In this document: positions 1 through 64,000 of the stretch, one piece after another
Position numbering within the stretch: the first letter of the stretch is position 1
How the letters are laid out: each line of letters begins with the position of its first letter
DNA from: Paraburkholderia largidicola
GTDB lineage: Bacteria; Pseudomonadota; Gammaproteobacteria; Burkholderiales; Burkholderiaceae
Assembly (NCBI RefSeq): GCF_013426895.1
Contig: NZ_AP023176.1
Span: 62,001-126,000 of the forward strand
DNA: 64,000 bases
Direction: 5' to 3'
Made by a program: the position numbers and the translations under genes
Notes under the pieces: model-generated
Told to the model about the DNA's origin: nothing
Databases searched by the model: none
Seen by the model: the letters and a program-made list of their open reading frames with translations, nothing else

Positions 1-677
1 CGGCTCAGATAGTACGTGCGATTGCCGTTCGGAATATGGCCGTACCGGTCGATCAAGACCGCGAAGTTGTCGAGTTCGTTCTTCAGCAGATCTTCGCGTC
101 CGCTTTGCCTCAATCCAAGCATGATGAAGTACGAGTCCCAGTAGTAAATTTCGTCGAAGCGGTCGCCGGGCACAATGTACGGATATGGCAGCGGCAGCAG
201 CGACGACCACGGACTCGCGCTGGCATCGGGATCGCGCCGCAGCACGGACCAGAGCGTGTCGATGTGCGCCGTGATGCTCTGGTTCGGATCGGACACGTAG
301 TTTTTCGTCTCGCGCGCGGGCAGCGTGAAGCGCTGCGCGACGAACGACTTCAGCGCGAACTGCGCGTCGTCCTTCTGCCTGGCATAATCGGCGACGATCT
401 GTTGCGGCGGCGCGTTTGGCACCATGTCGGCGAAGGTCTTGCTGTCCGGGTAGAGATGCGCGAGTTCGACATCGCGATATAGCGCGCCGTACAGCTCGGA
501 CGGCGGCACGGGTACGACGGGCGAAGCGTTGGCGTCGGCGATGCCCGTCGCGGCGCTGGATGCTGGATTGACCGATAGAGTCTGCGCAGCGGCGGGTTGC
601 ACGCCAGCGGCGAGCAGCGCGGCGGCACAGAGGGTAGTCGAAAGAAAGCGGCGGGCATGGGCTTGCTGCATCGGCAT
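1..677 (-). CDS. treA: Periplasmic alpha,alpha-trehalase, N-terminal part (cut by window edge)
   Basis: This encodes glycoside hydrolase family 37 trehalase, which splits trehalose to two glucose molecules in the periplasm. The visible 225 residues start with a cleavable signal peptide ending in a run of Ala (LLAAGVQPAAAQ). They continue with SELYGALYRDVE and the family signature PGDRFDEIYYWDSYF, which matches the PGGRFxExYxWDxY trehalase pattern. They end at the window edge inside HIPNGNRTYYLSR, a second conserved trehalase segment. I chose the ATG at 677 because CGGAG lies just upstream; a second in-frame ATG is at 671. The C-terminal half, with the catalytic acid/base region, lies outside the window. 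The gene is divergent from the FUSC exporter gene. Assignment from the motifs is secure. Confidence 0.93.
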   Translation of the reverse strand, partial: MPMQQAHARRFLSTTLCAAALLAAGVQPAAAQTLSVNPASSAATGIADANASPVVPVPPSELYGALYRDVELAHLYPDSKTFADMVPNAPPQQIVADYARQKDDAQFALKSFVAQRFTLPARETKNYVSDPNQSITAHIDTLWSVLRRDPDASASPWSSLLPLPYPYIVPGDRFDEIYYWDSYFIMLGLRQSGREDLLKNELDNFAVLIDRYGHIPNGNRTYYLS

Positions 678-797
678 GACGCTCCGTAGTAAGGGCTTCC
701 GAATACAAGGGAGTCACGGACGCAAGGCATGTTCCCCAACGAGCGGAAATTGCAGTCGCCCCGCCCAATGTTCATGCGTTTTGATGGAAACACCCGA

Positions 798-1850
798 ATG
801 ACCGTTCAACAGCAGGACTGGCTTACGAACTTGATACGCGCGCCCGAAGCGCGCCGCTTCGGACGCACGCTGACGGGCTGCGTGCTCAGCTACGGCGCGG
901 CGAGGCTGGCGGGATTGCCCGAAGGCTATTGGGCATTGATCACGACGATGATCGTCGTGACGCAACCCAGTCTGACGCAGGCCATCACGACTGCGCGTGA
1001 CCAGATCATCGGCGCGTGCATCGGTGGGATCGTGGGTGGGATCGGGCTGGTCGTGATGGATCGCGGCATCGAGCCATTGACGGTGTTCTCCGTCGCGCTG
1101 CTGCCGTTGGCGGCGCTCGCCGCCGCGCGGCCCGGCTTGCGGCTCGCGTGCGTGACGCTGGTGATCGTGGTGCTCGTGCCGGGCGATGGCGGCTCGGCGT
1201 TCGTGCGGCCAGCGCATCGCGTGGCGGAAATTTTGATCGGCGCGGCGGCGGCCTTCGTCGCGACGGTGATGTGGCCGAACCGCGCGTTGAAAGGCGCGCA
1301 TCGGAATGCGCGCGACTGTCTGGAAGCGCTTGCACAGATGATCGAGCACAAGCTCGCGTTCTCGCGGGACGATGCGCAGATGCAGCGTCTCGAGCAACGC
1401 AGCCTTGCGGCGCAAACGGCGCTTGCGGACGCGCTGCAAGAGGCGGGGCGCGAGCATGTGTTCGTGCCGATCCTGCGCGGCAGTGCCGACGCGATCGACA
1501 AGGTGCCGCCGTTTCTGAGCCGCTTGCACCGCGACGTGCTGGTGTTCGGCCAGGCGCTCGTGCACACATGCGTGGGCGACGAAGTGCCGCATCTCGATCA
1601 GGCGTGGTCGGCGGTGCCGCGCGCGTTGTCGCAGCTCGCCGATGCAGTCGGGGCGATTCCGCTGAACACGCCGAAGTTGCAGGACGCGCGCAAAACGCTC
1701 GATCCCTTACTCAAGCGGATCAACGAGCGTGTGGATAGCGCTCACCCGACGCCCGCGCCAGGCATCGACCTCGTGATGGCGCTGATCGTCAAGGATACGG
1801 ACGGGCTCGTGCAGGTGTTGACGCCCACGGGAAAAACGAAGGCGGCGTGA
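798..1850 (+). CDS. FUSC-family inner membrane protein (aromatic acid/fusaric acid exporter type)
   Basis: This is a membrane protein of the FUSC/ArAE family, whose members are linked to export of aromatic acids and fusaric acid. After a short cytoplasmic start the protein has hydrophobic segments (GYWALITTMIVVTQPSL, IIGACIGGIVGGIGLVV, TVFSVALLPLAALAAA, LACVTLVIVVLVP, ILIGAAAAFVATVMWP). The motif GYWALITTMIVVTQ with a following R is typical of the FUSC N-terminal membrane block. A soluble helical half follows and ends at TKAA. At about 350 residues this is a short, single-block member of the family. Start choice is uncertain: in-frame ATGs lie at 729, 768 and 798. I took 798 because the next residues look like a normal N-terminus, but 729 has an AAGG just upstream. 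Substrate is unknown. Confidence 0.8.
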   Translation: MTVQQQDWLTNLIRAPEARRFGRTLTGCVLSYGAARLAGLPEGYWALITTMIVVTQPSLTQAITTARDQIIGACIGGIVGGIGLVVMDRGIEPLTVFSVALLPLAALAAARPGLRLACVTLVIVVLVPGDGGSAFVRPAHRVAEILIGAAAAFVATVMWPNRALKGAHRNARDCLEALAQMIEHKLAFSRDDAQMQRLEQRSLAAQTALADALQEAGREHVFVPILRGSADAIDKVPPFLSRLHRDVLVFGQALVHTCVGDEVPHLDQAWSAVPRALSQLADAVGAIPLNTPKLQDARKTLDPLLKRINERVDSAHPTPAPGIDLVMALIVKDTDGLVQVLTPTGKTKAA

Positions 1851-2037
1851 ATGTTGGCTACGCCTCACCAAAACTAACAACGGCGCGAGCCAGCGACTAT
1901 GCTTTTCGATGAGGCCGGTTAGTGCGTCGCACGCAAACGGCTGACGAATCGGATCGCGACTGCCGTTGACGTTTGCAAACCGTCGTGCCTCGCTCGCAGT
2001 CGATTGTTGTCGCAACGATCAAACAAGGAGGTGAACA

Positions 2038-2238
2038 ATGAAGACCCTTGCGTTTGTTCTTGCTGTCGCGGGTTTGGCGGGGCTTGCCACGCCTTTGGCG
2101 TCGTTTGCGAAGATCGATCAGAACGCCGACTACTATCGCGCCGACTACCGCGTGCATGATACGGGCAACGATCCGCAGGAAGCGATGCGGCAAAGCAATT
2201 GCCAAAGCCGCGGCGACTGCGCGCCTGTCGGTCAGTGA
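2038..2238 (+). CDS. Small exported protein of unknown function (66 aa)
   Basis: I do not recognise a family. The protein begins with a clear signal peptide (MKTLAFVLAVAGLAGLATPLASFA), leaving a mature peptide of about 42 residues. That peptide is rich in Asp, Tyr, Arg and Gln and has two Cys near the end (NCQSRGDC). The start is well supported: AAGGAGGTG sits 5-7 bases upstream of the ATG, one of the strongest ribosome binding sites in the window. That suggests high expression. Small Tyr/Asp-rich exported proteins like this are common in Burkholderia-type genomes, mostly unstudied. It stands alone between the FUSC gene and the next short gene. Confidence 0.75.
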   Translation: MKTLAFVLAVAGLAGLATPLASFAKIDQNADYYRADYRVHDTGNDPQEAMRQSNCQSRGDCAPVGQ

Positions 2239-2618
2239 AGCGGCGGCGCCTCGCTTGCATCTGTCGCAGATCGACTGTCGATTTGCACCGCGCGCTGTGG
2301 GGCCACATAGGCGCCCGCGGCGCGTCGTGGGCGCTCGTTATCGGGCAGTGCATGCAAACGCCCGGTCGATCGCCGACACCAATAACCCGCCGACGGCGAA
2401 AGACTCTATCAACCACGAAGCGTTAATGACGGCCTCCGCACGAGCGATAATTCAGGCTCGCAACGCAAGTCAATCTTCCCGCATGCAACACCTCGATCCG
2501 TGCAAGCCGACAGCGAAAAGAAAGCTACCGGGCGAATGAGCGTTTAAAATCCGGGCTCGTATTTTTTCGGACCGGATGCAACGCACCGGTCGATCCGTCA
2601 ATTTTTCCGTTCAAGCCC
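2239..2618. other. Intergenic region with a weak inverted repeat
   Basis: No convincing gene is visible in these 380 bases, although short open frames exist. An inverted repeat GACCGG/CCGGTC lies at 2570-2575 and 2586-2591, just upstream of the short gene at 2619. It follows an AT-rich stretch (TTTAAAAT near 2544, then ATTTTTTC) that could be a promoter. I see nothing else definite. Confidence 0.4.
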
Positions 2619-2732
2619 ATGTCGACACCTAATCGTGCCAACGCTCGCCGTTCGCTGACGCTTCTCGAAACCCTCGGTCTGGTCGGTATCGCTGCCGCGC
2701 TGTGCAGCGCGCTGCTGCGTCACTTTTTCTAA
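2619..2732 (+). CDS. Predicted 37-aa single-span membrane protein
   Basis: This short gene encodes MSTPNRANARRSLTLLETLG followed by a hydrophobic segment and RHFF. A basic N-terminus (RANARR) precedes one membrane-length helix (about residues 13-33), so the N-in orientation is expected. It ends 47 bases before the rubredoxin gene in the same direction and could share its transcript. There is no strong ribosome binding site; only TTCAAGCCC precedes the ATG. It is called on its membrane topology, its codon use like neighbouring genes and its position. Function is unknown, and it may be non-coding. Confidence 0.45.
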   Translation: MSTPNRANARRSLTLLETLGLVGIAAALCSALLRHFF

Positions 2733-2778
2733 GCGCGGCGAGCGGCAACAGCATGCGCTCGTCCAGCTATCACTTCAC

Positions 2779-3201
2779 ATGTACACGAAAGCCACTGCCG
2801 TCGAACTCCAGTTTTCGCCCGATCGCCTGAACGATGGCGCGGGCGATCCGTTCTGGATCGATCTGAATCATGCCGAAGCCGTCGAGCTTCATCAGGCGCT
2901 GCAACGCTATCTCGACACGCCAGCCGACGCGCGGCCCGCGCCGCTCGTCGTCTCGCTCGACAAGACCGCGAGCGCGGGCGATGCGGAATCGACGGGGTCG
3001 AATGCCGCCACGCAAAGCCCGACATCCGCCGATGACTTCAAGCAGTGGGTCTGCGTGATCTGCGGCTGGGTCTACGACGAAGCAGCCGGCCTGCCGGAAG
3101 AAGGCATTGCGCCCGGCACACGATGGGCCGATGTGCCGGAAGACTGGCGCTGCCCGCTGTGCGATGTCGGCAAGGAAGATTTCGCGCTGGTCGAATTCTG
3201 A
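2779..3201 (+). CDS. Rubredoxin with an N-terminal extension
   Basis: This is a small iron protein that carries one electron on an Fe(SCys)4 centre. Rubredoxin occupies the C-terminal part, about residues 87-140. It has the first Cys pair as VCVICGWVYDE (Cys92, Cys95) and the second as WRCPLCDVGKEDF (Cys125, Cys128), plus the conserved GLPEEGIAPGTRWADVPEDW between. A usual rubredoxin is about 55 residues; here some 85 residues precede it, including DPFWIDLNHAEAVELHQALQRYL and an Ala/Ser-rich linker. The N-terminal part is not recognised. The electron partner is not encoded next door. The rubredoxin assignment is secure; the role of the extension is unknown. Confidence 0.93.
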   Translation: MYTKATAVELQFSPDRLNDGAGDPFWIDLNHAEAVELHQALQRYLDTPADARPAPLVVSLDKTASAGDAESTGSNAATQSPTSADDFKQWVCVICGWVYDEAAGLPEEGIAPGTRWADVPEDWRCPLCDVGKEDFALVEF

Positions 3202-3329
3202 TCGCGTGCATTGACGAAGCGCTGCACGAAGTCCACAGACGACGCAAACGATGGCCATCCGGCGAAGCGGGTATACTCTCGCGCCTTGAACGTTTGCAAC
3301 ACATCTGCACTTCCGGGCACCGCTTCCTA

Positions 3330-3752
3330 ATGAAAAGCATCACAGCCCTATTGGGCGTCTTCAGCCTCGTCTGGTTCTGCACCAGCGCGTTTTCGCAATC
3401 CCAGACCGACGTGCCCGACGACTACGCATACCTCGCGCGTCTTCACGTCCGTCCCACCGTCATCAACTGCATCGCCGAGCTCGACCGCTGGATTCGCACT
3501 ACCTCACGTTATGACATGTTCCTCGCGCCGGACCGTCGCGTGCTGAAGGCCAAGGTCAATGAAGAGGGCGGTCTCTTTTCCGGCAACAACGGCTCGCAGA
3601 CGGTCGAATCGACCGTGTCGATGCGCGCGTTCGCACGCGTTCGCAACCGGCAGTCGTGGTTGCCCGTGATCGCGCAGTGCGGCGTCTGGCATGAGCATGT
3701 CGTCGGCGTGTCGTTGCAGCAGGTCGACGGGCAAACGCCCGTTGTGCGCTGA
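3330..3752 (+). CDS. Exported protein of unknown function (140 aa)
   Basis: The protein starts with a signal peptide (MKSITALLGVFSLVWFCTSAFSQ). The mature part contains INCIAELDRWIR and, near the end, QSWLPVIAQCGVWHEHVVGVSLQ, with two Cys that could pair in the periplasm. This pattern recalls small exported Burkholderia proteins annotated under names such as BspC-domain or DUF930-like, but I cannot confirm either. The open frame runs further upstream; I chose the ATG at 3330 because it gives a signal peptide directly at the N-terminus and avoids overlap with the rubredoxin gene. It may be co-transcribed with the rubredoxin gene, with a gap of 128 bases. Confidence 0.75.
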   Translation: MKSITALLGVFSLVWFCTSAFSQSQTDVPDDYAYLARLHVRPTVINCIAELDRWIRTTSRYDMFLAPDRRVLKAKVNEEGGLFSGNNGSQTVESTVSMRAFARVRNRQSWLPVIAQCGVWHEHVVGVSLQQVDGQTPVVR

Positions 3753-3763
3753 CGAGACGCGGT

Positions 3764-4075
3764 TCAATCGCCGTGGTTGTTCAGCTTGAAATCCACCGGC
3801 GAGCCGTATGAGAACCTGCGCGTTAGCGAACGCACATCGTATTCGCGCAACGCGGAAAGATACGACGGACCGTGGATGATGGCGGGCGACGGCGTGCTCG
3901 ACCGGTGCCGGTCGTGATGATCGGATTCGAACGCGGGTGAGTCGAAGTCGGAAGACGGATTGGAGAGCGGATTGGCGAGCGCGATGATGACCGGGCCGTC
4001 CGCGTAAGCCGAATAGATCCCGGCTGTGCCGAACGCGGCCATCCATACTGCGAGCAGTACGACGTACGATTTCAT
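3764..4075 (-). CDS. Small exported protein of unknown function (103 aa)
   Basis: The protein begins MKSYVVLLAVWMAAFGTAGIYSAYA, a signal peptide. A short mature region follows, rich in Ser, Asp and His (a His/Asp-rich DHHDRHR stretch), ending KLNNHGD. No family is recognised. It converges with the exported-protein gene at 3330-3752, with only 11 bases between the two stops. The ATG at 4075 was chosen because longer starts destroy the signal peptide. No strong ribosome binding site is seen. It is moderately likely to be real because the signal peptide is clear. Confidence 0.6.
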   Translation of the reverse strand: MKSYVVLLAVWMAAFGTAGIYSAYADGPVIIALANPLSNPSSDFDSPAFESDHHDRHRSSTPSPAIIHGPSYLSALREYDVRSLTRRFSYGSPVDFKLNNHGD

Positions 4076-4194
4076 CTGCGACGGGCTGCCGGTCTGATCT
4101 CGGCGTGTCGTTCGCGCACGATGCGCGAGTTCGCGCCATGACTGGATATTAGTCACGCAATGACGGCAACGCAAGGCGGTGCCGCCAGCGCGCG

Positions 4195-5112
4195 CTACGT
4201 CAGTTCGTCGATCATCAGCCGCGCGGCCGGGGACAGCACGGAGCCGCGCCGCGTCACGATGCCGTATGGCTCGGTGCGCGAGCGGACTTCGATTGCCAGT
4301 GGCCGCGCCAGGCCGTGATCGGCAAGCAGCGCCGCCATGTCGCGCGGCATCAGCGAAACCAGTGTCGGGTCGCGCTGCAACATCAGCACGGTAGTGATCG
4401 TCGATGCGGTTTCGATGGGATGGGACGGCACCGAGAGCCCCGCTTCCTTGAATTCGCGCTCGAACAGGCCGCGCAACGGCATGATGCTCGGATAGACGAT
4501 CCAGCGGCTCTTCGCGAGATCGGCGAGCTTCACTTTGCGCGCTTTGGCCAGCCGATGCAGCGGGCTCGCGACGATCGCCAGCGGCTCGTCGCTCAGTTCG
4601 ACGTAGTCGTAGTGATCGGGCTGTTGCGCGACGGTCGTACGGCAGATCGCGAGATCGAGCCGCCCCTGATCGAGCAGCGCCAGCAGCCGCGCGCTGGTGT
4701 CTTCGACGACTTCGACGGTCAACGTCGGCTGCCGCTCGCGCAGCCGCGTCAACGCGTCGACCAGCACGCCCGACACGGCGCCCGTGATCGCGCCGACCGC
4801 GAGCCGGCCGCCCGAGCCTTGCAGGATGCCTTCCATCTCTTCGCGCAGATGCGCGACGTCCATATGAATCAGCCGCGCATAACGGATCACGCAGCGCCCC
4901 AATTCGTTGGGCTGGATGCCTTGTTGCGAGCGCGTGAAGAGCGTCGCGCCGAAGGTCGCTTCGATCTCGCGCAGCGCCTTGGTCGCGCCCGGTTGCGTGA
5001 GCGCCATCTGATCGGCGGCGCGATGCAGCGAGCCGTGTTCGTCGAGTGCGATCAGCAGACGCAGTTGCTTGAGCCGCAGACGGGCGACAATCGAATCGAC
5101 GTTCGGCAGCAT
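4195..5112 (-). CDS. LysR-family transcriptional regulator (GbpR/PcaQ-like)
   Basis: This is a 305-residue LysR regulator. The N-terminal winged helix-turn-helix is clear: LRLKQLRLLIALDEHGSLHRAADQMALTQPGATKALREIEATFGATLFTRS. The effector-binding domain follows (GRLAVGAITGAVSGVLVDALTRLRERQPTLTVEVVEDTSARLLALLDQGRLDLAICR). The form KQLRLLIALDEHGSLHRAA is typical of the GbpR/PcaQ branch, whose members respond to sugars or aromatic acids. It lies upstream of, and in the same direction as, the small exported gene. The target is not obvious because it is not divergent from an enzyme gene. Confidence 0.9.
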   Translation of the reverse strand: MLPNVDSIVARLRLKQLRLLIALDEHGSLHRAADQMALTQPGATKALREIEATFGATLFTRSQQGIQPNELGRCVIRYARLIHMDVAHLREEMEGILQGSGGRLAVGAITGAVSGVLVDALTRLRERQPTLTVEVVEDTSARLLALLDQGRLDLAICRTTVAQQPDHYDYVELSDEPLAIVASPLHRLAKARKVKLADLAKSRWIVYPSIMPLRGLFEREFKEAGLSVPSHPIETASTITTVLMLQRDPTLVSLMPRDMAALLADHGLARPLAIEVRSRTEPYGIVTRRGSVLSPAARLMIDELT

Positions 5113-5145
5113 GTTTGAAAAAGAGAGGAGATCGGGAGCGAGCGT

Positions 5146-6057
5146 TCAGGCTCTGAGTTTGTCGACGAGGAAGTCGACGAAGGCGCGCACGCGCGACGAC
5201 AGATGCCGCGCATGCGGATACAGCAGCACGAAGGGCCTTGTGCGGCCGCCGTACGGCGTGAGCACTTCGCGCAACGTGCCGTCCTTCAGGTCTTTTTCGA
5301 CGACGAATCGATAGGTCTGGAAAAGCCCCGCATCGTGTCGCGCGAGCGTGGCGCCTGCGAGCACGTCGCCCGACGTGCTGTTGCCGCCGCGCGTCATCAT
5401 TTCGATCTCTTCGCCTTCGTTCTGGAACAGCCAGGGAATGTTGCGTCCCGTGCTCGGCAGCGCGAACTGGATGCATTCGTGGTGAATGAGATCGTCGGGC
5501 GTTTCCAGCCTGGCCGCCGATTTCAGATAGGCGGGCGAAGCGACCACCACCAGTTCGGCGTCTTCGAGCTTGCGCGCGATCAGGCCGGAGTCGTCCGGCG
5601 CGCGGCCCCGGATGGCGAGGTCGAAGCCTTCATCGGCGAAATCGATGTTGCGGTTGCTCAGGTGTGTTTCGACCGTGACGTCGGGATAGAGCTTGCGAAA
5701 TGCCGCGAGCAGCGGCAGTACGCGATAGTGGCTGTACGGCGTCGGCATGCTGATGCGCAGCACGCCCGACGGCGTGCTCTGCTGCCCCGTCGCTTCGCGC
5801 TCGGCGTCGGCGAGCTGGGCGAGCGCCTGACGGCATTGCTCGAAGTAACGGCTTCCTGCGTCGGTGAGCCGGATCTGCCGTGTCGTGCGCACGAAAAGCC
5901 GCACGCCGAGCCGTTCCTCCAGGCGCGCAACCGACCGGCTCACGGCCGCGGGCGTCACGCTTGCAGCTGTCGCCGCCAACGTGAAGCTTTCCAGTTCGGC
6001 GGCGAAACAGAACAGTTCGATGCTGCCAAGAAGTAGGTCTTCGAATTGACGCTGCAT
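5146..6057 (-). CDS. LysR-family transcriptional regulator (CrgA/DhcR-like)
   Basis: This is a second LysR regulator of 303 residues. The helix-turn-helix reads LESFTLAATAASVTPAAVSRSVARLEERLGVRLFVRTTRQIRLTDAG. The effector domain has the usual group pattern GVLRISMPTPYSHYRVLPLLAAFRKLYPDVTVETHLSNRNIDFADEGFDLAIR. It ends 34 bases from the previous LysR gene and lies downstream of the amidase gene on the same strand. It could therefore regulate the amidase/creatininase pair, though this is inference. The start at 6057 gives a normal-length N-terminus. Confidence 0.9.
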   Translation of the reverse strand: MQRQFEDLLLGSIELFCFAAELESFTLAATAASVTPAAVSRSVARLEERLGVRLFVRTTRQIRLTDAGSRYFEQCRQALAQLADAEREATGQQSTPSGVLRISMPTPYSHYRVLPLLAAFRKLYPDVTVETHLSNRNIDFADEGFDLAIRGRAPDDSGLIARKLEDAELVVVASPAYLKSAARLETPDDLIHHECIQFALPSTGRNIPWLFQNEGEEIEMMTRGGNSTSGDVLAGATLARHDAGLFQTYRFVVEKDLKDGTLREVLTPYGGRTRPFVLLYPHARHLSSRVRAFVDFLVDKLRA

Positions 6058-6163
6058 GTCCTTTCCGTGGTCGGCGGATATCGTTCGCGTTGCATGCTCT
6101 CAGGACGAACAACGCGAGGCGGCGCAGGGTGCCGCGCCGCGTGTCCGCAGAGGATAGCAGGTC

Positions 6164-7516
6164 TCAAGCCAACTGATACTTCTCACGGACCAGATGCCCA
6201 ATGCCGATCCTGTCGAGAATTTCCAGCGGGCAGAGGAGGGTCACACGCACCGTGCCGGGCAGGCGGCTGATCTCGATCGAGCCGGCGATCGTCGCGCGAT
6301 TGAGCACTTCCTCGTAGCTCAGACCGGTGACGGCGGCGGCGCGGCGCAGTCCGTTTTCGGTCGCGGCATTGAGGTTGATGCCGCTGCCGATGAACGTCAC
6401 GGGCCCATTCTGTTCGATCTCGTGCTGCCCATAACGCGCGCCGAGTTCGGCGACTTTCTGACGCTGTTCGGCGCTCATCGGGCGCGCCATCGGCGGCAGG
6501 TCGTCGAGGTTCTGCAGCAGGATCGGTCCTTCGATCGTCAGGTGCTTGATGACTTCGACGCTGAGTTCGGTTTCGCCCGATACATCCGTTGCATGCCCGG
6601 CGATCTCGCCGTTGCCCTGTTGCGCGTGCATGTCGCCGAGATAGACGCCTGCGCCTGGCACTTTCACGGGGCAAATCAGAATGCAGCCTTCGCGCACCGA
6701 GTTCGTGTCCATGTGTCCGTCGGTCTTCGCGCTGTGCAGTTCTTCCGTCGTCATGTTGAAGCGGTGCGGCGCGCCGACCAGATATTGTCCGAAGTCCGCG
6801 CAGTTGTGCGAGTCGGGCAGATCGCGCGACGGCGTCGTGCCGATGTTGCCGAGGAACGGCCGCATATGCGCGGCGAGGCCGGGCATGTCGGCGCGCGCCA
6901 GCGACAGGATCGAATGTTGCGCAGCGAGTTCGGGCAGCGCGGACATCGCCGATGCCTTGCCCGCGAGCCGGTCGCCGACTTCCTGGTTCACCGTGAGGCT
7001 GACGCCGTTGTCCTGATCGAGCACGATGACGTAGCCGTGTTTGAACTGGAACGCGCTGACTTCGGCGCCGCAATGGTCGCAGCGAATCGCCTCGGGGCCG
7101 ATGCCTTCGACATGGCTGGCCGGGTGCTCGGTGCCGCACGACGAGCAGAACTTGGCGACGAACGGATCGCCGTGATAACGGCCTTCGACGAATTGCATCA
7201 CGCCGGACGACGTCGCATGCGACGTCACGCGCATGCGCTGGATTTTCAGCGCGACAGCATCGCCGACCTCCGCGCCTTCGATGGCGACGGGCTGCGTGAC
7301 TTCATGGCCGCCCTGGAACGCGGGCGTGATCATCGGGCCCCAGCATCCGGGCGGCGTGCCTGCGAACAACGTGCCGCCGTCGGCAAGCGGTCCCAGCATT
7401 GCCTGACTCGGGCCGAGAATGCCGTTGGTATAGGAATCGACGTGAAGCTGGCTGACGGGTGTCTTGTGGGTCTGGGCGTCGGCCTTTGTGTCGGAGTGGA
7501 CGGTCGTGGTGGTCAA
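6164..7516 (-). CDS. Acetamidase/formamidase-family protein with a Cys4 insert
   Basis: This is a member of the FmdA/AmdA family, which hydrolyses short amides such as formamide or acetamide to the acid plus ammonia in the cytoplasm. Family segments include the conserved DMHAQQGNGEIAGHATDVSGE block and the PCW-type segment PPGCWGPM. An unusual insert carries two CxxC pairs (Cys124/127 and Cys146/149: FCSSCGTEHP and IRCDHCGAE), which looks like a zinc ribbon. I chose the TTG start at 7516 because AGGAG lies 6 bases upstream; the upstream ATG at 7585 lacks a ribosome site and adds an odd Arg/Ser-rich N-terminus. It is divergent from the creatininase-like gene, suggesting use of an amide or ring-amide nitrogen source. 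Substrate unproven. Confidence 0.87.
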   Translation of the reverse strand: MTTTTVHSDTKADAQTHKTPVSQLHVDSYTNGILGPSQAMLGPLADGGTLFAGTPPGCWGPMITPAFQGGHEVTQPVAIEGAEVGDAVALKIQRMRVTSHATSSGVMQFVEGRYHGDPFVAKFCSSCGTEHPASHVEGIGPEAIRCDHCGAEVSAFQFKHGYVIVLDQDNGVSLTVNQEVGDRLAGKASAMSALPELAAQHSILSLARADMPGLAAHMRPFLGNIGTTPSRDLPDSHNCADFGQYLVGAPHRFNMTTEELHSAKTDGHMDTNSVREGCILICPVKVPGAGVYLGDMHAQQGNGEIAGHATDVSGETELSVEVIKHLTIEGPILLQNLDDLPPMARPMSAEQRQKVAELGARYGQHEIEQNGPVTFIGSGINLNAATENGLRRAAAVTGLSYEEVLNRATIAGSIEISRLPGTVRVTLLCPLEILDRIGIGHLVREKYQLA

Positions 7517-7920
7517 TCTTGTCTCCTGACTGGAAGTGGGGCGCGATATAGATCGCATGCGATTAAAGCGGGCGAGTCGAATCATACGCGGAGTTCTCGC
7601 TGTGTCAATCCTGTGCGATCAAATCGCGTGCGACGTATATGTCACGGAAGCAGCGCCATTGCGCGCGTTCGTGGCATCTTTCCGTTGTGGAATCGATACG
7701 CTGCATTTGGGCGCGCTGGTCAACAGTCGTCGCGCGACATGTCGTTGCCTTGCGGACAACGAGTCGTGAACCTTGTTGCTGTTGGTGAGGGCGCCGATTT
7801 GCCTGTACGCTTGTGCGGATCAGGGTTTGCCGCTCGAGCCTGCGGCAGCGGACCCCGGATTTCCCCACGATCAACGAGCCACGCCGCGTGCGGCGCGAGG
7901 CGGAAAAAACAGGAGTGTCA
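7517..7920. promoter_or_regulatory. Divergent control region with two GCGAT/ATCGC inverted repeats
   Basis: This 404-base gap lies between the divergent amidase and creatininase-like genes. It holds two inverted repeats of the same half-site: GCGAT-N4-ATCGC at 7543-7556 and GCGAT-N3-ATCGC at 7615-7627. The first overlaps a perfect 12-base palindrome ATCGCATGCGAT at 7552-7563. They sit close to the amidase start and look like operators, possibly for a GntR- or LysR-type regulator. No protein gene is evident inside the gap. Confidence 0.5.
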
Positions 7921-8670
7921 ATGCTTTTACATCTTTCGACTTGGGCCGAGATCGAGCAATACCTGAAACGTAGCCGCGCAGTCGTCGTTCCCATCGGATC
8001 GAACGAGCAGCATGGTCCGACGGGTTTGCTCGGCACCGACTGGCTGTGCCCGGAGATCATCGCGCGTGAAGCGGAAAAGTCGGCCGATATCCTCGTCGCG
8101 CCGACCTTCAACATCGGCATGGCGCAGCATCACCTCGGCTTTCCGGGGACGATTTCGCTGCGGCCGTCCACGTTCATCGCTGCGATCGGCGACTGGATTC
8201 GCTCGCTGGCGACCCACGGCTTCGAGAAGATCCTGTTTCTGAACGGCCACGGCGGCAACATCGCGTCGATCGAGGCGGCGTTTTCCGAGGTCTATGTCGA
8301 AGCGAGCTTCGCGAAGCGTCATGCAGGTTTCGCGATGAAGCTGTGCAACTGGTGGGATCTGGAAGGCGTCGGCGAACTCGCACGCAAGCAGTTCCCCGAA
8401 GGACACGGCGTTCACGCTACGCCGTCCGAGATCGCGATCACGCAGTGGGCTTTCCCGGACGCAATCAAATCCGCCGACTACTCGCCGAAGATCGCGCCGT
8501 CCGGCCCGATCCGCGAAGCGCTGGATTTCCGCGCGCGCTACCCGGATGGCCGCATGGGCTCGGACCCGGCACAGGCATCGCCGGAAAAAGGCGGCGAACT
8601 GGTGCGGCTGGCGGCGTCGAGCCTCGTGCGCGAGCTGAACGCGTTCGCCAGCGAGCCGTTGCCCCGCTGA
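7921..8670 (+). CDS. Creatininase-family metal-dependent amidohydrolase
   Basis: This is a 249-residue member of the creatininase/creatinine amidohydrolase family. Members open ring amides or hydrolyse related amide bonds and bind two metal ions. Candidate metal and catalytic residues are visible in IGSNEQHGPTGLLGTD (Glu29, His31, Asp40), FLNGHGGN (His110) and GHGVHATPSEIA (His165, Glu170). AGGAG lies upstream of the ATG at 7921; the frame stays open upstream but that part is not protein-like. It is divergent from the amidase, so the two may work in sequence on a nitrogenous ring compound. True creatinine activity cannot be read from sequence; related enzymes act in mycofactocin, riboflavin or dimethylsulfone pathways. 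Confidence 0.88.
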   Translation: MLLHLSTWAEIEQYLKRSRAVVVPIGSNEQHGPTGLLGTDWLCPEIIAREAEKSADILVAPTFNIGMAQHHLGFPGTISLRPSTFIAAIGDWIRSLATHGFEKILFLNGHGGNIASIEAAFSEVYVEASFAKRHAGFAMKLCNWWDLEGVGELARKQFPEGHGVHATPSEIAITQWAFPDAIKSADYSPKIAPSGPIREALDFRARYPDGRMGSDPAQASPEKGGELVRLAASSLVRELNAFASEPLPR

Positions 8671-8894
8671 TGCGTGGATGGGCGCGGAGTTTCGCCGCGC
8701 CTTTCACCTGTTCCCAGCACTCAAGAGTGAATTGCCCGCGTAATGGTTGACCCATCGTCCGCTGAAAAAGATGATCTGGGGTATAGATTGCATGGTGAGA
8801 GCGTTTGCAATTTGGGGGAGGCGGTTGTTGACCGCTCGTCCAGCTTCCGTTTGCGAGCCGCGTCCATGCGCCAACCGTTTGATGAGGACATGAC

Positions 8895-9995
8895 ATGAGC
8901 ACTCGTTCCGAAGGCAAGCCGCTGTTGAGTTTGCTGGGCATCAGCAAGCCAATCATCCAGGCGCCGATGGCAGGCGTCAGCACGCCGGCGCTGGCGGCCG
9001 CCGTATCGAATGCGGGCGGCCTCGGCTCGCTCGGCGTGGGCGCGATGAAAGCCGAGGCGGCGCGCAAGACGATCCGCGACACGCGCGCGTTGACGAGCGC
9101 GCCGTTCAACATCAACGTCTTCTGCCACGTGCCCGCGACGGCCAATGCAAAAGTCGAACAGGAATGGCTGACGTGGCTCGCGCCGCAATTCGCGAAGTAC
9201 GGCGCAAGCGCACCTGAAAAACTCGCCGAAATCTACACGAGCTTTGTCGAAGACAAGGCGATGCTCGACGTGTTCGTCGAGGAAAAGCCGGCCGTCGTGA
9301 GTTTTCATTTCGGCTTGCCGTCGAAAGAAGTCATCAAGGCGCTGAAGGATGCAGGCATCACGCTACTGGCGTCGGCGACGAATCTGGACGAAGCGCAGCA
9401 GGTGGTCAATGCGGGTGTCGATGCGATCGTTGCGCAGGGCATCGAAGCGGGCGGCCATCGCGGCATGTTCGACACGCAAGCCTTCGATGAAGGCCTCGGC
9501 ACGTTCGCGCTCACCCGGCTTTTCGTGGAGAAATTCGATCTGCCCGTCATTGCGGCGGGCGGCATCATGGACGGCGCGGGCATTGCCGCGGCGCTCGCGC
9601 TCGGCGCGCAGGCCGCGCAGCTCGGAACGGCATTCGTGCCGTGCCCGGAGACGTCGATCGACGACGGCTACCGTCGCGCGATTCTCGGCGATGCCGCGCT
9701 TCACACGACGATGACGTCGGCGATTTCGGGCCGTCAGGCGCGCAGCATGGTCAACCGCTTTACGGAACTGGGCCGCGCTGGGGATCGTCCCGCGACACCC
9801 GATTACCCCGTCACCTATGATGCAGGCAAGGCGCTGCACGCAGCCGCGAAAGCGCAGGGCGAGTTCGGCTTTGGCGCGCAATGGGCCGGCCAGGCGGCGG
9901 CGCTGGCGCGTTCGATGCCTGCGGCGGAACTCGTCGCGCGGCTCGAGACGGAACTCGACGAAGCGATCCGTCGATTGCAGCGGTTCGCGCGCTGA
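8895..9995 (+). CDS. Nitronate monooxygenase (2-nitropropane dioxygenase family), copy 1
   Basis: This is an FMN-dependent TIM-barrel enzyme that oxidises alkyl nitronates to carbonyl compounds and nitrite. Family marks in order are [29 protein letters not shown] at the N-terminus, APFNINVF, a mid-protein [16 protein letters not shown] (the conserved catalytic-His region) and [32 protein letters not shown]. It ends [10 protein letters not shown]...[14 protein letters not shown]. At 366 residues it is normal length. GAGGACATGAC precedes the ATG at 8895. A second, shorter family member lies at 17350-18336. The adjacent MOSC gene is in the same direction, 27 bases on, so the two may be co-transcribed. 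Confidence 0.92.
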
Positions 9996-10022
9996 CACAA
10001 TTCATATTAGCAATGGCCTCCG

Positions 10023-10685
10023 ATGGATGAACCGACAACGCATACAGAAACCGACAGCACCGCGCGGGCGACCGATGCGAGGCTGCTTTCGATCAACATC
10101 GGCGTGTGCCAGCCGCTCGACGTCGGGCTTGCGTCCGAAGGTCTGACTGTCGAGTCGGCGATCCGCAAGCGCTCGGTGAGCAGCGCGAGCGAAGGCGCGG
10201 TGGTCGAGGTGAAGAAGCTCGGGCTCGTGGGCGACGAGCAGGCGGACCTGAGCGTTCACGGGGGCCTCGACAAGGCCGTTTATCTCTACCCGTTCGAACA
10301 CTATGCGTGGTGGCGACAGCGGCGCATCGAAGCGGATTTGCCCGATGCGGGAGAGCCATTGGCATTCGGCATGCTGGGCGAGAATCTGACGACGCAGGGT
10401 TTGCTGGAGTCGGATCTTTGGGTGGGCGATATGCTCGTGATCGATCAGGTCCGGTTACGGGTGGAGGCGCCGCGTAGTCCGTGTTTCAAGCTCAATGCCG
10501 CGATGGGATACAGGAAAGCTGTCAAGCATATGTATCTGAGTGGGTTTGCTGGGGTGTATCTGAGCGTTCAGCAGACGGGGTTTATTCAGGCTGGCGCACG
10601 GATTGAAGTCGTGCCGGGGCGTAGGGAGGAGTCGGTGAGTCATATTCTCGAACGGCAGCGGGGGAAGGCTCGGCGGGAGCCGTGA
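10023..10685 (+). CDS. MOSC domain protein (YiiM-like)
   Basis: MOSC domains are the molybdenum-cofactor-sulfurase C-terminal domain and bind or deliver sulfur or molybdenum cofactor; stand-alone versions (YiiM) are involved in detoxifying N-hydroxylated compounds. Recognisable segments are AVYLYPFEHYAWWRQ, GMLGENLTTQGLLESDLWVGD and the conserved Cys motif APRSPCFKLNAAMG. The C-terminal segment after GFAGVYLSVQQTGFIQAG is typical of YiiM. It follows the nitronate monooxygenase by 27 bases and may share its transcript. The first 25 residues (Thr/Ala-rich) are probably disordered, and a slightly later start cannot be excluded. Confidence 0.85.
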   Translation: MDEPTTHTETDSTARATDARLLSINIGVCQPLDVGLASEGLTVESAIRKRSVSSASEGAVVEVKKLGLVGDEQADLSVHGGLDKAVYLYPFEHYAWWRQRRIEADLPDAGEPLAFGMLGENLTTQGLLESDLWVGDMLVIDQVRLRVEAPRSPCFKLNAAMGYRKAVKHMYLSGFAGVYLSVQQTGFIQAGARIEVVPGRREESVSHILERQRGKARREP

Positions 10686-10689
10686 AGGG

Positions 10690-11400
10690 GTGTGGGTGGC
10701 TTCGCGGTGCGGGCGTTGCTGGTCGGTGTTTTGGTTTTTGTGCTGGCATCCGCGTGATGTTATTGGTTCGCATGCGTTGCCCCTGTGCGGGGCGGCACCT
10801 ACTTTTCTTTGCCGCCGCAAAGAAAAGTAGGCAAAAGAAAGCGGCTCACACCGCCAGTTCTAGTATTTGCCTGAGGGCCCCCGAAGGTTCTTACACTTCA
10901 CACGGCAACCACGTGACCGACGTCCGTTGCCAGCGCTCTTGCAGTGCGCCTCACCCGCTTCATCTGCGCGCGTCGCAGCATGCCGCGCCACACAGTCCAC
11001 CGCCGCCCAGGTGGCAAACTGTGTGTAGGCCGTAGTGCTCCGCACGCCTCACTTCGAACCGATGGCGCACGCGTTCCACGCTGAAAGAGCACCACCCTGG
11101 ACGGCGCGACAACCTACACACAGTTTGCCACCTGGGCGGCATATGCCATTCGCTGCCGCTGGCCCAGGTACGGGGATTCAACGCGGGTGAGGCGCTCATT
11201 CGAAGCGTTGGCGACGCACGCGAACAGAAATGCTGCCGTGTGAAGGTTGGGGACGTTGGGGGCCCGTGGACAAGAACAAGGGCTGGCGGTGTGAGCCGCT
11301 TTCTTTTGCCTACTTTTCTTTGCGGCGGCAAAGAAAAGTAGGTGCCGCCCCGCACAGGGGCGACGCGTGAAGCACGCTAACAAAACGCGGATGCGAGCGA
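10690..11400. repeat. Repeat element A: large inverted repeat with terminal hairpins
   Basis: No gene is evident here. The stretch is a palindromic, about 0.7-kb element. Two inverted arms each carry (outward to inward) a GC-rich block reading CCCCTGTGCGGGGCGGCACC and a near-perfect hairpin with 15-base arms, CCTACTTTTCTTTGC and its complement. Next come a GCGGCTCACACCGCC-type stretch and an inner 27-base sequence around GGTGGCAAACTGTGTGT. The hairpins are at 10798-10831 and 11309-11342. The inner inverted repeats at 11003-11029 and 11113-11139 match 27 of 27. An 83-base core lies between them. A sister element, B, lies at 12620-13470. From memory this repeat type is common between genes in Paraburkholderia; I could not check copy number. 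Confidence 0.8.
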
Positions 11401-11474
11401 AATCACGAGCAAACCAAACCAAACCAAAACCAAACCGCCTGCGCCGCGAATGCGCGACCACGAAATCCCCGCGT

Positions 11475-11711
11475 TTAATCGTTCTTACTGGCTCTCAGCC
11501 GACGATACTCATCAACCGGCAACCCACCCCATCCCCAATTCTCCTTCTCGACTTCCTGAATAACGACGAACGTTGCTTCCAGCGGCTTGTTCAGCACCTT
11601 CAACAGCAGCTCGCTCGTTCCCTTGATGAGTTGGGCCTTCTCTTCCGGCGTCACTGCGCTCGTGCCGGGCGTGTTCCCTTCGCGCGTAACCTGAATCGTC
11701 ACGATAGGCAT
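11475..11711 (-). CDS. 4-oxalocrotonate tautomerase-family protein
   Basis: This is a 78-residue member of the tautomerase superfamily, whose catalytic base is the N-terminal proline left after Met removal (MPIVTIQVT). It keeps the family pattern of an N-terminal beta strand, then EEKAQLIKGTSELLLKVLNKPLEATFVVIQEVEKENWGWGG. Members act on 2-hydroxymuconate or on related small enols. GGAG lies about 7 bases upstream of the ATG. It is downstream of the SDR gene in the same direction, 66 bases away, and the pair is enclosed by two inverted-repeat elements. The substrate cannot be inferred. Confidence 0.88.
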   Translation of the reverse strand: MPIVTIQVTREGNTPGTSAVTPEEKAQLIKGTSELLLKVLNKPLEATFVVIQEVEKENWGWGGLPVDEYRRLRASKND

Positions 11712-11777
11712 CAGAATCTCCGTAATGTCGTGTGGGACAGGCGTCGTTTCCGACGCCTCGCCGTGCCGGGTGGCAGC

Positions 11778-12488
11778 TTAGTGACCTGCGCTCTGGCCGC
11801 CGTCGACGTGCAGGATCTCGCCCGTGACGAACGGCGCTGAATCGAGATACAGCACCGCATTGACGATGTCGCTCATCTCGCCCATATGGCCGACAGGATG
11901 CAGCGAGCCCAGCGCTTCGTGGGTTTCCGGCGCGTGCATCGGCGACTTGATGATGCCGGGTGAAACGGCGTTCGCGCGGATGCCCGACTTCGCGTATTCG
12001 ATGGCGAGCGACTTCGTTGCGGCGTTCAGGCCACCCTTGGTCAGCGATGCGAGTACCGACGGCACGCCCGAGATCGCGTGATCGACGAGGCTCGTCGTGA
12101 TCTGCAGGACGTGGCCGCTGTTGTTCTTTTCCATCTCGGCGATGGCGAGCTGCGTGATGTGGAAGAAGCCGTTCACATTCACGTTCAGCACGGCAGCGTA
12201 GTCTTCGGCCGTGTATTGCGTGAACGGCTTGGCGATGAAGATGCCTGCGTTGTTGATCAGCGTGTCGACACGGCCGAAGCGTGCCACTGCTTCCGAAACG
12301 GCGCGCTGCGCGACTGCGCGGTCACCGATGTCGCCGGCGATCGCCACGACGTTCGGATCGTCCGACTGCTTGATCGAACGTGCGACAGCGACGACGCGAT
12401 AACCGCGCTCACGGAAGCCCTTGACGATCTCGGCGCCAATGCCTTGCGATGCACCTGTGACGATTGCGACTTTTTGCGAATTGCTCAT
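11778..12488 (-). CDS. SDR-family oxidoreductase lacking the usual active-site Tyr
   Basis: This is a short-chain dehydrogenase/reductase (236 residues) with a Rossmann fold and the TGASQGIG cofactor motif near the N-terminus. NNAG, the conserved Ser region ITTSLVDH and the C-terminal NAVSPGIIKSPMH are also present. In the normal SDR catalytic tetrad Tyr-x-x-x-Lys is expected; here the segment reads SVLASLTKGGLN, so the Tyr position is Ala. Related SDR subfamilies with this LASLTKGG form exist and remain enzyme-like, but the mechanism may differ. GAGG lies just before the ATG at 12488. It is probably co-transcribed with the tautomerase gene downstream. Confidence 0.88.
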   Translation of the reverse strand: MSNSQKVAIVTGASQGIGAEIVKGFRERGYRVVAVARSIKQSDDPNVVAIAGDIGDRAVAQRAVSEAVARFGRVDTLINNAGIFIAKPFTQYTAEDYAAVLNVNVNGFFHITQLAIAEMEKNNSGHVLQITTSLVDHAISGVPSVLASLTKGGLNAATKSLAIEYAKSGIRANAVSPGIIKSPMHAPETHEALGSLHPVGHMGEMSDIVNAVLYLDSAPFVTGEILHVDGGQSAGH

Positions 12489-12619
12489 GATGGACCTCGA
12501 AACGTTGTTCGGCTGTGTGTCGGAATTGACAGTGCCGTTAGGTCGTAAATCTAGGCTTCCTCGGCGTTGTTGCGAACACCCGGGTTGGACAAACTGTTGT
12601 GATTGGGAGGAATAAATGG

Positions 12620-13470
12620 GGTTCTTTTGTCTGCGACGCTGGGGCGGGTTTTTGGTTTTTTGCTGGCATCCGGTTTGAGCCTCCGCGGCGCGGGCGTTGC
12701 TGGTCGGTGTTCTGGGTTTTTCGCTGGCATCCGCGATTTGCTTCTGGTTCGCTAGCGTTGCCCCTGTGCGGGGCGGCACCTACTTTTCTTTGCCGCCGCA
12801 AAGAAAAGTAGGCAAAAGAAAGCGGCTCACACCGCCAGTTCTTGTGATTGCCTGAGGGCCCCCACAGGGTCTTACGCTTCACACGGCAACAACGTGACCG
12901 ACGCTCGTTGCCAGCGCTCTTGCGGTGCGCCTCACCCGCTTCACGCTCCCGCGTTACAGCACGCCGTGCTATACAGTCCACGGCCGCCCAGGTGGCAAAC
13001 TGTGTGTCGGCTTTCGCGCCCTACGCGCATCACTCTGGACTGGGTAGCAAGATTGGTGTTTCTGGCAAGAGCATTAACCTGTACGTCATGACAACCTACA
13101 CACCGTTTGCCACCTGGGCGGCAGCAACCATTCGCTACCGTCGGCCCTTGTGTGGGTGTCTGAAGCGGGTGAGGCTTCTGTTCGGAGCGTTGGCAACGCA
13201 CGCAAACAGAAATGCTGCCGTGTGAAGTGTAGGACCGGTTGGGGGCCCTCAGGCAAACACAAGAACAGGCGGTGTTAGCCGCTTTCTTTTGCCTACTTTT
13301 CTTTGCGGCGGCAAAGAAAAGTAGGTGCCGCCCCGCACAGGGGCGACGCTTAAAGCACCAGTAACAAAACGCGGATGCCAGCGCAAAGACCAAAAATACC
13401 GACCGGCAACGCCCGCGCCACGAAGGCTCACCCGCGGATGCCAGCGCGAAGGCCGAAACACCAACCTACT
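12620..13470. repeat. Repeat element B: sister of element A
   Basis: This about 0.85-kb palindromic element resembles element A. Its outer hairpins are at 12779-12812 and 13292-13325, with the same arms as in A. Its inner inverted repeats are at 12984-13010 and 13095-13121 and match 25 of 27. The core between 13011 and 13094 is unlike A's core. Copies of GCTGGCATCCG sit on both outer flanks, in opposite orientation. No gene is called inside: open frames seen here are products of the repeat. A and B bracket the tautomerase/SDR genes. Confidence 0.8.
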
Positions 13471-14476
13471 CATTAGCCGCAAACTCCCCAAGCACATCCT
13501 CCTGCAATTCATCCAGTATCTGCCGATAATCCCGCGGCGTCACACGAGGGTTCAACGCAACATGCGACACCCCCTGCTCCCGCGCCAGATCGAGATAATC
13601 CCGCAGCGCGCGGCTCCCAATCGCAAACCCGCCACCGATCCGCTTGAACGGAAAATCCCGCCGCGGATGCAGATACAAAAACCCACCAAACGCTAGCGGC
13701 TTCGCCTCGCCATCAGGGTTCGTCTGACGATTCGTCTCTCTCCACTCATCGGCGAACGATTGCAACTTCGCAGGTTCCGGCACGAACCCGAGATACCCGT
13801 CCATATTGCCGGCGATCCAGCCAAGCTTCTGTTGCGAGCGCCCGACCGCAATAGTCGGCACCCTCCCGAACACAGGCTTCGGTAGCATGGTCAACGAACC
13901 ATCTCCTCGACCGAAACGCTCGGATTCGAAGCGCGGGAAGTTCTGCTCGCTCACGCTGCGATACACGCCATACGCGTCGCGAAAACGCTCCCCACGACTC
14001 TCGAAGTCGATTCCGAACACAGGATATTCGGAAGGCCGATCACCCGACGACATCCCTATCACAATGCGTCCGCCCGTCAGCCGGTCGAGCGAGTTGATCT
14101 GCTTCGCGAGCATCAGCGGCTCGCGCATCGGCAACACGATGCCCGTCGTGCCGAGCGTGATGCGCTCGGTCGCGGTGGCGAGATGCCCGATGTAGATCAG
14201 CGGTTCGAAGATCTGCCCGGAATCGCCGTACTGCGGATCGTAGAACGGGATATCGCGCGCCCATAACGCGGCGACGCCGGCCTGTTCGGCACGTTGCGCC
14301 ATCTGCAGATGGTCGGCCATCGACGGATGCGGCGAGGCGGCGTGTGTTTCGAGCGGCAGGATCAGCCCGACCGTGAGCGCGTCGCGCCGGAAGACGCGGT
14401 CGTAACCGCGATGACCTTGCAAAGGGAACGGAGCGCGCTCGACTTGCGGTTGGGGAAAAGCGATTGGCATGTCCAT
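13466..14476 (-). CDS. LLM-class flavin-dependent oxidoreductase
   Basis: This is a luciferase-like monooxygenase (336 residues), using reduced flavin and oxygen. Family segments are GLILPLETHA near residue 37, MAQRAEQAGVAALWARDIPFYD, the RITLGTTGIVLPMREPLMLAKQINSLDRLTGGRIVIGMSSGDRPSEYPVFGID core and, near the C-terminus, VSHVALNPRVTPRDYRQILDELQEDVL. Its form resembles the TIGR03571-type LLM subfamily, but I am not certain. GGAGG lies at good spacing before the ATG at 14476. It is divergent from the DUF485/ActP cluster. Its C-terminus meets repeat element B. Confidence 0.88.
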   Translation of the reverse strand: MDMPIAFPQPQVERAPFPLQGHRGYDRVFRRDALTVGLILPLETHAASPHPSMADHLQMAQRAEQAGVAALWARDIPFYDPQYGDSGQIFEPLIYIGHLATATERITLGTTGIVLPMREPLMLAKQINSLDRLTGGRIVIGMSSGDRPSEYPVFGIDFESRGERFRDAYGVYRSVSEQNFPRFESERFGRGDGSLTMLPKPVFGRVPTIAVGRSQQKLGWIAGNMDGYLGFVPEPAKLQSFADEWRETNRQTNPDGEAKPLAFGGFLYLHPRRDFPFKRIGGGFAIGSRALRDYLDLAREQGVSHVALNPRVTPRDYRQILDELQEDVLGEFAANE

Positions 14477-14738
14477 GATGTTCCTCCAGTGACGTCAGAT
14501 TACGGATATGCGTCGACGGGAAAAACATAGCGCCGCTAACAACACTTGATACACGGCGTCAATAGAGATGGACAGCAGGGAAGCGCGTGAAAAACTCTGT
14601 TTCACTCACGATGATGGTACGCATCATCAATCATCATTTTACTTGATCCATCGTCGCTCCTATCGTTGAGGAAAACAGAAGAGCGTGTCGGGTAGCCCCC
14701 GAAATGCGCCTACTTCGAAACGAAATACAGGAGACATC
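14477..14738. promoter_or_regulatory. Divergent spacer between LLM and DUF485 genes
   Basis: This 262-base spacer separates two divergent units. It holds the ribosome binding sites of both genes (GGAGGAAC for the LLM gene, AGGAG for the DUF485 gene) and an AT-rich stretch near 14610-14650 (CATCATCAATCATCATTTTACTTG) with repeated ATCAT. I see no definite operator. Regulation of the two units by one factor is possible. Confidence 0.35.
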
Positions 14739-15053
14739 GTGGTCCAAACGACTGCACTTCACAACGTCCGGTTGTCGCCGGCGTTCGTACGACTCGTCGC
14801 GCGGCGGCGCAGGCTCGTCGCATTGCTTACCTTCGGCACCTTGCTGCCTTACTACGCCTTTGTGCTGATCGCAGGCTTCGCGCCGAAAGTGCTCGCGCTG
14901 AAGCTGTTTCCGGGCAGTGTCATGACGATTGGCTGGCCCGTGGGCGTCGCGCTGATCGTCGGCACGTGGATCCTGACGGGCATCTATATTCGACGCGCAA
15001 ACGGCGAGTTCGACGCGTTGACCGCTCAGGTCCTGGCGGGAGATGCGCAATGA
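14739..15053 (+). CDS. DUF485 family membrane protein (YjcH-like)
   Basis: This small inner-membrane protein of about 104 residues belongs to the DUF485/YjcH family, normally encoded just before an ActP symporter. It has two predicted membrane segments ([21 protein letters not shown] and [27 protein letters not shown]) and the conserved ending [15 protein letters not shown] lies 5 bases ahead of the GTG at 14739, which gives the family-sized protein; the ATG at 14685 makes an unlikely extension. Its stop overlaps the ATG of the next gene (ATGA), so translation is probably coupled. It probably serves with ActP in acetate or related carboxylate uptake. Confidence 0.9.
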
Positions 15054-16723
15054 AACGAGGCGTCAAACTCATCGGCGGCATGCTCGCCGCGTTCATTGCC
15101 TGCGACGCAATGGCCGCAGCGGAAGTGCTCGAAAAAGCACAGAAGCAGCCGCTCAACACGACGGCCATCGTCATGTTCCTCGCGTTCGTCGTTGCGACGC
15201 TCGGCATCACGTATTGGGCCGCGTCGAAGACCAAGTCGATGAAGGACTTCTACAACGCGGGCGGCGGCATTTCCGGTTTTCAGAATGGACTCGCGCTGGC
15301 GGGCGACTATATGTCGGCGGCCGCGCTGCTCGGTGTGACGAGCATGATCTTCTTCAACGGCTACGACGGCATGCTCTACGCGGTGAGCTTCTTCGTCGCG
15401 TGGCCGTTGCTGATGTTCCTGTTCGCCGAGCGCATCAGAAATCTGGGGCAGGTCACGATCGCCGACATCGCATCGTTCAGACTCGACCAGCAGAGAATAC
15501 GCACGCTGATGGCATTCGGCTCGCTGACGGTCGTGTGTTTCTATCTCGTCGTGCAGATGGTGGGCGCCGGTCAACTGATCCAGTTGCTGTTCGGACTTCA
15601 ATACAACTATGCGGTCGTCGTGGTCGGCGCGCTGATGGCGGTGTATGTGACCTTCGGCGGCATGGTCGCGACAACGTGGGTGCAGATCATCAAGGCCGTG
15701 CTCATGCTGTTCGGCGCGACGCTGCTTGCGGTTCTCGCGCTGAGGCACTTCGGCTTTTCGATCGACGACATGTTCGCGCAAGCGATCGCCACGCATAAGA
15801 GCGGCGCCGGCATCATGTTGCCGAGCAAGCTCGTCGCCGATCCGTTTGCGATGCTGTCGTTGTCGGTGGGACTGGTGTTCGGCACGTCGGGTCTGCCGCA
15901 TATCCTGATGCGCTTCTTCACGGTGCCGGATGCAAAGGCGGCGCGCAAATCCGTGTTCGTCGCGACGGGCTTTATCGGGTACTTCTTCCTGATCGTGATG
16001 GTGCTCGGCACGGCCGCGATTGTCATCGTGGGCCGCAATCCGATGTTCTACGAGGGCGGCGTGGTCGGCGGCAAGCTGATCGGCGGCGGCAACATGCCCG
16101 TCATGCATCTGGCGAAGGCAATGGGTGGAGACCTCGTGCTGGGCTTCCTGTCCGCCGTCGCCTTTGCCACGATCCTCGCCGTCGTGGCGGGTCTCACGAT
16201 GGCGGGCACATCGGCCATTTCGCACGATCTCTACGCGATGGTGATCAAGCGCAATCGCGCCGATCACGTGAAGGAGAAACGCGTGTCGAGAATCGCATCG
16301 ATTGCGATCGCGTGCGTGGCAATCGTGCTCGGCATCGTGTTCAAGGATCAGAACGTCGCGTTCCTCGTGGCGCTGACATTCAGCGTGGCCGCGTCGGTGA
16401 ATTTCCCGATCCTCACGCTCGCGATCTACTGGAAAGGCCTGACGACGCGCGGCGCGCTGATGGGCGGCATTGCGGGGCTCGTCAGCGCGGTGGGTCTGGT
16501 CGTGCTGTCGCCCGCCGTGTGGGTCAAGGTGCTCGGACACGCGACGCCCATCTTTCCGTACGACTACCCCGCCATCATTTCGATGACGATCGCCTTCTTC
16601 TTCACATGGATCGGATCGGTCACCGATCAGGGCGCGCGAGCGGCGAACGAACGCGAGCAATTCGACGAGCAATTCGTTCGCGCACAGACGGGCATCGGTT
16701 CGTCGCGTGCCGCCAGTCACTAG
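15050..16723 (+). CDS. actP: Sodium:solute symporter, ActP-type (acetate/monocarboxylate)
   Basis: This is a sodium:solute symporter family protein (557 residues, about 13 membrane segments), of the ActP cation/acetate type. An N-terminal signal-like segment ([19 protein letters not shown]) is followed by the first conserved core, [35 protein letters not shown]. Later come [47 protein letters not shown] and a C-terminal [19 protein letters not shown]. The start at 15050 overlaps the DUF485 stop by four bases. A DUF485-ActP pair is the standard arrangement. In this cluster the following genes are a cytochrome b and a nitronate monooxygenase, so the carried substrate may not be acetate. Confidence 0.92.
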
Positions 16724-16746
16724 AGAACCGCAGCAATCGATAGGGA

Positions 16747-17346
16747 ATGAAAATGTCGAACTCGCCTATGTCATCCACACACGATGTTCCCGCGCACGCT
16801 CACTTTCAGTGGCGCGATAACGGCCTGGGTTTTTCGCCCGTCACGATCGCGCTGCACTGGATCGTCGCGGCGCTGGTGCTCTCGATCATCGGAATCGAGA
16901 TCGCGCTTGTCGCTTCGCCCAATGTCGAGCTAGCGAGGGTTTTGAATCTGCTCGGCGCGATCCTGTTTCCGATCTCGGTCTATCGGTTCTGGGCGCGCGT
17001 GACGTCGTGGCATCCGCTGCCGCTCGGCACACCGAATCCTGTCGAGGTGATCGTGAGCCGGTCGGTTGCGACCGCGCTGGCGCTGGCGATGGTGCTGCTG
17101 CCTGTCGCCGCGTGGCTGGCGAAATCGGCGGCTGGCCAACTTGTCGAATTGCCCGGCGGATGGATCATTCCGTCTCCGATGCATCCGAACCCGCAGGCCG
17201 CGCAGGTCTTCGAGGTTCTCTTCAGGATTGGCGCAACGCCGTTCGTGCTCGGCCTCGCGCTGCATATCTTCGGTGCCTGCAAGAATCATTTCGTGTTGAA
17301 GAACGATGCGTTGAAACGCATGCTTGGCAAACGCGTGGAGCTTTGA
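16747..17346 (+). CDS. Cytochrome b561-type membrane protein
   Basis: This 199-residue membrane protein has a di-haem cytochrome b561-like pattern. The segments are SPVTIALHWIVAALVLSIIGIEIAL with a His in LHW, LARVLNLLGAILFPISVYRFWARV, VATALALAMVLLPVAAWLAK and FRIGATPFVLGLALHIFGACKNHFVLK with a His in the last helix. Family members shuttle electrons between the quinone pool and small donors. The gene starts 23 bases after the ActP gene and ends 3 bases before the nitronate monooxygenase gene, which suggests one operon. The electron partner could be the neighbouring flavoenzyme, but that is inference. Confidence 0.82.
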   Translation: MKMSNSPMSSTHDVPAHAHFQWRDNGLGFSPVTIALHWIVAALVLSIIGIEIALVASPNVELARVLNLLGAILFPISVYRFWARVTSWHPLPLGTPNPVEVIVSRSVATALALAMVLLPVAAWLAKSAAGQLVELPGGWIIPSPMHPNPQAAQVFEVLFRIGATPFVLGLALHIFGACKNHFVLKNDALKRMLGKRVEL

Positions 17347-17349
17347 ATC

Positions 17350-18336
17350 ATGAGCACAACAGGTTTTGAGTTTGGTGGCAACGCCGTCACGAAGCTTTGC
17401 GGCGTCCGATATCCGATCTTCCTCGCCGGCATGGCCGCGATCTCCGGGCCGAAGCTCGTTGCGGCCGTCGCCAATGCGGGCGGGATGGGAACCGTAGGCG
17501 GATTGCGTCTCGCACCGCTTGCGTTGCGGCGATGGATCCGGGAAACGAAAGAACTCACTGACAAACCGTTCGGCGTCAATCTCGTTCCTTCGTTTGGCGG
17601 CCCGGACGTATTCGAGGCGCAGTTCCAGGTGGTGTTGCAGGAAAAGCCCAGGATGCTGTCGCTGTTCTATGCGGAGAACTATCCGCATATGATCTCGCGC
17701 GCAAAAGACGCGGGAATGGTGGTCATGGTGCAGGTCGGTTCCGTCGAACTCGCGCGCAGGGCTATCGCCCAGGGTGCCGATATCATCACCGCGCAAGGCA
17801 GCGAGAGTGGCGGGCATCTGAACCGCGGCACGATTGGATTGCTTTCGCTGCTGCCGTCGCTGATCTCCGCGGCGGATGGCCGTCCTGTCCTCGCCGCAGG
17901 CGGGATCACGAATCGCGACGATGTTCGCACCGTGATGAACATGGGCGCGCGTGGCGTGCTATGCGGCACGGCGTTCGTTGCGTGTGACGAGTCGAACGCG
18001 CATCCGCTTTACAAGCAGAAGATCGTAGATGCGACGGTCGACGACACCGAATACCGTACGGGGTATTCGTTCGGCTGGAAATACGGCACGCCGCACCGTG
18101 TCATCCCGAACCGCGACAAGTGGAATCTGTTGCGGCATATCGGCGGCGGCGCGCGCGTGATCGACAAGCCGCGAATGGCGCAGAAACTGTCGTTGTATGC
18201 GGGGCAAGGTGTCGGGAAGATCGATCGCGTGGTGTCGGCGGCGGCGCGTGTGGAGGAACTCGCGATGGGGCTCGCTGACGATGGCGAACGGGAGGCGGTT
18301 GAGCGCTTCGAAGGAGTGCGGTTGCGCTATGCGTAG
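17350..18336 (+). CDS. Nitronate monooxygenase-like flavoprotein, copy 2
   Basis: This is a 328-residue FMN-binding TIM-barrel protein of the nitronate monooxygenase family. It starts with CGVRYPIFLAGMAAISGPKLVAAVANAGGMGTVGGL, has GVNLVPSFG, ADIITAQGSESGGHLN (the conserved GGH) and RPVLAAGGITNRDDVRTVMNMGARGVLCGTAFVA. It is clearly diverged from the copy at 8895. It follows the cytochrome b gene by 3 bases. In related Burkholderia-type genomes such genes are listed as nitronate monooxygenase or enoyl-reductase-like; the function here is not settled. Confidence 0.88.
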   Translation: MSTTGFEFGGNAVTKLCGVRYPIFLAGMAAISGPKLVAAVANAGGMGTVGGLRLAPLALRRWIRETKELTDKPFGVNLVPSFGGPDVFEAQFQVVLQEKPRMLSLFYAENYPHMISRAKDAGMVVMVQVGSVELARRAIAQGADIITAQGSESGGHLNRGTIGLLSLLPSLISAADGRPVLAAGGITNRDDVRTVMNMGARGVLCGTAFVACDESNAHPLYKQKIVDATVDDTEYRTGYSFGWKYGTPHRVIPNRDKWNLLRHIGGGARVIDKPRMAQKLSLYAGQGVGKIDRVVSAAARVEELAMGLADDGEREAVERFEGVRLRYA

Positions 18337-18653
18337 GGTGGAGTGATTCGACAGCTGGATGCTGGGGGCGGCGTTGCGCTCCCATCGCATGCAGCGCGAT
18401 TGCAAGTCTGATCGCTAATTCCTCTGAACAAAGCGCAAATGTTCATAACGGCACGCGCCTGGTCGGCAAGCTGATAGCGGAGCGTCCATTCGCCTACGTT
18501 GGAACAGTCTATTGGACCAAAGTCCAATATCCGATTAAACGCTTCGTGACTAAGCTTGCTCTGCGCCCCGGCGAAGCGAGGGGCTCCGACGCCATTTTTG
18601 GGTCGTAAGACGGTCCACCCAACGCATCAGTGAACGACGTTTAGGGGAAAGCC
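18337..18653. promoter_or_regulatory. Sulfatase upstream region with an inverted repeat
   Basis: This 317-base gap has no gene. It holds a perfect inverted repeat ATTGGAC-CAAA-GTCCAAT at 18511-18528, about 126 bases ahead of the sulfatase start, and AT-rich sequence around 18530 (AATATCCGATTAAAC). The repeat looks like a regulator site. I see no terminator for the upstream operon. Confidence 0.5.
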
Positions 18654-20339
18654 ATGCAACTTGCGAGCTGCCTTGCAGGACTGGCCGCACCTGTCGCGCG
18701 CGCGCCATTCGCGCTTCTGGCGGCCGGCCTGTTGAGTGTTGCGATCAACGGACACGCGCAGACGGACTCGCAGCAGCCGTCGAAGCCCAACATCGTGCTG
18801 ATCGTCGGAGACGATGTCGGATGGGGCGACCTCGGTGCATACGGCGGTGGAGAAGGCCGGGGAATTCCCACCCCGAACCTGGACAGACTCGCCGACGAAG
18901 GTATGACCTTCTATGACTTCTACGGCCAGCCAAGCTGTACACCGGGCCGTGCCGCACTGCAGACGGGTCGTAACCCCAATCGCAGCGGCATGACCACGGT
19001 TGCGTTCCAGGGCCAGGGCGGCGGGCTGCCGCACGCGGAATGGACCCTCGCGTCGGTGTTGAAACTGGCGCACTACAACACCTATTTCACGGGCAAATGG
19101 CACCTCGGTGAGGCCGACTATGCGCTGCCGAATGCGCAGGGTTACGACGACATGAAGTACGTCGGCCTGTATCACCTGAACGCCTATACGTATGCCGATC
19201 CAAAATGGTTTCCAGACATGGATCAGCAGACCCGGGACATGTTCGCCAAAGTGACGAGAGGCATGCTCTCGGGCAAGGCGGGCGAAAAGGCCCACGAAGA
19301 TTTCAAGGTGAACGGCCAGTATCAGAACGAGCCGGACAAGGGCATTGTCGGTATTCCGTATGTCGATGCGTACATCGAGAAGGCAGCACTCGACGATATC
19401 GACGATGCTGCGCAGCGCGGCCAGCCCTTCTTTATCAACGTGAACTTCATGAAGGTTCACCAGCCGAACCTGCCGCATCCGGACTACGTCGGCAAGTCCC
19501 TGTCGAAATCAAAGTATGCGGACTCGCTCGTCGAGCTTGACGCGCGTGTCGGGCACATCATGGACAAGCTGCGCGAGAAAGGGCTCGACAAGAACACGCT
19601 GGTGTTCTTCACGACGGATAACGGCGCCTGGCAGGACGTGTATCCGGATGCGGGCTATACGCCGTTCCGTGGCACCAAGGGTACCGATCGCGAAGGCGGC
19701 GCTCGCGTTCCGGCCATCGCGTGGTGGCCTGGAAAGATCAAACCGCATTCGAGAAACTTCGACATCCTCGGCGGTCTCGATTGCATGGCCACGTTTGCCG
19801 CGGTGGCGGGTGTCGATCTGCCGAAAAACGACCGTGATGGCAAGCCGATCGTTTTCGACAGCTTCGATATGTCACCTGTGCTGTTCGGCACAGGAAAGAG
19901 CAAGCGCAACGCATGGTTCTATTTCACCGAGAACGAACTGACGCCGGGTGCCGTGCGCGTCGGACAGTTCAAGGCTGTGTTCAACCTGCGCGGCGATGCG
20001 GGAACGCCGACAGGCGCGCTCGCGGTTGACACGAACCTCGGCTGGAAGGGGCCCGACAAATACGTGGCGACGGTTCCGCAGGTGTTCGACCTGTATCAGG
20101 ATCCGCAGGAGCGCTACGACATCTTCATGAACAACTATACGGAGCACACCTGGACGCTTCCGACCTTCGGTGCCGCAGTGAAAGAGTTGATGCAGTCCTA
20201 TGTCAAGTATCCGCCGCGCAAGGCGCAAAGCGAAGCGTACGCGGGCCCGATCACCCTCAGCCAGTACGAGCGGTTCAAATATATCCGCGACGAACTGCAG
20301 AAGGAGGGCTTCAACATCCCGATGCCGACCGGAAACTGA
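18654..20339 (+). CDS. Arylsulfatase, Cys-type (formylglycine sulfatase)
   Basis: This is an exported type I sulfatase (561 residues) that cleaves sulfate esters. A signal peptide covers about the first 36 residues. The catalytic Cys is in QPSCTPGRAALQTGR (Cys95 of CxPxR), which must be turned to formylglycine. Metal-binding Asp pair DD is in IVGDDVGWGDLG (Asp53, Asp54), Lys/His lie in FTGKWHLGEA, and a later FTTDNGAWQ carries the second metal residues. The Cys form agrees with the radical-SAM maturase two genes downstream. The natural substrate is unknown. Between this gene and the next a GC-rich hairpin occurs at 20354-20380. Confidence 0.95.
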   Translation: MQLASCLAGLAAPVARAPFALLAAGLLSVAINGHAQTDSQQPSKPNIVLIVGDDVGWGDLGAYGGGEGRGIPTPNLDRLADEGMTFYDFYGQPSCTPGRAALQTGRNPNRSGMTTVAFQGQGGGLPHAEWTLASVLKLAHYNTYFTGKWHLGEADYALPNAQGYDDMKYVGLYHLNAYTYADPKWFPDMDQQTRDMFAKVTRGMLSGKAGEKAHEDFKVNGQYQNEPDKGIVGIPYVDAYIEKAALDDIDDAAQRGQPFFINVNFMKVHQPNLPHPDYVGKSLSKSKYADSLVELDARVGHIMDKLREKGLDKNTLVFFTTDNGAWQDVYPDAGYTPFRGTKGTDREGGARVPAIAWWPGKIKPHSRNFDILGGLDCMATFAAVAGVDLPKNDRDGKPIVFDSFDMSPVLFGTGKSKRNAWFYFTENELTPGAVRVGQFKAVFNLRGDAGTPTGALAVDTNLGWKGPDKYVATVPQVFDLYQDPQERYDIFMNNYTEHTWTLPTFGAAVKELMQSYVKYPPRKAQSEAYAGPITLSQYERFKYIRDELQKEGFNIPMPTGN

Positions 20340-20353
20340 CAGCCGAAGACCTC

Positions 20354-20380
20354 CCGGCAGCCGATTCATCCGGTTGCCGG
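20354..20380 (+). other. Intercistronic hairpin after the sulfatase gene
   Basis: Ten-base arms CCGGCAGCCG (20354-20363) and CGGTTGCCGG (20371-20380) pair around the loop ATTCATC, with one G-U pair. No T-run follows, so it is more likely an RNA-stabilising hairpin or a partial terminator than a strong terminator. Downstream genes continue in the same direction. Confidence 0.5.
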
Positions 20381-20429
20381 AAAGTCTCGACGCTCGTTTC
20401 TCGACCAATCGCGATGGGAGAGGATCAGA

Positions 20430-21512
20430 ATGCGCTTTGTCGAACGCGATATGCGCTCATATCGGACCTTGCGTCGGCTGACGGGTCTGCTGGTCAGCGC
20501 GTGTGTCGCGTTGGCCGCCTGCGCCGATCACGGCGGCCCAACTGCCGGGACAGCGAGCGCGCAACCCGTGCTTGCTGCCAGCCAGCCTTCGGCAGCCGTA
20601 CTCCCGTCGTGGCAGGATGGCGCCGCCCGAGCGGCGATCCTCAAATTCATCGCCGACGTTACCCGCGAGGGTGCATCCACGTATGTCCCGTCCGAAGCGC
20701 GCATCGCAGTGTTCGATAACGACGGCACGCTCTGGAGCGAGCAACCCATGCCGTTCCAGTTGTTGTTCATGATCGATCAGCTGAAGGCCGCCGCGCCTCA
20801 ACACCCGGAGTGGCAAAAGAATCCTGCGTACAGGGCGCTTCTTGCGAACGACACCGCAGCGCTCGCGAAGAACCAGAAAGCGTTGCTGCAGTTGCTTGCC
20901 GTGGCGAATAGTGGAATGACCACCGACGAGTATGACCAGTCCATACGCGACTGGCTTGCCACGGCAAAGCATCCGAAGCTCCAGCGGCCTTACACGCAAC
21001 TCGTCTATCAGCCTCAGCTGGAGTTACTCGATCTGTTGCGTTCGAATGGCTTTCAGATCTGGATCGTGTCCGGCGGCACGGCGGAGTTCATGCGCGTTTG
21101 GGTCGACAAGGCATATGGCATTCCTCCGGAACGCGTGGTGGGCACCGAAGAAAAGCTCAAATACATGACGCGTGACGGCAAGCCTGCATTGATGCGCGAA
21201 CCTGGTTTCGATTTTGTCGATGATGGTCCCGGTAAGCCCGTCGGCATATTCCGCGCGATCGGCCGTCGCCCGATCATGGCGGTCGGGAACTCCGACGGCG
21301 ACAGAGAGATGCTCGAATACACCGCGAGCGGGCCGGGCGAAACGCTTGCCGTGCTGGTTCATCACGACGACGCCGGGCGCGAGTTTGCATACGACCGGCA
21401 ATCAGCGCTCGCGAGACTCGACAAGGCGTGGGACGAAGCCATCGCGCGGAAATGGATTGTCGTGAGCATGAAAAACGACTGGAAGACGATCTATCCCGTC
21501 CCGAAGTCATAA
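20430..21512 (+). CDS. HAD-superfamily phosphatase, predicted lipoprotein
   Basis: This is a haloacid-dehalogenase-type hydrolase of 360 residues. An N-terminal lipoprotein signal (LLVSACVALAAC, lipid Cys at residue 31) puts it at the envelope. HAD motif I is FDNDGTLW, where Asp is the nucleophile; motif II is IVSGG; and motif IV is GNSDGDREML. The region between motifs I and II is long and helical. It sits 90 bases after the sulfatase gene in the same direction, with GAGAGG before the ATG. It could dephosphorylate substrates released with the sulfatase, but this is a guess. A second in-frame Met at 20451 is possible. Confidence 0.87.
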   Translation: MRFVERDMRSYRTLRRLTGLLVSACVALAACADHGGPTAGTASAQPVLAASQPSAAVLPSWQDGAARAAILKFIADVTREGASTYVPSEARIAVFDNDGTLWSEQPMPFQLLFMIDQLKAAAPQHPEWQKNPAYRALLANDTAALAKNQKALLQLLAVANSGMTTDEYDQSIRDWLATAKHPKLQRPYTQLVYQPQLELLDLLRSNGFQIWIVSGGTAEFMRVWVDKAYGIPPERVVGTEEKLKYMTRDGKPALMREPGFDFVDDGPGKPVGIFRAIGRRPIMAVGNSDGDREMLEYTASGPGETLAVLVHHDDAGREFAYDRQSALARLDKAWDEAIARKWIVVSMKNDWKTIYPVPKS

Positions 21513-21579
21513 CGCGCCATGCCGGATGGGATGAGCTGAAGACGAACGTCCCAACTGCAACGGCGACACAGGAGTCGAT

Positions 21580-22866
21580 ATGCACGATGTCGGCGGCAAT
21601 ACGGTGGAGCACCCGGTGTCCTTCTTCAAGGAACGGCCGGGTGCGCTGGAACCCGTCGCTCCTGAGCGCAAGGGGCGATTCCACGCAATGGCGAAACCCA
21701 TCGGGTCAACCTGCAACATCGACTGCACGTACTGCTACTACCTGCACAAGGAACATCTGCTCAATCAGCATCGCGGTCGACACATGGAGACATCGATGCT
21801 GGAGCGCTACATTCGCCAGTACATCGAGGCGCAGAACGGTGCCGAAATTATCTTTTCCTGGCAGGGCGGTGAACCGACGATGCTGGGTATCGAGTTCTTC
21901 CGCGACATCGTGGCGATCCAGAAACGCTATGCACCGGATGGCCGCCGGATCTCGAACGATCTCCAGACCAACGGCACGCTGCTGAATGACGAATGGTGTG
22001 CGTTTCTGAAAGAGAACGATTTTCTGGTGGGTATCAGCATCGACGGACCGCGCGAATTGCATGACGCGTTTCGCCTCGATCGCAAGGGTCAACCGACCTT
22101 CGACAAGGTGATGCGCGGCATCGACCTGTTGAAAAAGCACGGCGTCAAATTCAACACGTTGACGGTGGTGAACCGGTTGAACGCGAAACGTCCGCTGGAC
22201 GTCTATCGCTTCCTGCGCAACGAACTGGGTTCCACCTATATCCAGTTTATCCCGTGTGTCGAACCCAAGGACTTCCATACTGTCGCCCCGCAGTATTGGC
22301 CGAAGGACAACATGCCGATGCTGGGAAGCCGTGCCGCGAAGCCGGGTAGCGAGGATTCGGTCGTCACGGATTGGTCGGTCGATCCGGATGACTGGGGGTA
22401 CTTCCTGTCGCGAACCTTCGACGAGTGGTACAGAAAAGACGTTGGCCGCGTGCTGGTCAACCTGTTCGAAACGGCAGTGGTGCAAACCATGGGACAACCG
22501 GCCCAGACGTGCGTGACAGCAGAATTTTGCGGCAAGGCGCTCGCTATTGAACACGACGGCGAGGTCTATTCGTGCGACCACTACGTCTACCCGGCCTGGT
22601 CGCTCGGAAACATCCGCAATACGCATCTCGGCACCATGGCTTTCTCGTCGCAGCAGCAACGCTTCGGCTACGCAAAGCGGGAGTCTTTGCCTGCGTATTG
22701 CCGCCAGTGCAAGCACTTGAAACTGTGCTGGGGAGAATGCCCGAAAAATCGTTTCGTGCTTAGCCCTGATGGCGAGCCGGGACTGAACTATCTGTGTTCC
22801 GGCATTCGCCGCTTTCACGATCACGCGGCGCCGGCGCTCCGGCAACTCGCAAGACAATGCGTGTAG
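21580..22866 (+). CDS. Anaerobic sulfatase-maturating enzyme (radical SAM, SPASM)
   Basis: This radical SAM protein (428 residues) converts the Cys of a sulfatase to formylglycine. The SAM iron-sulfur motif is CNIDCTYCYYL (Cys45, 49, 52), followed by the characteristic IIFSWQGGEPTMLGIEFF and DLQTNGTLL. The C-terminal Cys-rich SPASM region has VTAEFCGKALAIEHDGEVYSCDHYVYP and YCRQCKHLKLCWGECPKNRF. AGGAG lies close to the ATG. It is in the same direction as the arylsulfatase (Cys-type) and is the obvious maturation partner. This is one of the better supported calls in the window. Confidence 0.95.
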   Translation: MHDVGGNTVEHPVSFFKERPGALEPVAPERKGRFHAMAKPIGSTCNIDCTYCYYLHKEHLLNQHRGRHMETSMLERYIRQYIEAQNGAEIIFSWQGGEPTMLGIEFFRDIVAIQKRYAPDGRRISNDLQTNGTLLNDEWCAFLKENDFLVGISIDGPRELHDAFRLDRKGQPTFDKVMRGIDLLKKHGVKFNTLTVVNRLNAKRPLDVYRFLRNELGSTYIQFIPCVEPKDFHTVAPQYWPKDNMPMLGSRAAKPGSEDSVVTDWSVDPDDWGYFLSRTFDEWYRKDVGRVLVNLFETAVVQTMGQPAQTCVTAEFCGKALAIEHDGEVYSCDHYVYPAWSLGNIRNTHLGTMAFSSQQQRFGYAKRESLPAYCRQCKHLKLCWGECPKNRFVLSPDGEPGLNYLCSGIRRFHDHAAPALRQLARQCV

Positions 22867-22882
22867 GTCCTGGAGGCATCGC

Positions 22883-23647
22883 ATGGCAACATTTATCGAC
22901 CACCCGGCCTACGTGCTTATTGTGCTGCTGGTGCTCTTTGCCGCGGCAGTCTCATTTGGCGCATTCATATTGAGGCGCATGGTCGTGCTCGACGACAGGG
23001 GCCGGGAAGACTTCAACCTGATCCAGGGGTCGACGCTCACCTTGCTCGCACTGTTGATTGGCTTCAGCCTTTCAATGGCCGTGAATCGCTATGACACGCG
23101 CAAGAATCTGGAGGAAGGCGAAGCGAACGCAATAGGCACCGAATACGTTCGAGCCGATCTCGCAGATGCCCAGACAAGTGCCGCGATGAAAAGCCTGCTG
23201 GTTCGCTATGTGAAAGTGCGGCTGGCGGATTTTCGGACGCGGGACCCCGTGGAACTCACACGCATCAACAGCGAGACAGCGGATCTTCAGGCGCAGCTAT
23301 GGCAACTGGCGACTCAGGTTGCGAAGGACAAGCCCACGCCGATATCCGCCATCATTGCCACGGGTATGAACGATGTCCTCAATTCGCAGGACTATTCCGA
23401 AGCGGCACGGATCAATCACATCCCCATTGGCGCATGGGCACTGATGATCCTGATCGGGTTGTTCGGCTGCGTAATACAGGGTTACGGGGCGAAGGGGAGT
23501 CTTCGATGGGGCTTCCTCATTACGATCCTGCCGGTGACGGTCGCATTGTCACTTACGCTCATTGCGGACATCGATAGTCCGCGAGGCGGCATCATCAAGG
23601 TACAGCCACAGAATCTCACAAGGCTGCTTCAGTCGTTGGAGAAGTAG
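22883..23647 (+). CDS. DUF4239 (bestrophin-like) membrane protein
   Basis: This is a 254-residue membrane protein matching the DUF4239 group. It has N-terminal helices (VLIVLLVLFAAAVSFGAFIL and STLTLLALLIGFSLSMAVNRYDTRK), a soluble coiled part with the conserved EGEANAIGTEYVRADL pattern, and two late membrane segments (GAWALMILIGLFGCVIQGY and LITILPVTVALSLTLIADID) ending with PRGG. Function is not established; distant similarity to bestrophin channels has been proposed for the family. It begins 17 bases after the maturase gene and is probably in the sulfatase operon. Confidence 0.82.
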   Translation: MATFIDHPAYVLIVLLVLFAAAVSFGAFILRRMVVLDDRGREDFNLIQGSTLTLLALLIGFSLSMAVNRYDTRKNLEEGEANAIGTEYVRADLADAQTSAAMKSLLVRYVKVRLADFRTRDPVELTRINSETADLQAQLWQLATQVAKDKPTPISAIIATGMNDVLNSQDYSEAARINHIPIGAWALMILIGLFGCVIQGYGAKGSLRWGFLITILPVTVALSLTLIADIDSPRGGIIKVQPQNLTRLLQSLEK

Positions 23648-23719
23648 CCACCGATCGCTTCGACAATGTACGTCTCGACGAGCGGTTTCGGTTGATTGCT
23701 TTCTGACCGTACACCGCTT

Positions 23720-24439
23720 TCAATGTGCAGGCGCAGCACGCGCATCCTCGACGCGCGCGGCACCGACGATCGCGCCATCGGGCGCTTCGAGCAGCACCGC
23801 CAGATGCTCCCCGGCGATGACGTTGGCCTTTAGCGTGAGCGCTGTGCCAGACCACTCGCCGATTGGCTCGAAGCTACGCACCACGTTCGATTCAGTCAGC
23901 GTATGGCCTGCGTTCTCGCCGCGCCCGACGGGAGTGGTGTGGCGTCCGTCGTAGCCGACCAGCAGCACGCGTGCCTGTCCGTTGCCGGGGCCGATGGACA
24001 CCGAAACGCGCCCATCTCCGCGCGAGGCGTCGAGCGTAATGGCCATGGCGTCTGTGGACTTCGCGTGGCCGATGGCCGAATTGACCGCGCTGCGATTCGA
24101 GCCAACCATTGCGGCCTTGCCGTCGATCACTATTTCCGGCGTGTAAGCGAAGTCATGGAACCGCTGTGCGTACTGCGCCTGACGCGCATCGGCGGCATCG
24201 AACGAATACGGATCTTTCCAGCCGAGCTGATTCCAGTACGTGACGTGAAAAGCAAGGGGCAGAACATCCGTGCGTGTCTCGCTCAACTCGGACAGAAAGC
24301 TGTCGGCCGGCGGGCACGACGAACAGCCTTGCGACGTGAAGAGTTCGACGACGACGGGACGCGGTGCGGCAGCGAACGTCTGCAACGGGAGCAGCGCCGC
24401 AGCGCTGGCGCCAACGACAGCGAGAAAACGGGTGAACAT
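23720..24439 (-). CDS. DUF1223 thioredoxin-like exported protein
   Basis: This 239-residue exported protein belongs to the DUF1223 family. After a signal peptide (MFTRFLAVVGASAAALLPLQTFAAA) the family core VVVELFTSQGCSSCPPADSFLSEL appears, a thioredoxin-like fold with a CxxC (Cys39, Cys42). Then come PLAFHVTYWNQLGWKDPYS, AQYAQRFHDFAYTPEIVIDGK and AMVGSNRSAV. It could take part in thiol-disulfide exchange in the periplasm, but no activity is known for the family. It converges with the sulfatase operon and lies downstream of the YkgJ gene. Confidence 0.88.
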   Translation of the reverse strand: MFTRFLAVVGASAAALLPLQTFAAAPRPVVVELFTSQGCSSCPPADSFLSELSETRTDVLPLAFHVTYWNQLGWKDPYSFDAADARQAQYAQRFHDFAYTPEIVIDGKAAMVGSNRSAVNSAIGHAKSTDAMAITLDASRGDGRVSVSIGPGNGQARVLLVGYDGRHTTPVGRGENAGHTLTESNVVRSFEPIGEWSGTALTLKANVIAGEHLAVLLEAPDGAIVGAARVEDARAAPAH

Positions 24440-24508
24440 GTCCTGACTCCGGATGACGACGTTATCAGTAGTTCGCTCGCCGGGGCGACAAGGTTACAGG
24501 CGGCGTGT

Positions 24509-25339
24509 TCACGGCGCTTCTGGTGAAGGGGGCTGGCTGCTATCGCTGGCTTCGGCATCGAAGAAACCCAGATATGCCGGCGATTGTGCGGAGGCAGAGG
24601 CATGCCCGGTCAGCCCGGCGATCGCACCGATCGATGCCAATGTCGACGACGTGCTCGCGCGATTCGTGATAAAGCGCCACGGATGCGTTGAATGCGGCTG
24701 CTGATCGTCAAGCTGCGTGCTTGCACGCTGTGCCGCTCGCAGCGACGCTTCGAGACGGACGCGCTCCGGCGCATAGATAGCGAAGCCTTCGTTCGCGAGG
24801 GCGGCGATGTCATACCCGAGCAGAGCGCACAGGTACGTCTTCGCGAAACGGTCGCGCTCATCGGATTCGCGTGATTGCGCGACGAGCGCGGCAGTCTCGG
24901 CGTCGATGATCTTGCCCGTCTGCATCAGCAACGGACCGGTGTCGGACCACGCATCGGGCGGACATGCCTTTGCGGCGGGATCGAGCGGCAAGAACGGGTT
25001 GACTTCGGCTGGATAGATCCGGCACACCCGCGGGCGACGATCGTAGGCGCCGCAGGTCATGTCCGGCCGAAGGTTTGGACACGCACCCGCGAACGCCGCG
25101 ACCAGCGTCACCGTGACGCGGATTGGCAGCGTCCCGCTGTACGCGGCAAACGAGCGACGCCGCCGGTGTTGAGCGAGCGCATCGCTTTCGGGCGGCTCCT
25201 GCGGCCAGACGATCGCGTCGCAAAACAACTGCACGTCGCCGCCGTGCCTAAGCCATGTGAGCGCTTCGTCGATGTCGAGCGGCAGACGCAAATCATGGCA
25301 GCAACGGCCGCACAGGGTGCAAGAAAAGTGAATGGACAT
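24509..25339 (-). CDS. YkgJ-family cysteine cluster protein
   Basis: This is a 276-residue protein with the YkgJ zinc or iron-sulfur binding Cys cluster. It starts SCTLCGRCCHDL (Cys7, 10, 13, 14), with later CPNLRPDMTCGAYDRRPRVCRIYPAEVNP. Its C-terminal third is Ser/Gln-rich and looks disordered. No reaction is established for the family; a metal-binding or cluster role is usually assumed. It is upstream of the DUF1223 gene in the same direction, 69 bases apart, so the two may share a transcript. Confidence 0.85.
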   Translation of the reverse strand: MSIHFSCTLCGRCCHDLRLPLDIDEALTWLRHGGDVQLFCDAIVWPQEPPESDALAQHRRRRSFAAYSGTLPIRVTVTLVAAFAGACPNLRPDMTCGAYDRRPRVCRIYPAEVNPFLPLDPAAKACPPDAWSDTGPLLMQTGKIIDAETAALVAQSRESDERDRFAKTYLCALLGYDIAALANEGFAIYAPERVRLEASLRAAQRASTQLDDQQPHSTHPWRFITNRASTSSTLASIGAIAGLTGHASASAQSPAYLGFFDAEASDSSQPPSPEAP

Positions 25340-25888
25340 TCGGTGATCGACTCGCGTCGGAGTGGCTGGTCAGGTAAGTTCGTTGACCGCGCGGCGTTGG
25401 TTACACCTCGGCAGCCGGCTTGCTCTTGAAGCACTCGTCGCTAACAAGCACCACGCGACAGGGTGAGGCAATCGCTTTTCGAGCGCAAGCCGCATCCGCT
25501 TTTTCTTCTTGTCGAGTGGATCAACACATCGATCGCATTTCTTTCGAGTTCCTTTCCTCACCATACATTCAGTTTCGAAAGTGGGTCGCGTGAGAGCACG
25601 CTGTCGCGTCGTTCGTGAAGTGCGTACATCATCGCAAGTCCACGTGCTGACCGCACAAGCCCAACGCCGCTATGTCGCTTCACGGGAATCTAGCCGCGGC
25701 GACAGCGCATGCCCGCCGCGACCGCGCAGTTGTTGGTGCGTTAGCGCACCGAACCCGGGAAACCGGGGTTGATCGGCTTTGCCTCAGGTGTACGATTTCT
25801 GCAGATTTCAAGCAATTGGGCGGCGTTCAGCTTTGGCGCCAAAAGATTTCGTTTTCCTAACGGCTATCAGTCTATAAGGAGCGATTGC
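25340..25888. other. 549-bp intergenic region with a paired-hairpin structure
   Basis: No clear gene lies here. Two adjacent hairpins occur about 120-150 bases before the cupin gene: GGTGCG-TTAG-CGCACC at 25735-25750, and AACCCGG-GAAA-CCGGGGTT at 25752-25770 with one bulge and a GAAA loop. They could be a structured 5' leader RNA or just a terminator-like remnant; no T-run follows. The upstream part shows nothing definite. Confidence 0.4.
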
Positions 25889-26803
25889 ATGGATATCTCC
25901 ACGCATTCCCCCGTCCCTGAAGCGGTATTGCCAAACAAGTGCATCGACGTGGATTCTTCAGTGTTTCGAGAGCGTTTCGAACGGAAAAGCTTCGAGGTCT
26001 CCCACCACCTGGCATCTCATCCGCGCTTTCAAATTCCGCAGTTGATGGAGTTGACCGAGCGAACCCTGAAAACGCGCCCATCCGATCTCTACTACGACAT
26101 GGGTGACGTCGCGCCCGGTCAAAAATGGAAAGATACGAACCATGCGTTCTCACCGATGGACGCATTAGGGCAGCTGGAAGATTCCAACGCCTGGTTCATC
26201 TTGAGAGATGCGCAAAGAGATCCGGCCTACACCGAGCTGTACAGTCATGCGATTGCAGAAGTCAAGGATATGATCGGCGGCGGCATTGAATCCAAGATCA
26301 GCAAGGAAGAGATCATCATTTTCATCACGTCACCGAAGCGGGTGACGGCATATCACATCGATCGTGAATGCAATTTCATTCTTCAGATACACGGGGAAAA
26401 GGATTTGTACGTCTTCGATCGGGAAGATCGGCAGGTTCTTCCGGAAGCGGAAATCGAGCAGTTCTGGACGATCGATAACAACGCGCCAAACTATCGCCCC
26501 GAACTGCAGGACCGGTCGCGGTTGTACAGACTGGCGCCGGGAAACGGCGTTCACGTTCCTGTTAATTGCCCCCACTGGTTGAAGAACGATAACAATATCT
26601 CGGTGACGTTGAGCGTCAACTTCCAGTTCATTGATTCGGTGCGAAAGGATATCTATCGCGCCAACTATTACCTCAGGAAGCTTGGCATCAATCCCAGTCC
26701 GCCTGGACAAAGTGCGGTGCGGGATCGAGCCAAGGCCATGGCGTTTTCGACGGCGTATGCCGCACAGCGAGCTATCAGGTCGGCTTTGCACCGAGGCCGT
26801 TAG
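25889..26803 (+). CDS. Cupin-8/JmjC-like protein
   Basis: This is a 304-residue cytoplasmic protein resembling cupin-like (JmjC-type) iron/2-oxoglutarate oxygenases. The predicted metal-binding HxD lies in VTAYHIDRECNFILQIHGEKDLYVFDRED, and the third His is in GNGVHVPVNCPHWLKNDNNISVTLSVNFQF. The N-terminal block (YYDMGDVAPGQKW) is typical for proteins often listed as transcriptional regulators with a cupin domain. AAGGAG lies close to the ATG at 25889; the frame runs upstream but has no better start. A clear terminator follows at 26873-26901. Possible substrates include nucleic acid or protein side chains; unknown. Confidence 0.72.
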   Translation: MDISTHSPVPEAVLPNKCIDVDSSVFRERFERKSFEVSHHLASHPRFQIPQLMELTERTLKTRPSDLYYDMGDVAPGQKWKDTNHAFSPMDALGQLEDSNAWFILRDAQRDPAYTELYSHAIAEVKDMIGGGIESKISKEEIIIFITSPKRVTAYHIDRECNFILQIHGEKDLYVFDREDRQVLPEAEIEQFWTIDNNAPNYRPELQDRSRLYRLAPGNGVHVPVNCPHWLKNDNNISVTLSVNFQFIDSVRKDIYRANYYLRKLGINPSPPGQSAVRDRAKAMAFSTAYAAQRAIRSALHRGR

Positions 26804-26872
26804 TCTCAAACGGGTTGCGTGATCTGTTGAGAATCGGTGTCGTTGAATCGGCTCTGCAGCGTGATTTCCGAG

Positions 26873-26901
26873 GCCCTCGTGAAGACGAGGGCTTTTTCTT
26901 T
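26873..26901 (+). terminator. Rho-independent terminator
   Basis: The stem is GCCCTCGT (26873-26880) and ACGAGGGC (26885-26892) with loop GAAG, followed by TTTTTCTTT. It is 70 bases after the cupin-like gene stop and ends that transcript. The remaining gap to 27131 shows no other feature beyond the AGGAG of the next gene. Confidence 0.85.
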
Positions 26902-27131
26902 GGGGGCGTTCATTGGAAGCGGACTTGTTCGAGTCGGCGTCTTATCGGGCTTGAAACAGTGTGGTGAATCACCGGGGGCAACAGGATGTTGACGGCCTAA
27001 GCAATCCTTAAGGAGCTACGGCTATAACCACTCTCAGATGGCCACGGTCATGCAGACTGTGTGGTTGACTTGGCGACGCAGAGAAGACGCGATACATGTC
27101 TACGCTCGCCGCGCGACACCAGGAGCCGAGA

Positions 27132-27500
27132 ATGCAAGTCGTTCACAACGGTTTCGGTCATCAAAAACCGATCAGCGTATTTATCGTGCTGTTGATGTCG
27201 TCGATCGACGCTGGCGCTGAATCGGTTTGTCCTGCCTATGTATCGCTTCCGACGGGCAGCATTTTCAATCTGGCGCGTCTGATTGCAGACGCGGGTTCTC
27301 CAGAGCTCGCACTGCAGAAAATTCGGACTGCACTCGCGCAAGTGACAGCCGCGGGCGGATGTCCCAAAGCTGAAGAGCCGAATGCGTGTCAGCAAACGCT
27401 GGCCGTTGCACGAAAGGCCATGGTCGCGCTTCAGGATTGCACATCGACGGCGCCGCCCGAAGAAACCGCAGAGCGGAACGGTCAGACACCGTCGAAATAG
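27132..27500 (+). CDS. Small exported protein of unknown function (122 aa)
   Basis: The product has a hydrophobic N-terminus (PISVFIVLLMSSIDAGAE) that would act as a signal. The mature part carries several Cys (VCPAYVS, GGCPKAEEPNACQQ, LQDCTS), suggesting disulfides in the periplasm. The ATG at 27132 has AGGAG 6 bases upstream. No family is recognised. It stands between the cupin gene's terminator and the converging lipoprotein gene, and the reading frame ends 195 bases before that gene's stop. Confidence 0.6.
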   Translation: MQVVHNGFGHQKPISVFIVLLMSSIDAGAESVCPAYVSLPTGSIFNLARLIADAGSPELALQKIRTALAQVTAAGGCPKAEEPNACQQTLAVARKAMVALQDCTSTAPPEETAERNGQTPSK

Positions 27501-27694
27501 CGTACTCGCCGACATGGACGCGAATGCCACCAGGTCGTCGATGATTGCGGGTCCACCCGCCGCTGCTACTGATCGGTTCTGATGACGTAGCGAAGTTTTA
27601 CGTTGAACGCGTCTGCAAAAAGCTGCGTCGTGTGGATGGGTACGCGACCAGTTCGATGCTCTCCCTCTCGCGCCTATCGAACATACCGGGCGAA

Positions 27695-28231
27695 CTAGGA
27701 CTTACAGGCGCTCGTCGACCTGAGCGGATACGGTACGGCGGAGGTGCCATTTGCACTCGAGACAAGTTCGCGCGCAAAGATCTCGTCAGGGCCATCATTG
27801 TCCTGGACCAGGATCTCGTAGTCATGCCCGTGCTCGGGTACGAAGGTGCTAGCTTTTGCCGCGTCGGTCACCCTGTACCGCTTCCCGTTGATGATCTGTT
27901 CGCTCGAAATTCGCGCATGAACCGTCATTGGCTGGCCAGCTGGGACAATGTACTCGTGGAAATAACGAGCCGCGTCGGGCGGCACGGGCATGCCGACAGT
28001 CTTGTTAGACAGGCTCGACAAGCCGGGTTTGGACGCGACGAAGTGCCTGGCCTCACCTGTCACGCACGCAGTGTTCAAATAAAAGGTCACATTCGCTCCC
28101 CAATACACACGCACGCGAGCTTCCGTTTGCGGGTGATAGTCCGCCGCAGTCTGAGACGGCGTCCCCGCGCAGGCGCACAGCAGCACTGAACTCACAATTG
28201 AAACGAACAGGGTGGAAGTATGACGTGTCAT
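27695..28231 (-). CDS. Predicted lipoprotein of unknown function (178 aa)
   Basis: A lipoprotein signal is clear: the Ser/Val-rich h-region ends in LLCAC, where Cys would be lipidated. The mature part contains VRVYWGANVTFYLNTACVTGEARHFVASKPGLS and EHGHDYEILVQDNDGP, a beta-strand-rich pattern. No family is recognised. The gene runs convergent to the 122-aa gene. No strong ribosome binding site is seen, but the codon pattern and lipobox support a real gene. Confidence 0.65.
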   Translation of the reverse strand: MTRHTSTLFVSIVSSVLLCACAGTPSQTAADYHPQTEARVRVYWGANVTFYLNTACVTGEARHFVASKPGLSSLSNKTVGMPVPPDAARYFHEYIVPAGQPMTVHARISSEQIINGKRYRVTDAAKASTFVPEHGHDYEILVQDNDGPDEIFARELVSSANGTSAVPYPLRSTSACKS

Positions 28232-28775
28232 TGGGTGTGTAATCGGAAGAATGAAGGCGAGCGCTTGAGGCGAAATAACCAGCGTGACTGAGTATTGAAA
28301 GTTCGCGCTTTCTATATCGGCTTCGAGTCAATAAAACTTGAATTCGACGACGGGGCCACCATCGCGTCATCGTTTCAAGGGGCTGTCGCACGTCACCGTT
28401 GAAGTGCGACCTCCACACGCGACAGCTTGACCATGGCAGTCGGGTCGCCGTGCATTGATGTGTCTGACTTCGCCGGCACGTTCCTTTTCGCAAACCGCCC
28501 CAACTGCATCTCCGCAATCCAGCTTCCGGTCGCCGCTCGGGCGAAGATGACGCGCTCGCCCGCGTTCGCCCTCGGCGGGCATCCTCCGCGCTACGCGACT
28601 CCCCGTCCCTGTTGGGTCAACCCTACCGCAAGTGTAGGGAGGTGCCCCATCCCGTTGCCCGATCCTCGTCTGCAAAATTCAAATACGGGAAGTTGCGACG
28701 GCGAACCCACTCTCTTCATCGCAGCGCCCGACGGCAGCGCGCCCCCGCGCTGACTGACTCCTCAGCGGAGGTCCT
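28232..28775. promoter_or_regulatory. Upstream control region of the copper-oxidase operon
   Basis: This 544-base gap lies ahead of the first multicopper oxidase gene and is divergent from the lipoprotein gene. An inverted repeat CCCTAC-N7-GTAGGG at 28621-28639 sits about 137 bases before the start codon and could be a regulator site. A weaker GCCCGC/GCGGGC hairpin lies at 28558-28580. I could not identify a sigma-54 (-24/-12) promoter here by eye. A short open frame on the plus strand is not convincing as a gene. Confidence 0.4.
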
Positions 28776-30335
28776 ATGTCCAGTACCCTCGCATACCGCA
28801 ACGGCGTAGCGGCTCTGTTGCTGTTGTTGTTCGCGTTGCCGTCGTTCGCGCAATCGTTCCGGGTGCAGTGTCCACCCACTACCACGCTGCATCCAAAGGC
28901 CCTGCCGGCAGGCGCGGGCGAGCCTGCCTATACGGGGCCGTCCGTCACCGGACCGAACTCGCAGGCGACGGGCGTGGTGAACGGCGCGATCAAATGCCAG
29001 CAGATTTCGGGTGGTGACGGCTACGCCACCATGGGCGATGGCACGCAGACCTATCTGTTTGCGTTCGGTCCGCTGTCAGGTCTGGCGGATATCAAGAAGG
29101 GACTGCCGGGGACGGAGTTCGCGTCGGTGTTCAATGTCGTCGGCACGGCCGCCGATCCGAACTACAACGGCGCAATCGGCCTCGTGCCCGATCCGGAATC
29201 GACGCCGCCCGGTCAGCTGACGGGGCATGTCGATCCACGCCAGATCATGGACGTGGGCGTGATGAACGGCAACATGCCCGCGCCGACGATGGCCATCGAC
29301 GAAGACGACGAGTTCTTCCTCACGCTGACCAACGTCGGGATGATCATGCGCCCCGATCTTTTCGAGCAGCACACGGTGCACTTTCACGGCTATCCGAATG
29401 CGTCTGCGTTCTATGACGGCGTGCCGGATGCGTCGGTGGCCATCAACATCGGCGCGAGTTTCACGTACTACTACCTTGCGCCCGATGCGGGCACGTACTT
29501 CTGGCACTGCCACATCACGCCGCCCGAGCATCTGCAGATGGGCATGGTTGGCCAGATTTTCGTGCGTCCGCGTCAGAACCGCGTGACGAACGGCACGCTC
29601 TATCACGCGCTGATCCAGCAGCAGAGCGATCCACGCACGGCTTGCGGCAGCGATGTTCTCTGCTCGACGCCCGTGCCGCCGCAGAACAGCGTGCTGCATG
29701 TGAAGAACAGGAGCAACACGCCGACGCTCTATGCCTACAACGACGGCGACGGTTCGACGGCGTATGACGTCGAGTATCCCGTGCAGATTCACGGTTTCGA
29801 TCCGAACTTCCACTTCGTGGGCATGACGTTCAATCCGGAGCCCTTCACCGACATGAAGGACAAGTACTTCATGCTCAACGGCCGCAGCTATCCGGACACC
29901 GTGTCGCAAGGGCCGATGCAGACGCCCGTTGCCGACGGCTCGCAGCATTTCTCGCAGCCGCTGCCCGCACTCATCAATATCCCGGCGGGCGGCAAGGCGC
30001 TCCTGCGCATTTCGGATCTCGACGTCAGCGAGTTTCAGACGCTTGCGTCGCTTGGCATTCCGATGCATGTGATCGGCGTCAACGCGCGGCTCCTGCGCGA
30101 TCTTGCCGGCAACGACATGACCTATCTGACCAACTCGATCACGCTCGGCGGCGGCGAGTCGATCGACGTGATTCTCGATGCGAGCGACACGACCCGCTAC
30201 TCGGCGGGCCAGATTTTCTATCTGTACACGCCGAACCTCGACCACCTGTCGAACGATGCCGAGAACTTCGGCGGATTGATGACCGAGGTCCACATCTGCC
30301 ATTCGGTGGACCCGACCACGAAGTCCTGCACCTAG
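28776..30335 (+). CDS. Exported multicopper oxidase, ceruloplasmin-type half site with T1 Cys (519 aa)
   Basis: This exported copper protein (signal peptide to about residue 26) has a cupredoxin core in which the HTVHFHG (His199, 202, 204) and FWHCHITPPEHLQMGM (His244, Cys245, His246, His252, Met257) motifs lie in one domain. The arrangement matches the type 1 copper site and half of the trinuclear site of ceruloplasmin domain 6, with two extra residues between HCH and the next His. The C-terminal half has PVQIHGFDPNFHFVGM and LGIPMHVIGVN. A normal three-domain laccase puts HCH at the C-terminus, so this is a permuted or partial enzyme. It begins the operon and is followed 10 bases later by the second oxidase gene. 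Likely substrate: metal ion or phenol; unproven. Confidence 0.88.
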   Translation: MSSTLAYRNGVAALLLLLFALPSFAQSFRVQCPPTTTLHPKALPAGAGEPAYTGPSVTGPNSQATGVVNGAIKCQQISGGDGYATMGDGTQTYLFAFGPLSGLADIKKGLPGTEFASVFNVVGTAADPNYNGAIGLVPDPESTPPGQLTGHVDPRQIMDVGVMNGNMPAPTMAIDEDDEFFLTLTNVGMIMRPDLFEQHTVHFHGYPNASAFYDGVPDASVAINIGASFTYYYLAPDAGTYFWHCHITPPEHLQMGMVGQIFVRPRQNRVTNGTLYHALIQQQSDPRTACGSDVLCSTPVPPQNSVLHVKNRSNTPTLYAYNDGDGSTAYDVEYPVQIHGFDPNFHFVGMTFNPEPFTDMKDKYFMLNGRSYPDTVSQGPMQTPVADGSQHFSQPLPALINIPAGGKALLRISDLDVSEFQTLASLGIPMHVIGVNARLLRDLAGNDMTYLTNSITLGGGESIDVILDASDTTRYSAGQIFYLYTPNLDHLSNDAENFGGLMTEVHICHSVDPTTKSCT

Positions 30336-30345
30336 GAGATGAGCC

Positions 30346-32004
30346 GTGGGCAACATCATCGACAACTTCCGACGCACACGCTACACGCGGCGTGGCTCGG
30401 CGCCGCGTTTTACGCTGTTCCACGCGCTGCTCTGCGCAGCCGTCGTCGCGCTGCTCTACTGCGTCAACGCGCACGCGGCCGCGCCGGGCATCACGGGCAC
30501 GAACTTCGATCTGTCGGCCGAGGCCAACCGCATCAGCCAGCCTGACGGCGCGAGCGTCTACGCGTGGGGCTACGGCTGCCGCACCGCGCCCTCGGGCTTT
30601 TCTCCCGCCACCGTTGCGGGCGCGAACTGCCCGAGCATGCAGGTGCCTGGGCCGACGTTGATCGTGAGGCAAGGCGACAAGGTCACCGTCACGTTGACGA
30701 ACAACCTGCCCGAAGCGGCGGGCAATACGTCGATCCTGTTTCCTGGCTTCCAGGTCTGCGCCGCCGTATTGAATCCGGACGGCACGTGTCCAACGACGCT
30801 CACGGGCGTGCCGGGGCTGCTCACGCGCGAGGCGACACACGGCAACAGCGTGACCTACAGCTTCATCGCGTCGACACCGGGCACGCACAGCTATTACAGC
30901 GGCACGCAGAGCGACCTGCAGGTCGAGATGGGCCTGTCGGGCGCGATCATCGTGCTGCCCACATCGACGCCCACCACGTCGGGCGGCGCGCTCGCCGTCC
31001 CCGCTGGCTGTCGCGCGGTTCAGTCGACACTGCCCGACGGCCAGCCCGATTTTCGCAACGCTGCTGCCGCTTACGACCATCCGTTGGCCTGCTACGACCG
31101 CGAGTACCTGTTCCAGTTCTCCGAGATGGACCCGCGCATTCATACGCAGGCCGAGCAGGAAGCGGCCAAACCGTGCTCGCAGGCGACGGGTTGCATGAGC
31201 GTCGAAACCGAGCCGTACCGCCCCGCGTACTTCATGATCAATGGCCGCTCGATGCCCGACGACATGGACCCGAACTATGCGCAGCAGTATCCGCATCAGC
31301 CATACAACGGCAATCCGCACATGCATCCGGGCGAACTCGTGTTGCTGCGCGTGATCGGTTCGGGCCGCTGGCAGCATCCGTTCCACGAGCACGGCAATCA
31401 CGTGCGCGTGCTCGCGCGCGACGGCAATCTGCTGTTGAGCAAAATGGACGCGACGAAGCTCGCCGGGCCGCTGCTCTTTACGACGACCACGACGCCCGGC
31501 CTCGCGATGGACGGCATCTTCTACTGGACGGGCAAGGGGCTCAACTGGGACGTCTACGGACACACGGCGGGCGACGGCAGCGTCTGCGTTCCGGATGCGA
31601 ACGGTTACTACACCGTCAACAGCAATCCGCCCGCGCCGCTGAACGCGCCGAACTACTACGAGTGGTGCGCCGATCACAACAAGCCGCTCGAAGCGCATCC
31701 GTTCGGCAATGTCGGCAGCGGCGGTCCCGTGACCTTGCCCGATGCGCGTCTGCTGACGAACGGCCCGTGGTACGGCGGCAGTCCCTATCTCGGACCCGAC
31801 GCGACGATTCGCGCGACCTCGTTCACGGGCACCACGCCGCCGAGCGGAACGATCGCGAATTCGCCGACATCCGAAGCCGGGTTCGCCTACATGTGGCATT
31901 CGCACAATGAGCGCGAGATTACGACGAACAACATCTTCCCAGGCGGAATGATGATGATGATGCTCGTCGATCCGCAGGCGTTCACGATCAACGAAGGCAA
32001 TTAA
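30346..32004 (+). CDS. Exported multicopper-oxidase-like protein lacking the T1 Cys (552 aa)
   Basis: This exported protein (signal segment FTLFHALLCAAVVALLYCVNAHA, after a long basic N-region) has the MCO pattern. The N-terminal domain carries AWGYGC and VPGPTLIVRQGDKVTVTLTNNLPE but no HxH in the usual place. The C-terminal part has HPFHEHGNH (His344, 347, 349, 352) and AYMWHSHNEREITTNNIFPGGMMMMM. Here HSH (residues 518-520) stands where HCH is normal, so the T1 copper ligand Cys is missing while two His remain. It may supply the domain-1-type half of a trinuclear site and pair with the previous protein. GTG start, with AGGAG before it. It is directly followed by the 2723-residue protein. 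Confidence 0.85.
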   Translation: MGNIIDNFRRTRYTRRGSAPRFTLFHALLCAAVVALLYCVNAHAAAPGITGTNFDLSAEANRISQPDGASVYAWGYGCRTAPSGFSPATVAGANCPSMQVPGPTLIVRQGDKVTVTLTNNLPEAAGNTSILFPGFQVCAAVLNPDGTCPTTLTGVPGLLTREATHGNSVTYSFIASTPGTHSYYSGTQSDLQVEMGLSGAIIVLPTSTPTTSGGALAVPAGCRAVQSTLPDGQPDFRNAAAAYDHPLACYDREYLFQFSEMDPRIHTQAEQEAAKPCSQATGCMSVETEPYRPAYFMINGRSMPDDMDPNYAQQYPHQPYNGNPHMHPGELVLLRVIGSGRWQHPFHEHGNHVRVLARDGNLLLSKMDATKLAGPLLFTTTTTPGLAMDGIFYWTGKGLNWDVYGHTAGDGSVCVPDANGYYTVNSNPPAPLNAPNYYEWCADHNKPLEAHPFGNVGSGGPVTLPDARLLTNGPWYGGSPYLGPDATIRATSFTGTTPPSGTIANSPTSEAGFAYMWHSHNEREITTNNIFPGGMMMMMLVDPQAFTINEGN

Positions 32005-32023
32005 CGAGACGGGGAGAATCGCG

Positions 32024-35000
32024 ATGAGAGCCTGCGATTTCAAAAGGACGCTTGCCGGCCTCGTGAAGGCGGGTGTCGTGGCGTCGATGCTGATGACGGC
32101 GAGCACGATGGTCTGCGCGCAGAGCGTGACGCTGACGGCCAAGGCCCAGACGATTGCACTTCCCGATGGACAGGTCGTGCCGATGTGGGGCTACAGCTGC
32201 TCGGCCGCGGCCGTCGCGCCCGCCACCTGCGCGGCGACCAATTCCGGCGCGGGTGCGAACTGGTCACCTGTCGTGATCACGACGCCGCCCGGCTCGCTGA
32301 CGATCAATCTCACGAACAGCCTGCCCGCGCAGGTGCCGACGTCGCTCGTGATCGTCGGGCAGCTCGGCGGCGGTCTCGGCAACACGGCGACCACGTCGCC
32401 AAGTCCCGTTCACGCGACCCAGACGGCAACGACCTGGCCGATCGCCGGCACGGGCAGCGGCGCGAGCTTCACGCCGCCGACGCAAGGCCCGCGCGTGCAG
32501 TCGTTCTCGAGCGAAGTGAATACGGGCAGTTCGAGCGCGCTGACCTGGAACAATCTGCGCCCCGGCACCTATCTGATCGAATCGGGCACGCACCCGTCCA
32601 TCCAGGGGCCGATGGGTCTGTACGGCGTGCTCGTCGTCACGACGCCTCCCACGGCCGGTTCGACGCAAGGGCAGGCTTACCCCGGCATCCGATACGACGC
32701 GGATCTGCCGCTGGTGCTCGGCGAAATCGACCCGGTGCAGAACCAGGCCGTCGCCACGGCCGTGGCCACACCGGGCTTCAGCGAAACACGCGTGTGGTCC
32801 GGTCTCTCGGGCGGCTGCGGCGATCCCGCATCGGCGACCTACGGAACCTGCTATCCACCCGCGGTGAACTACGATCCGCGCTACTACCTGATCAACGGTG
32901 TCGCATTCGACCGGTCGAATGCCAATGGCTCCGCGTTCCCTGTCACGGCGCCCGCTGCAACCCCCAGTTCGACGGGCCAGATACTCCTGCGTTTCGTGAA
33001 CGCCGGTTTGCGCATGCACGTGCCATCCGTGGTCGGCGCGCAAACGGGCCTGCCGCCCGTGTCCGGCTTCTCGCTGATCGCGGAGGACGGCAACCTGCTG
33101 CCCGGCAATCCGCGCGTGCAGAGCGCGGTGTTTCTGGCCGCCGGCAAAACCTACGACGTGCTGATGAACTCGGTCCCTGCGGGCGCGCTCGCGTTGCCCG
33201 TGTTCGACCGTCAATTGAGCCTGTCGACCAACAACCAGCGCGACGGCGGCATGCAGGGCTACATCAGCGTGAACGGCGGCGCGTTGCCGACTTCCGCGGC
33301 AGGCAACGTGAACGCGAAGGCGAATCCGGATTCGTACTTCCTCGTCGCGGGTAACACGCTGACGGTCTCGGACCCCGGCAAAGGGCTGATCGCAAACGAC
33401 GTGGGCGTCTACGGCGTGCAGATCAAGACACAGCCGACGGGCGGCACGCTCACGCTGAATCCGAACGGCACCTTCACGTATGTACCGAATGCGGGCACCA
33501 CATCGGACAGCTTCACCTATCAGGCAAACGGCAACGCCTCGCTGACCGCGACGGTGACGCTCGCCGCATGTTCGGCGGGCTCGAACTGCCTGTCGGGGGC
33601 GCCTGTCGCATCGGATGACGCGTTCAGCAGCAACATCGCGTCGCAGTTGCACATCGGCGCGCCGGGCGTGCTCGGCAACGACCGCGATCCGGCGGGGCTG
33701 CCGCTGACGGCTTCGATCGTCGGCGGTGCGTCGGGCGGCACGGTGACGCTCAACGCGGACGGCTCGTTCAACGCTGTGCCGAGCGTGGCACCCGTCGGCA
33801 ATGCGACGTCGACGGTCACGTTCAAGTACAAGGCCGTCAACTCGCAGAACACGGCGAGCGGGGCCGCGACTGTCACGGTGAGCTTCAAGGGCGGCAGCGG
33901 TCTCGCTGTCGCGGTGAAGGATGCGAAGACGGGGACGACAATCAACGACTACCGCTGGATCATCGAAGAAGACCGTACCTTCCAGATCGATCCCGCATGC
34001 CAGGTGAACTCGTCGACGCGGCCCGCGACCTGTCCGCCGCTGCCCGTGCCGAGCCTCGGCACGAGCTTCCACACGAGCTACATGCCCGTCGTCGCGGCGG
34101 GATGCGTCGGCACGGTGTCGTGCGAATCGGGGCAGACCGTGTTCGATCCGGGTACGAATACGCACGTACCCGCCGTGTGCGACGTCGGCAACGGCGTGTG
34201 CCGCACGGATTCGGCCCAGCAGACGGCTGTCGATCCATCGCAGGTCGCGCTCGATCCGACGAAACACTACTACCTGTCGATCCTTCCGGGCGACGCCGGC
34301 AACACCTTCACGAACGGCGCGGGCGCGCCGCAGCCGGTCAATCCGAGCAATCCGGACGGTCCGCAACGGCAGTTCGACATTGCGAAGGATTGTCCGTCGG
34401 GTCCGGGCGGCGCGGACTTCGCGCCCGGCACGGGCACCTGCGGCCACGCCATGGGCGGCGCGCCGATCGCGCCCGCGCAACATGCCGTCAACGTGCTGCT
34501 GCAGCAGACTCCGCTGCAGACGGCGAAGATCTCGGTGTTCGTGTTCGAAGACGATGCACCCGTCAACGGCGAGGTCGATGTGAGCGGCGGCACGGATGCA
34601 TTCGGCACGGCACGCGAGCCGGGCCTCGGCGGCTTCGAAATCAAGCTGTTCGACGACGCGGGCGGCACGGGCGACGCGACCGGCCAGATGACCTACGACA
34701 TGTTCAACATGCCGCTGTCCAATTCGCTGCAAGGCACGATCGACCCGAGCACCGGCCTCGACGCGTGCCCGATCACGAAGGCCGCGAACGACGGCCTGGT
34801 CGGCATGATCCCGACCTGTCCGAAGTTCGAATCGGACGGCAAGACGATGTCGCCGCTGGTGGGCCAGGCGATCATCGCGAACCTGATGCCGGGACGCTAT
34901 GGCGTCGTCGCGACGCCGGCCGCGGACCGCATCGCGAAGGGCGAAGAGTGGCTGCAGACCAATACGCTGGACGGCCAGAAAGCGCACGATGCGTTCATCA

Positions 35001-38000
35001 AGGTGGGCGGCCCCGCCTACTTCCAGGAGTTCGGACCGGCTGGCTTTCACGTGACGATCGGCTTCGCGAATCCGAAGATCATCAACGCGCGGCTGCCGGG
35101 CGTCTGCAAGGGCGTGCCGTGCAACAACGGCGTCACGGGCAAGATCACGAACCTGCACTACAGCCGTCCGCCTAACGAAAACCTCTACAGCAGCGGCTCG
35201 CGCGATTCGCTGAGCTTCACGCAATGCTACGTGAGCGTCGGCGATCCCGATCTCGAAGACATCGCGTTCACGAAATGCAACGCGGACGGCACGTTCAGCA
35301 TCAGCGGCCTGCCGGATGGTCTGTTCCGCATCACGGTGTTCGACCAGTGGAACGACCAGATCGTCGACGGTCTCGCGACGGCGGTGCAGCTCAAAGGCGG
35401 ACAGACGCAGAACGTCGGCGACCTGGCCGTGCTGCAATGGCACACGAACCTTTACACGCGCAGCTTCATCGATACGAACGGCGATGGCGTGTCGCAGGAC
35501 AGCGAGCCGGGTCTCGCGCTCGTGCCGACCAATATCCGCTTCCGCGACGGCAGCTATTCGAACTTCAACAACACGGACCTGAACGGTTACGCGTCGTTCA
35601 ACGAGGTGTTCCCGCTCTTCAACTGGTACATCGCGGAGGCCGACACGACGCGCTACAAGCAGACGGGCGTGCATGTGGTCTACGACGCGGGCGGCCCGCC
35701 TGACGGCACGCCTGGCGGCGGGGGCTCGTCGATCGCGGCGAACTACGCGAACACACTGGAATCGTCGACGGCGCATCTGCCGAACGCGTTGCGCGTGCCG
35801 GGCGCGATCTACTGCAACGACGCGGACTGCAATGACCGCACGGGCACGAATCCGTCGACGGGTCGCATCGATCCGCCGTGGGTCACGACGATGGGCTGGC
35901 AAGGCTTCTCGGGCCAGAACTCGTTCATCGAATTCGGCAAGGCGCCGTATGGGACGAACGAGAACGGCGGCATTCATGGCGAAGTGATCTACGCATCGAC
36001 GCGCCCGTTCGACGATCCCGCTCTGCTGATCCATACGAGCTGGACGCCCGACGTGCCGAACGTGACGGTCAACCTGTACGCCGAAGGCACGGCCGCCGAC
36101 GGCACGCAGAGCCTCACGCTCGTCGATACGACGAAGACCAGCAGCTGGGACGACTGGGCCCAGGGTTTCCGTTCGGATGGCGTGCCGAACATGAACTGCC
36201 CGGGCCAGGAAACCACCGATCCGTTCTTCTTTACGCTGAAGGACAGCCCGCAATGGCTCGACCCGCAAAAGCGGACGCTGCCCATGCACGCGCAGTTCAA
36301 GTGCTATGACGGCATGCACGCGTTCAACCAGCTGCAGCCCGCGCCGTACGACGGGATGTACCAGTTCCCGAGCGTGACGGACCGTGATCCGCAGAAGGGC
36401 ACGCCGAAGGGTTCGAACTGCACGGTCTGCAGCAAGCTCGCCGATGGCTCGTACATGCTGCCTGCGGGCAAGTATGTGGTCGAAATCATCGTGCCGCCGG
36501 GCTATGAGCTCGTGAAGGAAGAAGACAAGAACATCCTGATCGGCGACAACTACATCGCGCCTGTCACGCAGCAGTTCGGCGGACTGGGCAACATCTTCAT
36601 TCTGCCCGACCAGGCGGCGGTGAACGCGACGTACAACCGCAACAACGCGCAGAACCCGACTACGGATCTCGGCTCGTCGCCGCGCCACGAAGGCGACACG
36701 GGCAGCGTCGAGACGTTCTGGCCGTGCGTCGGCGCGCTGCGTGTGGTGCCGGACTACATCAGCCTGTTCCCGGGCTCGCAGGAAGTCGCGCCGTTCGCGG
36801 GCGCTTCGCGGCACCTGTGCGACCGCAAGGAAGTCGTGCTGACCAACCAGATGTCGGTGCTCGCGAAGTTCTGGGTGTTCAGCTCGACGCACGTGGCTGC
36901 GCACTTCACCGGCTTCATGCTCGATGATTTCTCGTCGGAGTTCGATCCGTACTCGCCGCAGTTCGGCGAAAAGTTTGCGGTGCCGAACGTGCCTGTTTCG
37001 ATGAAGGATTTCGCGGGCAACGAAGTGAGCCGCATCTATTCGGACCAGTGGGGCATCTTCAACGGATTGAATTATTCGACGTGGGAAGTGAACCCGCCGA
37101 ACCCGACGGGCTATGCGCCGACGATGATGGTCGCCTGCATGAACGATCCCGACATGCCGGACCCCGCGCATCCGGGGCAGACGATCCGCGATCCGCTGTT
37201 CAACCCCGCGTACAGCCAGTTCTGTTACGAGATTCCGTTCATGCCCGGGCAGACGCAGTACATGGATACGCCTGTCGTGCCCGTGTCCGCGTTCGCAGAC
37301 GGCTACAACCCACCCGATTGCGCGTATCCGGACGCGACGCCCGCGATCTCGTCGGTGACGGGCGACACGAGCAACGGCGGTGCGGGTCCGTGGGTGAGTC
37401 AGGCCGGCCATACGCTGACCATCAAGGCGCTCGGCGACCAGCAGGTGCCGAACCATGCGTACGGCGGTCCCGCTGCGACGACTTCGCCGTATAACCAGAA
37501 GTTCGTCACGCGGCACTATGGTTTCGGCGCATCGCAAGGCACCGGGACGGTGACGGTCGGCGGCGTGAATGCGCACGTGAACGCGTGGTCGGATACCCAG
37601 ATCAACATCACGGTGCCGACGCTCTCCGCGAACCAGTCGAGCTGCACGATCCAGCAGCGCGGCGTCAATACGCAGACGCGCTGCGGCGAACTGGTCATCA
37701 CGTCGAACAACGGCAAGAAATCGATCGATACCGTGACGGTCACGATCGGCGGCAAGGCACCTGCCTATGTCGGCGGCGAGAATGGGACGAACAACGCGAT
37801 CCAGACGGCCATCGACAAGGCGACCCCTGGCGACCTGATCATCGTCGGGCCGGGCAACTACAGCGAAATGCTGCTGATGTGGAAGCCCGTTCGTCTGCAA
37901 GGCGTGGGCGCGCCTGCCGTGGTCGTGAATGCGAACACGCATCCGTCGGGCAAGCTCGACCCGTGGCGCAGACAGGTCGACTGCCTGTTCGGCGTGGCGC

Positions 38001-40195
38001 TCAACGGCGGCCTGATCTCGTCAGGCAATGCGTACGATCCGTCCGGCGCGTATGCGTGCTCCGCCGCGATGCAGCGCCAGGTGGACGCGATTCCGCTCGA
38101 ACCGACCGTCGGCTGGGACAACACGTTGAACGGGAACCTCGGCGAACTGCTGATGGAGCCGACCTTGATGGGCGCGTATGAAGGCGCGGCTATCACCGTG
38201 CTCGCGAAGGGCGTGCGCGACGTGCGCGTGGGCGGCAAGCTGCAGCCTGATCCGAACTGCACGGCCAACGGTATCTGCACGCCGCTGACGGCCAGCAACG
38301 CGGACTGCAACACCTACTCGAGCAACTTCCTGTGCAACCCGTCGCGTGTCGACGGCATCACCTTCACGAACAGCTCGCAGGGCGGCGGCGGCATCTTCCT
38401 GCACGGCTGGAACCACTACACGGAGGTGTCGAACAACCGCGTGTTCAGCAACGCAGGCACGCTGACAGGCGGGATCACGATCGGTCAGGTGGAAGTGCCC
38501 GACGGCACGATCGCCAACGATGGCTTCACGGAGGAGCCGTTCGCGTACAACACGCATGTCAACGTGCACCACAACTCGGTGACGTCGAATGCTGCGTACG
38601 GTGACGAGATCAACTCGACGACGCCTTCGTCGGCAGCGGGCGTGACGTTCTGCTCGGGCGCGGACAACTATCACTTCAACTACAACTGGGTCTGCGGCAA
38701 CATGAGCAGCGGCGACGGCGGCGGTGTCGCGCACTTCGGCTTCAGCTACAACGGCGATCTGTCGCACAACTGGATCCTGTTCAACCAGAGCAACAACCCG
38801 ACGCTGCCAACTTACGGCGGCGGGCTGATCGCCCAGGGCGTTCCGCCCGACGGCACGTTCTGCGAGAACTCGACCGTGGATATCGACTGCGCGCCGCAGC
38901 TGTCGGACGGCGTCGGGCCGGGTCTCGTGATCGACGGCAATCTGATCGTCGGCAATACGGCCGAAAGCGGCAAGGGCGGCGGCCTGCGTCTGCAGAACAT
39001 CAATGGCACGGACGTGCAGCGCAGCCCGCGCAACCGCAACCGCTGGTACGAGGTGAGCGTGATCAACAACATCATCGCGAACAACGTGGCGGGCTGGTCG
39101 GGCGGCGGTGTGTCGGTGCAGGATGCCGTGCGGGTGAACTTCATCAACAACACGGTGATCTCGAACGACTCCACGGCATCGGCGGGCGTGCTGTTCAACA
39201 CGGCGCTCGCTGCGCAGGCCAACGTCGGTCCGCCGAACTGCACGACGGTCGGCTCGGAAACGACCTGCAGCCCGATCACGACGTCGACGATGCAGCCTTC
39301 CGGCCTCGAAACCGCGAAGCATACGCAGAACTTCCTGACGGCGTTCACGGCGGGCGGCGCGGGCTGTCCTGCTGGCGAGGACTGCAGCCACTACTCGTTC
39401 CCTGTGCTCAGGAACGACGTGTTCTGGCAGAACCGCACGTTCTTTATCACCGTGGGCGGGCTGAACCCGAATATCCCCGGCTTGCAGAACATCGTCACAC
39501 TGAACCCGACGTTGAACCAGGCGGGTCATCAGACGGGCTTCTGCGATCCGAAGGCGGTGTACTGGGATATCGGCGCCTATGGCGATACGAAGCCGTCGGA
39601 CCACTCGTCGGGCATGAGGCTCGCACCGCAGTATTCGATCATCACGGATGCGGGTGACTATCCGAATGCGCACAACAGCTCGGCGAATCCGAACGTGGTG
39701 AGCCAGTACTGCAACGGCGCGCGGGTACCGCCCGAAGGCGGCGGCAACGGCTTCGCGGTGCCGCCCGGCATTGCGGATACCGTGCTGCCCAATCCGCTGT
39801 TCGGTCTGCTGCCGTCGGCGACGCCGGATGAAGGCAACCAGTGGATCAACATGTCGTACGGGCCGCTGTCGCTGTTCAACATGACGGTGAGTTCGGGCAG
39901 CACGAACTATGGCGTGCCGCTCGGCAACTACTCGATCAAGACGGGTTCGCCTGCCGTCAATGCGGGCACGAATGCGGGTGCACCGAATCACGACTTCTTC
40001 GGCACGCAGCGTCCGCAGAGCGGCAGCTACGACATCGGCGCGGTGGAGTTGCCACGCACGGGACTGTTCGCAGGCGGCAACCTGCCGTTCGCACCGGGCG
40101 CGCTGCTCGATCTGCTCAATCAGGTCCTGGGCAGTGGGGCAACGGGCACGGCCAGTCCGCAGGCCAATGCGCCTTCGACGGGAGCGGTGCAATGA
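32024..40195 (+). CDS. Giant secreted multicopper-oxidase-like protein with beta-helix (2723 aa)
   Basis: A 33-residue signal peptide (cut after VCA) starts a very large protein. Residues about 34-427 resemble copper-poor cupredoxin domains: MWGYSC parallels the 552-aa protein, and GTYLIESGTHPSIQGPMGLYGVLVV and GLRMHVPSVVG follow. Residues about 430-625 look like tandem Ig/cadherin-like repeats (TLTLNPNGTFTYVPNAGTTSDSFTYQ). SdrD-B-like segments follow near 850 and 1147 (FIDTNGDGVSQDSEPGL), an IPT/TIG-like domain at about 1770-1910, and a right-handed beta-helix at about 1920-2680 (AIQTAIDKATPGDLIIVGPGNYSE) ending in DIGAVEL. The tail is Ala/Gly-rich. It has GGGGAG before its ATG and overlaps the next gene by ATGA. 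The dedicated secretion genes 9 kb downstream fit its size. Confidence 0.87.
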   Translation: MRACDFKRTLAGLVKAGVVASMLMTASTMVCAQSVTLTAKAQTIALPDGQVVPMWGYSCSAAAVAPATCAATNSGAGANWSPVVITTPPGSLTINLTNSLPAQVPTSLVIVGQLGGGLGNTATTSPSPVHATQTATTWPIAGTGSGASFTPPTQGPRVQSFSSEVNTGSSSALTWNNLRPGTYLIESGTHPSIQGPMGLYGVLVVTTPPTAGSTQGQAYPGIRYDADLPLVLGEIDPVQNQAVATAVATPGFSETRVWSGLSGGCGDPASATYGTCYPPAVNYDPRYYLINGVAFDRSNANGSAFPVTAPAATPSSTGQILLRFVNAGLRMHVPSVVGAQTGLPPVSGFSLIAEDGNLLPGNPRVQSAVFLAAGKTYDVLMNSVPAGALALPVFDRQLSLSTNNQRDGGMQGYISVNGGALPTSAAGNVNAKANPDSYFLVAGNTLTVSDPGKGLIANDVGVYGVQIKTQPTGGTLTLNPNGTFTYVPNAGTTSDSFTYQANGNASLTATVTLAACSAGSNCLSGAPVASDDAFSSNIASQLHIGAPGVLGNDRDPAGLPLTASIVGGASGGTVTLNADGSFNAVPSVAPVGNATSTVTFKYKAVNSQNTASGAATVTVSFKGGSGLAVAVKDAKTGTTINDYRWIIEEDRTFQIDPACQVNSSTRPATCPPLPVPSLGTSFHTSYMPVVAAGCVGTVSCESGQTVFDPGTNTHVPAVCDVGNGVCRTDSAQQTAVDPSQVALDPTKHYYLSILPGDAGNTFTNGAGAPQPVNPSNPDGPQRQFDIAKDCPSGPGGADFAPGTGTCGHAMGGAPIAPAQHAVNVLLQQTPLQTAKISVFVFEDDAPVNGEVDVSGGTDAFGTAREPGLGGFEIKLFDDAGGTGDATGQMTYDMFNMPLSNSLQGTIDPSTGLDACPITKAANDGLVGMIPTCPKFESDGKTMSPLVGQAIIANLMPGRYGVVATPAADRIAKGEEWLQTNTLDGQKAHDAFIKVGGPAYFQEFGPAGFHVTIGFANPKIINARLPGVCKGVPCNNGVTGKITNLHYSRPPNENLYSSGSRDSLSFTQCYVSVGDPDLEDIAFTKCNADGTFSISGLPDGLFRITVFDQWNDQIVDGLATAVQLKGGQTQNVGDLAVLQWHTNLYTRSFIDTNGDGVSQDSEPGLALVPTNIRFRDGSYSNFNNTDLNGYASFNEVFPLFNWYIAEADTTRYKQTGVHVVYDAGGPPDGTPGGGGSSIAANYANTLESSTAHLPNALRVPGAIYCNDADCNDRTGTNPSTGRIDPPWVTTMGWQGFSGQNSFIEFGKAPYGTNENGGIHGEVIYASTRPFDDPALLIHTSWTPDVPNVTVNLYAEGTAADGTQSLTLVDTTKTSSWDDWAQGFRSDGVPNMNCPGQETTDPFFFTLKDSPQWLDPQKRTLPMHAQFKCYDGMHAFNQLQPAPYDGMYQFPSVTDRDPQKGTPKGSNCTVCSKLADGSYMLPAGKYVVEIIVPPGYELVKEEDKNILIGDNYIAPVTQQFGGLGNIFILPDQAAVNATYNRNNAQNPTTDLGSSPRHEGDTGSVETFWPCVGALRVVPDYISLFPGSQEVAPFAGASRHLCDRKEVVLTNQMSVLAKFWVFSSTHVAAHFTGFMLDDFSSEFDPYSPQFGEKFAVPNVPVSMKDFAGNEVSRIYSDQWGIFNGLNYSTWEVNPPNPTGYAPTMMVACMNDPDMPDPAHPGQTIRDPLFNPAYSQFCYEIPFMPGQTQYMDTPVVPVSAFADGYNPPDCAYPDATPAISSVTGDTSNGGAGPWVSQAGHTLTIKALGDQQVPNHAYGGPAATTSPYNQKFVTRHYGFGASQGTGTVTVGGVNAHVNAWSDTQINITVPTLSANQSSCTIQQRGVNTQTRCGELVITSNNGKKSIDTVTVTIGGKAPAYVGGENGTNNAIQTAIDKATPGDLIIVGPGNYSEMLLMWKPVRLQGVGAPAVVVNANTHPSGKLDPWRRQVDCLFGVALNGGLISSGNAYDPSGAYACSAAMQRQVDAIPLEPTVGWDNTLNGNLGELLMEPTLMGAYEGAAITVLAKGVRDVRVGGKLQPDPNCTANGICTPLTASNADCNTYSSNFLCNPSRVDGITFTNSSQGGGGIFLHGWNHYTEVSNNRVFSNAGTLTGGITIGQVEVPDGTIANDGFTEEPFAYNTHVNVHHNSVTSNAAYGDEINSTTPSSAAGVTFCSGADNYHFNYNWVCGNMSSGDGGGVAHFGFSYNGDLSHNWILFNQSNNPTLPTYGGGLIAQGVPPDGTFCENSTVDIDCAPQLSDGVGPGLVIDGNLIVGNTAESGKGGGLRLQNINGTDVQRSPRNRNRWYEVSVINNIIANNVAGWSGGGVSVQDAVRVNFINNTVISNDSTASAGVLFNTALAAQANVGPPNCTTVGSETTCSPITTSTMQPSGLETAKHTQNFLTAFTAGGAGCPAGEDCSHYSFPVLRNDVFWQNRTFFITVGGLNPNIPGLQNIVTLNPTLNQAGHQTGFCDPKAVYWDIGAYGDTKPSDHSSGMRLAPQYSIITDAGDYPNAHNSSANPNVVSQYCNGARVPPEGGGNGFAVPPGIADTVLPNPLFGLLPSATPDEGNQWINMSYGPLSLFNMTVSSGSTNYGVPLGNYSIKTGSPAVNAGTNAGAPNHDFFGTQRPQSGSYDIGAVELPRTGLFAGGNLPFAPGALLDLLNQVLGSGATGTASPQANAPSTGAVQ

Positions 40196-40680
40196 GACGC
40201 GTCGTCACAGCGGCGACCTGGGTCTGCTGTGCCGCATTGCCGGCGATGCCGGCAGCGGCGCAGCAGGCACAGCAGGCGGCAGTGCATGGCAATGCGCCGC
40301 ACGCGTCGCGCTATGAGCCGATGAAGCTCACCGCGCACGCGCGCACCTTTTACCAGTCAGTGCGGGGCATCGACAGCCTGAGCGTCCGCCGCACTGCGTC
40401 GGGCAATCTGCTGCGCTTCAGTTACCGCGTGACGGACCCGGCGCTCGCGAAGCTGCTCGGCGACAAGAGCACGACGCCTTATCTGTACGGCGAGGCCAAT
40501 CATGTGCTGCTCGAAGTGCCCGTGATGGACAACATCGGCCAGTTGCGGCAGACGGGTGCGCTCGAGGTGGGCCAGCAATACTGGATGGTGTTTTCCAACA
40601 AGGGCAATCTGGTGAAGGCGGGGGACCGCGTCAACGTACTGATCGGCTCGTTCCATATCGACGGGCTGGTCGTTCAATAA
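40192..40680 (+). CDS. Exported protein of unknown function (162 aa)
   Basis: The ATG overlaps the stop of the giant gene (ATGA), implying translational coupling. A signal peptide (VVTAATWVCCAALPAMPAAAQQ) leads to a mature part with YHARTFYQSVRGIDSLSVRRTASGNLLRFSYRVTDPALAKLLGDKSTTPYLYGEANHVLLEVPVMDN, beta-rich, like a carrier or assembly protein. No family is recognised. Its tight link to the giant oxidase suggests a chaperone or partner role in its export, but that is inference. Confidence 0.78.
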   Translation: MRRVVTAATWVCCAALPAMPAAAQQAQQAAVHGNAPHASRYEPMKLTAHARTFYQSVRGIDSLSVRRTASGNLLRFSYRVTDPALAKLLGDKSTTPYLYGEANHVLLEVPVMDNIGQLRQTGALEVGQQYWMVFSNKGNLVKAGDRVNVLIGSFHIDGLVVQ

Positions 40681-40712
40681 CGTGTGCGCGGCACGACATT
40701 GAGGAGATCGAC

Positions 40713-41522
40713 ATGAACCGGGGCTTTCGGACGATTGTTTCGATGGCGGGCGTAGTGGCCGCGAGCTTCGCTGCGCACGCCGCGCTGGCGGCGGGCGGCG
40801 GCGGGATGAGCGCGACGCAGGTCGTCGAACGCAACATAGCGGCGCGCGGCGGACTGCAAGCCTGGCGCGCCGTCAACACGATGACATTGAGCGGACAGAT
40901 CGACGTGGGTGGCACGAAGCCCGTCAAGCTGCCGTTCGTCATGACGATGAAGCGGCCGCACAAGAGCCGCTTCGAACTGAACTTCGACAACCAGATCGCC
41001 TACCAGGTCTACGACGGCAGCCAGGGGTGGAAAGTGCGTCCATTCCTCGGCCGCAACGTCGCAGAACCCTATACGGCTGCCGAGGCGAAATCGGCGGCGG
41101 AAACAGCCGATCTCGACGGGCCGCTGGTCGACTATGCGGCCAAGGGCAGTCAGGTCACGCTGCAGGGGATGGAAACGATCGACGGGCACCGTGCCTACAA
41201 GCTCCTGTTGACCACCAAAGATCACGCGCAACGGCATGTGTGGATCGACGCGTCGAGCTTTCTCGAAGTCAAGGTCGAAGGCGATCCGCGCAAGCTCGAT
41301 GGACGCATGCATGTCGTGTCCGTCTACTACCGCGATTACCGGCGCGAGGGAGGCTTGATGGTGCCGCATCTGCTCGAGACACAGGTGACGGGCGTGAAGC
41401 AGAAGCATCAGATGACGATCCAGCATGTCACGGTGAACCAGCCCGCCGACGACGCGCTCTTCGCGAAGCCGCAATTACCCGCGCAGCCGCAACCGGCGCC
41501 CGCCAGGGTCGCCGCGAAATGA
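40713..41522 (+). CDS. LolA/LolB-fold exported protein, paralog 1
   Basis: This 269-residue exported protein has the fold of outer-membrane-lipoprotein sorting proteins. After a signal peptide (residues 1-26) comes SATQVVERNIAARGGLQAWRAVNTMTLSGQI, then MTMKRPHKSRFELNFDNQIAYQVYDGSQGWKVRPFLG and HRAYKLLLTTKDHAQRHVWIDASSFLEVKVEG. Next comes VYYRDYRREGGLMVPHLLE, typical of the LolA-like group. The 41547 gene encodes a clear paralog; together they probably bind a hydrophobic ligand or act in outer-membrane delivery in this operon. GAGGAGATCGAC leads into the ATG. Confidence 0.82.
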   Translation: MNRGFRTIVSMAGVVAASFAAHAALAAGGGGMSATQVVERNIAARGGLQAWRAVNTMTLSGQIDVGGTKPVKLPFVMTMKRPHKSRFELNFDNQIAYQVYDGSQGWKVRPFLGRNVAEPYTAAEAKSAAETADLDGPLVDYAAKGSQVTLQGMETIDGHRAYKLLLTTKDHAQRHVWIDASSFLEVKVEGDPRKLDGRMHVVSVYYRDYRREGGLMVPHLLETQVTGVKQKHQMTIQHVTVNQPADDALFAKPQLPAQPQPAPARVAAK

Positions 41523-41546
41523 CGCCACGTCGATGAGGTCACGATC

Positions 41547-42380
41547 ATGAAACGCATCGCCTCACGGTTGCTGGCGGTCTGTGTGTCCGCGCTCGCGTGG
41601 GCGCAGATGCCTGCCGCCGCGCAGCCGCTTACGGTCGACGAGATCATCGTGAAGAATGCGGCCGCGCGCGGCGGCGTGGACGCATGGCGCAAGGTCCACA
41701 CGATGATCTGGATGGGGCATGTCGAAAGCGCGAATGCGCCGACACCGAATGCGCCGTTCATGCTGGCGCTGCGACGGCCCAACAGCACGCGCTTCGAGAT
41801 CACGGCGATGAACCAGCGGATCGTGCGCGTGTTCGACGGCAAGGAAGGGTGGAAGATCCGGCCGTCGTCGGGCGGCGCGCCCGATGTGCAGCCCTACGCG
41901 CCCGCAGAAGTCCGTTATGCGCGCGACGAACAGGTGATCGACGGCCCGCTGCTCGATCACGTGGCAAAGGGCATTGCCGTATCGCTCGACGGCATGGATG
42001 CCATCGAAGGAAAGGACGCTTACCGGCTTGCCGTCACGCTGCCGTCGGGCGCGCATCGCCATGTATGGGTCGACGCCGCTTCGTTTCTCGACGTCAGGTA
42101 CGATCGCGAAGCGCCGGGTCTGTCGGGCGCGCCTGTGAAGATCGAGGTGACGTATCGCGACTATCGCGAGGTCGACGGCGTGCAGGTGCCGTTCGCGATC
42201 GAAAGCGGTGTGGCGGGCGCGGCGAAGAAAGACCGGCTCGTGCTCGAGCGGGTGTCCCTGAATCCGCCGCTCGAAGACGCGATGTTCGTCAAGCCGTTGG
42301 TGCCGGGGCGGCGCGCGTCGGTGGCAGTCGGCGCGGGCGGTATGCCTGCGCCGCGTTCCGCGTTTGCTCCGGCGCAGTAA
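41547..42380 (+). CDS. LolA/LolB-fold exported protein, paralog 2
   Basis: This 277-residue exported protein is a paralog of the preceding one: IIVKNAAARGGVDAWRKVHTMIWMGHVE, MNQRIVRVFDGKEGWKIRPSSGG, HRHVWVDAASFLDVRYDREAPGL and YRDYREVDGVQVPFAIESGV align with its segments. The signal peptide (MKRIASRLLAVCVSALAWAQMPAAAQ) is clear. The shared order DGKEGWKIRP and HVWxDAxSFL shows a tandem duplication. It ends five bases before the cytochrome gene. Its role is presumably shared with paralog 1. Confidence 0.82.
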   Translation: MKRIASRLLAVCVSALAWAQMPAAAQPLTVDEIIVKNAAARGGVDAWRKVHTMIWMGHVESANAPTPNAPFMLALRRPNSTRFEITAMNQRIVRVFDGKEGWKIRPSSGGAPDVQPYAPAEVRYARDEQVIDGPLLDHVAKGIAVSLDGMDAIEGKDAYRLAVTLPSGAHRHVWVDAASFLDVRYDREAPGLSGAPVKIEVTYRDYREVDGVQVPFAIESGVAGAAKKDRLVLERVSLNPPLEDAMFVKPLVPGRRASVAVGAGGMPAPRSAFAPAQ

Positions 42381-42385
42381 CGATC

Positions 42386-44044
42386 ATGCCCGGCCTCGTC
42401 GCAACGGCCACTGTGTTTGCACGGCGGCTGCTCGTTGCGAGCGCGTTGGCGGCCGCGTTGCTGGTGTCCGCACATCACGCGTTCGGGGCGCCGCCCGTCG
42501 ACGCCGGCGAAGCGATCTTTCGGGAAGGCATTGCCGGCGACGGCCGCCCCGTCGAAGCGACGCATCAGGGGCAACTCGCGATGCGAGGCGCAACGGCCGC
42601 CTGCATGAACTGCCATCGACGCAGCGGGCTTGGCGCGAAGGAAGGCAACACGGTCATTCCGCCCATTGCCGCGCAGTATCTGTTTCATCCAGCCACGAAC
42701 AACCCGGATGAGTTGACGGTGCCGTTCATCGACGGCATGCGTACCAGTCGCGAGCCGTACACGGAAGCGACACTCGCGCGCGCAATCCGCGAAGGCATCG
42801 ATTCCGAAGGCAAGCCGCTCGGCTATCTGATGCCGCAATTCGATCTGAGCGATGCGGACATGCATGCGCTGATCGGCTATCTGAAAACACTGGACAGACG
42901 CAGGGCGCTCGGCGTCACGGACACCGTGCTGCACTTCGCAACGATCATCACGCCCGACGCCGACCCTGTGAAGCGGCGCGGCATGCTCGATGTGCTCGAA
43001 CATTACTTCGCTGACAAGAACGCTGCGCCGTTGGGTGCGACGCCCGCGTTGCGCTCGTCGCGCAAGATGATGTTCATGGTCAACCGGCGCTGGGAACTGC
43101 ATGTATGGGAACTCCACGGGCCGCCCGAGACGTGGCAGGCGCAATTGCGGGAGTATCTTGCGAAGCAGCCGGTGTTCGCCGTGCTGTCGGGACTCGGTGG
43201 CAGGAACTGGGCACCTGTCCATGATTTCTGCGAGCGCGAGCAGGTGCCGTGTCTGTTTCCGAACGTCGAGGTGCCAGTCGAAAGGGAACACGACTTTTAT
43301 TCGATGTATTTCTCGCGAGGCGTGCTGCTCGAAGCGGAACTGATTGCAAAGCGGATTCGCGAGCCCGCCAGTTCTGCTGCGGCGCGACCGGTCAAGGCCG
43401 TGCTGCAGGTGTATCGCGCGGGCGATAGCGGCGAGGCCGCGGCGCAGGCGCTTGCCGCGGATCTGAAGAAGCAGGGCATCGCCGTCGAGAATCGCGCGAT
43501 GCCAGCGAACGCGCACGTAGCGTCGGCGCTGCGAAGCGCGTCGCACGCGGATGTGCTCGTGCTATGGCTCAGGCCGCCCGACCTTGCCGCGCTCGGCGAC
43601 GCGCCGGCTGCCTCGGTGGCCGTGTATGTGTCCGGGCTGATGGGCGGGCTCGACCGCGTACCGCTGCCAGCGCACTGGCGCGACAACGCAAGGCTCGCGT
43701 ATCCCGTCGATCTGCCGCAAGGCCGGCGCGTGCGCGTCGACTATGCGTTCGGCTGGTTCGCGATACGCCATATTCCCGTCGTCGACGAACGTGTGCAGGC
43801 CGATACCTATCTGGCGTGCGGGCTGCTCGCCGAAACGCTGAGCCATATGGTCGATGCCTTCGTACGCGACTACCTCGTCGAACGTATCGACGACATGCTC
43901 GAACATCGCATTCTCACCGGCTACTATCCGCGCCTCACGCTCGCACCTGGGCAGCGTTATGCATCGAAGGGCGGATACATCGTGCGCTTTGCCGAGCCGG
44001 ACAGACTGCGCGTGGTCGCGGACAGCGACTGGATCGTGCCGTAG
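42386..44044 (+). CDS. Cytochrome c fused to a periplasmic-binding-protein-like domain
   Basis: This exported protein (552 residues) starts with a signal peptide, then a class I cytochrome c domain with haem motif CMNCH (Cys73-His77). The axial Met is probably in GYLMPQFDLSDADMHALIGYLKTLDRR. The remaining 370 residues resemble ABC-type branched-chain substrate-binding proteins, with PVFAVLSGLGGRNWAPVHDFCEREQVPCLFPNVEVPV and EAELIAKRIREP as typical pieces. The fusion is unusual. In this operon it is a plausible electron acceptor for the copper oxidases. The long open frame upstream was not used because the ATG at 42386 gives the signal peptide. Confidence 0.85.
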   Translation: MPGLVATATVFARRLLVASALAAALLVSAHHAFGAPPVDAGEAIFREGIAGDGRPVEATHQGQLAMRGATAACMNCHRRSGLGAKEGNTVIPPIAAQYLFHPATNNPDELTVPFIDGMRTSREPYTEATLARAIREGIDSEGKPLGYLMPQFDLSDADMHALIGYLKTLDRRRALGVTDTVLHFATIITPDADPVKRRGMLDVLEHYFADKNAAPLGATPALRSSRKMMFMVNRRWELHVWELHGPPETWQAQLREYLAKQPVFAVLSGLGGRNWAPVHDFCEREQVPCLFPNVEVPVEREHDFYSMYFSRGVLLEAELIAKRIREPASSAAARPVKAVLQVYRAGDSGEAAAQALAADLKKQGIAVENRAMPANAHVASALRSASHADVLVLWLRPPDLAALGDAPAASVAVYVSGLMGGLDRVPLPAHWRDNARLAYPVDLPQGRRVRVDYAFGWFAIRHIPVVDERVQADTYLACGLLAETLSHMVDAFVRDYLVERIDDMLEHRILTGYYPRLTLAPGQRYASKGGYIVRFAEPDRLRVVADSDWIVP

Positions 44045-44065
44045 CGTTGGTCGCAGTGGCGATGT

Positions 44066-44704
44066 TCAACTGCTCGCAGGCAGCAACCGCCGGTATTTGT
44101 CGAGCACGCGCGGCACATACGAACGCGTTTCGGGAAACGACGGAATCCTGTAGCCCGCGCGTATCACCGCGTTCTCGCCCGCGTTGTACGCAGCGAGCGC
44201 CAGTTCCATATCGTCCTTGAAGAGATCGAGCAAAAAGCGCAGATAGCGGGCGCCCGCAAGCACGTTGTCGCGCGGATTGAACATGTCGCCATCGGAGAAG
44301 CGGCGCGCCGTGTCCGGCATCAACTGCATGAGGCCCAGTGCCCCTTTGTCGGAGACAGCGTTGGGGTTGTAGCGCGATTCGACGTCGATGACCGCGCGCA
44401 ACAGTTCGGGCTGCAGATGGAAGGTTTCGCTGGCTTCGGCAATCACGGGTTCGAATTGCGAGGCATCGACATGCGTCGATTGCACGGGCTGTTTCGCGCG
44501 GCCCGGTGACGGCGGCGACGCGACGATCACCGACATGCCCGTCTTGCCCGGCATATCGGTCAGCACGATTGCGCCCGTGCTGTCGACCTTGCCGAAAATA
44601 TCGGCGTGCGCGGACTGCGCCAGAGCCAGACCGAGCACGACGGCCGACAAAACGAATGGCGCGGATGCCATAGGTGCCGGTCGTGTCGCTGCGTGCACGC
44701 GCAT
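44066..44704 (-). CDS. Soluble lytic transglycosylase-like protein (DUF4124 plus SLT)
   Basis: This 212-residue exported enzyme cuts peptidoglycan. The signal peptide ends in QSAHAD, and a DUF4124-like patch (IFGKVDSTGAIVLTDMPGKTG) follows. The SLT domain has catalytic Glu in LRAVIDVESRYNPNAVSDKGALGLMQLMPDTARRF and the AAYNAGENAV motif. The ATG at 44704 has GGAGATCCATC before it; longer starts are unlikely. It is convergent with the cytochrome gene. In secretion loci such enzymes open peptidoglycan for the machine, so it fits the neighbouring secretion cluster. Confidence 0.9.
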   Translation of the reverse strand: MRVHAATRPAPMASAPFVLSAVVLGLALAQSAHADIFGKVDSTGAIVLTDMPGKTGMSVIVASPPSPGRAKQPVQSTHVDASQFEPVIAEASETFHLQPELLRAVIDVESRYNPNAVSDKGALGLMQLMPDTARRFSDGDMFNPRDNVLAGARYLRFLLDLFKDDMELALAAYNAGENAVIRAGYRIPSFPETRSYVPRVLDKYRRLLPASS

Positions 44705-45258
44705 GATGGATCTCCGCTCGTGCTCTGATTGTGGTGCGCAGTCCAGACGCCAGCAATGGGGCGATCTCCCCTTTTTCTGAGGCGAACGCGGAGGGCTTTC
44801 ACCCACTGTACAGAAACGTTACAGGTGAGGCGGTTGCCGCAAGGGCGAATTCGTCGGGAGTTTTGGCGCGCATGGGCGCGCAAAGAAAGAAACCCGAAGC
44901 GGAGCATACCGTTGGGGTGAAAACTACCTGTTAACTCGCATCTCACTGCTGAACGGGACTTTTTCCAAAGTATTACGGGCGCGTGAAACGGAAAGAAATT
45001 GATCAGGATTGAAACGTTTTTGCGCGCAAAAATTACCGATCTTTGACGGTTTTCAAATAGTCAGGCACGCATGCAGGTTCTGCGCGTATGGCAAGCTCCT
45101 TGCTCTTTCTGAGCCGGGCGCAGGCCTGACAGGGTATTGCCGGCATGCGTTAGCATAACGAAATATATACGTAATGTTCGAGAAAGTAACAATCGAAAGA
45201 AGAAGAATTTTGTGCTCGCTATGTATGGCACGCACACTTACCAGACGAGGAGCCGACC
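44705..45258. promoter_or_regulatory. AT-rich divergent control region with palindrome TTTTTGCGCGCAAAAA
   Basis: This 554-base gap separates the transglycosylase and the first response-regulator gene and has unusually AT-rich stretches (45140-45240). A 16-base palindrome TTTTTGCGCGCAAAAA lies at 45017-45032; its 12-base core TTTGCGCGCAAA recurs at 59385-59396. AAATATATACG near 45160 could be a promoter -10 region. No gene is seen. Confidence 0.5.
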
Positions 45259-46050
45259 GTGAACATCAAACATCGCGTGATCATCGCAGAGGACCACGAC
45301 CTGCTGCGCAACGGATTGCGTTCGATGCTGTCGGCGCAAAGCGAATATGAAGTAGTGGGCGAGGCGCGCGATGGGAAGGAAGCGTGTCAGCTCGCCATGT
45401 CGCTGGCACCCGACCTGATCCTGATGGATCTGTCGATGCGCGGCATGAACGGCATCGACGCGACGGCAGCGATCAAGCGTCGCTCGCCGCTCGTGCACAT
45501 CATCGCGTTGACCGTGCATCAGAGCGAGGAATACGTGCGCGAGGCGTTGCGCGCGGGTGTCGACGGTTACGTGCTGAAGGATGTGTCGTTCGACGAACTG
45601 CTCTTCGCGATGCGCACGGTCATGCAGGGCAAGAAACATCTGAGCGCGGACGTCTATGGCTTCATGGTCGATTCGTTCGTGACGGGTCGCGAGATCGCCG
45701 CGCCGAAGAAAGCATGGGACCTGTTGACGGCCCGCGAACGCAGCGTGTTGAAGCTGATCGCGGAAGGGCGGACCAACCGGCAGGTGGGCCAGTATCTGAA
45801 CCTGAGTCCGAAAACGATCGAGAAGTATCGCGCGAGCGTGATGCACAAGCTTGCGATCGAGAACGTGACGGAGCTCGTGCTTGCGGCGATCAGCATGGGC
45901 CTGCTGACTTCACTCGCGTCGAAATGCGCGGAGCCCGAGACGGACGGCGGGCTGTATCGCTTGCCCGTTGCAGGCACACAGACGGACGGCGCAGCGGGCG
46001 AAGCGGAGAAAGGTGCATTGCCGCACATGAGCGGCACGGCGGCGGGCTAG
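45259..46050 (+). CDS. NarL/FixJ-family response regulator 1
   Basis: This is a 263-residue response regulator. The receiver domain holds [18 protein letters not shown] and the phospho-acceptor Asp57 in DLILMDLSM, with conserved Thr (ALTVHQSEE) and Lys (GYVLKDVS). The LuxR-type DNA-binding domain is at the C-terminus ([56 protein letters not shown]), with a Gly/Ala-rich tail after it. It is paired with the sensor kinase encoded just downstream on the opposite strand. A close relative lies at 48544. The start ATG follows GAGGAGCC. It likely controls the copper-oxidase or secretion genes. Confidence 0.93.
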
Positions 46051-46092
46051 CCGGGACATGCGTGCGCTTCACGCGGCATGCCACGCGAGGCG

Positions 46093-47226
46093 CTACAGAG
46101 GCCAGCATGCCGAGACTTCGGTGCCGTCGTCCCGGATGGCGTTCACGGCGAACGTGCCGCCTTGCGTTTCGACGCGATGCTGCATGCCCGTCAGACCCAG
46201 GCCGTTCGAGCGGGCGTCGTCCGTGCGAAGCGGGCGTGCGTCGTAGCCCGTTCCATTGTCGCGTATGGTCAGCAGCAGGTGCGATGCGTTGCGCTGCAGC
46301 TCGACGCGAATCTCCGAAGCAGCCGCATGCTTGACGATGTTATTGAGCGCTTCCTGCACCACGCGAAAGATATCCGCCTTGAGATGATCGGGAATTTCGC
46401 CGTCTTCGATGCCGCATGAAAACATCACTCGCAGCGTTTCGATGCTTTGCTGAACACGCCGGCAGAGCGCACTCAACGCGGCAGGCAGGCCGAGGCGCTC
46501 CAGCGCGAGCGGCCTCAGTTCTCCGCATATCTGCCGCATTTCGCCGATGGTGTCGCGTATCTGCAGGACGGTTGCGTCGAGCAGTTGCGCTGCGTCGTCG
46601 GCCTGGCCCCGGCGCAAACGCATACGCGCGTCTTCCACCATCAGCTTGATCAGCGTCAGCGCCTGGCCCATGCCGTCGTGAAGCTCGGCGGCAAGACGCT
46701 CGCGTTCGCGCTGCTGTCCCATGGTGAGCCAGGTCGTGGGCTGGCGCGCGTCGTCGGCAGGCGGCTGGGCGCTTCGGGACTTCTCTCCGCGCAGCGACGG
46801 GAGCGGCTCGGCGAACAGCATCAGCCGGAGCAGCGCACCGCCTTGGCTCGGTGCAAACGTCTGCTGGTACACGTGCAAAGGCATTCGATGGCCGGTGCGG
46901 CCCGTGAGCGTGACGTCGAATGTGCGGAACACGTGATCCGCGCTGTCGCGCATCTGCGCTTCGACGGCCGCGCAATCTTCTTCATGCGCGAGGTCCGCGA
47001 GACGCTTGCCGGCGAGATCGGCGCTCGCATAACCGAGTAGCGCGGCGGCGCTGCGATTCGTGCTGACGATCGCGCCTTCGCTGGTCGTCAGGGCGAGCGC
47101 GGCGCCGCGCGCGTCGCTGACGTGCGCCGTCTGCTGCGTATGGCGCATGGCGTTGCCCAGCTTGCGCATCGCGTCGATCAGATCACGCAGCTTGAGGGGC
47201 GGTTCAGGCGACGTAGTGGCATGCAT
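46093..47226 (-). CDS. Cytoplasmic sensor histidine kinase (HisKA_3/HATPase)
   Basis: This 377-residue kinase has no membrane segment. It has a PAS-like domain near residues 45-140 (TTSEGAIVSTNRSAAALLGYASADLAGKRL), then a HisKA_3 dimerisation segment with phospho-acceptor His183 in ERERLAAELHDGMGQALTLIKLM, then an ATPase domain (VVQEALNNIVKHAAASEIRVEL and IRDNGTGYDARPL, GLGLTGMQHRV). It is the NarX/DegS type that works with NarL-type regulators. The ATG at 47226 has GGGAG before it, whereas the longer open frame starts are weak. It converges with regulator 1 and is divergent from the SCO1 gene. Its signal may be redox or a soluble ligand bound by the PAS domain. Confidence 0.9.
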   Translation of the reverse strand: MHATTSPEPPLKLRDLIDAMRKLGNAMRHTQQTAHVSDARGAALALTTSEGAIVSTNRSAAALLGYASADLAGKRLADLAHEEDCAAVEAQMRDSADHVFRTFDVTLTGRTGHRMPLHVYQQTFAPSQGGALLRLMLFAEPLPSLRGEKSRSAQPPADDARQPTTWLTMGQQRERERLAAELHDGMGQALTLIKLMVEDARMRLRRGQADDAAQLLDATVLQIRDTIGEMRQICGELRPLALERLGLPAALSALCRRVQQSIETLRVMFSCGIEDGEIPDHLKADIFRVVQEALNNIVKHAAASEIRVELQRNASHLLLTIRDNGTGYDARPLRTDDARSNGLGLTGMQHRVETQGGTFAVNAIRDDGTEVSACWPL

Positions 47227-47503
47227 GGGCGCTCCCGTCTGGTTGACCTGAAAAACTCTGAAGCCGCCATCGGATTGTAGGCCGCGCGCCACGCCCGCGG
47301 CAACGGGGCACGTGCTGCGTTTCGTACGGGGAACACCCGCACCGTCTTACGCGGGGTATTACGCTGGTAGAACTCTCCTACTGTGCTTTGGGGAGCTTCA
47401 TCCAATGACGTCCCCCACACGATTGACGAGACTGGTCGAGCAAGGGCGAATTGCGCGCCGTGCCCTGGTTCGCAGCCCGTTGCTTCATGAAGAGGAGGTC
47501 GCG

Positions 47504-48520
47504 ATGAACACCCACAGGCTCGTAATCGGTGCGCTCATTCTGACGGGCGCGGGATTGACGGCGCTACCCGTGTTGAGCGCCGGGGAAGAACAGGCGCCCG
47601 CAGCCGATGCGGCGATGACGGCGCAACATCACGATGCCTCGATGAACATGGACGAGGCGAAAGGCGATGACCCGATCGCCGGGACGGTTGCCAAAGACAA
47701 GGCAGCGCAAGACAACGCGCCGAACAGTGCCGCGCTACAAGGCATGACGGCGAAGCAACGCGTGATGAAGGAAGCGGCAGCGGCGCAGGCAGCAGCAAAA
47801 GCCACAGAAGAAAAAGACATCGCGACGGACGCCGCCGCCGCGCACGAGGCCCACGCAATGCCGGCAGACATGCCGATGGACAACATGCCGATGCCCGCCG
47901 CGCATGACACGGCCGCGCCCGCGGACGCCATGCCCACGCACGACGAACAGTCGAAAGACAAGCTTCACTCGATGTCCGGCGAGCACGAGATGCATGCGCA
48001 TCATCACGACATGGCGCCAGGCACGACACGCACCACGGCGGACTACGCGTTGCCGCCCGTCACGCTGGTGCGCGACGACGGCGAGTCCGTTTCGCTGGTC
48101 GACGAACTGAACGACGGCCGCCCCGTGGTGTTGACGTTCATCTACACGTCGTGCACGACGATCTGCCCGATGGTCAGTCAGACTTTCGAGCAATTGCAGG
48201 AGGAACTCGGCAGCGAGCGCGACAACGTGCATATGGTGTCGATCTCGATCGACCCCGAAGAGGACACGCCCGCGCGCCTCAAGGCCTACGCTGAGCGCTT
48301 CGGTGCGGGGCCGGAATGGCAGTACTACACGGGCACGGTGGAAGCGAGCGTCGCCGCGCAGCGCGCCTTCAACGTCTATCGCGGCGACAAGATGAACCAC
48401 ACGGCCGTCGCGTTCTTCCGCGCCGCGCCGGGCAAGCCGTGGCTGCGCCTGGACGGTCTCGCGACTCCCGACGAACTGTTGAGCGCCTACCACGAAATCG
48501 TCGCCCGCAACGGTTCGTGA
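47504..48520 (+). CDS. SCO1/SenC-family copper chaperone with a His/Met-rich linker
   Basis: This 338-residue protein belongs to the SCO family, which bind copper and help load copper sites. The CxxxC motif CTTIC (Cys217, Cys221) and the conserved His (NHTAVAFF, His299) are present in the C-terminal thioredoxin fold. An N-terminal signal anchor precedes a long linker (residues 25-175) rich in His and Met: AQHHDASMNMDEAK, MPADMPMDNMPMPAAHD and HEMHAHHHDMAPG. This linker looks able to bind extra copper. The ATG at 47504 has GAGGAGGTCGCG in front. Its place beside the copper-oxidase and regulator genes fits copper delivery to these oxidases. Confidence 0.9.
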   Translation: MNTHRLVIGALILTGAGLTALPVLSAGEEQAPAADAAMTAQHHDASMNMDEAKGDDPIAGTVAKDKAAQDNAPNSAALQGMTAKQRVMKEAAAAQAAAKATEEKDIATDAAAAHEAHAMPADMPMDNMPMPAAHDTAAPADAMPTHDEQSKDKLHSMSGEHEMHAHHHDMAPGTTRTTADYALPPVTLVRDDGESVSLVDELNDGRPVVLTFIYTSCTTICPMVSQTFEQLQEELGSERDNVHMVSISIDPEEDTPARLKAYAERFGAGPEWQYYTGTVEASVAAQRAFNVYRGDKMNHTAVAFFRAAPGKPWLRLDGLATPDELLSAYHEIVARNGS

Positions 48521-48543
48521 ACCCGCCGCGCGGAGGTGTCAAC

Positions 48544-49236
48544 GTGGAGAAGATCCACCGGGTGCTGATCGCCGAAGACCAGCCGCTGCTGCGCGGAGGG
48601 CTGTGCTCGATGGTCCGCGCGTTGCAGCACTACAGCGTCGCAGGCGAGGCGGGCGACGGCGTCGAGGCGTGCAGCCTCGCCGCGACGCTGATGCCAGACC
48701 TGATCCTGATGGACCTGTCGATGCCCGGCAGAAGCGGCGTCGAGGCGATCGCGCATATCAAGCGGCAGGCGCCGCAGATCAGGATCATCGCGCTGACCAT
48801 TCACGCGAGCGATATGCATATGCGCGAGGCGCTGGCGGCGGGTGTCGATGGCTATGTGCTCAAGGACGCGGCGTTCGACGAGCTTGTCGAGGCGATGCGT
48901 CTGGTCATGCTCGGCCAGCGCAATGCCACGCTCGACGAATACGGCGCACGGCAGCGCGAGCCGCGTGGCCAGCCTCCGGACGGGCAGCATGCGCAGAGGT
49001 GGAGCGCGCTGACCTGCCGCGAGCGCGTCGTGCTGCGTCTCGTTGCCGAGGGCTGCACCAATCGCGAAGTGGGCGAGCAACTGCGCCTGAGTCCAAAAAC
49101 CATCGAGAAACATCGCGCCAGCCTGATGCGCAAGCTCGGCGTATCGAATGCGACGGGGCTCGTGCACGCGGCGCTCGATCTCGGCGTGCTCGCGCTGCCC
49201 GAGGATACGGGCAATGGGTTGAACTACTTCGTTTGA
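48544..49236 (+). CDS. NarL/FixJ-family response regulator 2
   Basis: This 230-residue response regulator is a paralog of the one at 45259. Asp57 is in [18 protein letters not shown]; the Lys is in GYVLKDAAF; and the LuxR-type helix-turn-helix runs [60 protein letters not shown] chose the GTG at 48544 because GGAGG lies before it; the in-frame frame upstream is not protein-like. It starts 23 bases after the SCO1 gene, so it is probably in the same transcript. It precedes the secretion cluster, which it likely regulates. Confidence 0.92.
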   Translation: MEKIHRVLIAEDQPLLRGGLCSMVRALQHYSVAGEAGDGVEACSLAATLMPDLILMDLSMPGRSGVEAIAHIKRQAPQIRIIALTIHASDMHMREALAAGVDGYVLKDAAFDELVEAMRLVMLGQRNATLDEYGARQREPRGQPPDGQHAQRWSALTCRERVVLRLVAEGCTNREVGEQLRLSPKTIEKHRASLMRKLGVSNATGLVHAALDLGVLALPEDTGNGLNYFV

Positions 49237-49374
49237 ACGGCAAAGAACTGGAGGGTCTTTACCCATCTGTTTGCACGAGTCTCCCTACTTCGCGCCCATG
49301 CGGGCCTGAACAAGAATGCTCACAGGCGTCCGGCCTGCGCGACACGCGCGGCATTCCACAGGGAGGACCACACC

Positions 49375-49842
49375 GTGAGCGACATCCCGTTCATGTCCAC
49401 ATGCGGCAGATCCATCGATACGCATGCACGGCAAGCAGTGCGCGAGAAAGGCTTCACGCTGCTCGAACTGCTGGTGGTCATGGTCATCATCGGCCTGCTG
49501 GCGGGTCTCGTCGCTCCGCGCTACTTCGAGCAGATCGGCAAGTCGAACACGAAGATCGCGCGCGCGCAGATCGAATCGCTCGGCAAGGCGCTCGATCAAT
49601 TCCGGCTCGACGTCGGCGCGTATCCGACCACGGAACAGGGCCTGCAGGCGCTGATGACAAAGCCGCAAGATGCGCCGCACTGGAGCGGCCCCTATCTGCA
49701 GAAGGCCGTGCCGCCCGATCCGTGGGACCGCCCCTATCAGTATCGCGCGCCCGGCGAACACGCCGACTACGACCTGTATTCGTACGGCAAGGACGGCCAG
49801 CCGGGCGGCTCGGGCGAGAACTCGGACGTGACGTCCTGGTGA
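49375..49842 (+). CDS. gspG: Type II secretion major pseudopilin GspG
   Basis: This is the main subunit of the pseudopilus, 155 residues. The prepilin leader ends in EKGFTLLELLVVMVIIGLLAG, with Phe at the processing site and Glu at position +5. The C-terminal part has AYPTTEQGLQALMTKP, WSGPYLQKAVPPDPWDRPYQYRAPGEHADYDLYSYGKDGQPGGSGENSDV, which is the calcium-binding core typical of GspG. GTG start with GGGAGG before it. It begins the secretion cluster; the prepilin peptidase must come from elsewhere. Confidence 0.95.
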   Translation: MSDIPFMSTCGRSIDTHARQAVREKGFTLLELLVVMVIIGLLAGLVAPRYFEQIGKSNTKIARAQIESLGKALDQFRLDVGAYPTTEQGLQALMTKPQDAPHWSGPYLQKAVPPDPWDRPYQYRAPGEHADYDLYSYGKDGQPGGSGENSDVTSW

Positions 49843-49862
49843 ACGGTGCGAGGAGAAGCGAC

Positions 49863-51065
49863 GTGAAGTATGTGCTGCGGGTCTTCGATACGAACGGGGC
49901 GGTGCAGACGGTGCACGTCGAGAGCGATTCGACGGCGGCGGCCGCGTCTCTCGCTCGCGCGCGCGGGCTGCGTGTCGTATCGGTGCGCGGCGAGCGCGGC
50001 CGCGCGCGGTTGCGCCTGCGCACGCCTGCGCTCGCGCGCGGCAAGTTCAATGTCGAACTGTTCGCGCGCGAACTCGCGGCGCTGCTTTCGGCGGGCGTCG
50101 GTGTGGTCGATGCGTTGCGCACGCTCGCGAGCAACGAGCGCCGCGAACGTTCCGCCGCCGTGTATCGCGGGCTGTTGCGACGGCTCGAAGAAGGTCAGTC
50201 GTTGTCGGCGGCGCTCGAACAGGCCAGCGACGTGTTCCCCGCCGTGCTCGTCGCCTGTGTGAAAGCGAGCGAGCAGACGGGCGGTCTTGCAGACAGTCTC
50301 ACGCGCTATTCGCGCAACAGCGCGATGCTGCATGAACTGCGAGGACGGGTCGTGTCCGCGGCGATCTATCCGACGGTGCTGCTCGTGGTTGGCGCGGTAG
50401 TCGTGCTCTTTCTGTTGGGCTTCGTCGTCCCGCGCTTCGCGACGCTGCTCGAACATAGCGGGCGCGAACTACCGCTTCTTTCTCAACTGCTGATCGCGTG
50501 GGGCAGCATGGTTCACGCGCATGGCAAGGAACTCGCAATCGGCTTTGCCGTGTTCGCGTTCGTTGCGTCGATCGTGCTGCGCCGTCCTTCCGCGCGCGAC
50601 TGGATTGCCGACCGCATGCTCGCGTTGCCGGGCATCGGCGAATACTTTCGTGTGTTCCGTCAATCGCAATTCTTCCGCACCACGGCGATGCTCGTCGACG
50701 GCGGCATCCCGGCCATCCGTGCATTCGATCTCGCGCGCGGACTCGTCGGTCGTTCCGATCAGGCATCGCTTGCGGGTGCGCTCGACCAGGTGCGCAACGG
50801 CGCAAAGATCTCCGACGCGTTCCAGCAGGCGTCGCTGGCTGATGCGATCACGTATCGGCTGTTGACCGTCGCGGAGAAAACGGGCGGGCTCGGCCCCGTG
50901 CTCGACCGGATCGCGGCGTTTCAGGAATCACAGGTGGCGCGTGCAATCGATCTGATCTCACGGCTGATCGAGCCCGCGATGATGATCTTCATTGGCATTG
51001 TGATCGGCGGCATTGTCGTGCTGATGTACATGCCGATCTTCGAAATCGCATCGAGCGTTCAATAG
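49863..51065 (+). CDS. gspF: Type II secretion inner membrane platform protein GspF
   Basis: This 400-residue membrane protein has the two GspF-type domains. The first runs FNVELFARELAALLSAGVGVVDALRTLASNE and ends with three membrane segments (SAAIYPTVLLVVGAVVVLFLLGFVVPRF and ELAIGFAVFAFVASIVLRRPS). The second has FRQSQFFRTTAMLVDGGIPAIRAF, VAEKTGGLGPVLDRIAAFQE and the closing IFIGIVIGGIVVLMYMPIFEIASSVQ. It forms the platform for the ATPase GspE. GTG start with GAGGAG before it; 20 bases separate it from gspG. Confidence 0.95.
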   Translation: MKYVLRVFDTNGAVQTVHVESDSTAAAASLARARGLRVVSVRGERGRARLRLRTPALARGKFNVELFARELAALLSAGVGVVDALRTLASNERRERSAAVYRGLLRRLEEGQSLSAALEQASDVFPAVLVACVKASEQTGGLADSLTRYSRNSAMLHELRGRVVSAAIYPTVLLVVGAVVVLFLLGFVVPRFATLLEHSGRELPLLSQLLIAWGSMVHAHGKELAIGFAVFAFVASIVLRRPSARDWIADRMLALPGIGEYFRVFRQSQFFRTTAMLVDGGIPAIRAFDLARGLVGRSDQASLAGALDQVRNGAKISDAFQQASLADAITYRLLTVAEKTGGLGPVLDRIAAFQESQVARAIDLISRLIEPAMMIFIGIVIGGIVVLMYMPIFEIASSVQ

Positions 51066-51079
51066 CAGGCGAGGATGTC

Positions 51080-52810
51080 ATGGACACGGCGAGCATGGCG
51101 AACGGCATCGGCGGGACGGGCGGCGTCGACCTGCGCGACGCGCTGCGCACCCTCGCCGAGCGTCATGGCTCGGGTCTGCGCGCGCTCGAAGATCTGCTTA
51201 CGCAAATGCCCATCAGCCCCGACGAGGCGCTGGCGCAACTCGCCGTGCAATGCCACATGCAGCCGGTCACGATGCAGGCGCTGAACGCGCTGCAACCGGA
51301 TTTCGACGTCGTACCGTTCGTCGAGGCGACGACCCGCCTGTGCATCTGCTTTCGCGAGGCCGAAGATTCCGCCGGGGGACGCGGCCTGTTGTTCGTGATC
51401 GCCGATCCGCTCGACCGGCGCACGCGCGGCAGTATCGAGCAACGCATGCGCGCGCGGCCTGCCGTGCCGTATCGCTGGGCGCTCGCGAGCATCGGCGACA
51501 TCACCGCGTGGCTCGCGGTGCGCGAGAAGGACGTGCGCGCGATGGACTCGCTCGCGTTCGATCAGACGACCCAGCATGCCGCCGATCCCGCGTCGCTCGC
51601 GCTGACGCTGCAAGGCATCAGCAACGACGACAGCGCCGTCGTGCGCCTGCTGAATTCGACGATCTACGACGCCCTGAAAATGATGGCGAGCGACATCCAC
51701 CTCGAATGCCGCGCGCATGGGCTGATGATCAAATGCCGCGTCGACGGCGTGCTGACGGTGGTGGGGCGCGTCGAAGGGCGCGACGTCGCGGATCAGGTGC
51801 TGTCGCGCGTGAAAGTCATTTCCGAGCTCGACATCGCCGAGCGCCGCGTGCCGCAGGACGGCCGTTTCAAGGCCGTCTATGCGGGCCGCGAGATCGATTT
51901 TCGCGTGTCGATCATGCCGAACCAGTTCGGCGAAGACGCGGTGCTGCGCATTCTGGACCGTTATCAGCTGTCGCAGGCGTCGGGCGGACTCACGCTCGAA
52001 GCGCTCGGTTTCCAGCAGGAAGATACGCGTTTCATGCGCACGGTTGCGGCGATGCCCTACGGCATGCTGCTCGTCACGGGGCCGACGGGCAGCGGCAAGA
52101 CGACGACGCTCTACGCGATCCTCACGGAGATCAACGACGGACTCGAAAAGATCGTGACCATCGAAGACCCCGTCGAGTATCAGCTGGGCGACATTCTGCA
52201 GATTCCCGTCAACGAGGCAAAAGGGCTGACCTTCGCGCGCGGGCTTCGCTCGATCCTGCGCCATGATCCGGACAAGATCATGGTCGGTGAAATCCGCGAT
52301 CCGGAGACCGCGCAGATTGCCGTGCAGGCGGCATTGACGGGCCACCAGGTTTTCACGACCGTGCACGCGAACAACGTGTTCGACGTGATCGGCCGTTTCA
52401 CGAACATGGACGTCGACCCTTACAGCTTCGTATCGGCACTGAACGGCGTGATTGCGCAACGGCTCTTGCGCCAGTGCTGCCCGGACTGTGTCGCCGAAGA
52501 TACCGTCGATGCCGATGCGCTCGCGCGATCGGGCATCGATCCGGACACGGCGGGCGGCTATCTGTTCCGGCGCGGTATGGGCTGCGCAGCCTGCCGCGGC
52601 AGCGGCTATCGCGGACGGCGCGCCGTCGCGGAAGCGTTGCGGATGGACGACGAACTGCGGCAATTGCTGTCCGAACGCGCGCCGCTTATGCAGATCAAGG
52701 CGGCCGCATTCCGGCAGGGCATGAAGACGCTGCGAAGTGCGGCAGTCAAGCTCGTGCGGCAGGGCGAAACGACTCTCGAGGAGATCAACCGTGTCACCAT
52801 GGTCGATTGA
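51080..52810 (+). CDS. gspE: Type II secretion/type IV pilus assembly ATPase GspE
   Basis: This 576-residue ATPase powers pseudopilus assembly. The N-terminal domain is followed by the catalytic domain: Walker A GPTGSGKTTTLYAI (about residue 334), then IVTIEDPVEYQLGDILQIPVNEAKGLTFARGLRSILRHDPDKIMVGEIRDPETAQIAVQAALTGHQVFTTVHANN. The zinc motif CCPDC and CAACRGSGYRGRR (Cys pairs near 466 and 504) is present. It is standard for GspE or PilB. It starts 14 bases after gspF. Confidence 0.95.
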   Translation: MDTASMANGIGGTGGVDLRDALRTLAERHGSGLRALEDLLTQMPISPDEALAQLAVQCHMQPVTMQALNALQPDFDVVPFVEATTRLCICFREAEDSAGGRGLLFVIADPLDRRTRGSIEQRMRARPAVPYRWALASIGDITAWLAVREKDVRAMDSLAFDQTTQHAADPASLALTLQGISNDDSAVVRLLNSTIYDALKMMASDIHLECRAHGLMIKCRVDGVLTVVGRVEGRDVADQVLSRVKVISELDIAERRVPQDGRFKAVYAGREIDFRVSIMPNQFGEDAVLRILDRYQLSQASGGLTLEALGFQQEDTRFMRTVAAMPYGMLLVTGPTGSGKTTTLYAILTEINDGLEKIVTIEDPVEYQLGDILQIPVNEAKGLTFARGLRSILRHDPDKIMVGEIRDPETAQIAVQAALTGHQVFTTVHANNVFDVIGRFTNMDVDPYSFVSALNGVIAQRLLRQCCPDCVAEDTVDADALARSGIDPDTAGGYLFRRGMGCAACRGSGYRGRRAVAEALRMDDELRQLLSERAPLMQIKAAAFRQGMKTLRSAAVKLVRQGETTLEEINRVTMVD

Positions 52811-53705
52811 TTCGCGCGGCGCGGACCTCAACATCGGCATCGGCACACGCGAGGTCGCCGTAGGGCCGTGCAGGCCGCGCTGGATGCCGGCGCGCAAGCC
52901 CGCTTCACCCGCGGGCTCGCGCAGTGTGCCGATGCCCGAAACGCAATGGTTCACGCAAGCGGGTGTGTTCGACGCACTGCGCGCAGCGCTCGAGCCCGCG
53001 CCGGATAGCGATGCGCCGCAAGCGCCGCGCGTGCCGTCGCGAACGCGCGGCGCCCATATCGTGCTCGACGATTTCTGGGGCAATCACGCGATATTGCGTG
53101 GCGATTTCCGCACGTTGCGCGCGCGCGAAGTCGACGAGATCGCGCGCGCGCATTTCGTCGATATCTATGGCGTCGATGGAGAGACCGTCGCCGTGCGCAC
53201 ATGCATGCAGCGTGGCGGACGCGCCATGTTTGCCAGCGCGTTGCCGCGTGCGCTGGTGGATGGCATGGGCGAGGCGAGTGCGTCGGCCGGCGCCCGCATG
53301 CTGGCGTTGAAACTGTGCCTGCCTGAAATGCTCAACCGGACGCTGCCCCAAATGCCTCGCGCAAACGCGCTGGTCGTATTCGCCGCGGACGCGCTGATCC
53401 AGGCTGTGCTGATAGAAGCGGGCGGCTGGGCCTGTTATGACGCGCAGCGCCTTTTCGCGGGAGACGAATGCGATCCCGCAAAAGTCACGCTGCTCGCGGA
53501 ACAGGCGTTCGAGCGCTGCGCGGAACGCACGACGCTCAAACGCGAGGATTGCGCGCTGGGCTTCTTTGGCTGCGGCATTGCAGTCGATCTCGCCGCGCTG
53601 CAGGCGCGCTTCGCGAGCGTGACTACGCTGGCTGCGCCCAATGCCTGTCAGGCACCCGAGGGCGGCGATAGCCTCGCGCATCATCTGCTGGAGTACGCGC
53701 AATGA
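52791..53705 (+). CDS. PilM-like pilus/pseudopilus assembly protein
   Basis: This 304-residue protein begins inside the end of gspE (20-base overlap) at a GTG with GGAG before it. The start SPWSIDSRGADLNIGIGTREVAV fits the PilM/GspL-cytoplasmic pattern, and the rest has actin-like features (ANALVVFAADALIQAVLIEAGGWACYDAQRLFAGDE). In type IV pilus systems PilM docks to PilN; its presence rather than a normal GspL makes this a hybrid. Detection by profile search would be needed for certainty. Confidence 0.7.
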   Translation: MSPWSIDSRGADLNIGIGTREVAVGPCRPRWMPARKPASPAGSRSVPMPETQWFTQAGVFDALRAALEPAPDSDAPQAPRVPSRTRGAHIVLDDFWGNHAILRGDFRTLRAREVDEIARAHFVDIYGVDGETVAVRTCMQRGGRAMFASALPRALVDGMGEASASAGARMLALKLCLPEMLNRTLPQMPRANALVVFAADALIQAVLIEAGGWACYDAQRLFAGDECDPAKVTLLAEQAFERCAERTTLKREDCALGFFGCGIAVDLAALQARFASVTTLAAPNACQAPEGGDSLAHHLLEYAQ

Positions 53706-54232
53706 TCCAGCGACTCGACATCGACTTCGCTCGCCGCCGGCCGCGCCTTGCGCCAGCGGGACTCGTCGTGCTGTGCATCGCGATCTGTGCGCTGCTTGCG
53801 AGCGGTGTGCGGCTGTGGCAGGCATTCGACGACAACGAGCAGGCGCAGGAACGACTGGACGAAGCGCGTCATCGTGTGCTCGCCAAAGCGCATCTCGTCA
53901 GGGCGCAACCAACGCCTGCCGCGATGCATGCGGAGAAGCAGAGTCTTGCGGTGCTGAGTGAACTGACGGTGCCGTGGCAAGACCTGTTGTCGATCGTCGA
54001 GGACTGTCCGGACCATGATGTCGCGCTGATCGGCATCGATCAGAACCCGGTACAGAGCCAGATTCGCATCACGGCGGAAGCGAAGAATTTCGACGCAATG
54101 ATCGCGTATCTGCGCTATCTGCAATCGAGCAAGCTGTTGCGCGAGGCCGTGCTCAACGATCACGAGATCGAAGCCAATGTTCCGGGCACGCCCGTCCGGT
54201 TTCAGGTAACCGCCGTGTGGAGCCGCTCATGA
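53702..54232 (+). CDS. PilN-like inner membrane protein
   Basis: This 176-residue protein has one N-terminal membrane segment (LVVLCIAICALLASGVRLWQAF) followed by a coiled region and a small beta-alpha domain (IRITAEAKNFDAMIAYLRYLQSSKLL), as in PilN. Its ATG overlaps the previous stop by four bases (ATGA). It would link the PilM-like protein to the PilO-like protein in a ring. A typical PilN is about 180-200 residues, so length fits. Confidence 0.78.
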   Translation: MIQRLDIDFARRRPRLAPAGLVVLCIAICALLASGVRLWQAFDDNEQAQERLDEARHRVLAKAHLVRAQPTPAAMHAEKQSLAVLSELTVPWQDLLSIVEDCPDHDVALIGIDQNPVQSQIRITAEAKNFDAMIAYLRYLQSSKLLREAVLNDHEIEANVPGTPVRFQVTAVWSRS

Positions 54233-54795
54233 ACGTCGAGTTTCTCCGCGAGCGCTGCCTGACTTTGCGTTTCGAATGGATGCGGCGCTTCGGCGTAGCG
54301 GGCATCGCAGGCATCGCGTTGTTGTGTGCGTCTGCCGTCGTGGCCGATAACGCGATACGCATGCGAGGCGACACGCTCGCGCTGTCGAACGAGGTTCGGC
54401 CTGCGCGTGGCGCGAAGAAAGCAGACGTTGCCCGCGACGCGGGCTCATACGCGGATACCGCCGTGCTCGCGAGCTTGCCCGATCTGTTTCCGCGTTTCGC
54501 GCATAGCGCGGACGATATCGCCGCGATACTCGCGCACGCCCGCGACAGCAATCTGGCAGTCGGCTCGGCGGAATACGTCATCGTTGCCGATCCGGGCGGA
54601 CGCTACGTGCGCTATCAGATGTTGCTTCCCGTCAAGGATCAGTACGTCACGATTCGCCGCTTTCTCGCGTCGGTGCTCAACAGCGTGCCGAACGCGGCGC
54701 TGCGCGAGATTCACGTCGAACGGCCCGCCGTGGACGGCAGTGTGCTCGATGCGCGCGTCCGGTTCGAACTCGTATACGGGACGGCGCGGCCATGA
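54229..54795 (+). CDS. PilO-like/GspM-like inner membrane protein
   Basis: This 188-residue protein has one membrane segment (VAGIAGIALLCASAVVADNAI), a helical linker and a small domain (YVRYQMLLPVKDQYVTIRRFLASVLNSVPNAALREIHVERP) of the PilO/GspM type. It overlaps the PilN-like stop by four bases and itself overlaps the next gene (ATGA at 54792). The protein likely pairs with PilN in the inner membrane. Confidence 0.75.
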   Translation: MNVEFLRERCLTLRFEWMRRFGVAGIAGIALLCASAVVADNAIRMRGDTLALSNEVRPARGAKKADVARDAGSYADTAVLASLPDLFPRFAHSADDIAAILAHARDSNLAVGSAEYVIVADPGGRYVRYQMLLPVKDQYVTIRRFLASVLNSVPNAALREIHVERPAVDGSVLDARVRFELVYGTARP

Positions 54796-55370
54796 GTTCC
54801 GTTCTCCTTCGCCGCTCTGTGCTGGGCATGTGCCTGATCGCGACGATCGCGCTTTCTGTGAAGGCGTGGCGCGCGCCGGAAGGACAGTCGGCGATGGCGG
54901 CGGTGAGTGTCGCGCGTCATGACGCCGCGTCGATGGCTTCTTCGGTTCGGTCCACGGCAAGGCACGACCGCGCGAAATCCCCCGGCAAAGCAACCCAGGC
55001 AGCGAGCGAAAAGACTTCGAACGAGAAGCTCGCGGCATTGCGAAAGCCCATGTCGCTCGAATCGCGCAACAACCCGTTTGCCGCGTCGTCGTGGCTGCCG
55101 CCTCCGCCCCCGCCGGTACAGGCCGCGCCCGAGCCCCCGCCGCCGCCGACCGCGCCGCCCGTGCCTTATGTGTACCTCGGCAAACTGGACGGCTCGACGC
55201 TCAAGCCACGCGTCTTCCTGAGCAGTGGCGATCAGTTGCTGATCGTGTCTCAGGGAGAAGTGGTCGATGGACAGTACCGCGTCGAGTCGATTTCCGACGC
55301 CGACATCGTACTGATGTATCTGCCGTTGAATCAGAGGCAGGTCATATCGATGCAAAGCGAAGGAAAATGA
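54792..55370 (+). CDS. PilP/GspC-like protein with a proline-rich stretch
   Basis: This 192-residue protein has an N-terminal hydrophobic segment (LLRRSVLGMCLIATIALSVKAW), then a flexible Ala/Ser-rich part. A remarkable polyproline stretch follows at about residues 102-122 (PPPPPPVQAAPEPPPPPTAPP). The end is a beta domain, VPYVYLGKLDGSTLKPRVFLSSGDQLLIVSQGEVVDGQYRVESISDADIVLMY, typical of the PilP/GspC homology region that contacts the secretin. The polyproline may span the periplasm. It is translationally coupled to the PilO-like gene. Confidence 0.78.
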   Translation: MSSVLLRRSVLGMCLIATIALSVKAWRAPEGQSAMAAVSVARHDAASMASSVRSTARHDRAKSPGKATQAASEKTSNEKLAALRKPMSLESRNNPFAASSWLPPPPPPVQAAPEPPPPPTAPPVPYVYLGKLDGSTLKPRVFLSSGDQLLIVSQGEVVDGQYRVESISDADIVLMYLPLNQRQVISMQSEGK

Positions 55371-55384
55371 GGGAAGGAAAATAA

Positions 55385-57679
55385 ATGACAGCCGCATGCA
55401 GCCGCGATCGGAGCCGCAACGGGGACAGCGGCTCATCTACGCGCTATCCACCGCAGTCCGCGCCCCTCACGCATGGCTCGCCCCGTGTGCCGATCTCGAA
55501 GCGCCAGGCTGCGTGCATCGCCCTGGCCGTGCTGGCGTTGGGCGGTTGTGTGACGCCGCCCGCCACGCGTCAGAACGATCCCACCAACGCACAATTGCAG
55601 ATCGACTATCTGCACGATCGCGACGCGCGCGTGAATGCGTTGCTCGACGATGCGGACGCGTACCGCGCGAGCTATCAGTACGACCTCGCGGTCAAGGCGC
55701 TTGGCCAGGCCTACCAGATCGACCCGACCAGCGAGCGTGGCCGCAAGATCGGCGCCGCGCTCGACCGCGACCGGCGCGACCTCACGAGTTTGCAGGAAGC
55801 CGACCGCATGATGCAGCGCGGCTCGTATGCGGTCGCGGAAGAGCGCGTGCATCGGGTGCTGGCGCAGAACCCGACCAATCCGATGGCGCAGCAGATGCTC
55901 AGGGATATCCAGGACAAGCGTAATCAGCAGCGCGCGCTGAAGGAGGAAAAGATCACCGCCTCGTCCATCATGCGGACGCCCGTCACGCTGCAGTTTCGCG
56001 ATGCCAATGTGCGGATGGTGTTCGAAGCGCTGTCGAAAACGACGGGTCTCAACGTGATTTTCGATCGCGACGTACGCGCCGACCTGAAGACGACCATCTT
56101 CGTGACCAACGCGACGCTGCAGGACACCGTCGACATGATCCTGATGCAGAGTCAGCTCGACAAGAAGCAACTGAACGCGAACACGCTCTTCATCTATCCG
56201 GCGACGCCAGCGAAGGAACTGGAGTATCAGGAACTGAAGGTGCGCACGTTCCAGTTGTCCAATGTCGATGGGAAGCAGATTCAGGGCTTGCTGAAGAGCC
56301 TGCTGAAACTGAAGGAAGTGGTGGTCGACGAACGGTCGAACACCGTCACGATACGCGGCACGCCCGATACGATCCGCGTGGCCGAGGAAATGATCGCCGC
56401 GCAGGACATTCCCGAGCCCGAGGTGATGATGGAAGTGCAGGTGCTGGAGGTTTCGCACGATCGCATGACCGACCTTGGCATCGAATGGCCGAACTCGTTC
56501 ACCGTGTCGACGCCCGCCACGGCCAATACCTGGGGCGAGTTGCATCATCTGCCCATCAATGCGCTCAATGTGAGCGGCCTGTCCGCGACGGCCAATTTCA
56601 AGCTGAGCGACACGGATGCCAATCTGCTCGCCAGTCCGCGCATTCGTGCGCGCAACAAGGAAAAGGCGCGCATCCTGATCGGCGACAAGGTGCCCGTGAT
56701 TTCGAGTTCGAGCACGCCGAGCACGAGCGGACCGTCCTATACGCAGATGGTCCAGTACCTCGACGTCGGCATCAAGCTCGAAGTCGAGCCGCAGGTGTAT
56801 CGGGACGGCGATGTCGGTATCAAGCTGAACCTGGAAGTGAGCAACATCACCAAGGTTATCCAGAGCGACAGTTCGCAGGCAGGGCTGACGACACTCGCTT
56901 ATCAGATCGGCACGCGCAACGCGTCGACGAGTCTGCGTTTGCGCGACGGCGAAACGCAGATCCTCGGCGGCCTGATTTCCGACCAGGACAGAACGACGGC
57001 CGACAAGGTGCCTGGCCTCGGCCAGTTGCCCGTGCTCGGACGGCTCTTCTCCAATCACAACGGCGACCACGTGAAGACGGAGATCGTGCTGCAGATCACG
57101 CCGCATATCGTGCGTCCGCAGATCGCCGCCGACGCGGATACGCAGGAAGTCTGGTCGGGCACCGACGTCAACGTGCACTCGGAGCAACTGCGGCTCGACC
57201 CGGTCGTCGCGGAACTGGAACCGGCGGTGCCGCGTCCCGTCGTTCGTACGCCCGGCAGTGTGGGCGGCGGCACGACAGGCGGCGCGGCCTCTACGCCGCA
57301 CAGCAGCACGCAGGGCCGGCCGACCACCCAGCCGCCCGCGAGCGCGTTTGGCCAGTTGCCGCCGGCACCCCGCACGGCGCCGCCGCAGCAGCCGTACGGT
57401 GGCCGCTATTCGACCTTGCCTGCGCCGCCGGTGCCGCCCGCTAACGGCGCCACGCCGCCGGCCGATCAAGGCGCTCCCGAGGCGCAGTCGAGCGGCGAGA
57501 ACGGCAACGGGAACGCGCCACAGATCCCGTCCGCCGCACCCGGCGCGCAGATGGCGCCTCCGCCTGCGCCCGCACCCGCGCTGTCAGCGCCGGCCGCGCC
57601 TCCGTCGAACCTCGTGATGCCGCCAGGCGATATGCCGAGCGACAACCCGCTGCGTCCGGTGCAGAACGGCGGGTACTGA
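55385..57679 (+). CDS. gspD: Type II secretion outer membrane secretin GspD
   Basis: This 764-residue secretin forms the outer membrane channel. An unusual long Arg/Ser-rich N-terminus precedes a lipoprotein-like signal (IALAVLALGGC). N-terminal domains run to about residue 350 (TPVTLQFRDANVRMVFEALSKTTGLNVIFDRDV, and LSNVDGKQIQGLLKSLL), then the secretin domain with ASPRIRARNKEKARILIGDKVPVISSSSTPS and SLRLRDGETQILGGLISDQDRTTADKVPGLGQLPVLGRLFSNHNGDHVKTEIVLQITPHIVRP. A Pro/Ala/Gly-rich tail of about 150 residues follows. I kept the ATG at 55385 (AAGGAAAAT before it), but the GTG at 55487 would put the lipobox at a normal place. It is downstream of the PilP-like gene by 14 bases. Confidence 0.92.
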   Translation: MTAACSRDRSRNGDSGSSTRYPPQSAPLTHGSPRVPISKRQAACIALAVLALGGCVTPPATRQNDPTNAQLQIDYLHDRDARVNALLDDADAYRASYQYDLAVKALGQAYQIDPTSERGRKIGAALDRDRRDLTSLQEADRMMQRGSYAVAEERVHRVLAQNPTNPMAQQMLRDIQDKRNQQRALKEEKITASSIMRTPVTLQFRDANVRMVFEALSKTTGLNVIFDRDVRADLKTTIFVTNATLQDTVDMILMQSQLDKKQLNANTLFIYPATPAKELEYQELKVRTFQLSNVDGKQIQGLLKSLLKLKEVVVDERSNTVTIRGTPDTIRVAEEMIAAQDIPEPEVMMEVQVLEVSHDRMTDLGIEWPNSFTVSTPATANTWGELHHLPINALNVSGLSATANFKLSDTDANLLASPRIRARNKEKARILIGDKVPVISSSSTPSTSGPSYTQMVQYLDVGIKLEVEPQVYRDGDVGIKLNLEVSNITKVIQSDSSQAGLTTLAYQIGTRNASTSLRLRDGETQILGGLISDQDRTTADKVPGLGQLPVLGRLFSNHNGDHVKTEIVLQITPHIVRPQIAADADTQEVWSGTDVNVHSEQLRLDPVVAELEPAVPRPVVRTPGSVGGGTTGGAASTPHSSTQGRPTTQPPASAFGQLPPAPRTAPPQQPYGGRYSTLPAPPVPPANGATPPADQGAPEAQSSGENGNGNAPQIPSAAPGAQMAPPPAPAPALSAPAAPPSNLVMPPGDMPSDNPLRPVQNGGY

Positions 57680-57682
57680 GCG

Positions 57683-58228
57683 ATGCCTCGCCTTGTGCGT
57701 CCGGACCGTGTTCGCATTGCGCGCCATGCGAGGCCGCGTGGCTTCACGCTGGTCGAACTCGTGATCACGCTTGCGCTGGTCGGCATTCTCGCGCTTGCCG
57801 TCGTGCCGTTTTCCCAACTGATCGTGCAGCGCGAAAAGGAGCAGCAACTGAGCGCAGCATTGCGCGAGATTCGCACCGCTCTCGACGCGTATAAGGAAGC
57901 AAGCGACGCCGGTCTTATCGAGCGGGAAGCGGAAGCGTCCGGCTATCCGCCTACGCTTGCGGTGCTGGTGGACGGCGTGAAGAACGTAAAGGACCCGAAG
58001 GGCGGCCTGCTGATGTTCCTGCGCCGCGTGCCGCGCGACCCGTTCTTCGCTGGCGACGTCGGGACACCGCCCGAAGACACCTGGAGCCTGCGTGCGTTCG
58101 GCGACCCGCCCGTGCATGCCGACGGCAGTGATGCTTCGGAACGCGGCAACGCGGGCAAGGACGTGTTCGACGTCACGTCGAAGTCGGAGCGCGTCGGTAT
58201 TAATGGCATTCCCTATCGACAGTGGTGA
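57683..58228 (+). CDS. Pseudopilin (prepilin-type, GspG/H-like)
   Basis: This 181-residue pseudopilin has the prepilin leader RPRGFTLVELVITLALVGILALAVVPFSQLIVQREKEQQLSAALREIRTALDAYKEA. Gly-Phe marks the cut site and Glu is at position +5. The C-terminal part includes GYPPTLAVLVDGVKNVKDPKGGLLMFLRRVPRDPFF and EDTWSLRAFGDPP, then a Gly/Asp-rich region. It could be the minor GspH- or GspI-like subunit. It starts 3 bases after gspD. Confidence 0.87.
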   Translation: MPRLVRPDRVRIARHARPRGFTLVELVITLALVGILALAVVPFSQLIVQREKEQQLSAALREIRTALDAYKEASDAGLIEREAEASGYPPTLAVLVDGVKNVKDPKGGLLMFLRRVPRDPFFAGDVGTPPEDTWSLRAFGDPPVHADGSDASERGNAGKDVFDVTSKSERVGINGIPYRQW

Positions 58229-58236
58229 GCGCGACC

Positions 58237-58629
58237 ATGAAACGCATCGATATGCGCCGGCGCGATGCCGGCTTCACGCTGATCGAACTGGTGGTCGTGA
58301 TGGCGATCATCGGGCTGTTGCTGACCATCGCACTGCCGAGTTACATGCACAGCATCGATCGCGGCAAGGAACAGGTGCGCGCGCAGAATCTCGCTGTGAT
58401 GCGCGATGCGATCGACAAGTACTACGGGGACAACGCCGCCTATCCTGACACGCTCGACGAACTTGTGACGCGCCACTATCTGCGCGCGATTCCCGTCGAT
58501 CCCGTCAACGGTGACGACAAATGGGCGGTCGTCGCGTCGCCGGATGACACGAAGCCGGGTGTCTACGATATCGTCCCTGCCAGCAGCCCGCAGGGCACGG
58601 CTTCCGGTGACGCGGGAGCGGGCAAATGA
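58237..58629 (+). CDS. Pseudopilin (prepilin-type, GspG-like)
   Basis: This 130-residue pseudopilin has leader RRRDAGFTLIELVVVMAIIGLLLTIALPSYMHSIDRGKEQVRAQNLAVMRDAIDKYYGDNAAYPDTLDEL. It then has YLRAIPVDPVNGDDKWAVVASPD, close to the GspG C-terminal pattern but shorter. ATG at 58237 with GCGACC ahead; the ORF extends slightly upstream, but that is not needed. A second G-type pseudopilin beside the major one at 49375 suggests minor-pseudopilin roles. Confidence 0.85.
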   Translation: MKRIDMRRRDAGFTLIELVVVMAIIGLLLTIALPSYMHSIDRGKEQVRAQNLAVMRDAIDKYYGDNAAYPDTLDELVTRHYLRAIPVDPVNGDDKWAVVASPDDTKPGVYDIVPASSPQGTASGDAGAGK

Positions 58630-59246
58630 AGTCCGGCGCAGCGCGTGGCCGCCGCACGACTGCGCATGTCGTGCGTGTCGCGCGGGATCGCGGTCTCGTG
58701 ATGTTGACGTTGCTGATCGCGTTGATGCTGCTTTCCGTCGCGCTGATGGGCGCGCTCGATGTCTGGTCGCTGCAACGCAAACGGGAAAACGAACAGCAAC
58801 TGCTGTTCGTCGGCAACCAGTACCGGCTCGCGATATTGCGCTACTACCGCGCTGGGCGCGCGCTGCCCGCTTCCGTCGACGAACTGCTCAACGACACGCG
58901 TGTTCCCGAGCCGCTGCATCATTTGCGGCGCGCGTATGCCGACCCCATCACCGGGCAGAACGATTGGGTTTATATGTATCAGGCGGGACGGATGGCGGGC
59001 TTGCACAGCAATTCAACGGATGCGCCGATCAAGCGCTCCAACTTTCCGCGGCAGTTCGAAGACTTCGAAGGACAGCAGACCTACGCAGGCTGGCAGTTCT
59101 TCTATCTTCCGCCGATGCAGCGCACCTACTCCAACAGCGATACCCCCGCGAAGCCAGCGAGACCGGGTACAGCAGGCGCGCCATTCGATCCGATGAACGA
59201 CGGATTGACCCACTACACGCCACGTCCGTTCGGCGCATCGCATTGA
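58626..59246 (+). CDS. Minor pseudopilin-like inner membrane protein without the +5 Glu
   Basis: This 206-residue protein starts MKSGAARGRRTTAHVVRVARDRGLVMLTLLIALMLLSVALMGALDVWSLQRKRENEQQLLFVGNQYRLAI. The leader lacks the Phe-Thr-Leu-x-Glu prepilin signature, because the residue at +5 after the RDRG site is not Glu. It therefore resembles GspK, or a minor subunit that lost the processing Glu. The C-terminal part has YMYQAGRMAGLHSNS and YAGWQFFYLPPMQRTY. The start overlaps the previous stop (ATGA). Family assignment is a reasonable guess only. Confidence 0.65.
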   Translation: MKSGAARGRRTTAHVVRVARDRGLVMLTLLIALMLLSVALMGALDVWSLQRKRENEQQLLFVGNQYRLAILRYYRAGRALPASVDELLNDTRVPEPLHHLRRAYADPITGQNDWVYMYQAGRMAGLHSNSTDAPIKRSNFPRQFEDFEGQQTYAGWQFFYLPPMQRTYSNSDTPAKPARPGTAGAPFDPMNDGLTHYTPRPFGASH

Positions 59247-59540
59247 CGATCGGCATCAAGCTGATTGAAATCCCCCTGTTTGCATCTTCATCGTTGCAGG
59301 TCCAACGTCAAGGTCGTGTCATTGATTCTCATTACCTGGCTGTTCACTGCAGCTTATGAGGTTTACCGCACACATGGCGAATGATTTGCGCGCAAATAAC
59401 CCATTCCGTTTCGAATAGAAAACAGATCTTAAGGCGTTCTTAAGCCGCATTCTCCGACACTTCCATTACGGCGAATTTTCGCTTCCTTATCAGGTCGATC
59501 AGCTTTTCTTTCGAATCAGAATCAGACGGAGAGGCTTCGT
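59247..59540. promoter_or_regulatory. Spacer before the sigma-54 activator with palindromes
   Basis: The 294-base spacer carries palindrome ATTTGCGCGCAAAT at 59384-59397 (core shared with 45017-45032). It also carries two CTTAAG copies at 59428-59433 and 59439-59444, 11 bases apart, one helical turn. Both sit upstream of the sigma-54 activator gene and could be regulator sites, perhaps for autoregulation. No small gene or T-run terminator is evident in the part just after the secretion genes. Confidence 0.5.
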
Positions 59541-60974
59541 ATGGACTCGGTGACGAGGAAGCTTTATCACGTTTGCCGCGGGAACCGCGCGCTGCCGGAT
59601 GCGCTGCTGCCGACGACGAAATGGGTGATCGACAGGATCGACATTGGCGCGCGGACGAAGCGTCGTACGCGACTCGTTGCGGGCGCGGGTGGATTGCTCG
59701 ATCTTGCGTCGATGAAGTTTCCGCGTGACACGGACGCGCTCACGGAAGTGCTGGCGACGCGGGATGTCGGCTGGGTCGCGGCGCTCCAGCACGGCCAACT
59801 GGAAGACCCTGCGGTCCGCTCCGTTGTCCGCCGTCACTGCATCAGCTACATCACGCTACCGACGACAGCCGTCGAACTCGGACACGCCGTCGGTCACGCC
59901 CGCGGCATGTGCTCACTGGCCGAAACCACGACAGATGGATCGATGACCGTCGTCGATTGCGACATGATCGGCTCGTGCGATGCGATGCGCCAGCTCTTTC
60001 GCACGGTGCGCAAATTTGCGATGTGCAATGCGCCCGTTCTGATCCAGGGAGAGTCGGGTACGGGCAAGGAACTGACTGCACTTGCCATTCACCGGCACTC
60101 GGATCGACGTCACGCGCCGTTTGTCGCGATCAACTGCGGTGCGATCCCGGTGCATCTCGTGACTTCGGAACTCTTCGGTTATGAGCGTGGCGCGTTCACG
60201 GGGGCGAATGAGCGCAAGACGGGGCGCATTGAATTGGCGAACCGCGGCACTGTATTTCTCGACGAAATCGCCGATCTCCCGATGGAAAGCCAGGTGACGC
60301 TACTGCGCTTTCTGCAGGAGAACAGCATTGAACGACTCGGAGGCGTGTGCCCGATCGATGTGGATGTGAGGATCGTTTGCGCGACAAACGTCGATCTGGG
60401 GCGCGCGGCGCGCGAAGGACGGTTTCGCGAGGATCTCTATCATCGGCTGAGCGTGCTTCAGATGGAAGAGCCGCCGCTGCGCGCACGAGGTGCCGACGTC
60501 GAACTCCTGGCGCTGCATCTGCTCGAGCAGTTGCGTGCGGATTCGCGTCGCCGGATTCGCGGCTTTTCGGACGACGCCGTTCGGGCGCTGCGTGCGCACG
60601 ACTGGCCCGGTAACGTGCGCGAATTGAGAAATCGCGTGTGGCGTGCGGTTGTACTGTTCGACAACTCTGTCATCGCCGCGAGCGACCTTGGCCTTGCGCA
60701 CTATGTCGATGCGCACACGACGTCGCTCGACCAGGTGCGGCGCCGCGCCGAGCAGGAGGCAGTTGAAAGGGCCTTGCTGCGTCATCGCGGCAGAGTCGCC
60801 GACGCAGCGCGCGATCTCGGTGTTTCGCGCGTCACGCTCTACCGGCTGCTCGAGTCGCATGGATTCGATATCGCTTCGTTTCTAAAGGGCTTGCGCACCG
60901 ATGGTTCCCTGACGGCGGTTCGCCAGGTCACGCTCGCTGGTGGGCGCGGATCGACGGATCAGGGATTGTATTGA
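59541..60974 (+). CDS. Sigma-54-dependent transcriptional activator with degenerate receiver (VpsR-like)
   Basis: This 477-residue bacterial enhancer-binding protein has an N-terminal region (1-130) without a recognisable phospho-acceptor Asp, as in VpsR-type proteins. The AAA+ domain holds Walker A GESGTGKE (residues 170-177), the sigma-54 contact loop GAFTGA (217-222), TVFLDEIADLP and the RFREDLYHRL and DWPGNVRELRNRVWRAV segments. The Fis-type helix-turn-helix is RVADAARDLGVSRVTLYRLLE. It lies downstream of the secretion cluster, so it is a candidate master activator. Its target promoters were not recognised by eye. VpsR and related proteins can be tuned by cyclic-di-GMP, which is a hypothesis here. 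Confidence 0.9.
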   Translation: MDSVTRKLYHVCRGNRALPDALLPTTKWVIDRIDIGARTKRRTRLVAGAGGLLDLASMKFPRDTDALTEVLATRDVGWVAALQHGQLEDPAVRSVVRRHCISYITLPTTAVELGHAVGHARGMCSLAETTTDGSMTVVDCDMIGSCDAMRQLFRTVRKFAMCNAPVLIQGESGTGKELTALAIHRHSDRRHAPFVAINCGAIPVHLVTSELFGYERGAFTGANERKTGRIELANRGTVFLDEIADLPMESQVTLLRFLQENSIERLGGVCPIDVDVRIVCATNVDLGRAAREGRFREDLYHRLSVLQMEEPPLRARGADVELLALHLLEQLRADSRRRIRGFSDDAVRALRAHDWPGNVRELRNRVWRAVVLFDNSVIAASDLGLAHYVDAHTTSLDQVRRRAEQEAVERALLRHRGRVADAARDLGVSRVTLYRLLESHGFDIASFLKGLRTDGSLTAVRQVTLAGGRGSTDQGLY

Positions 60975-60987
60975 CAGCCATTGGCCT

Positions 60988-61902
60988 TCACGCAGACAGT
61001 AAAGTCGGGGCGAATTCGGGCGCGAGACATTCTTCGACGAAGGCAGCGAACTGACGAGCCTTGCTGCTCGCCATCCGTCCCGTCGGGTAAAGCGCCGAAA
61101 GCGCGATGGTCGGCAGATTCCAGTCATCCATTACCGCGACGACAGCCCCCGATTTCAACTCCGGGGAAAACGCCCATTCGGACGCTACGGCTAGCCCGAT
61201 ATCCGAGAAAACCGCGGCGCGCAGTCCCTCCGTCGCGGATATCCTGACGCGACTCTGCAGTTTGATCGACTGTTCAACGGTGTCCCTGCGGAAAGTCCAG
61301 CCTTCGCCACCGTCGATGTCGCGTGAATAGACTATCGCGTGATGCTCCAGCAGATCCGCAGGCGTCGATGGCTTGCCGCATCTTTCGAAGTACGCGGGCG
61401 TAGCGAGCACGCGCCGCCGGGCCTCACCAATGCGTCTTGCCGTCATATTCGAATCCGCCAGATCGCCCATTCGCAACGCCAGATCCACGCCTTCTTCAAC
61501 CAGGTCGATATTGCGATCGTCCAGTACGAGTTCGACGTCCAGTTCGGGATGCTGACTCAGAAATTGGGGCAACTTTGGAACGATGTGAAGCCTGGCAAAG
61601 CAGACTGCGGCTGACACGCGGAGCTTGCCTGTCAGTCCCGCGGCGGCGCCTCGTGCGGCAAGCACGGCTTCGCCCGATTCCTCGACCGCGCGCTTTGCCC
61701 GCGCATAAAAATTCTGGCCCGCTTCGGTCGGCGTCAGTGCACGCGTTGAACGCAGTAGCAATTTGACCCCAAGCCAGTCCTCCAGTTGCGCCACGGCTTT
61801 GGACACGGCGGGTTGACCAATGTCGAAGTGTCTTGCCGCCGCTGAAAACGAGCCCGCGTCGACGACGCGGATGTAAATTTCGAATGCTGCAAGGCGGTCC
61901 AT
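60988..61902 (-). CDS. LysR-family transcriptional regulator (CrgA-type)
   Basis: This 304-residue LysR protein has helix-turn-helix MDRLAAFEIYIRVVDAGSFSAAARHFDIGQPAVSKAVAQLEDWLGVKLLLRSTR and the usual effector half (GKLRVSAAVCFARLHIVPKLPQFLSQHPELDVELVLDDRNIDLVEEGVDLALRMG). ATG at 61902 with AGGAG ahead; the longer upstream frame is not typical. It is divergent from the alcohol dehydrogenase-like gene at 62309, the usual arrangement for a LysR regulator and its target. Its stop is 13 bases from the sigma-54 activator's stop. Confidence 0.93.
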   Translation of the reverse strand: MDRLAAFEIYIRVVDAGSFSAAARHFDIGQPAVSKAVAQLEDWLGVKLLLRSTRALTPTEAGQNFYARAKRAVEESGEAVLAARGAAAGLTGKLRVSAAVCFARLHIVPKLPQFLSQHPELDVELVLDDRNIDLVEEGVDLALRMGDLADSNMTARRIGEARRRVLATPAYFERCGKPSTPADLLEHHAIVYSRDIDGGEGWTFRRDTVEQSIKLQSRVRISATEGLRAAVFSDIGLAVASEWAFSPELKSGAVVAVMDDWNLPTIALSALYPTGRMASSKARQFAAFVEECLAPEFAPTLLSA

Positions 61903-62308
61903 CGGCGTTCTCCTGAGCCACGCGAGCCTGCCGGGTCGCGGTCTGCGCGGGTTAGAGCCAGAAACAATCTGGCGGCGTGTCTGGTTGCCGATAGCGTACC
62001 TCACCTGTCCCAATGCGTCCGGGTGACGTTCCCGCCCCGTTCTTCAGGGCTGTGGCATTGGACATCGCGATTTATCCCAATACGGAATAGGCCCTATGCA
62101 AATAGCGGCTCTTATCGATCCGCGCCGAAATAACTACAGTCGGGGACATCAAAGCTGCGTTCGCGACAGCGCGGCTTCCGCTCACTCCGTATGCGCGCGC
62201 AGCATTTTGGGGTGACACTGAGCGGCACGATTCAGACTTTCCGACATATGACGCCGCCACGGAAGCGTAACCCGTGCGTTTCATTTTCCTCACTTAAGAG
62301 AGAGAGCC
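61903..62308. promoter_or_regulatory. Divergent control region with the LysR-type repeat sequence (copy 1)
   Basis: This 406-base gap between the LysR and dehydrogenase genes has a 39-base sequence at 62072-62110 that recurs upstream of the reductase gene at 63561-63599 with 31 identical positions. It starts TTATCCC, includes GGAATAGG, and contains a TATCCC-N5-GGAATA inverted pattern of the LysR T-N11-A style. A CTAT-GCAA-ATAG dyad follows in copy 1. The rest shows no gene. Confidence 0.65.
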
Positions 62309-63298
62309 ATGCCTCGCATCATTCAGTTTTCCAGGGCGGGTAGCCCCGACGTTCTCGAGTTCGTCGACGCGCCCGTACGTGAACCACTCGCCAACGAAGT
62401 TCGCATCAAGGTGAAGGCGATCGGCATCAACCGCGCGGAATCGATGTGGCGCCTCGACGACTACATCGAACCCGTTACCTTTCCGGCAGGATTGGGATAT
62501 GAAGCAGCAGGTATCGTCGATGCCGTCGGACCCGGTGTCGAAGGGATCGCGATTGGGGACGAGGTCAACGTCATTCCATCGTTTTCACAGAATCAATACG
62601 GGACCTACGGGGAAGTGATCATCGTTCCCGAGCACGCCGTCGTCGCGCATCCGAAGTCACTGTCGCATGCGGAGGCCGCGTCCATCTGGATGATGTTCGT
62701 TACGGCATATAGCGCGCTGATCGAAGACGCGAGGGTGACGACGGGCGACTTCGTCGTGATCCCGGCTGCTTCGAGCAGTGTGGGTCTGGCTGCGATTCAG
62801 ATCGCCAACTATGCGGGTGCGACGGCCATTGCGATGACGCGCACAGCGGAAAAGCGTCAGGCTTTGCTGGATGCCGGTGCGGCGCATGTGATCGTGACGA
62901 ATGAAACGGACTTTGTCGCAGAGATCCTGCGCATCACCGGGGGCAACGGCGCTCGTGTCGTCTTCGATCCGGTAGGTGGCCCGAACTTCGCGAAGCTGAT
63001 TTCCGCGCTTGCGTTCCAGGGCATCGCATTCATCTACGGTGCGCTTGCGCAAGGCCCGACCGAGATTCCCGTCTTGTCGATGATCGCGAAGCTGCAGACC
63101 GTCAGGGCGCACAACCTTTGGGTGACCACCGGCGACGCCGTGCGGCGCAAAGAAGCCGTCGAGTTCATCCTGAAGGGAATCGAGCAGGGCAAGCTCAAAC
63201 CCGTCATCGATCGGGAGTTCAAGTTCGATGACATGGTCGAGGTACATCGCTATCTCGAACAGAATGGCCAGTTCGGCAAGATCGTAGTGAACATCTGA
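62309..63298 (+). CDS. Zinc-type/quinone oxidoreductase (medium-chain dehydrogenase family)
   Basis: This 329-residue MDR-superfamily protein resembles quinone oxidoreductases. It starts MPRIIQFSRAGSPDVLEFVDAPVREPLANEVRIKVKAIGINRAESMWRLDDYI and has GYEAAGIVDAVGPGVEG, EAASIWMMFVTAYSALIEDARVTTGDFVVIPAASSSVGLAAIQIANYAGA (cofactor binding) and a closing DMVEVHRYLEQNGQFGKIVVNI. No structural-zinc Cys cluster is evident, so it is probably a zinc-independent NADPH oxidoreductase. GAGAGAG leads into the ATG at 62309. A hairpin lies at 63314-63333, just after the gene. Likely LysR target. Confidence 0.9.
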   Translation: MPRIIQFSRAGSPDVLEFVDAPVREPLANEVRIKVKAIGINRAESMWRLDDYIEPVTFPAGLGYEAAGIVDAVGPGVEGIAIGDEVNVIPSFSQNQYGTYGEVIIVPEHAVVAHPKSLSHAEAASIWMMFVTAYSALIEDARVTTGDFVVIPAASSSVGLAAIQIANYAGATAIAMTRTAEKRQALLDAGAAHVIVTNETDFVAEILRITGGNGARVVFDPVGGPNFAKLISALAFQGIAFIYGALAQGPTEIPVLSMIAKLQTVRAHNLWVTTGDAVRRKEAVEFILKGIEQGKLKPVIDREFKFDDMVEVHRYLEQNGQFGKIVVNI

Positions 63299-63695
63299 TC
63301 CATCCGATTCCGGCGCGCTACTGAGCTAGCGCGTCGCTGTCTCACGCGCTTTTTCGTTGTGCACGCTTCAACGCGTTCTGTGTTGCTAGCGAAAGAACAA
63401 TGCCTGTCGATGCGTCCGCATCGGCGACATGCAGTCTCTCCGCGCACTCTGCGCTTGCGCTGTCACCTCCCTCCGATCTGGTCTGAAGCCTGTCCTCGTG
63501 TGCGCCTGGTTCGGGCGCGCACGCGCAGATTCATTTCGACTGGACAACGCGTGCGCTGACTTATCCCGACATGGAATAGGCCTCATGCTGATAGCGGCCT
63601 ATTTCAAGCGCAGCGAATTCTCTACATTTGATCTCAACGCATCGCGTGACGCACCCCTCCCCGAGGTGCTCAACCCAACTCTCAAAGGAAACATC
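63299..63695. promoter_or_regulatory. Spacer with hairpin and LysR-type repeat sequence (copy 2)
   Basis: The 397-base gap holds hairpin CGCGCTA-CTGAGC-TAGCGCG (63314-63333), possibly a terminator after the dehydrogenase gene; a T-rich stretch CTTTTTCGTT lies 15-25 bases further on. At 63561-63599 the second copy of the LysR-type sequence sits about 97 bases before the reductase start. No gene is seen in the rest. Confidence 0.55.
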
Positions 63696-64000
63696 ATGGC
63701 CAAGCTGTTCACCTCCAGAAACGTCGGTGCATATGACCTCGATCATGGCGTCGTTCTTGCTCCGATGACCCGCCTGCGCACGATTCAGCCGGACGATATT
63801 CCGAGCCCGATGATGGCGGATTTCTACGGTCAACGTGCATCGGAAGGCGGTCTCGTCATTATCGAAGCTGCGAGTATTTCGCAGCAGGCGCGCTCATATC
63901 TTGGTGCGGCAAGCATCTACCATGATGGTCAGGACGCTGGCTGGAAGGCCATCGCCGACGCCGTCCACGCCAAGGGTGGCCGCGCGTTCCTGCAACTGAT
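63696..64000 (+). CDS. Old Yellow Enzyme family reductase (alkene reductase), N-terminal part (cut by window edge)
   Basis: This is the beginning of an FMN-dependent NADPH oxidoreductase of the OYE/NemA family, which reduces activated alkenes, nitro compounds or nitrate esters. The visible about 100 residues read MAKLFTSRNVGAYDLDHGVVLAPMTRLRTIQPDDIPSPMMADFYGQRASEGGLVIIEAASISQQARSYLGAASIYHDGQDAGWKAIADAVHAKGGRAFLQL. These include the PMTR and EGGLVIIEA marks. AGGAAACATC leads into the ATG at 63696. The C-terminal part is beyond the window edge. It is probably controlled by the same LysR protein as the dehydrogenase gene, by the shared upstream sequence. Confidence 0.92.
   Translation, partial: MAKLFTSRNVGAYDLDHGVVLAPMTRLRTIQPDDIPSPMMADFYGQRASEGGLVIIEAASISQQARSYLGAASIYHDGQDAGWKAIADAVHAKGGRAFLQL

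Follow-up and report, generated by a model that had tools for sequence, protein, structure and literature searches.

A predicted multicopper oxidase site divided between two paralogous proteins and linked to a type II-like secretion cluster in Paraburkholderia largidicola

The window, a stretch of 64,000 nucleotides from a Paraburkholderia largidicola contig, carries a block of copper-oxidase-related genes together with regulators and a secretion cluster. Pfam and NCBIfam place the named genes at or near the coordinates that a preliminary description of this DNA had given them. The features are as follows (G numbers denote genomes).

28776..30335, + strand, MCO1, 519 aa, Pfam Cu-oxidase_3/_2
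30346..32004, + strand, MCO2, 552 aa, Pfam Cu-oxidase_3/_2
32024..40195, + strand, giant putative scaffold protein, 2723 aa
40192..40680, + strand, small exported protein, 162 aa, 4-base overlap with the giant gene
40713..41522, + strand, LolA-like protein 1, PF17131
41547..42380, + strand, LolA-like protein 2, paralogue of LolA-like protein 1, no Pfam match
42386..44044, + strand, cytochrome c (MofC-like), PF00034, one CxxCH
44066..44806, - strand, lytic transglycosylase (SLT), PF01464
45089..45103, + strand, sigma-54-like site 170 bp upstream of RR1, 10/11 consensus bases
45259..46050, + strand, NarL-type response regulator RR1, Pfam receiver and LuxR-type
46093..47292, - strand, PAS histidine kinase, Pfam PAS/HisKA_3
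about 47504..48520, + strand, SCO1/SenC copper chaperone, PF02630, CxxxC
48538..49236, + strand, NarL-type response regulator RR2, Pfam receiver and LuxR-type
49375..49842, + strand, GspG major pseudopilin, PF08334
49863..51065, + strand, GspF, PF00482
51080..52810, + strand, GspE ATPase, PF00437
52737..53705 (start uncertain), + strand, PilM-like protein, no Pfam match, assigned by position and conservation in G041 and G053
53702..54232, + strand, PilN-like, PF05137 just under the cut-off
54217..54795, + strand, PilO-like, no Pfam match, assigned by position and conservation
54792..55370, + strand, PilP-like, no Pfam match, assigned by position and conservation
55385..57679, + strand, GspD secretin, PF00263, PF03958, PF07660 and trees
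57683-58228, 58222-58629 and 58626-59246, + strand, three further pilin-like proteins
59541..60974, + strand, sigma-54-dependent activator, NCBIfam

MCO1, which judged by eye has a Sec signal peptide, is a relative of the two-domain multicopper oxidases and aligns with domain 1 of the structures 3g5w and 2zwn. It displays the domain-1 ligands H199, H202, H204, H244, C245, H246, H252 and M255, which are retained in 78-80 of 80 fetched loci, the remaining cases being alignment gaps. In MCO2 the domain-1 ligands are substituted and the domain-2 ligands H347, H349, H518 and H520 are retained, both in 80/80 loci and in 120/120 homologues among the matches listed. The MCO2 domain-2 motifs align to 2zwn at a level that alone is below significance, the second motif being placed by MAFFT and a sub-threshold HMMER segment; PDB matches to two-domain oxidases reach significance at domain 1 only. 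Further invariant histidines of MCO2 are H325, H327, H344 and H352 (80 loci). Single-chain AlphaFold models of MCO1 and MCO2 (mean pLDDT 38.8 and 43.3) are too poor for use.

The ligands amount to six histidines and one cysteine (plus the methionine) in MCO1, four histidines in MCO2 and none in MCO3, the cupredoxin region at the N-terminus of the giant protein; MCO1 is without the domain-2 set, MCO2 without the domain-1 set and MCO3 without both. The full ligand set of all such oxidases is described as ten histidines and one cysteine (PMC6854816), and the MCO1 and MCO2 ligands sum to exactly one such active site. As read from the sequences, this complementary split of the ligands of one copper site over two proteins is new. 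In two-domain laccases, domain 1 of one chain is reported to form the trinuclear site together with domain 2 of a second chain (PMC6854816); the oxidase site predicted here would be made by two proteins of ~520-550 aa, MCO1 and MCO2.

Profile comparison with hhalign relates MCO1 to MCO2 (97.3%, E 2e-11) over 240 columns that span domain 1 and run into the beginning of domain 2, and MCO3 to MCO2 (99.3%, E 4e-20), while a direct MCO1-MCO3 comparison is not significant. On these alignments MCO1, MCO2 and the N-terminus of the giant are paralogues of two-domain oxidases, a relationship newly recognised here. The MCO1 and MCO2 genes keep a constant order and strand in 80/80 loci. They do not represent fragments of a single long oxidase, as the term 'split giant' in the preliminary description implied, because they are separate open reading frames in all 80 loci as well as mutual paralogues.

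The giant protein consists of the ligand-less MCO3 region, cadherin/Big_9 and SdrD_B-like segments and a C-terminal choice-of-anchor Q domain. Its N-terminus follows directly after MCO2 in 78 of the 80 loci; the other two loci stop directly behind MCO2, and the N-terminus match listed for them is a cross-match to MCO2. The three regions lie within one open reading frame in 68/80 loci, and the giant is split in G091. A Pfam scan gave no copper-oxidase match to the giant, and its sequence has no HxH motif; for want of copper ligands it was ruled out as an oxidase. Of the three copper-oxidase-type proteins initially proposed, Pfam upholds MCO1 and MCO2, but the giant is a cupredoxin paralogue that carries no copper ligands, and the 'very large oxidase' gives way to a predicted site in MCO1 plus MCO2.

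Among the other genes of the block, the small exported protein is seen in 51/80 loci within the fetched flank, and the LolA-like pair share 39-40% identity (tblastn, each against the other's G041 orthologue). The cytochrome c protein also shows a weak periplasmic-binding-protein-like match (PF13458, under its cut-off). A copper-loading partner had been anticipated, and SCO1 is present with an N-terminal extension that is Met/His-rich by composition (26 Met+His per 145 residues). The sigma-54-like site upstream of RR1 recurs in G041 (10/11) and G053 (9/11); upstream of MCO1 no conserved sigma-54 site was found in 25 loci scanned, which gave two isolated 9/11 matches. CusA was considered as a regular acidobacterial partner and rejected, with a match in only 2/31 acidobacterial loci (fetched flanks) and one stretch further out (L135).

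The secretion genes form a type II-like cluster, with secretin, GspE, GspF, GspG and minor pilin-like proteins together. NCBIfam matches the first two of the three further pilin-like proteins; the third has no match and is assigned by conserved position. PilM/N/O/P-like genes occupy the place of the classical GspC/GspL/GspM platform. The sigma-54 activator is present in G041 and is not part of the core, since a search of the G053 stretch that was fetched did not turn it up.

The early suggestion of a link between oxidase and secretion genes is supported by their co-occurrence in other genomes, far above chance. In 57 same-genus genomes, strong MCO and secretin orthologues are found in the same 14 genomes; no genome has the strong secretin alone, two have MCO1 pieces alone and 41 have neither. 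Of 53 further genomes carrying MCO2, 25 have a secretin no more than 30 kb from a copy of that gene, against ~1.3 expected by chance. The linkage holds over at least three arrangements: the secretin may lie 3-4 kb upstream in the same orientation, lie at a distance of 12-29 kb, or be inverted. It is seen in Proteobacteria and Acidobacteria, the acidobacterial loci having a different secretin type. In G091, from another family, most of the gene set recurs on one contig, where LolA-like, PilM-like and sigma-54 activator genes were not found. In a class sample of 274 genomes, MCO2 is present in 6/7 genomes with MCO1, the strong secretin in only 2/5 other MCO2 genomes, and MCO2 in 2/5 other strong-secretin genomes. 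The idea of one oxidase-secretion system holds as to linkage but not as a universal rule: secretin profile A3, built from linked secretins, has no match at E 1e-40 in 7/54 oxidase-bearing genomes (G173, G198, G234 and four reached through MAG loci). Conversely, G114 has a secretin of the branch described below and no MCO genes.

In the secretin tree, all 20 proteobacterial secretins on an MCO contig fall within one branch of 30 rows, of moderate support (89/78). The two other machines of the same P. largidicola genome fall outside it; in this genome and in G372, G378 and G381 the linked secretin copy is inside and the other copies outside. Strict exclusivity of 28 MCO-associated rows is rejected (p-AU 3.5e-6); in G016 and G028 secretin and MCO are on different contigs, and six rows are labelled because the genome carries MCO genes elsewhere. 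Among these, G371 and G383 each have two copies, of which the one with the higher score against A3, itself a product of linked secretins, received the MCO label; the six rows therefore add little. Near secretins outside the branch no MCO was found in 23 fetched loci, a count that may include misses because several of the stretches are short and a Pfam-positive MCO of the P. largidicola genome escaped the motif test. Ten control stretches of 40 kb, taken from these genomes, have no MCO motif and no multiheme open reading frame, with one weak match to an SCO1-cytochrome c fusion (34%, 50 bits). As neither the outside-branch loci nor the control stretches showed an MCO, the controls indicate a low background and do not separate the two groups. 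The proposal that the type II-like family always accompanies copper proteins was rejected on these 23 loci; the wider secretin family is broad, and most members are not beside MCOs.

On balance, the locus probably encodes a heteromeric extracellular multicopper oxidase and the machine that exports it. The trinuclear copper site would be shared, with one half in the first domain of MCO1, which would also hold the type 1 copper, and the other half in the second domain of MCO2; the N-terminus of the giant, a third, ligand-less paralogue, would anchor the enzyme on a long adhesive scaffold. The subunits may enter the periplasm through Sec, be loaded with copper in an SCO1-assisted step and, once assembled, use the adjacent type II-like machine to leave across the outer membrane. 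On the outside, the enzyme would pass electrons to O2 from a substrate that is too bulky or too insoluble to be taken up; candidates are polymeric phenolics or minerals that contain Fe(II) or Mn(II). A fuller evolutionary account is offered tentatively, at somewhat under an even chance. A homotrimeric two-domain ancestor with three equal sites would have given rise to three paralogues by complementary ligand loss, forming an MCO1:MCO2:MCO3 heterotrimer with one shared site. Its empty third subunit would have become a surface scaffold of ~2,700 residues, and the complex would be exported folded and copper-loaded, the machine branch being kept with the enzyme in Betaproteobacteria, Gammaproteobacteria and at least one deltaproteobacterial MAG.

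Other explanations deserve weighing. The copper proteins might constitute an electron conduit or mineral-contact complex that does not reduce O2, with MCO1 a type 1 copper carrier and MCO2 a separate copper-binding protein, acting with cytochrome c to pass electrons to solids or to take them up from there, as has been suggested for Geobacter OmpB. The cytochrome c within the operon and the extra invariant histidines of MCO2 agree with this, as do one in-branch machine that adjoins open reading frames with 43 and 21 CxxCH motifs and no MCOs, and the role reported for OmpB in Fe(III)/Mn(IV) oxide reduction (PMC3543383). However, the ligands of MCO1 and MCO2 complement each other exactly and together make up the full set of a trinuclear O2 site, which would be superfluous in an electron carrier. 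Many of the named carriers, moreover, are soil Burkholderiales and Acidobacteria, which are aerobic heterotrophs, and a conduit is considered rather unlikely.

It is improbable that the oxidase block and the secretion cluster are mere neighbours in an adaptation island, the machine exporting other cargo: gain or loss as a unit within the genus fits such an island, and G198, G234 and G114 show parts living apart, but the linkage persists through the several arrangements and both phyla and follows one branch of proteobacterial secretins. That the locus encodes a fragmented Mn(II) oxidase of the MofA/MnxG type is very improbable. The MofC-like cytochrome and SCO1 neighbours are as in published clusters, and Leptothrix MofABC likewise combines an MCO with a MofC-like cytochrome (PMC5566968). 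Here, however, with MofA compared by description, no single chain has all the copper motifs, the ligand set being split over MCO1 and MCO2, and the locus proteins scanned with Pfam/NCBIfam gave no match to a mofB-like peptidyl-prolyl isomerase; membership of that group was rejected.

The favoured reading, a heteromeric exported oxidase, bears on a large family that extends over Proteobacteria and Acidobacteria; of 7999 candidates scored, 7384 match MCO2, and one genome has five MCO2 matches. The secretion link offers, in gspD, a genetic handle on a possible attack on minerals or polymers by soil bacteria with an exported copper complex.

An oxidase block of this kind was described in 2025 in Sideroxydans (PMC12016527), whose three tandem MCO genes are also depicted in Fig. 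4C of PMC5566968, and to that extent the arrangement is not undescribed, as had been supposed; the secretion link is nevertheless not mentioned in the text available, the word 'secretion' being absent from the main text of PMC12016527. Among the open-licence texts searched, no paper was recognised that connects this MCO cluster with a cluster of secretion genes. The published account of Slit_1812-1818 of Sideroxydans lithotrophicus ES-1 includes two MCO-motif cupredoxin proteins, SCO1, a cytochrome, small proteins and a larger motif-less third protein with adhesin/polysaccharide-lyase-like domains. The gene content here fits it at the level of that description, and Paraburkholderia is listed among carriers of such clusters (PMC12016527). 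The Sideroxydans cluster is reported at higher abundance on magnetite than on Fe(II)-citrate (PMC12016527). The published text differs in treating both motif proteins as ordinary MCOs. If the site is shared by two gene products, MCO1 or MCO2 assayed singly would have no oxidase activity, which bears directly on assigning the function of the Sideroxydans cluster.

The preliminary description raised a type II requirement reported for a large multicopper oxidase; Geobacter OmpB provides a precedent as a multicopper protein that requires a particular, atypical type II machine, in this case non-Gsp (Pul/Oxp) (PMC3543383, PMC10599522), and ompB also has SCO1 and MofC-like neighbours (PMC5566968). 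In the parts of these sources that describe it, OmpB is a single multicopper protein and the pul genes have genes for cell division and DNA uptake nearby, unlike the arrangement here. The two-domain (small) laccases (2zwn, 3g5w) share the domain-1 type 1 copper motif and the distribution of trinuclear ligands over both domains, and probably the two-domain layout. In small laccases the full ligand set is in one gene product, which is the case for none of MCO1, MCO2 and MCO3; the laccases are described as homotrimers (PMC6854816), whereas here the ligand halves are on different gene products.

The genes named in the preliminary description are all present between 28776 and 60974 of the window, which corresponds to G000:C3:62001-126000 (contig C3 of the own genome, G000) in a genome of 9.47 Mb and five contigs. 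The locus is a real system that is conserved and has in part been described. Its main features are as follows.

28776..30335: MCO1, a multicopper-oxidase relative of 519 aa
30346..32004: MCO2, a multicopper-oxidase relative of 552 aa
32024..40195: the giant, a 2723-aa product with a ligand-less N-terminal cupredoxin region, MCO3
45259..46050: RR1, a NarL-type regulator
49375-59246: the type II-like secretion machine (GspG, F, E, PilM/N/O/P-like proteins, GspD secretin and three further pilin-like proteins)

Residues 640-2000 of the giant, the part searched, share 97% identity with a protein assigned by name to Paraburkholderia caribensis MBA4, and the nearest named matches belong to this genus. 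A sigma-54-like site is found at window 45089-45103, 170 bp 5′ of RR1 and at a similar distance in genomes G041 and G053; a sigma-54 activator lies at the end of the locus.

A scan of the named genome collection with the MCO2 alignment (A1) confirmed 198 places, of which the best 80 were retained; the best named genome loci are in P. diazotrophica, P. franconis and P. piptadeniae. By record title, the 80 belong to Burkholderiales, other Beta- and Gammaproteobacteria, Deltaproteobacteria, many Acidobacteria and one MAG labelled Actinobacteria. In a protein search, 7384 of 7999 candidates scored were MCO2 relatives. One genome, Acidobacteria bacterium AB60 (G403, L102), displays five MCO2 matches. 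MCO1-MCO2 order and strand are kept in 80/80 of these best loci, and the N-terminal region of the giant follows MCO2 in 78, the exceptions being L084 and L119, where the locus stops directly after MCO2. The three regions of the giant form a single open reading frame in 68 of the 80, and a contig end cuts eight of the remaining 12. In G091 (a different family of the same order), G234 and one contig of G198, the middle and C-terminal regions are 5′ of MCO1 and the cupredoxin part comes after MCO2; because of this separate placement, the 2723-aa giant may be a fusion protein.

MCO1 matches domain 1 of the two-domain oxidases 3g5w and 2zwn. Its motifs HTVHFHG and HCHITPPEHLQM supply H199, C245, H252 and M255, which we take from the cupredoxin pattern to be type 1 copper ligands, and H202, H204, H244 and H246, presumably trinuclear ligands. 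MCO2 also matches 3g5w/2zwn in domain 1, with T, L, P, Y, S, G and Q in the MCO1 ligand columns. Its HPFHEH and WHSHNE align to the two domain-2 motifs of 2zwn, in segments that by themselves fall short of significance. A joint alignment (16 MCO1, 13 MCO2 and 17 MCO3 rows) shows every MCO1 ligand except M255 substituted in all rows of MCO2 and MCO3. The MCO2 ligands are substituted in the MCO3 rows (gapped in three) and in the MCO1 rows, where the position equivalent to H347 is the exception, with His in 11 of the 16. Conservation is 78-80 of 80 loci for MCO1 ligands, the remainder being gaps, and 80/80 for MCO2 ligands (120/120 among the homologues listed). These complementary conserved ligands jointly give ten His and one Cys. 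An active site shared between MCO1 and MCO2 is the testable claim; contact between the subunits is what we infer, since structure prediction for MCO1 and MCO2 gave only low-confidence models (mean pLDDT 38.8 and 43.3). Paralogy is significant for MCO1-MCO2 and MCO3-MCO2, and not in the direct MCO1-MCO3 comparison. Four further MCO2 histidines, H325, H327, H344 and H352, are invariant in 80/80 loci and unexplained by the trinuclear site; they perhaps form an extra metal site.

Oxidase and secretion cluster, which the preliminary description suggested to form a single system, do co-occur in other genomes. Of 57 genomes of the genus, the 14 with a strong MCO1 orthologue are also the 14 with a strong secretin orthologue. 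Nine of these have both on one contig, 25-30 kb apart, and five are drafts with the two on different contigs. Two more have MCO1 pieces only, that of G031 being 87 residues. In G022:C309 (L127:15598-18977), MCO1 in two pieces and a shortened MCO2 are followed directly by a pilin gene of the machine, a decayed copy, as if a deletion took out the middle of the locus. In a linkage sample of 54 chosen genomes (MCO2 match in 53, secretin match in 47), 25/53 genomes, 15 proteobacterial and 10 acidobacterial, have a secretin no more than 30 kb from a copy of MCO2, against ∼1.3 expected from random placement of secretins in a genome of 5.8 Mb. The end of the machine immediately precedes MCO1 in Trinickia symbiotica, two Cupriavidus, Pandoraea terrae and three MAGs labelled Proteobacteria or Gammaproteobacteria (L106, L108, L120).

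The link has its limits. The secretin profile A3, built from linked secretins, finds no match at E 1e-40 in seven of the 54 genomes (G173, G198, G234, G380, G415, G416, G418), the last four of which stem from MAG loci of unknown completeness. In a class sample of 274 genomes, besides the own genome, MCO2 is in five, MCO1 in six and a strong secretin in five, and only G310 and G336 are common to the three sets. The acidobacterial loci have a different secretin type, and no GspE relative was seen near the secretin in stretches of two genomes. CusB-/CusA-like efflux genes lie near two acidobacterial copies (L135:4989-9712, L136:6323-11178), a CusA match being present in the flanks of only 2/31 acidobacterial loci.

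The own genome carries two other type II-like machines. After one of them, at G000:C3 ∼467-476 kb, come a MauG-type cytochrome peroxidase, two PKD proteins, an MCO of 732 aa and an SCO1-cytochrome c fusion, and the region, to ∼490 kb (L125, L126), is another machine-plus-redox cluster. The third is at ∼2058-2068 kb of the same contig (L247, L248). In a GspD tree of 69 rows, one 30-row branch (support 89/78) holds all 22 proteobacterial rows labelled linked, 20 being on one contig with MCO genes and two (G016, G028) labelled by orthology. The rest are G114, a second copy from G384 and six rows of MCO genomes that carry the secretin and MCO genes on separate contigs. Before G114 was added (68 rows), the branch had 29 rows and support 96/85. 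Outside it are the acidobacterial secretins, both further machines of the own genome and the second copies from G371, G372, G375, G378, G381 and G383. The rows of G371 and G383 prove little, the copy labelled MCO-associated having been picked by score; clean inside/outside contrasts are those of the own genome, G372, G378 and G381. G114 has an in-branch machine without MCO1 or MCO2 matches, which adjoins open reading frames with 43 and 21 CxxCH motifs (G114:C12; L235, L236:12204-17065); none with at least three was found in 26 other machine loci scanned, own paralogues included. The 23 same-family machine loci examined outside the branch, several represented by short stretches (G067 5.8 kb, G059 12 kb, G058 14 kb), yielded neither an MCO, whether by motif or by tblastn, nor an SCO1 match, and this MCO scan may have false negatives because the motif test missed the MCO of the own second machine.

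Type II machines export folded proteins. Signal peptides, recognized by eye, and the Met/His-rich SCO1 suggest that copper would be loaded in the periplasm, and the cadherin/Ig-like and choice-of-anchor Q regions suggest that the giant might be a surface scaffold. The lytic transglycosylase, kinase and NarL regulators are compatible with assembly and control, and are not specific. As many carriers in this analysis are presumably heterotrophic soil bacteria, Mn(II) or phenolic polymers may also be the substrate. Solid Fe(II) is favoured, because a Sideroxydans cluster of like description rises on magnetite (PMC12016527).

The preliminary description was aware of no account of the whole arrangement. 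For the oxidase cluster there is one: PMC12016527 describes it, including the larger third protein, and reports comparable clusters from Paraburkholderia, Ralstonia, Anaeromyxobacter and Steroidobacteraceae. The word secretion is absent from the main text of that paper, and no report of a secretion link of the MCO cluster was recognized in the open-licence literature searched; PMC3543383 and PMC10599522 cite Mehta et al. (2006) on the Geobacter OmpB. Relative to the described clusters, what is new is the association with secretion and the complementary pattern of ligands.
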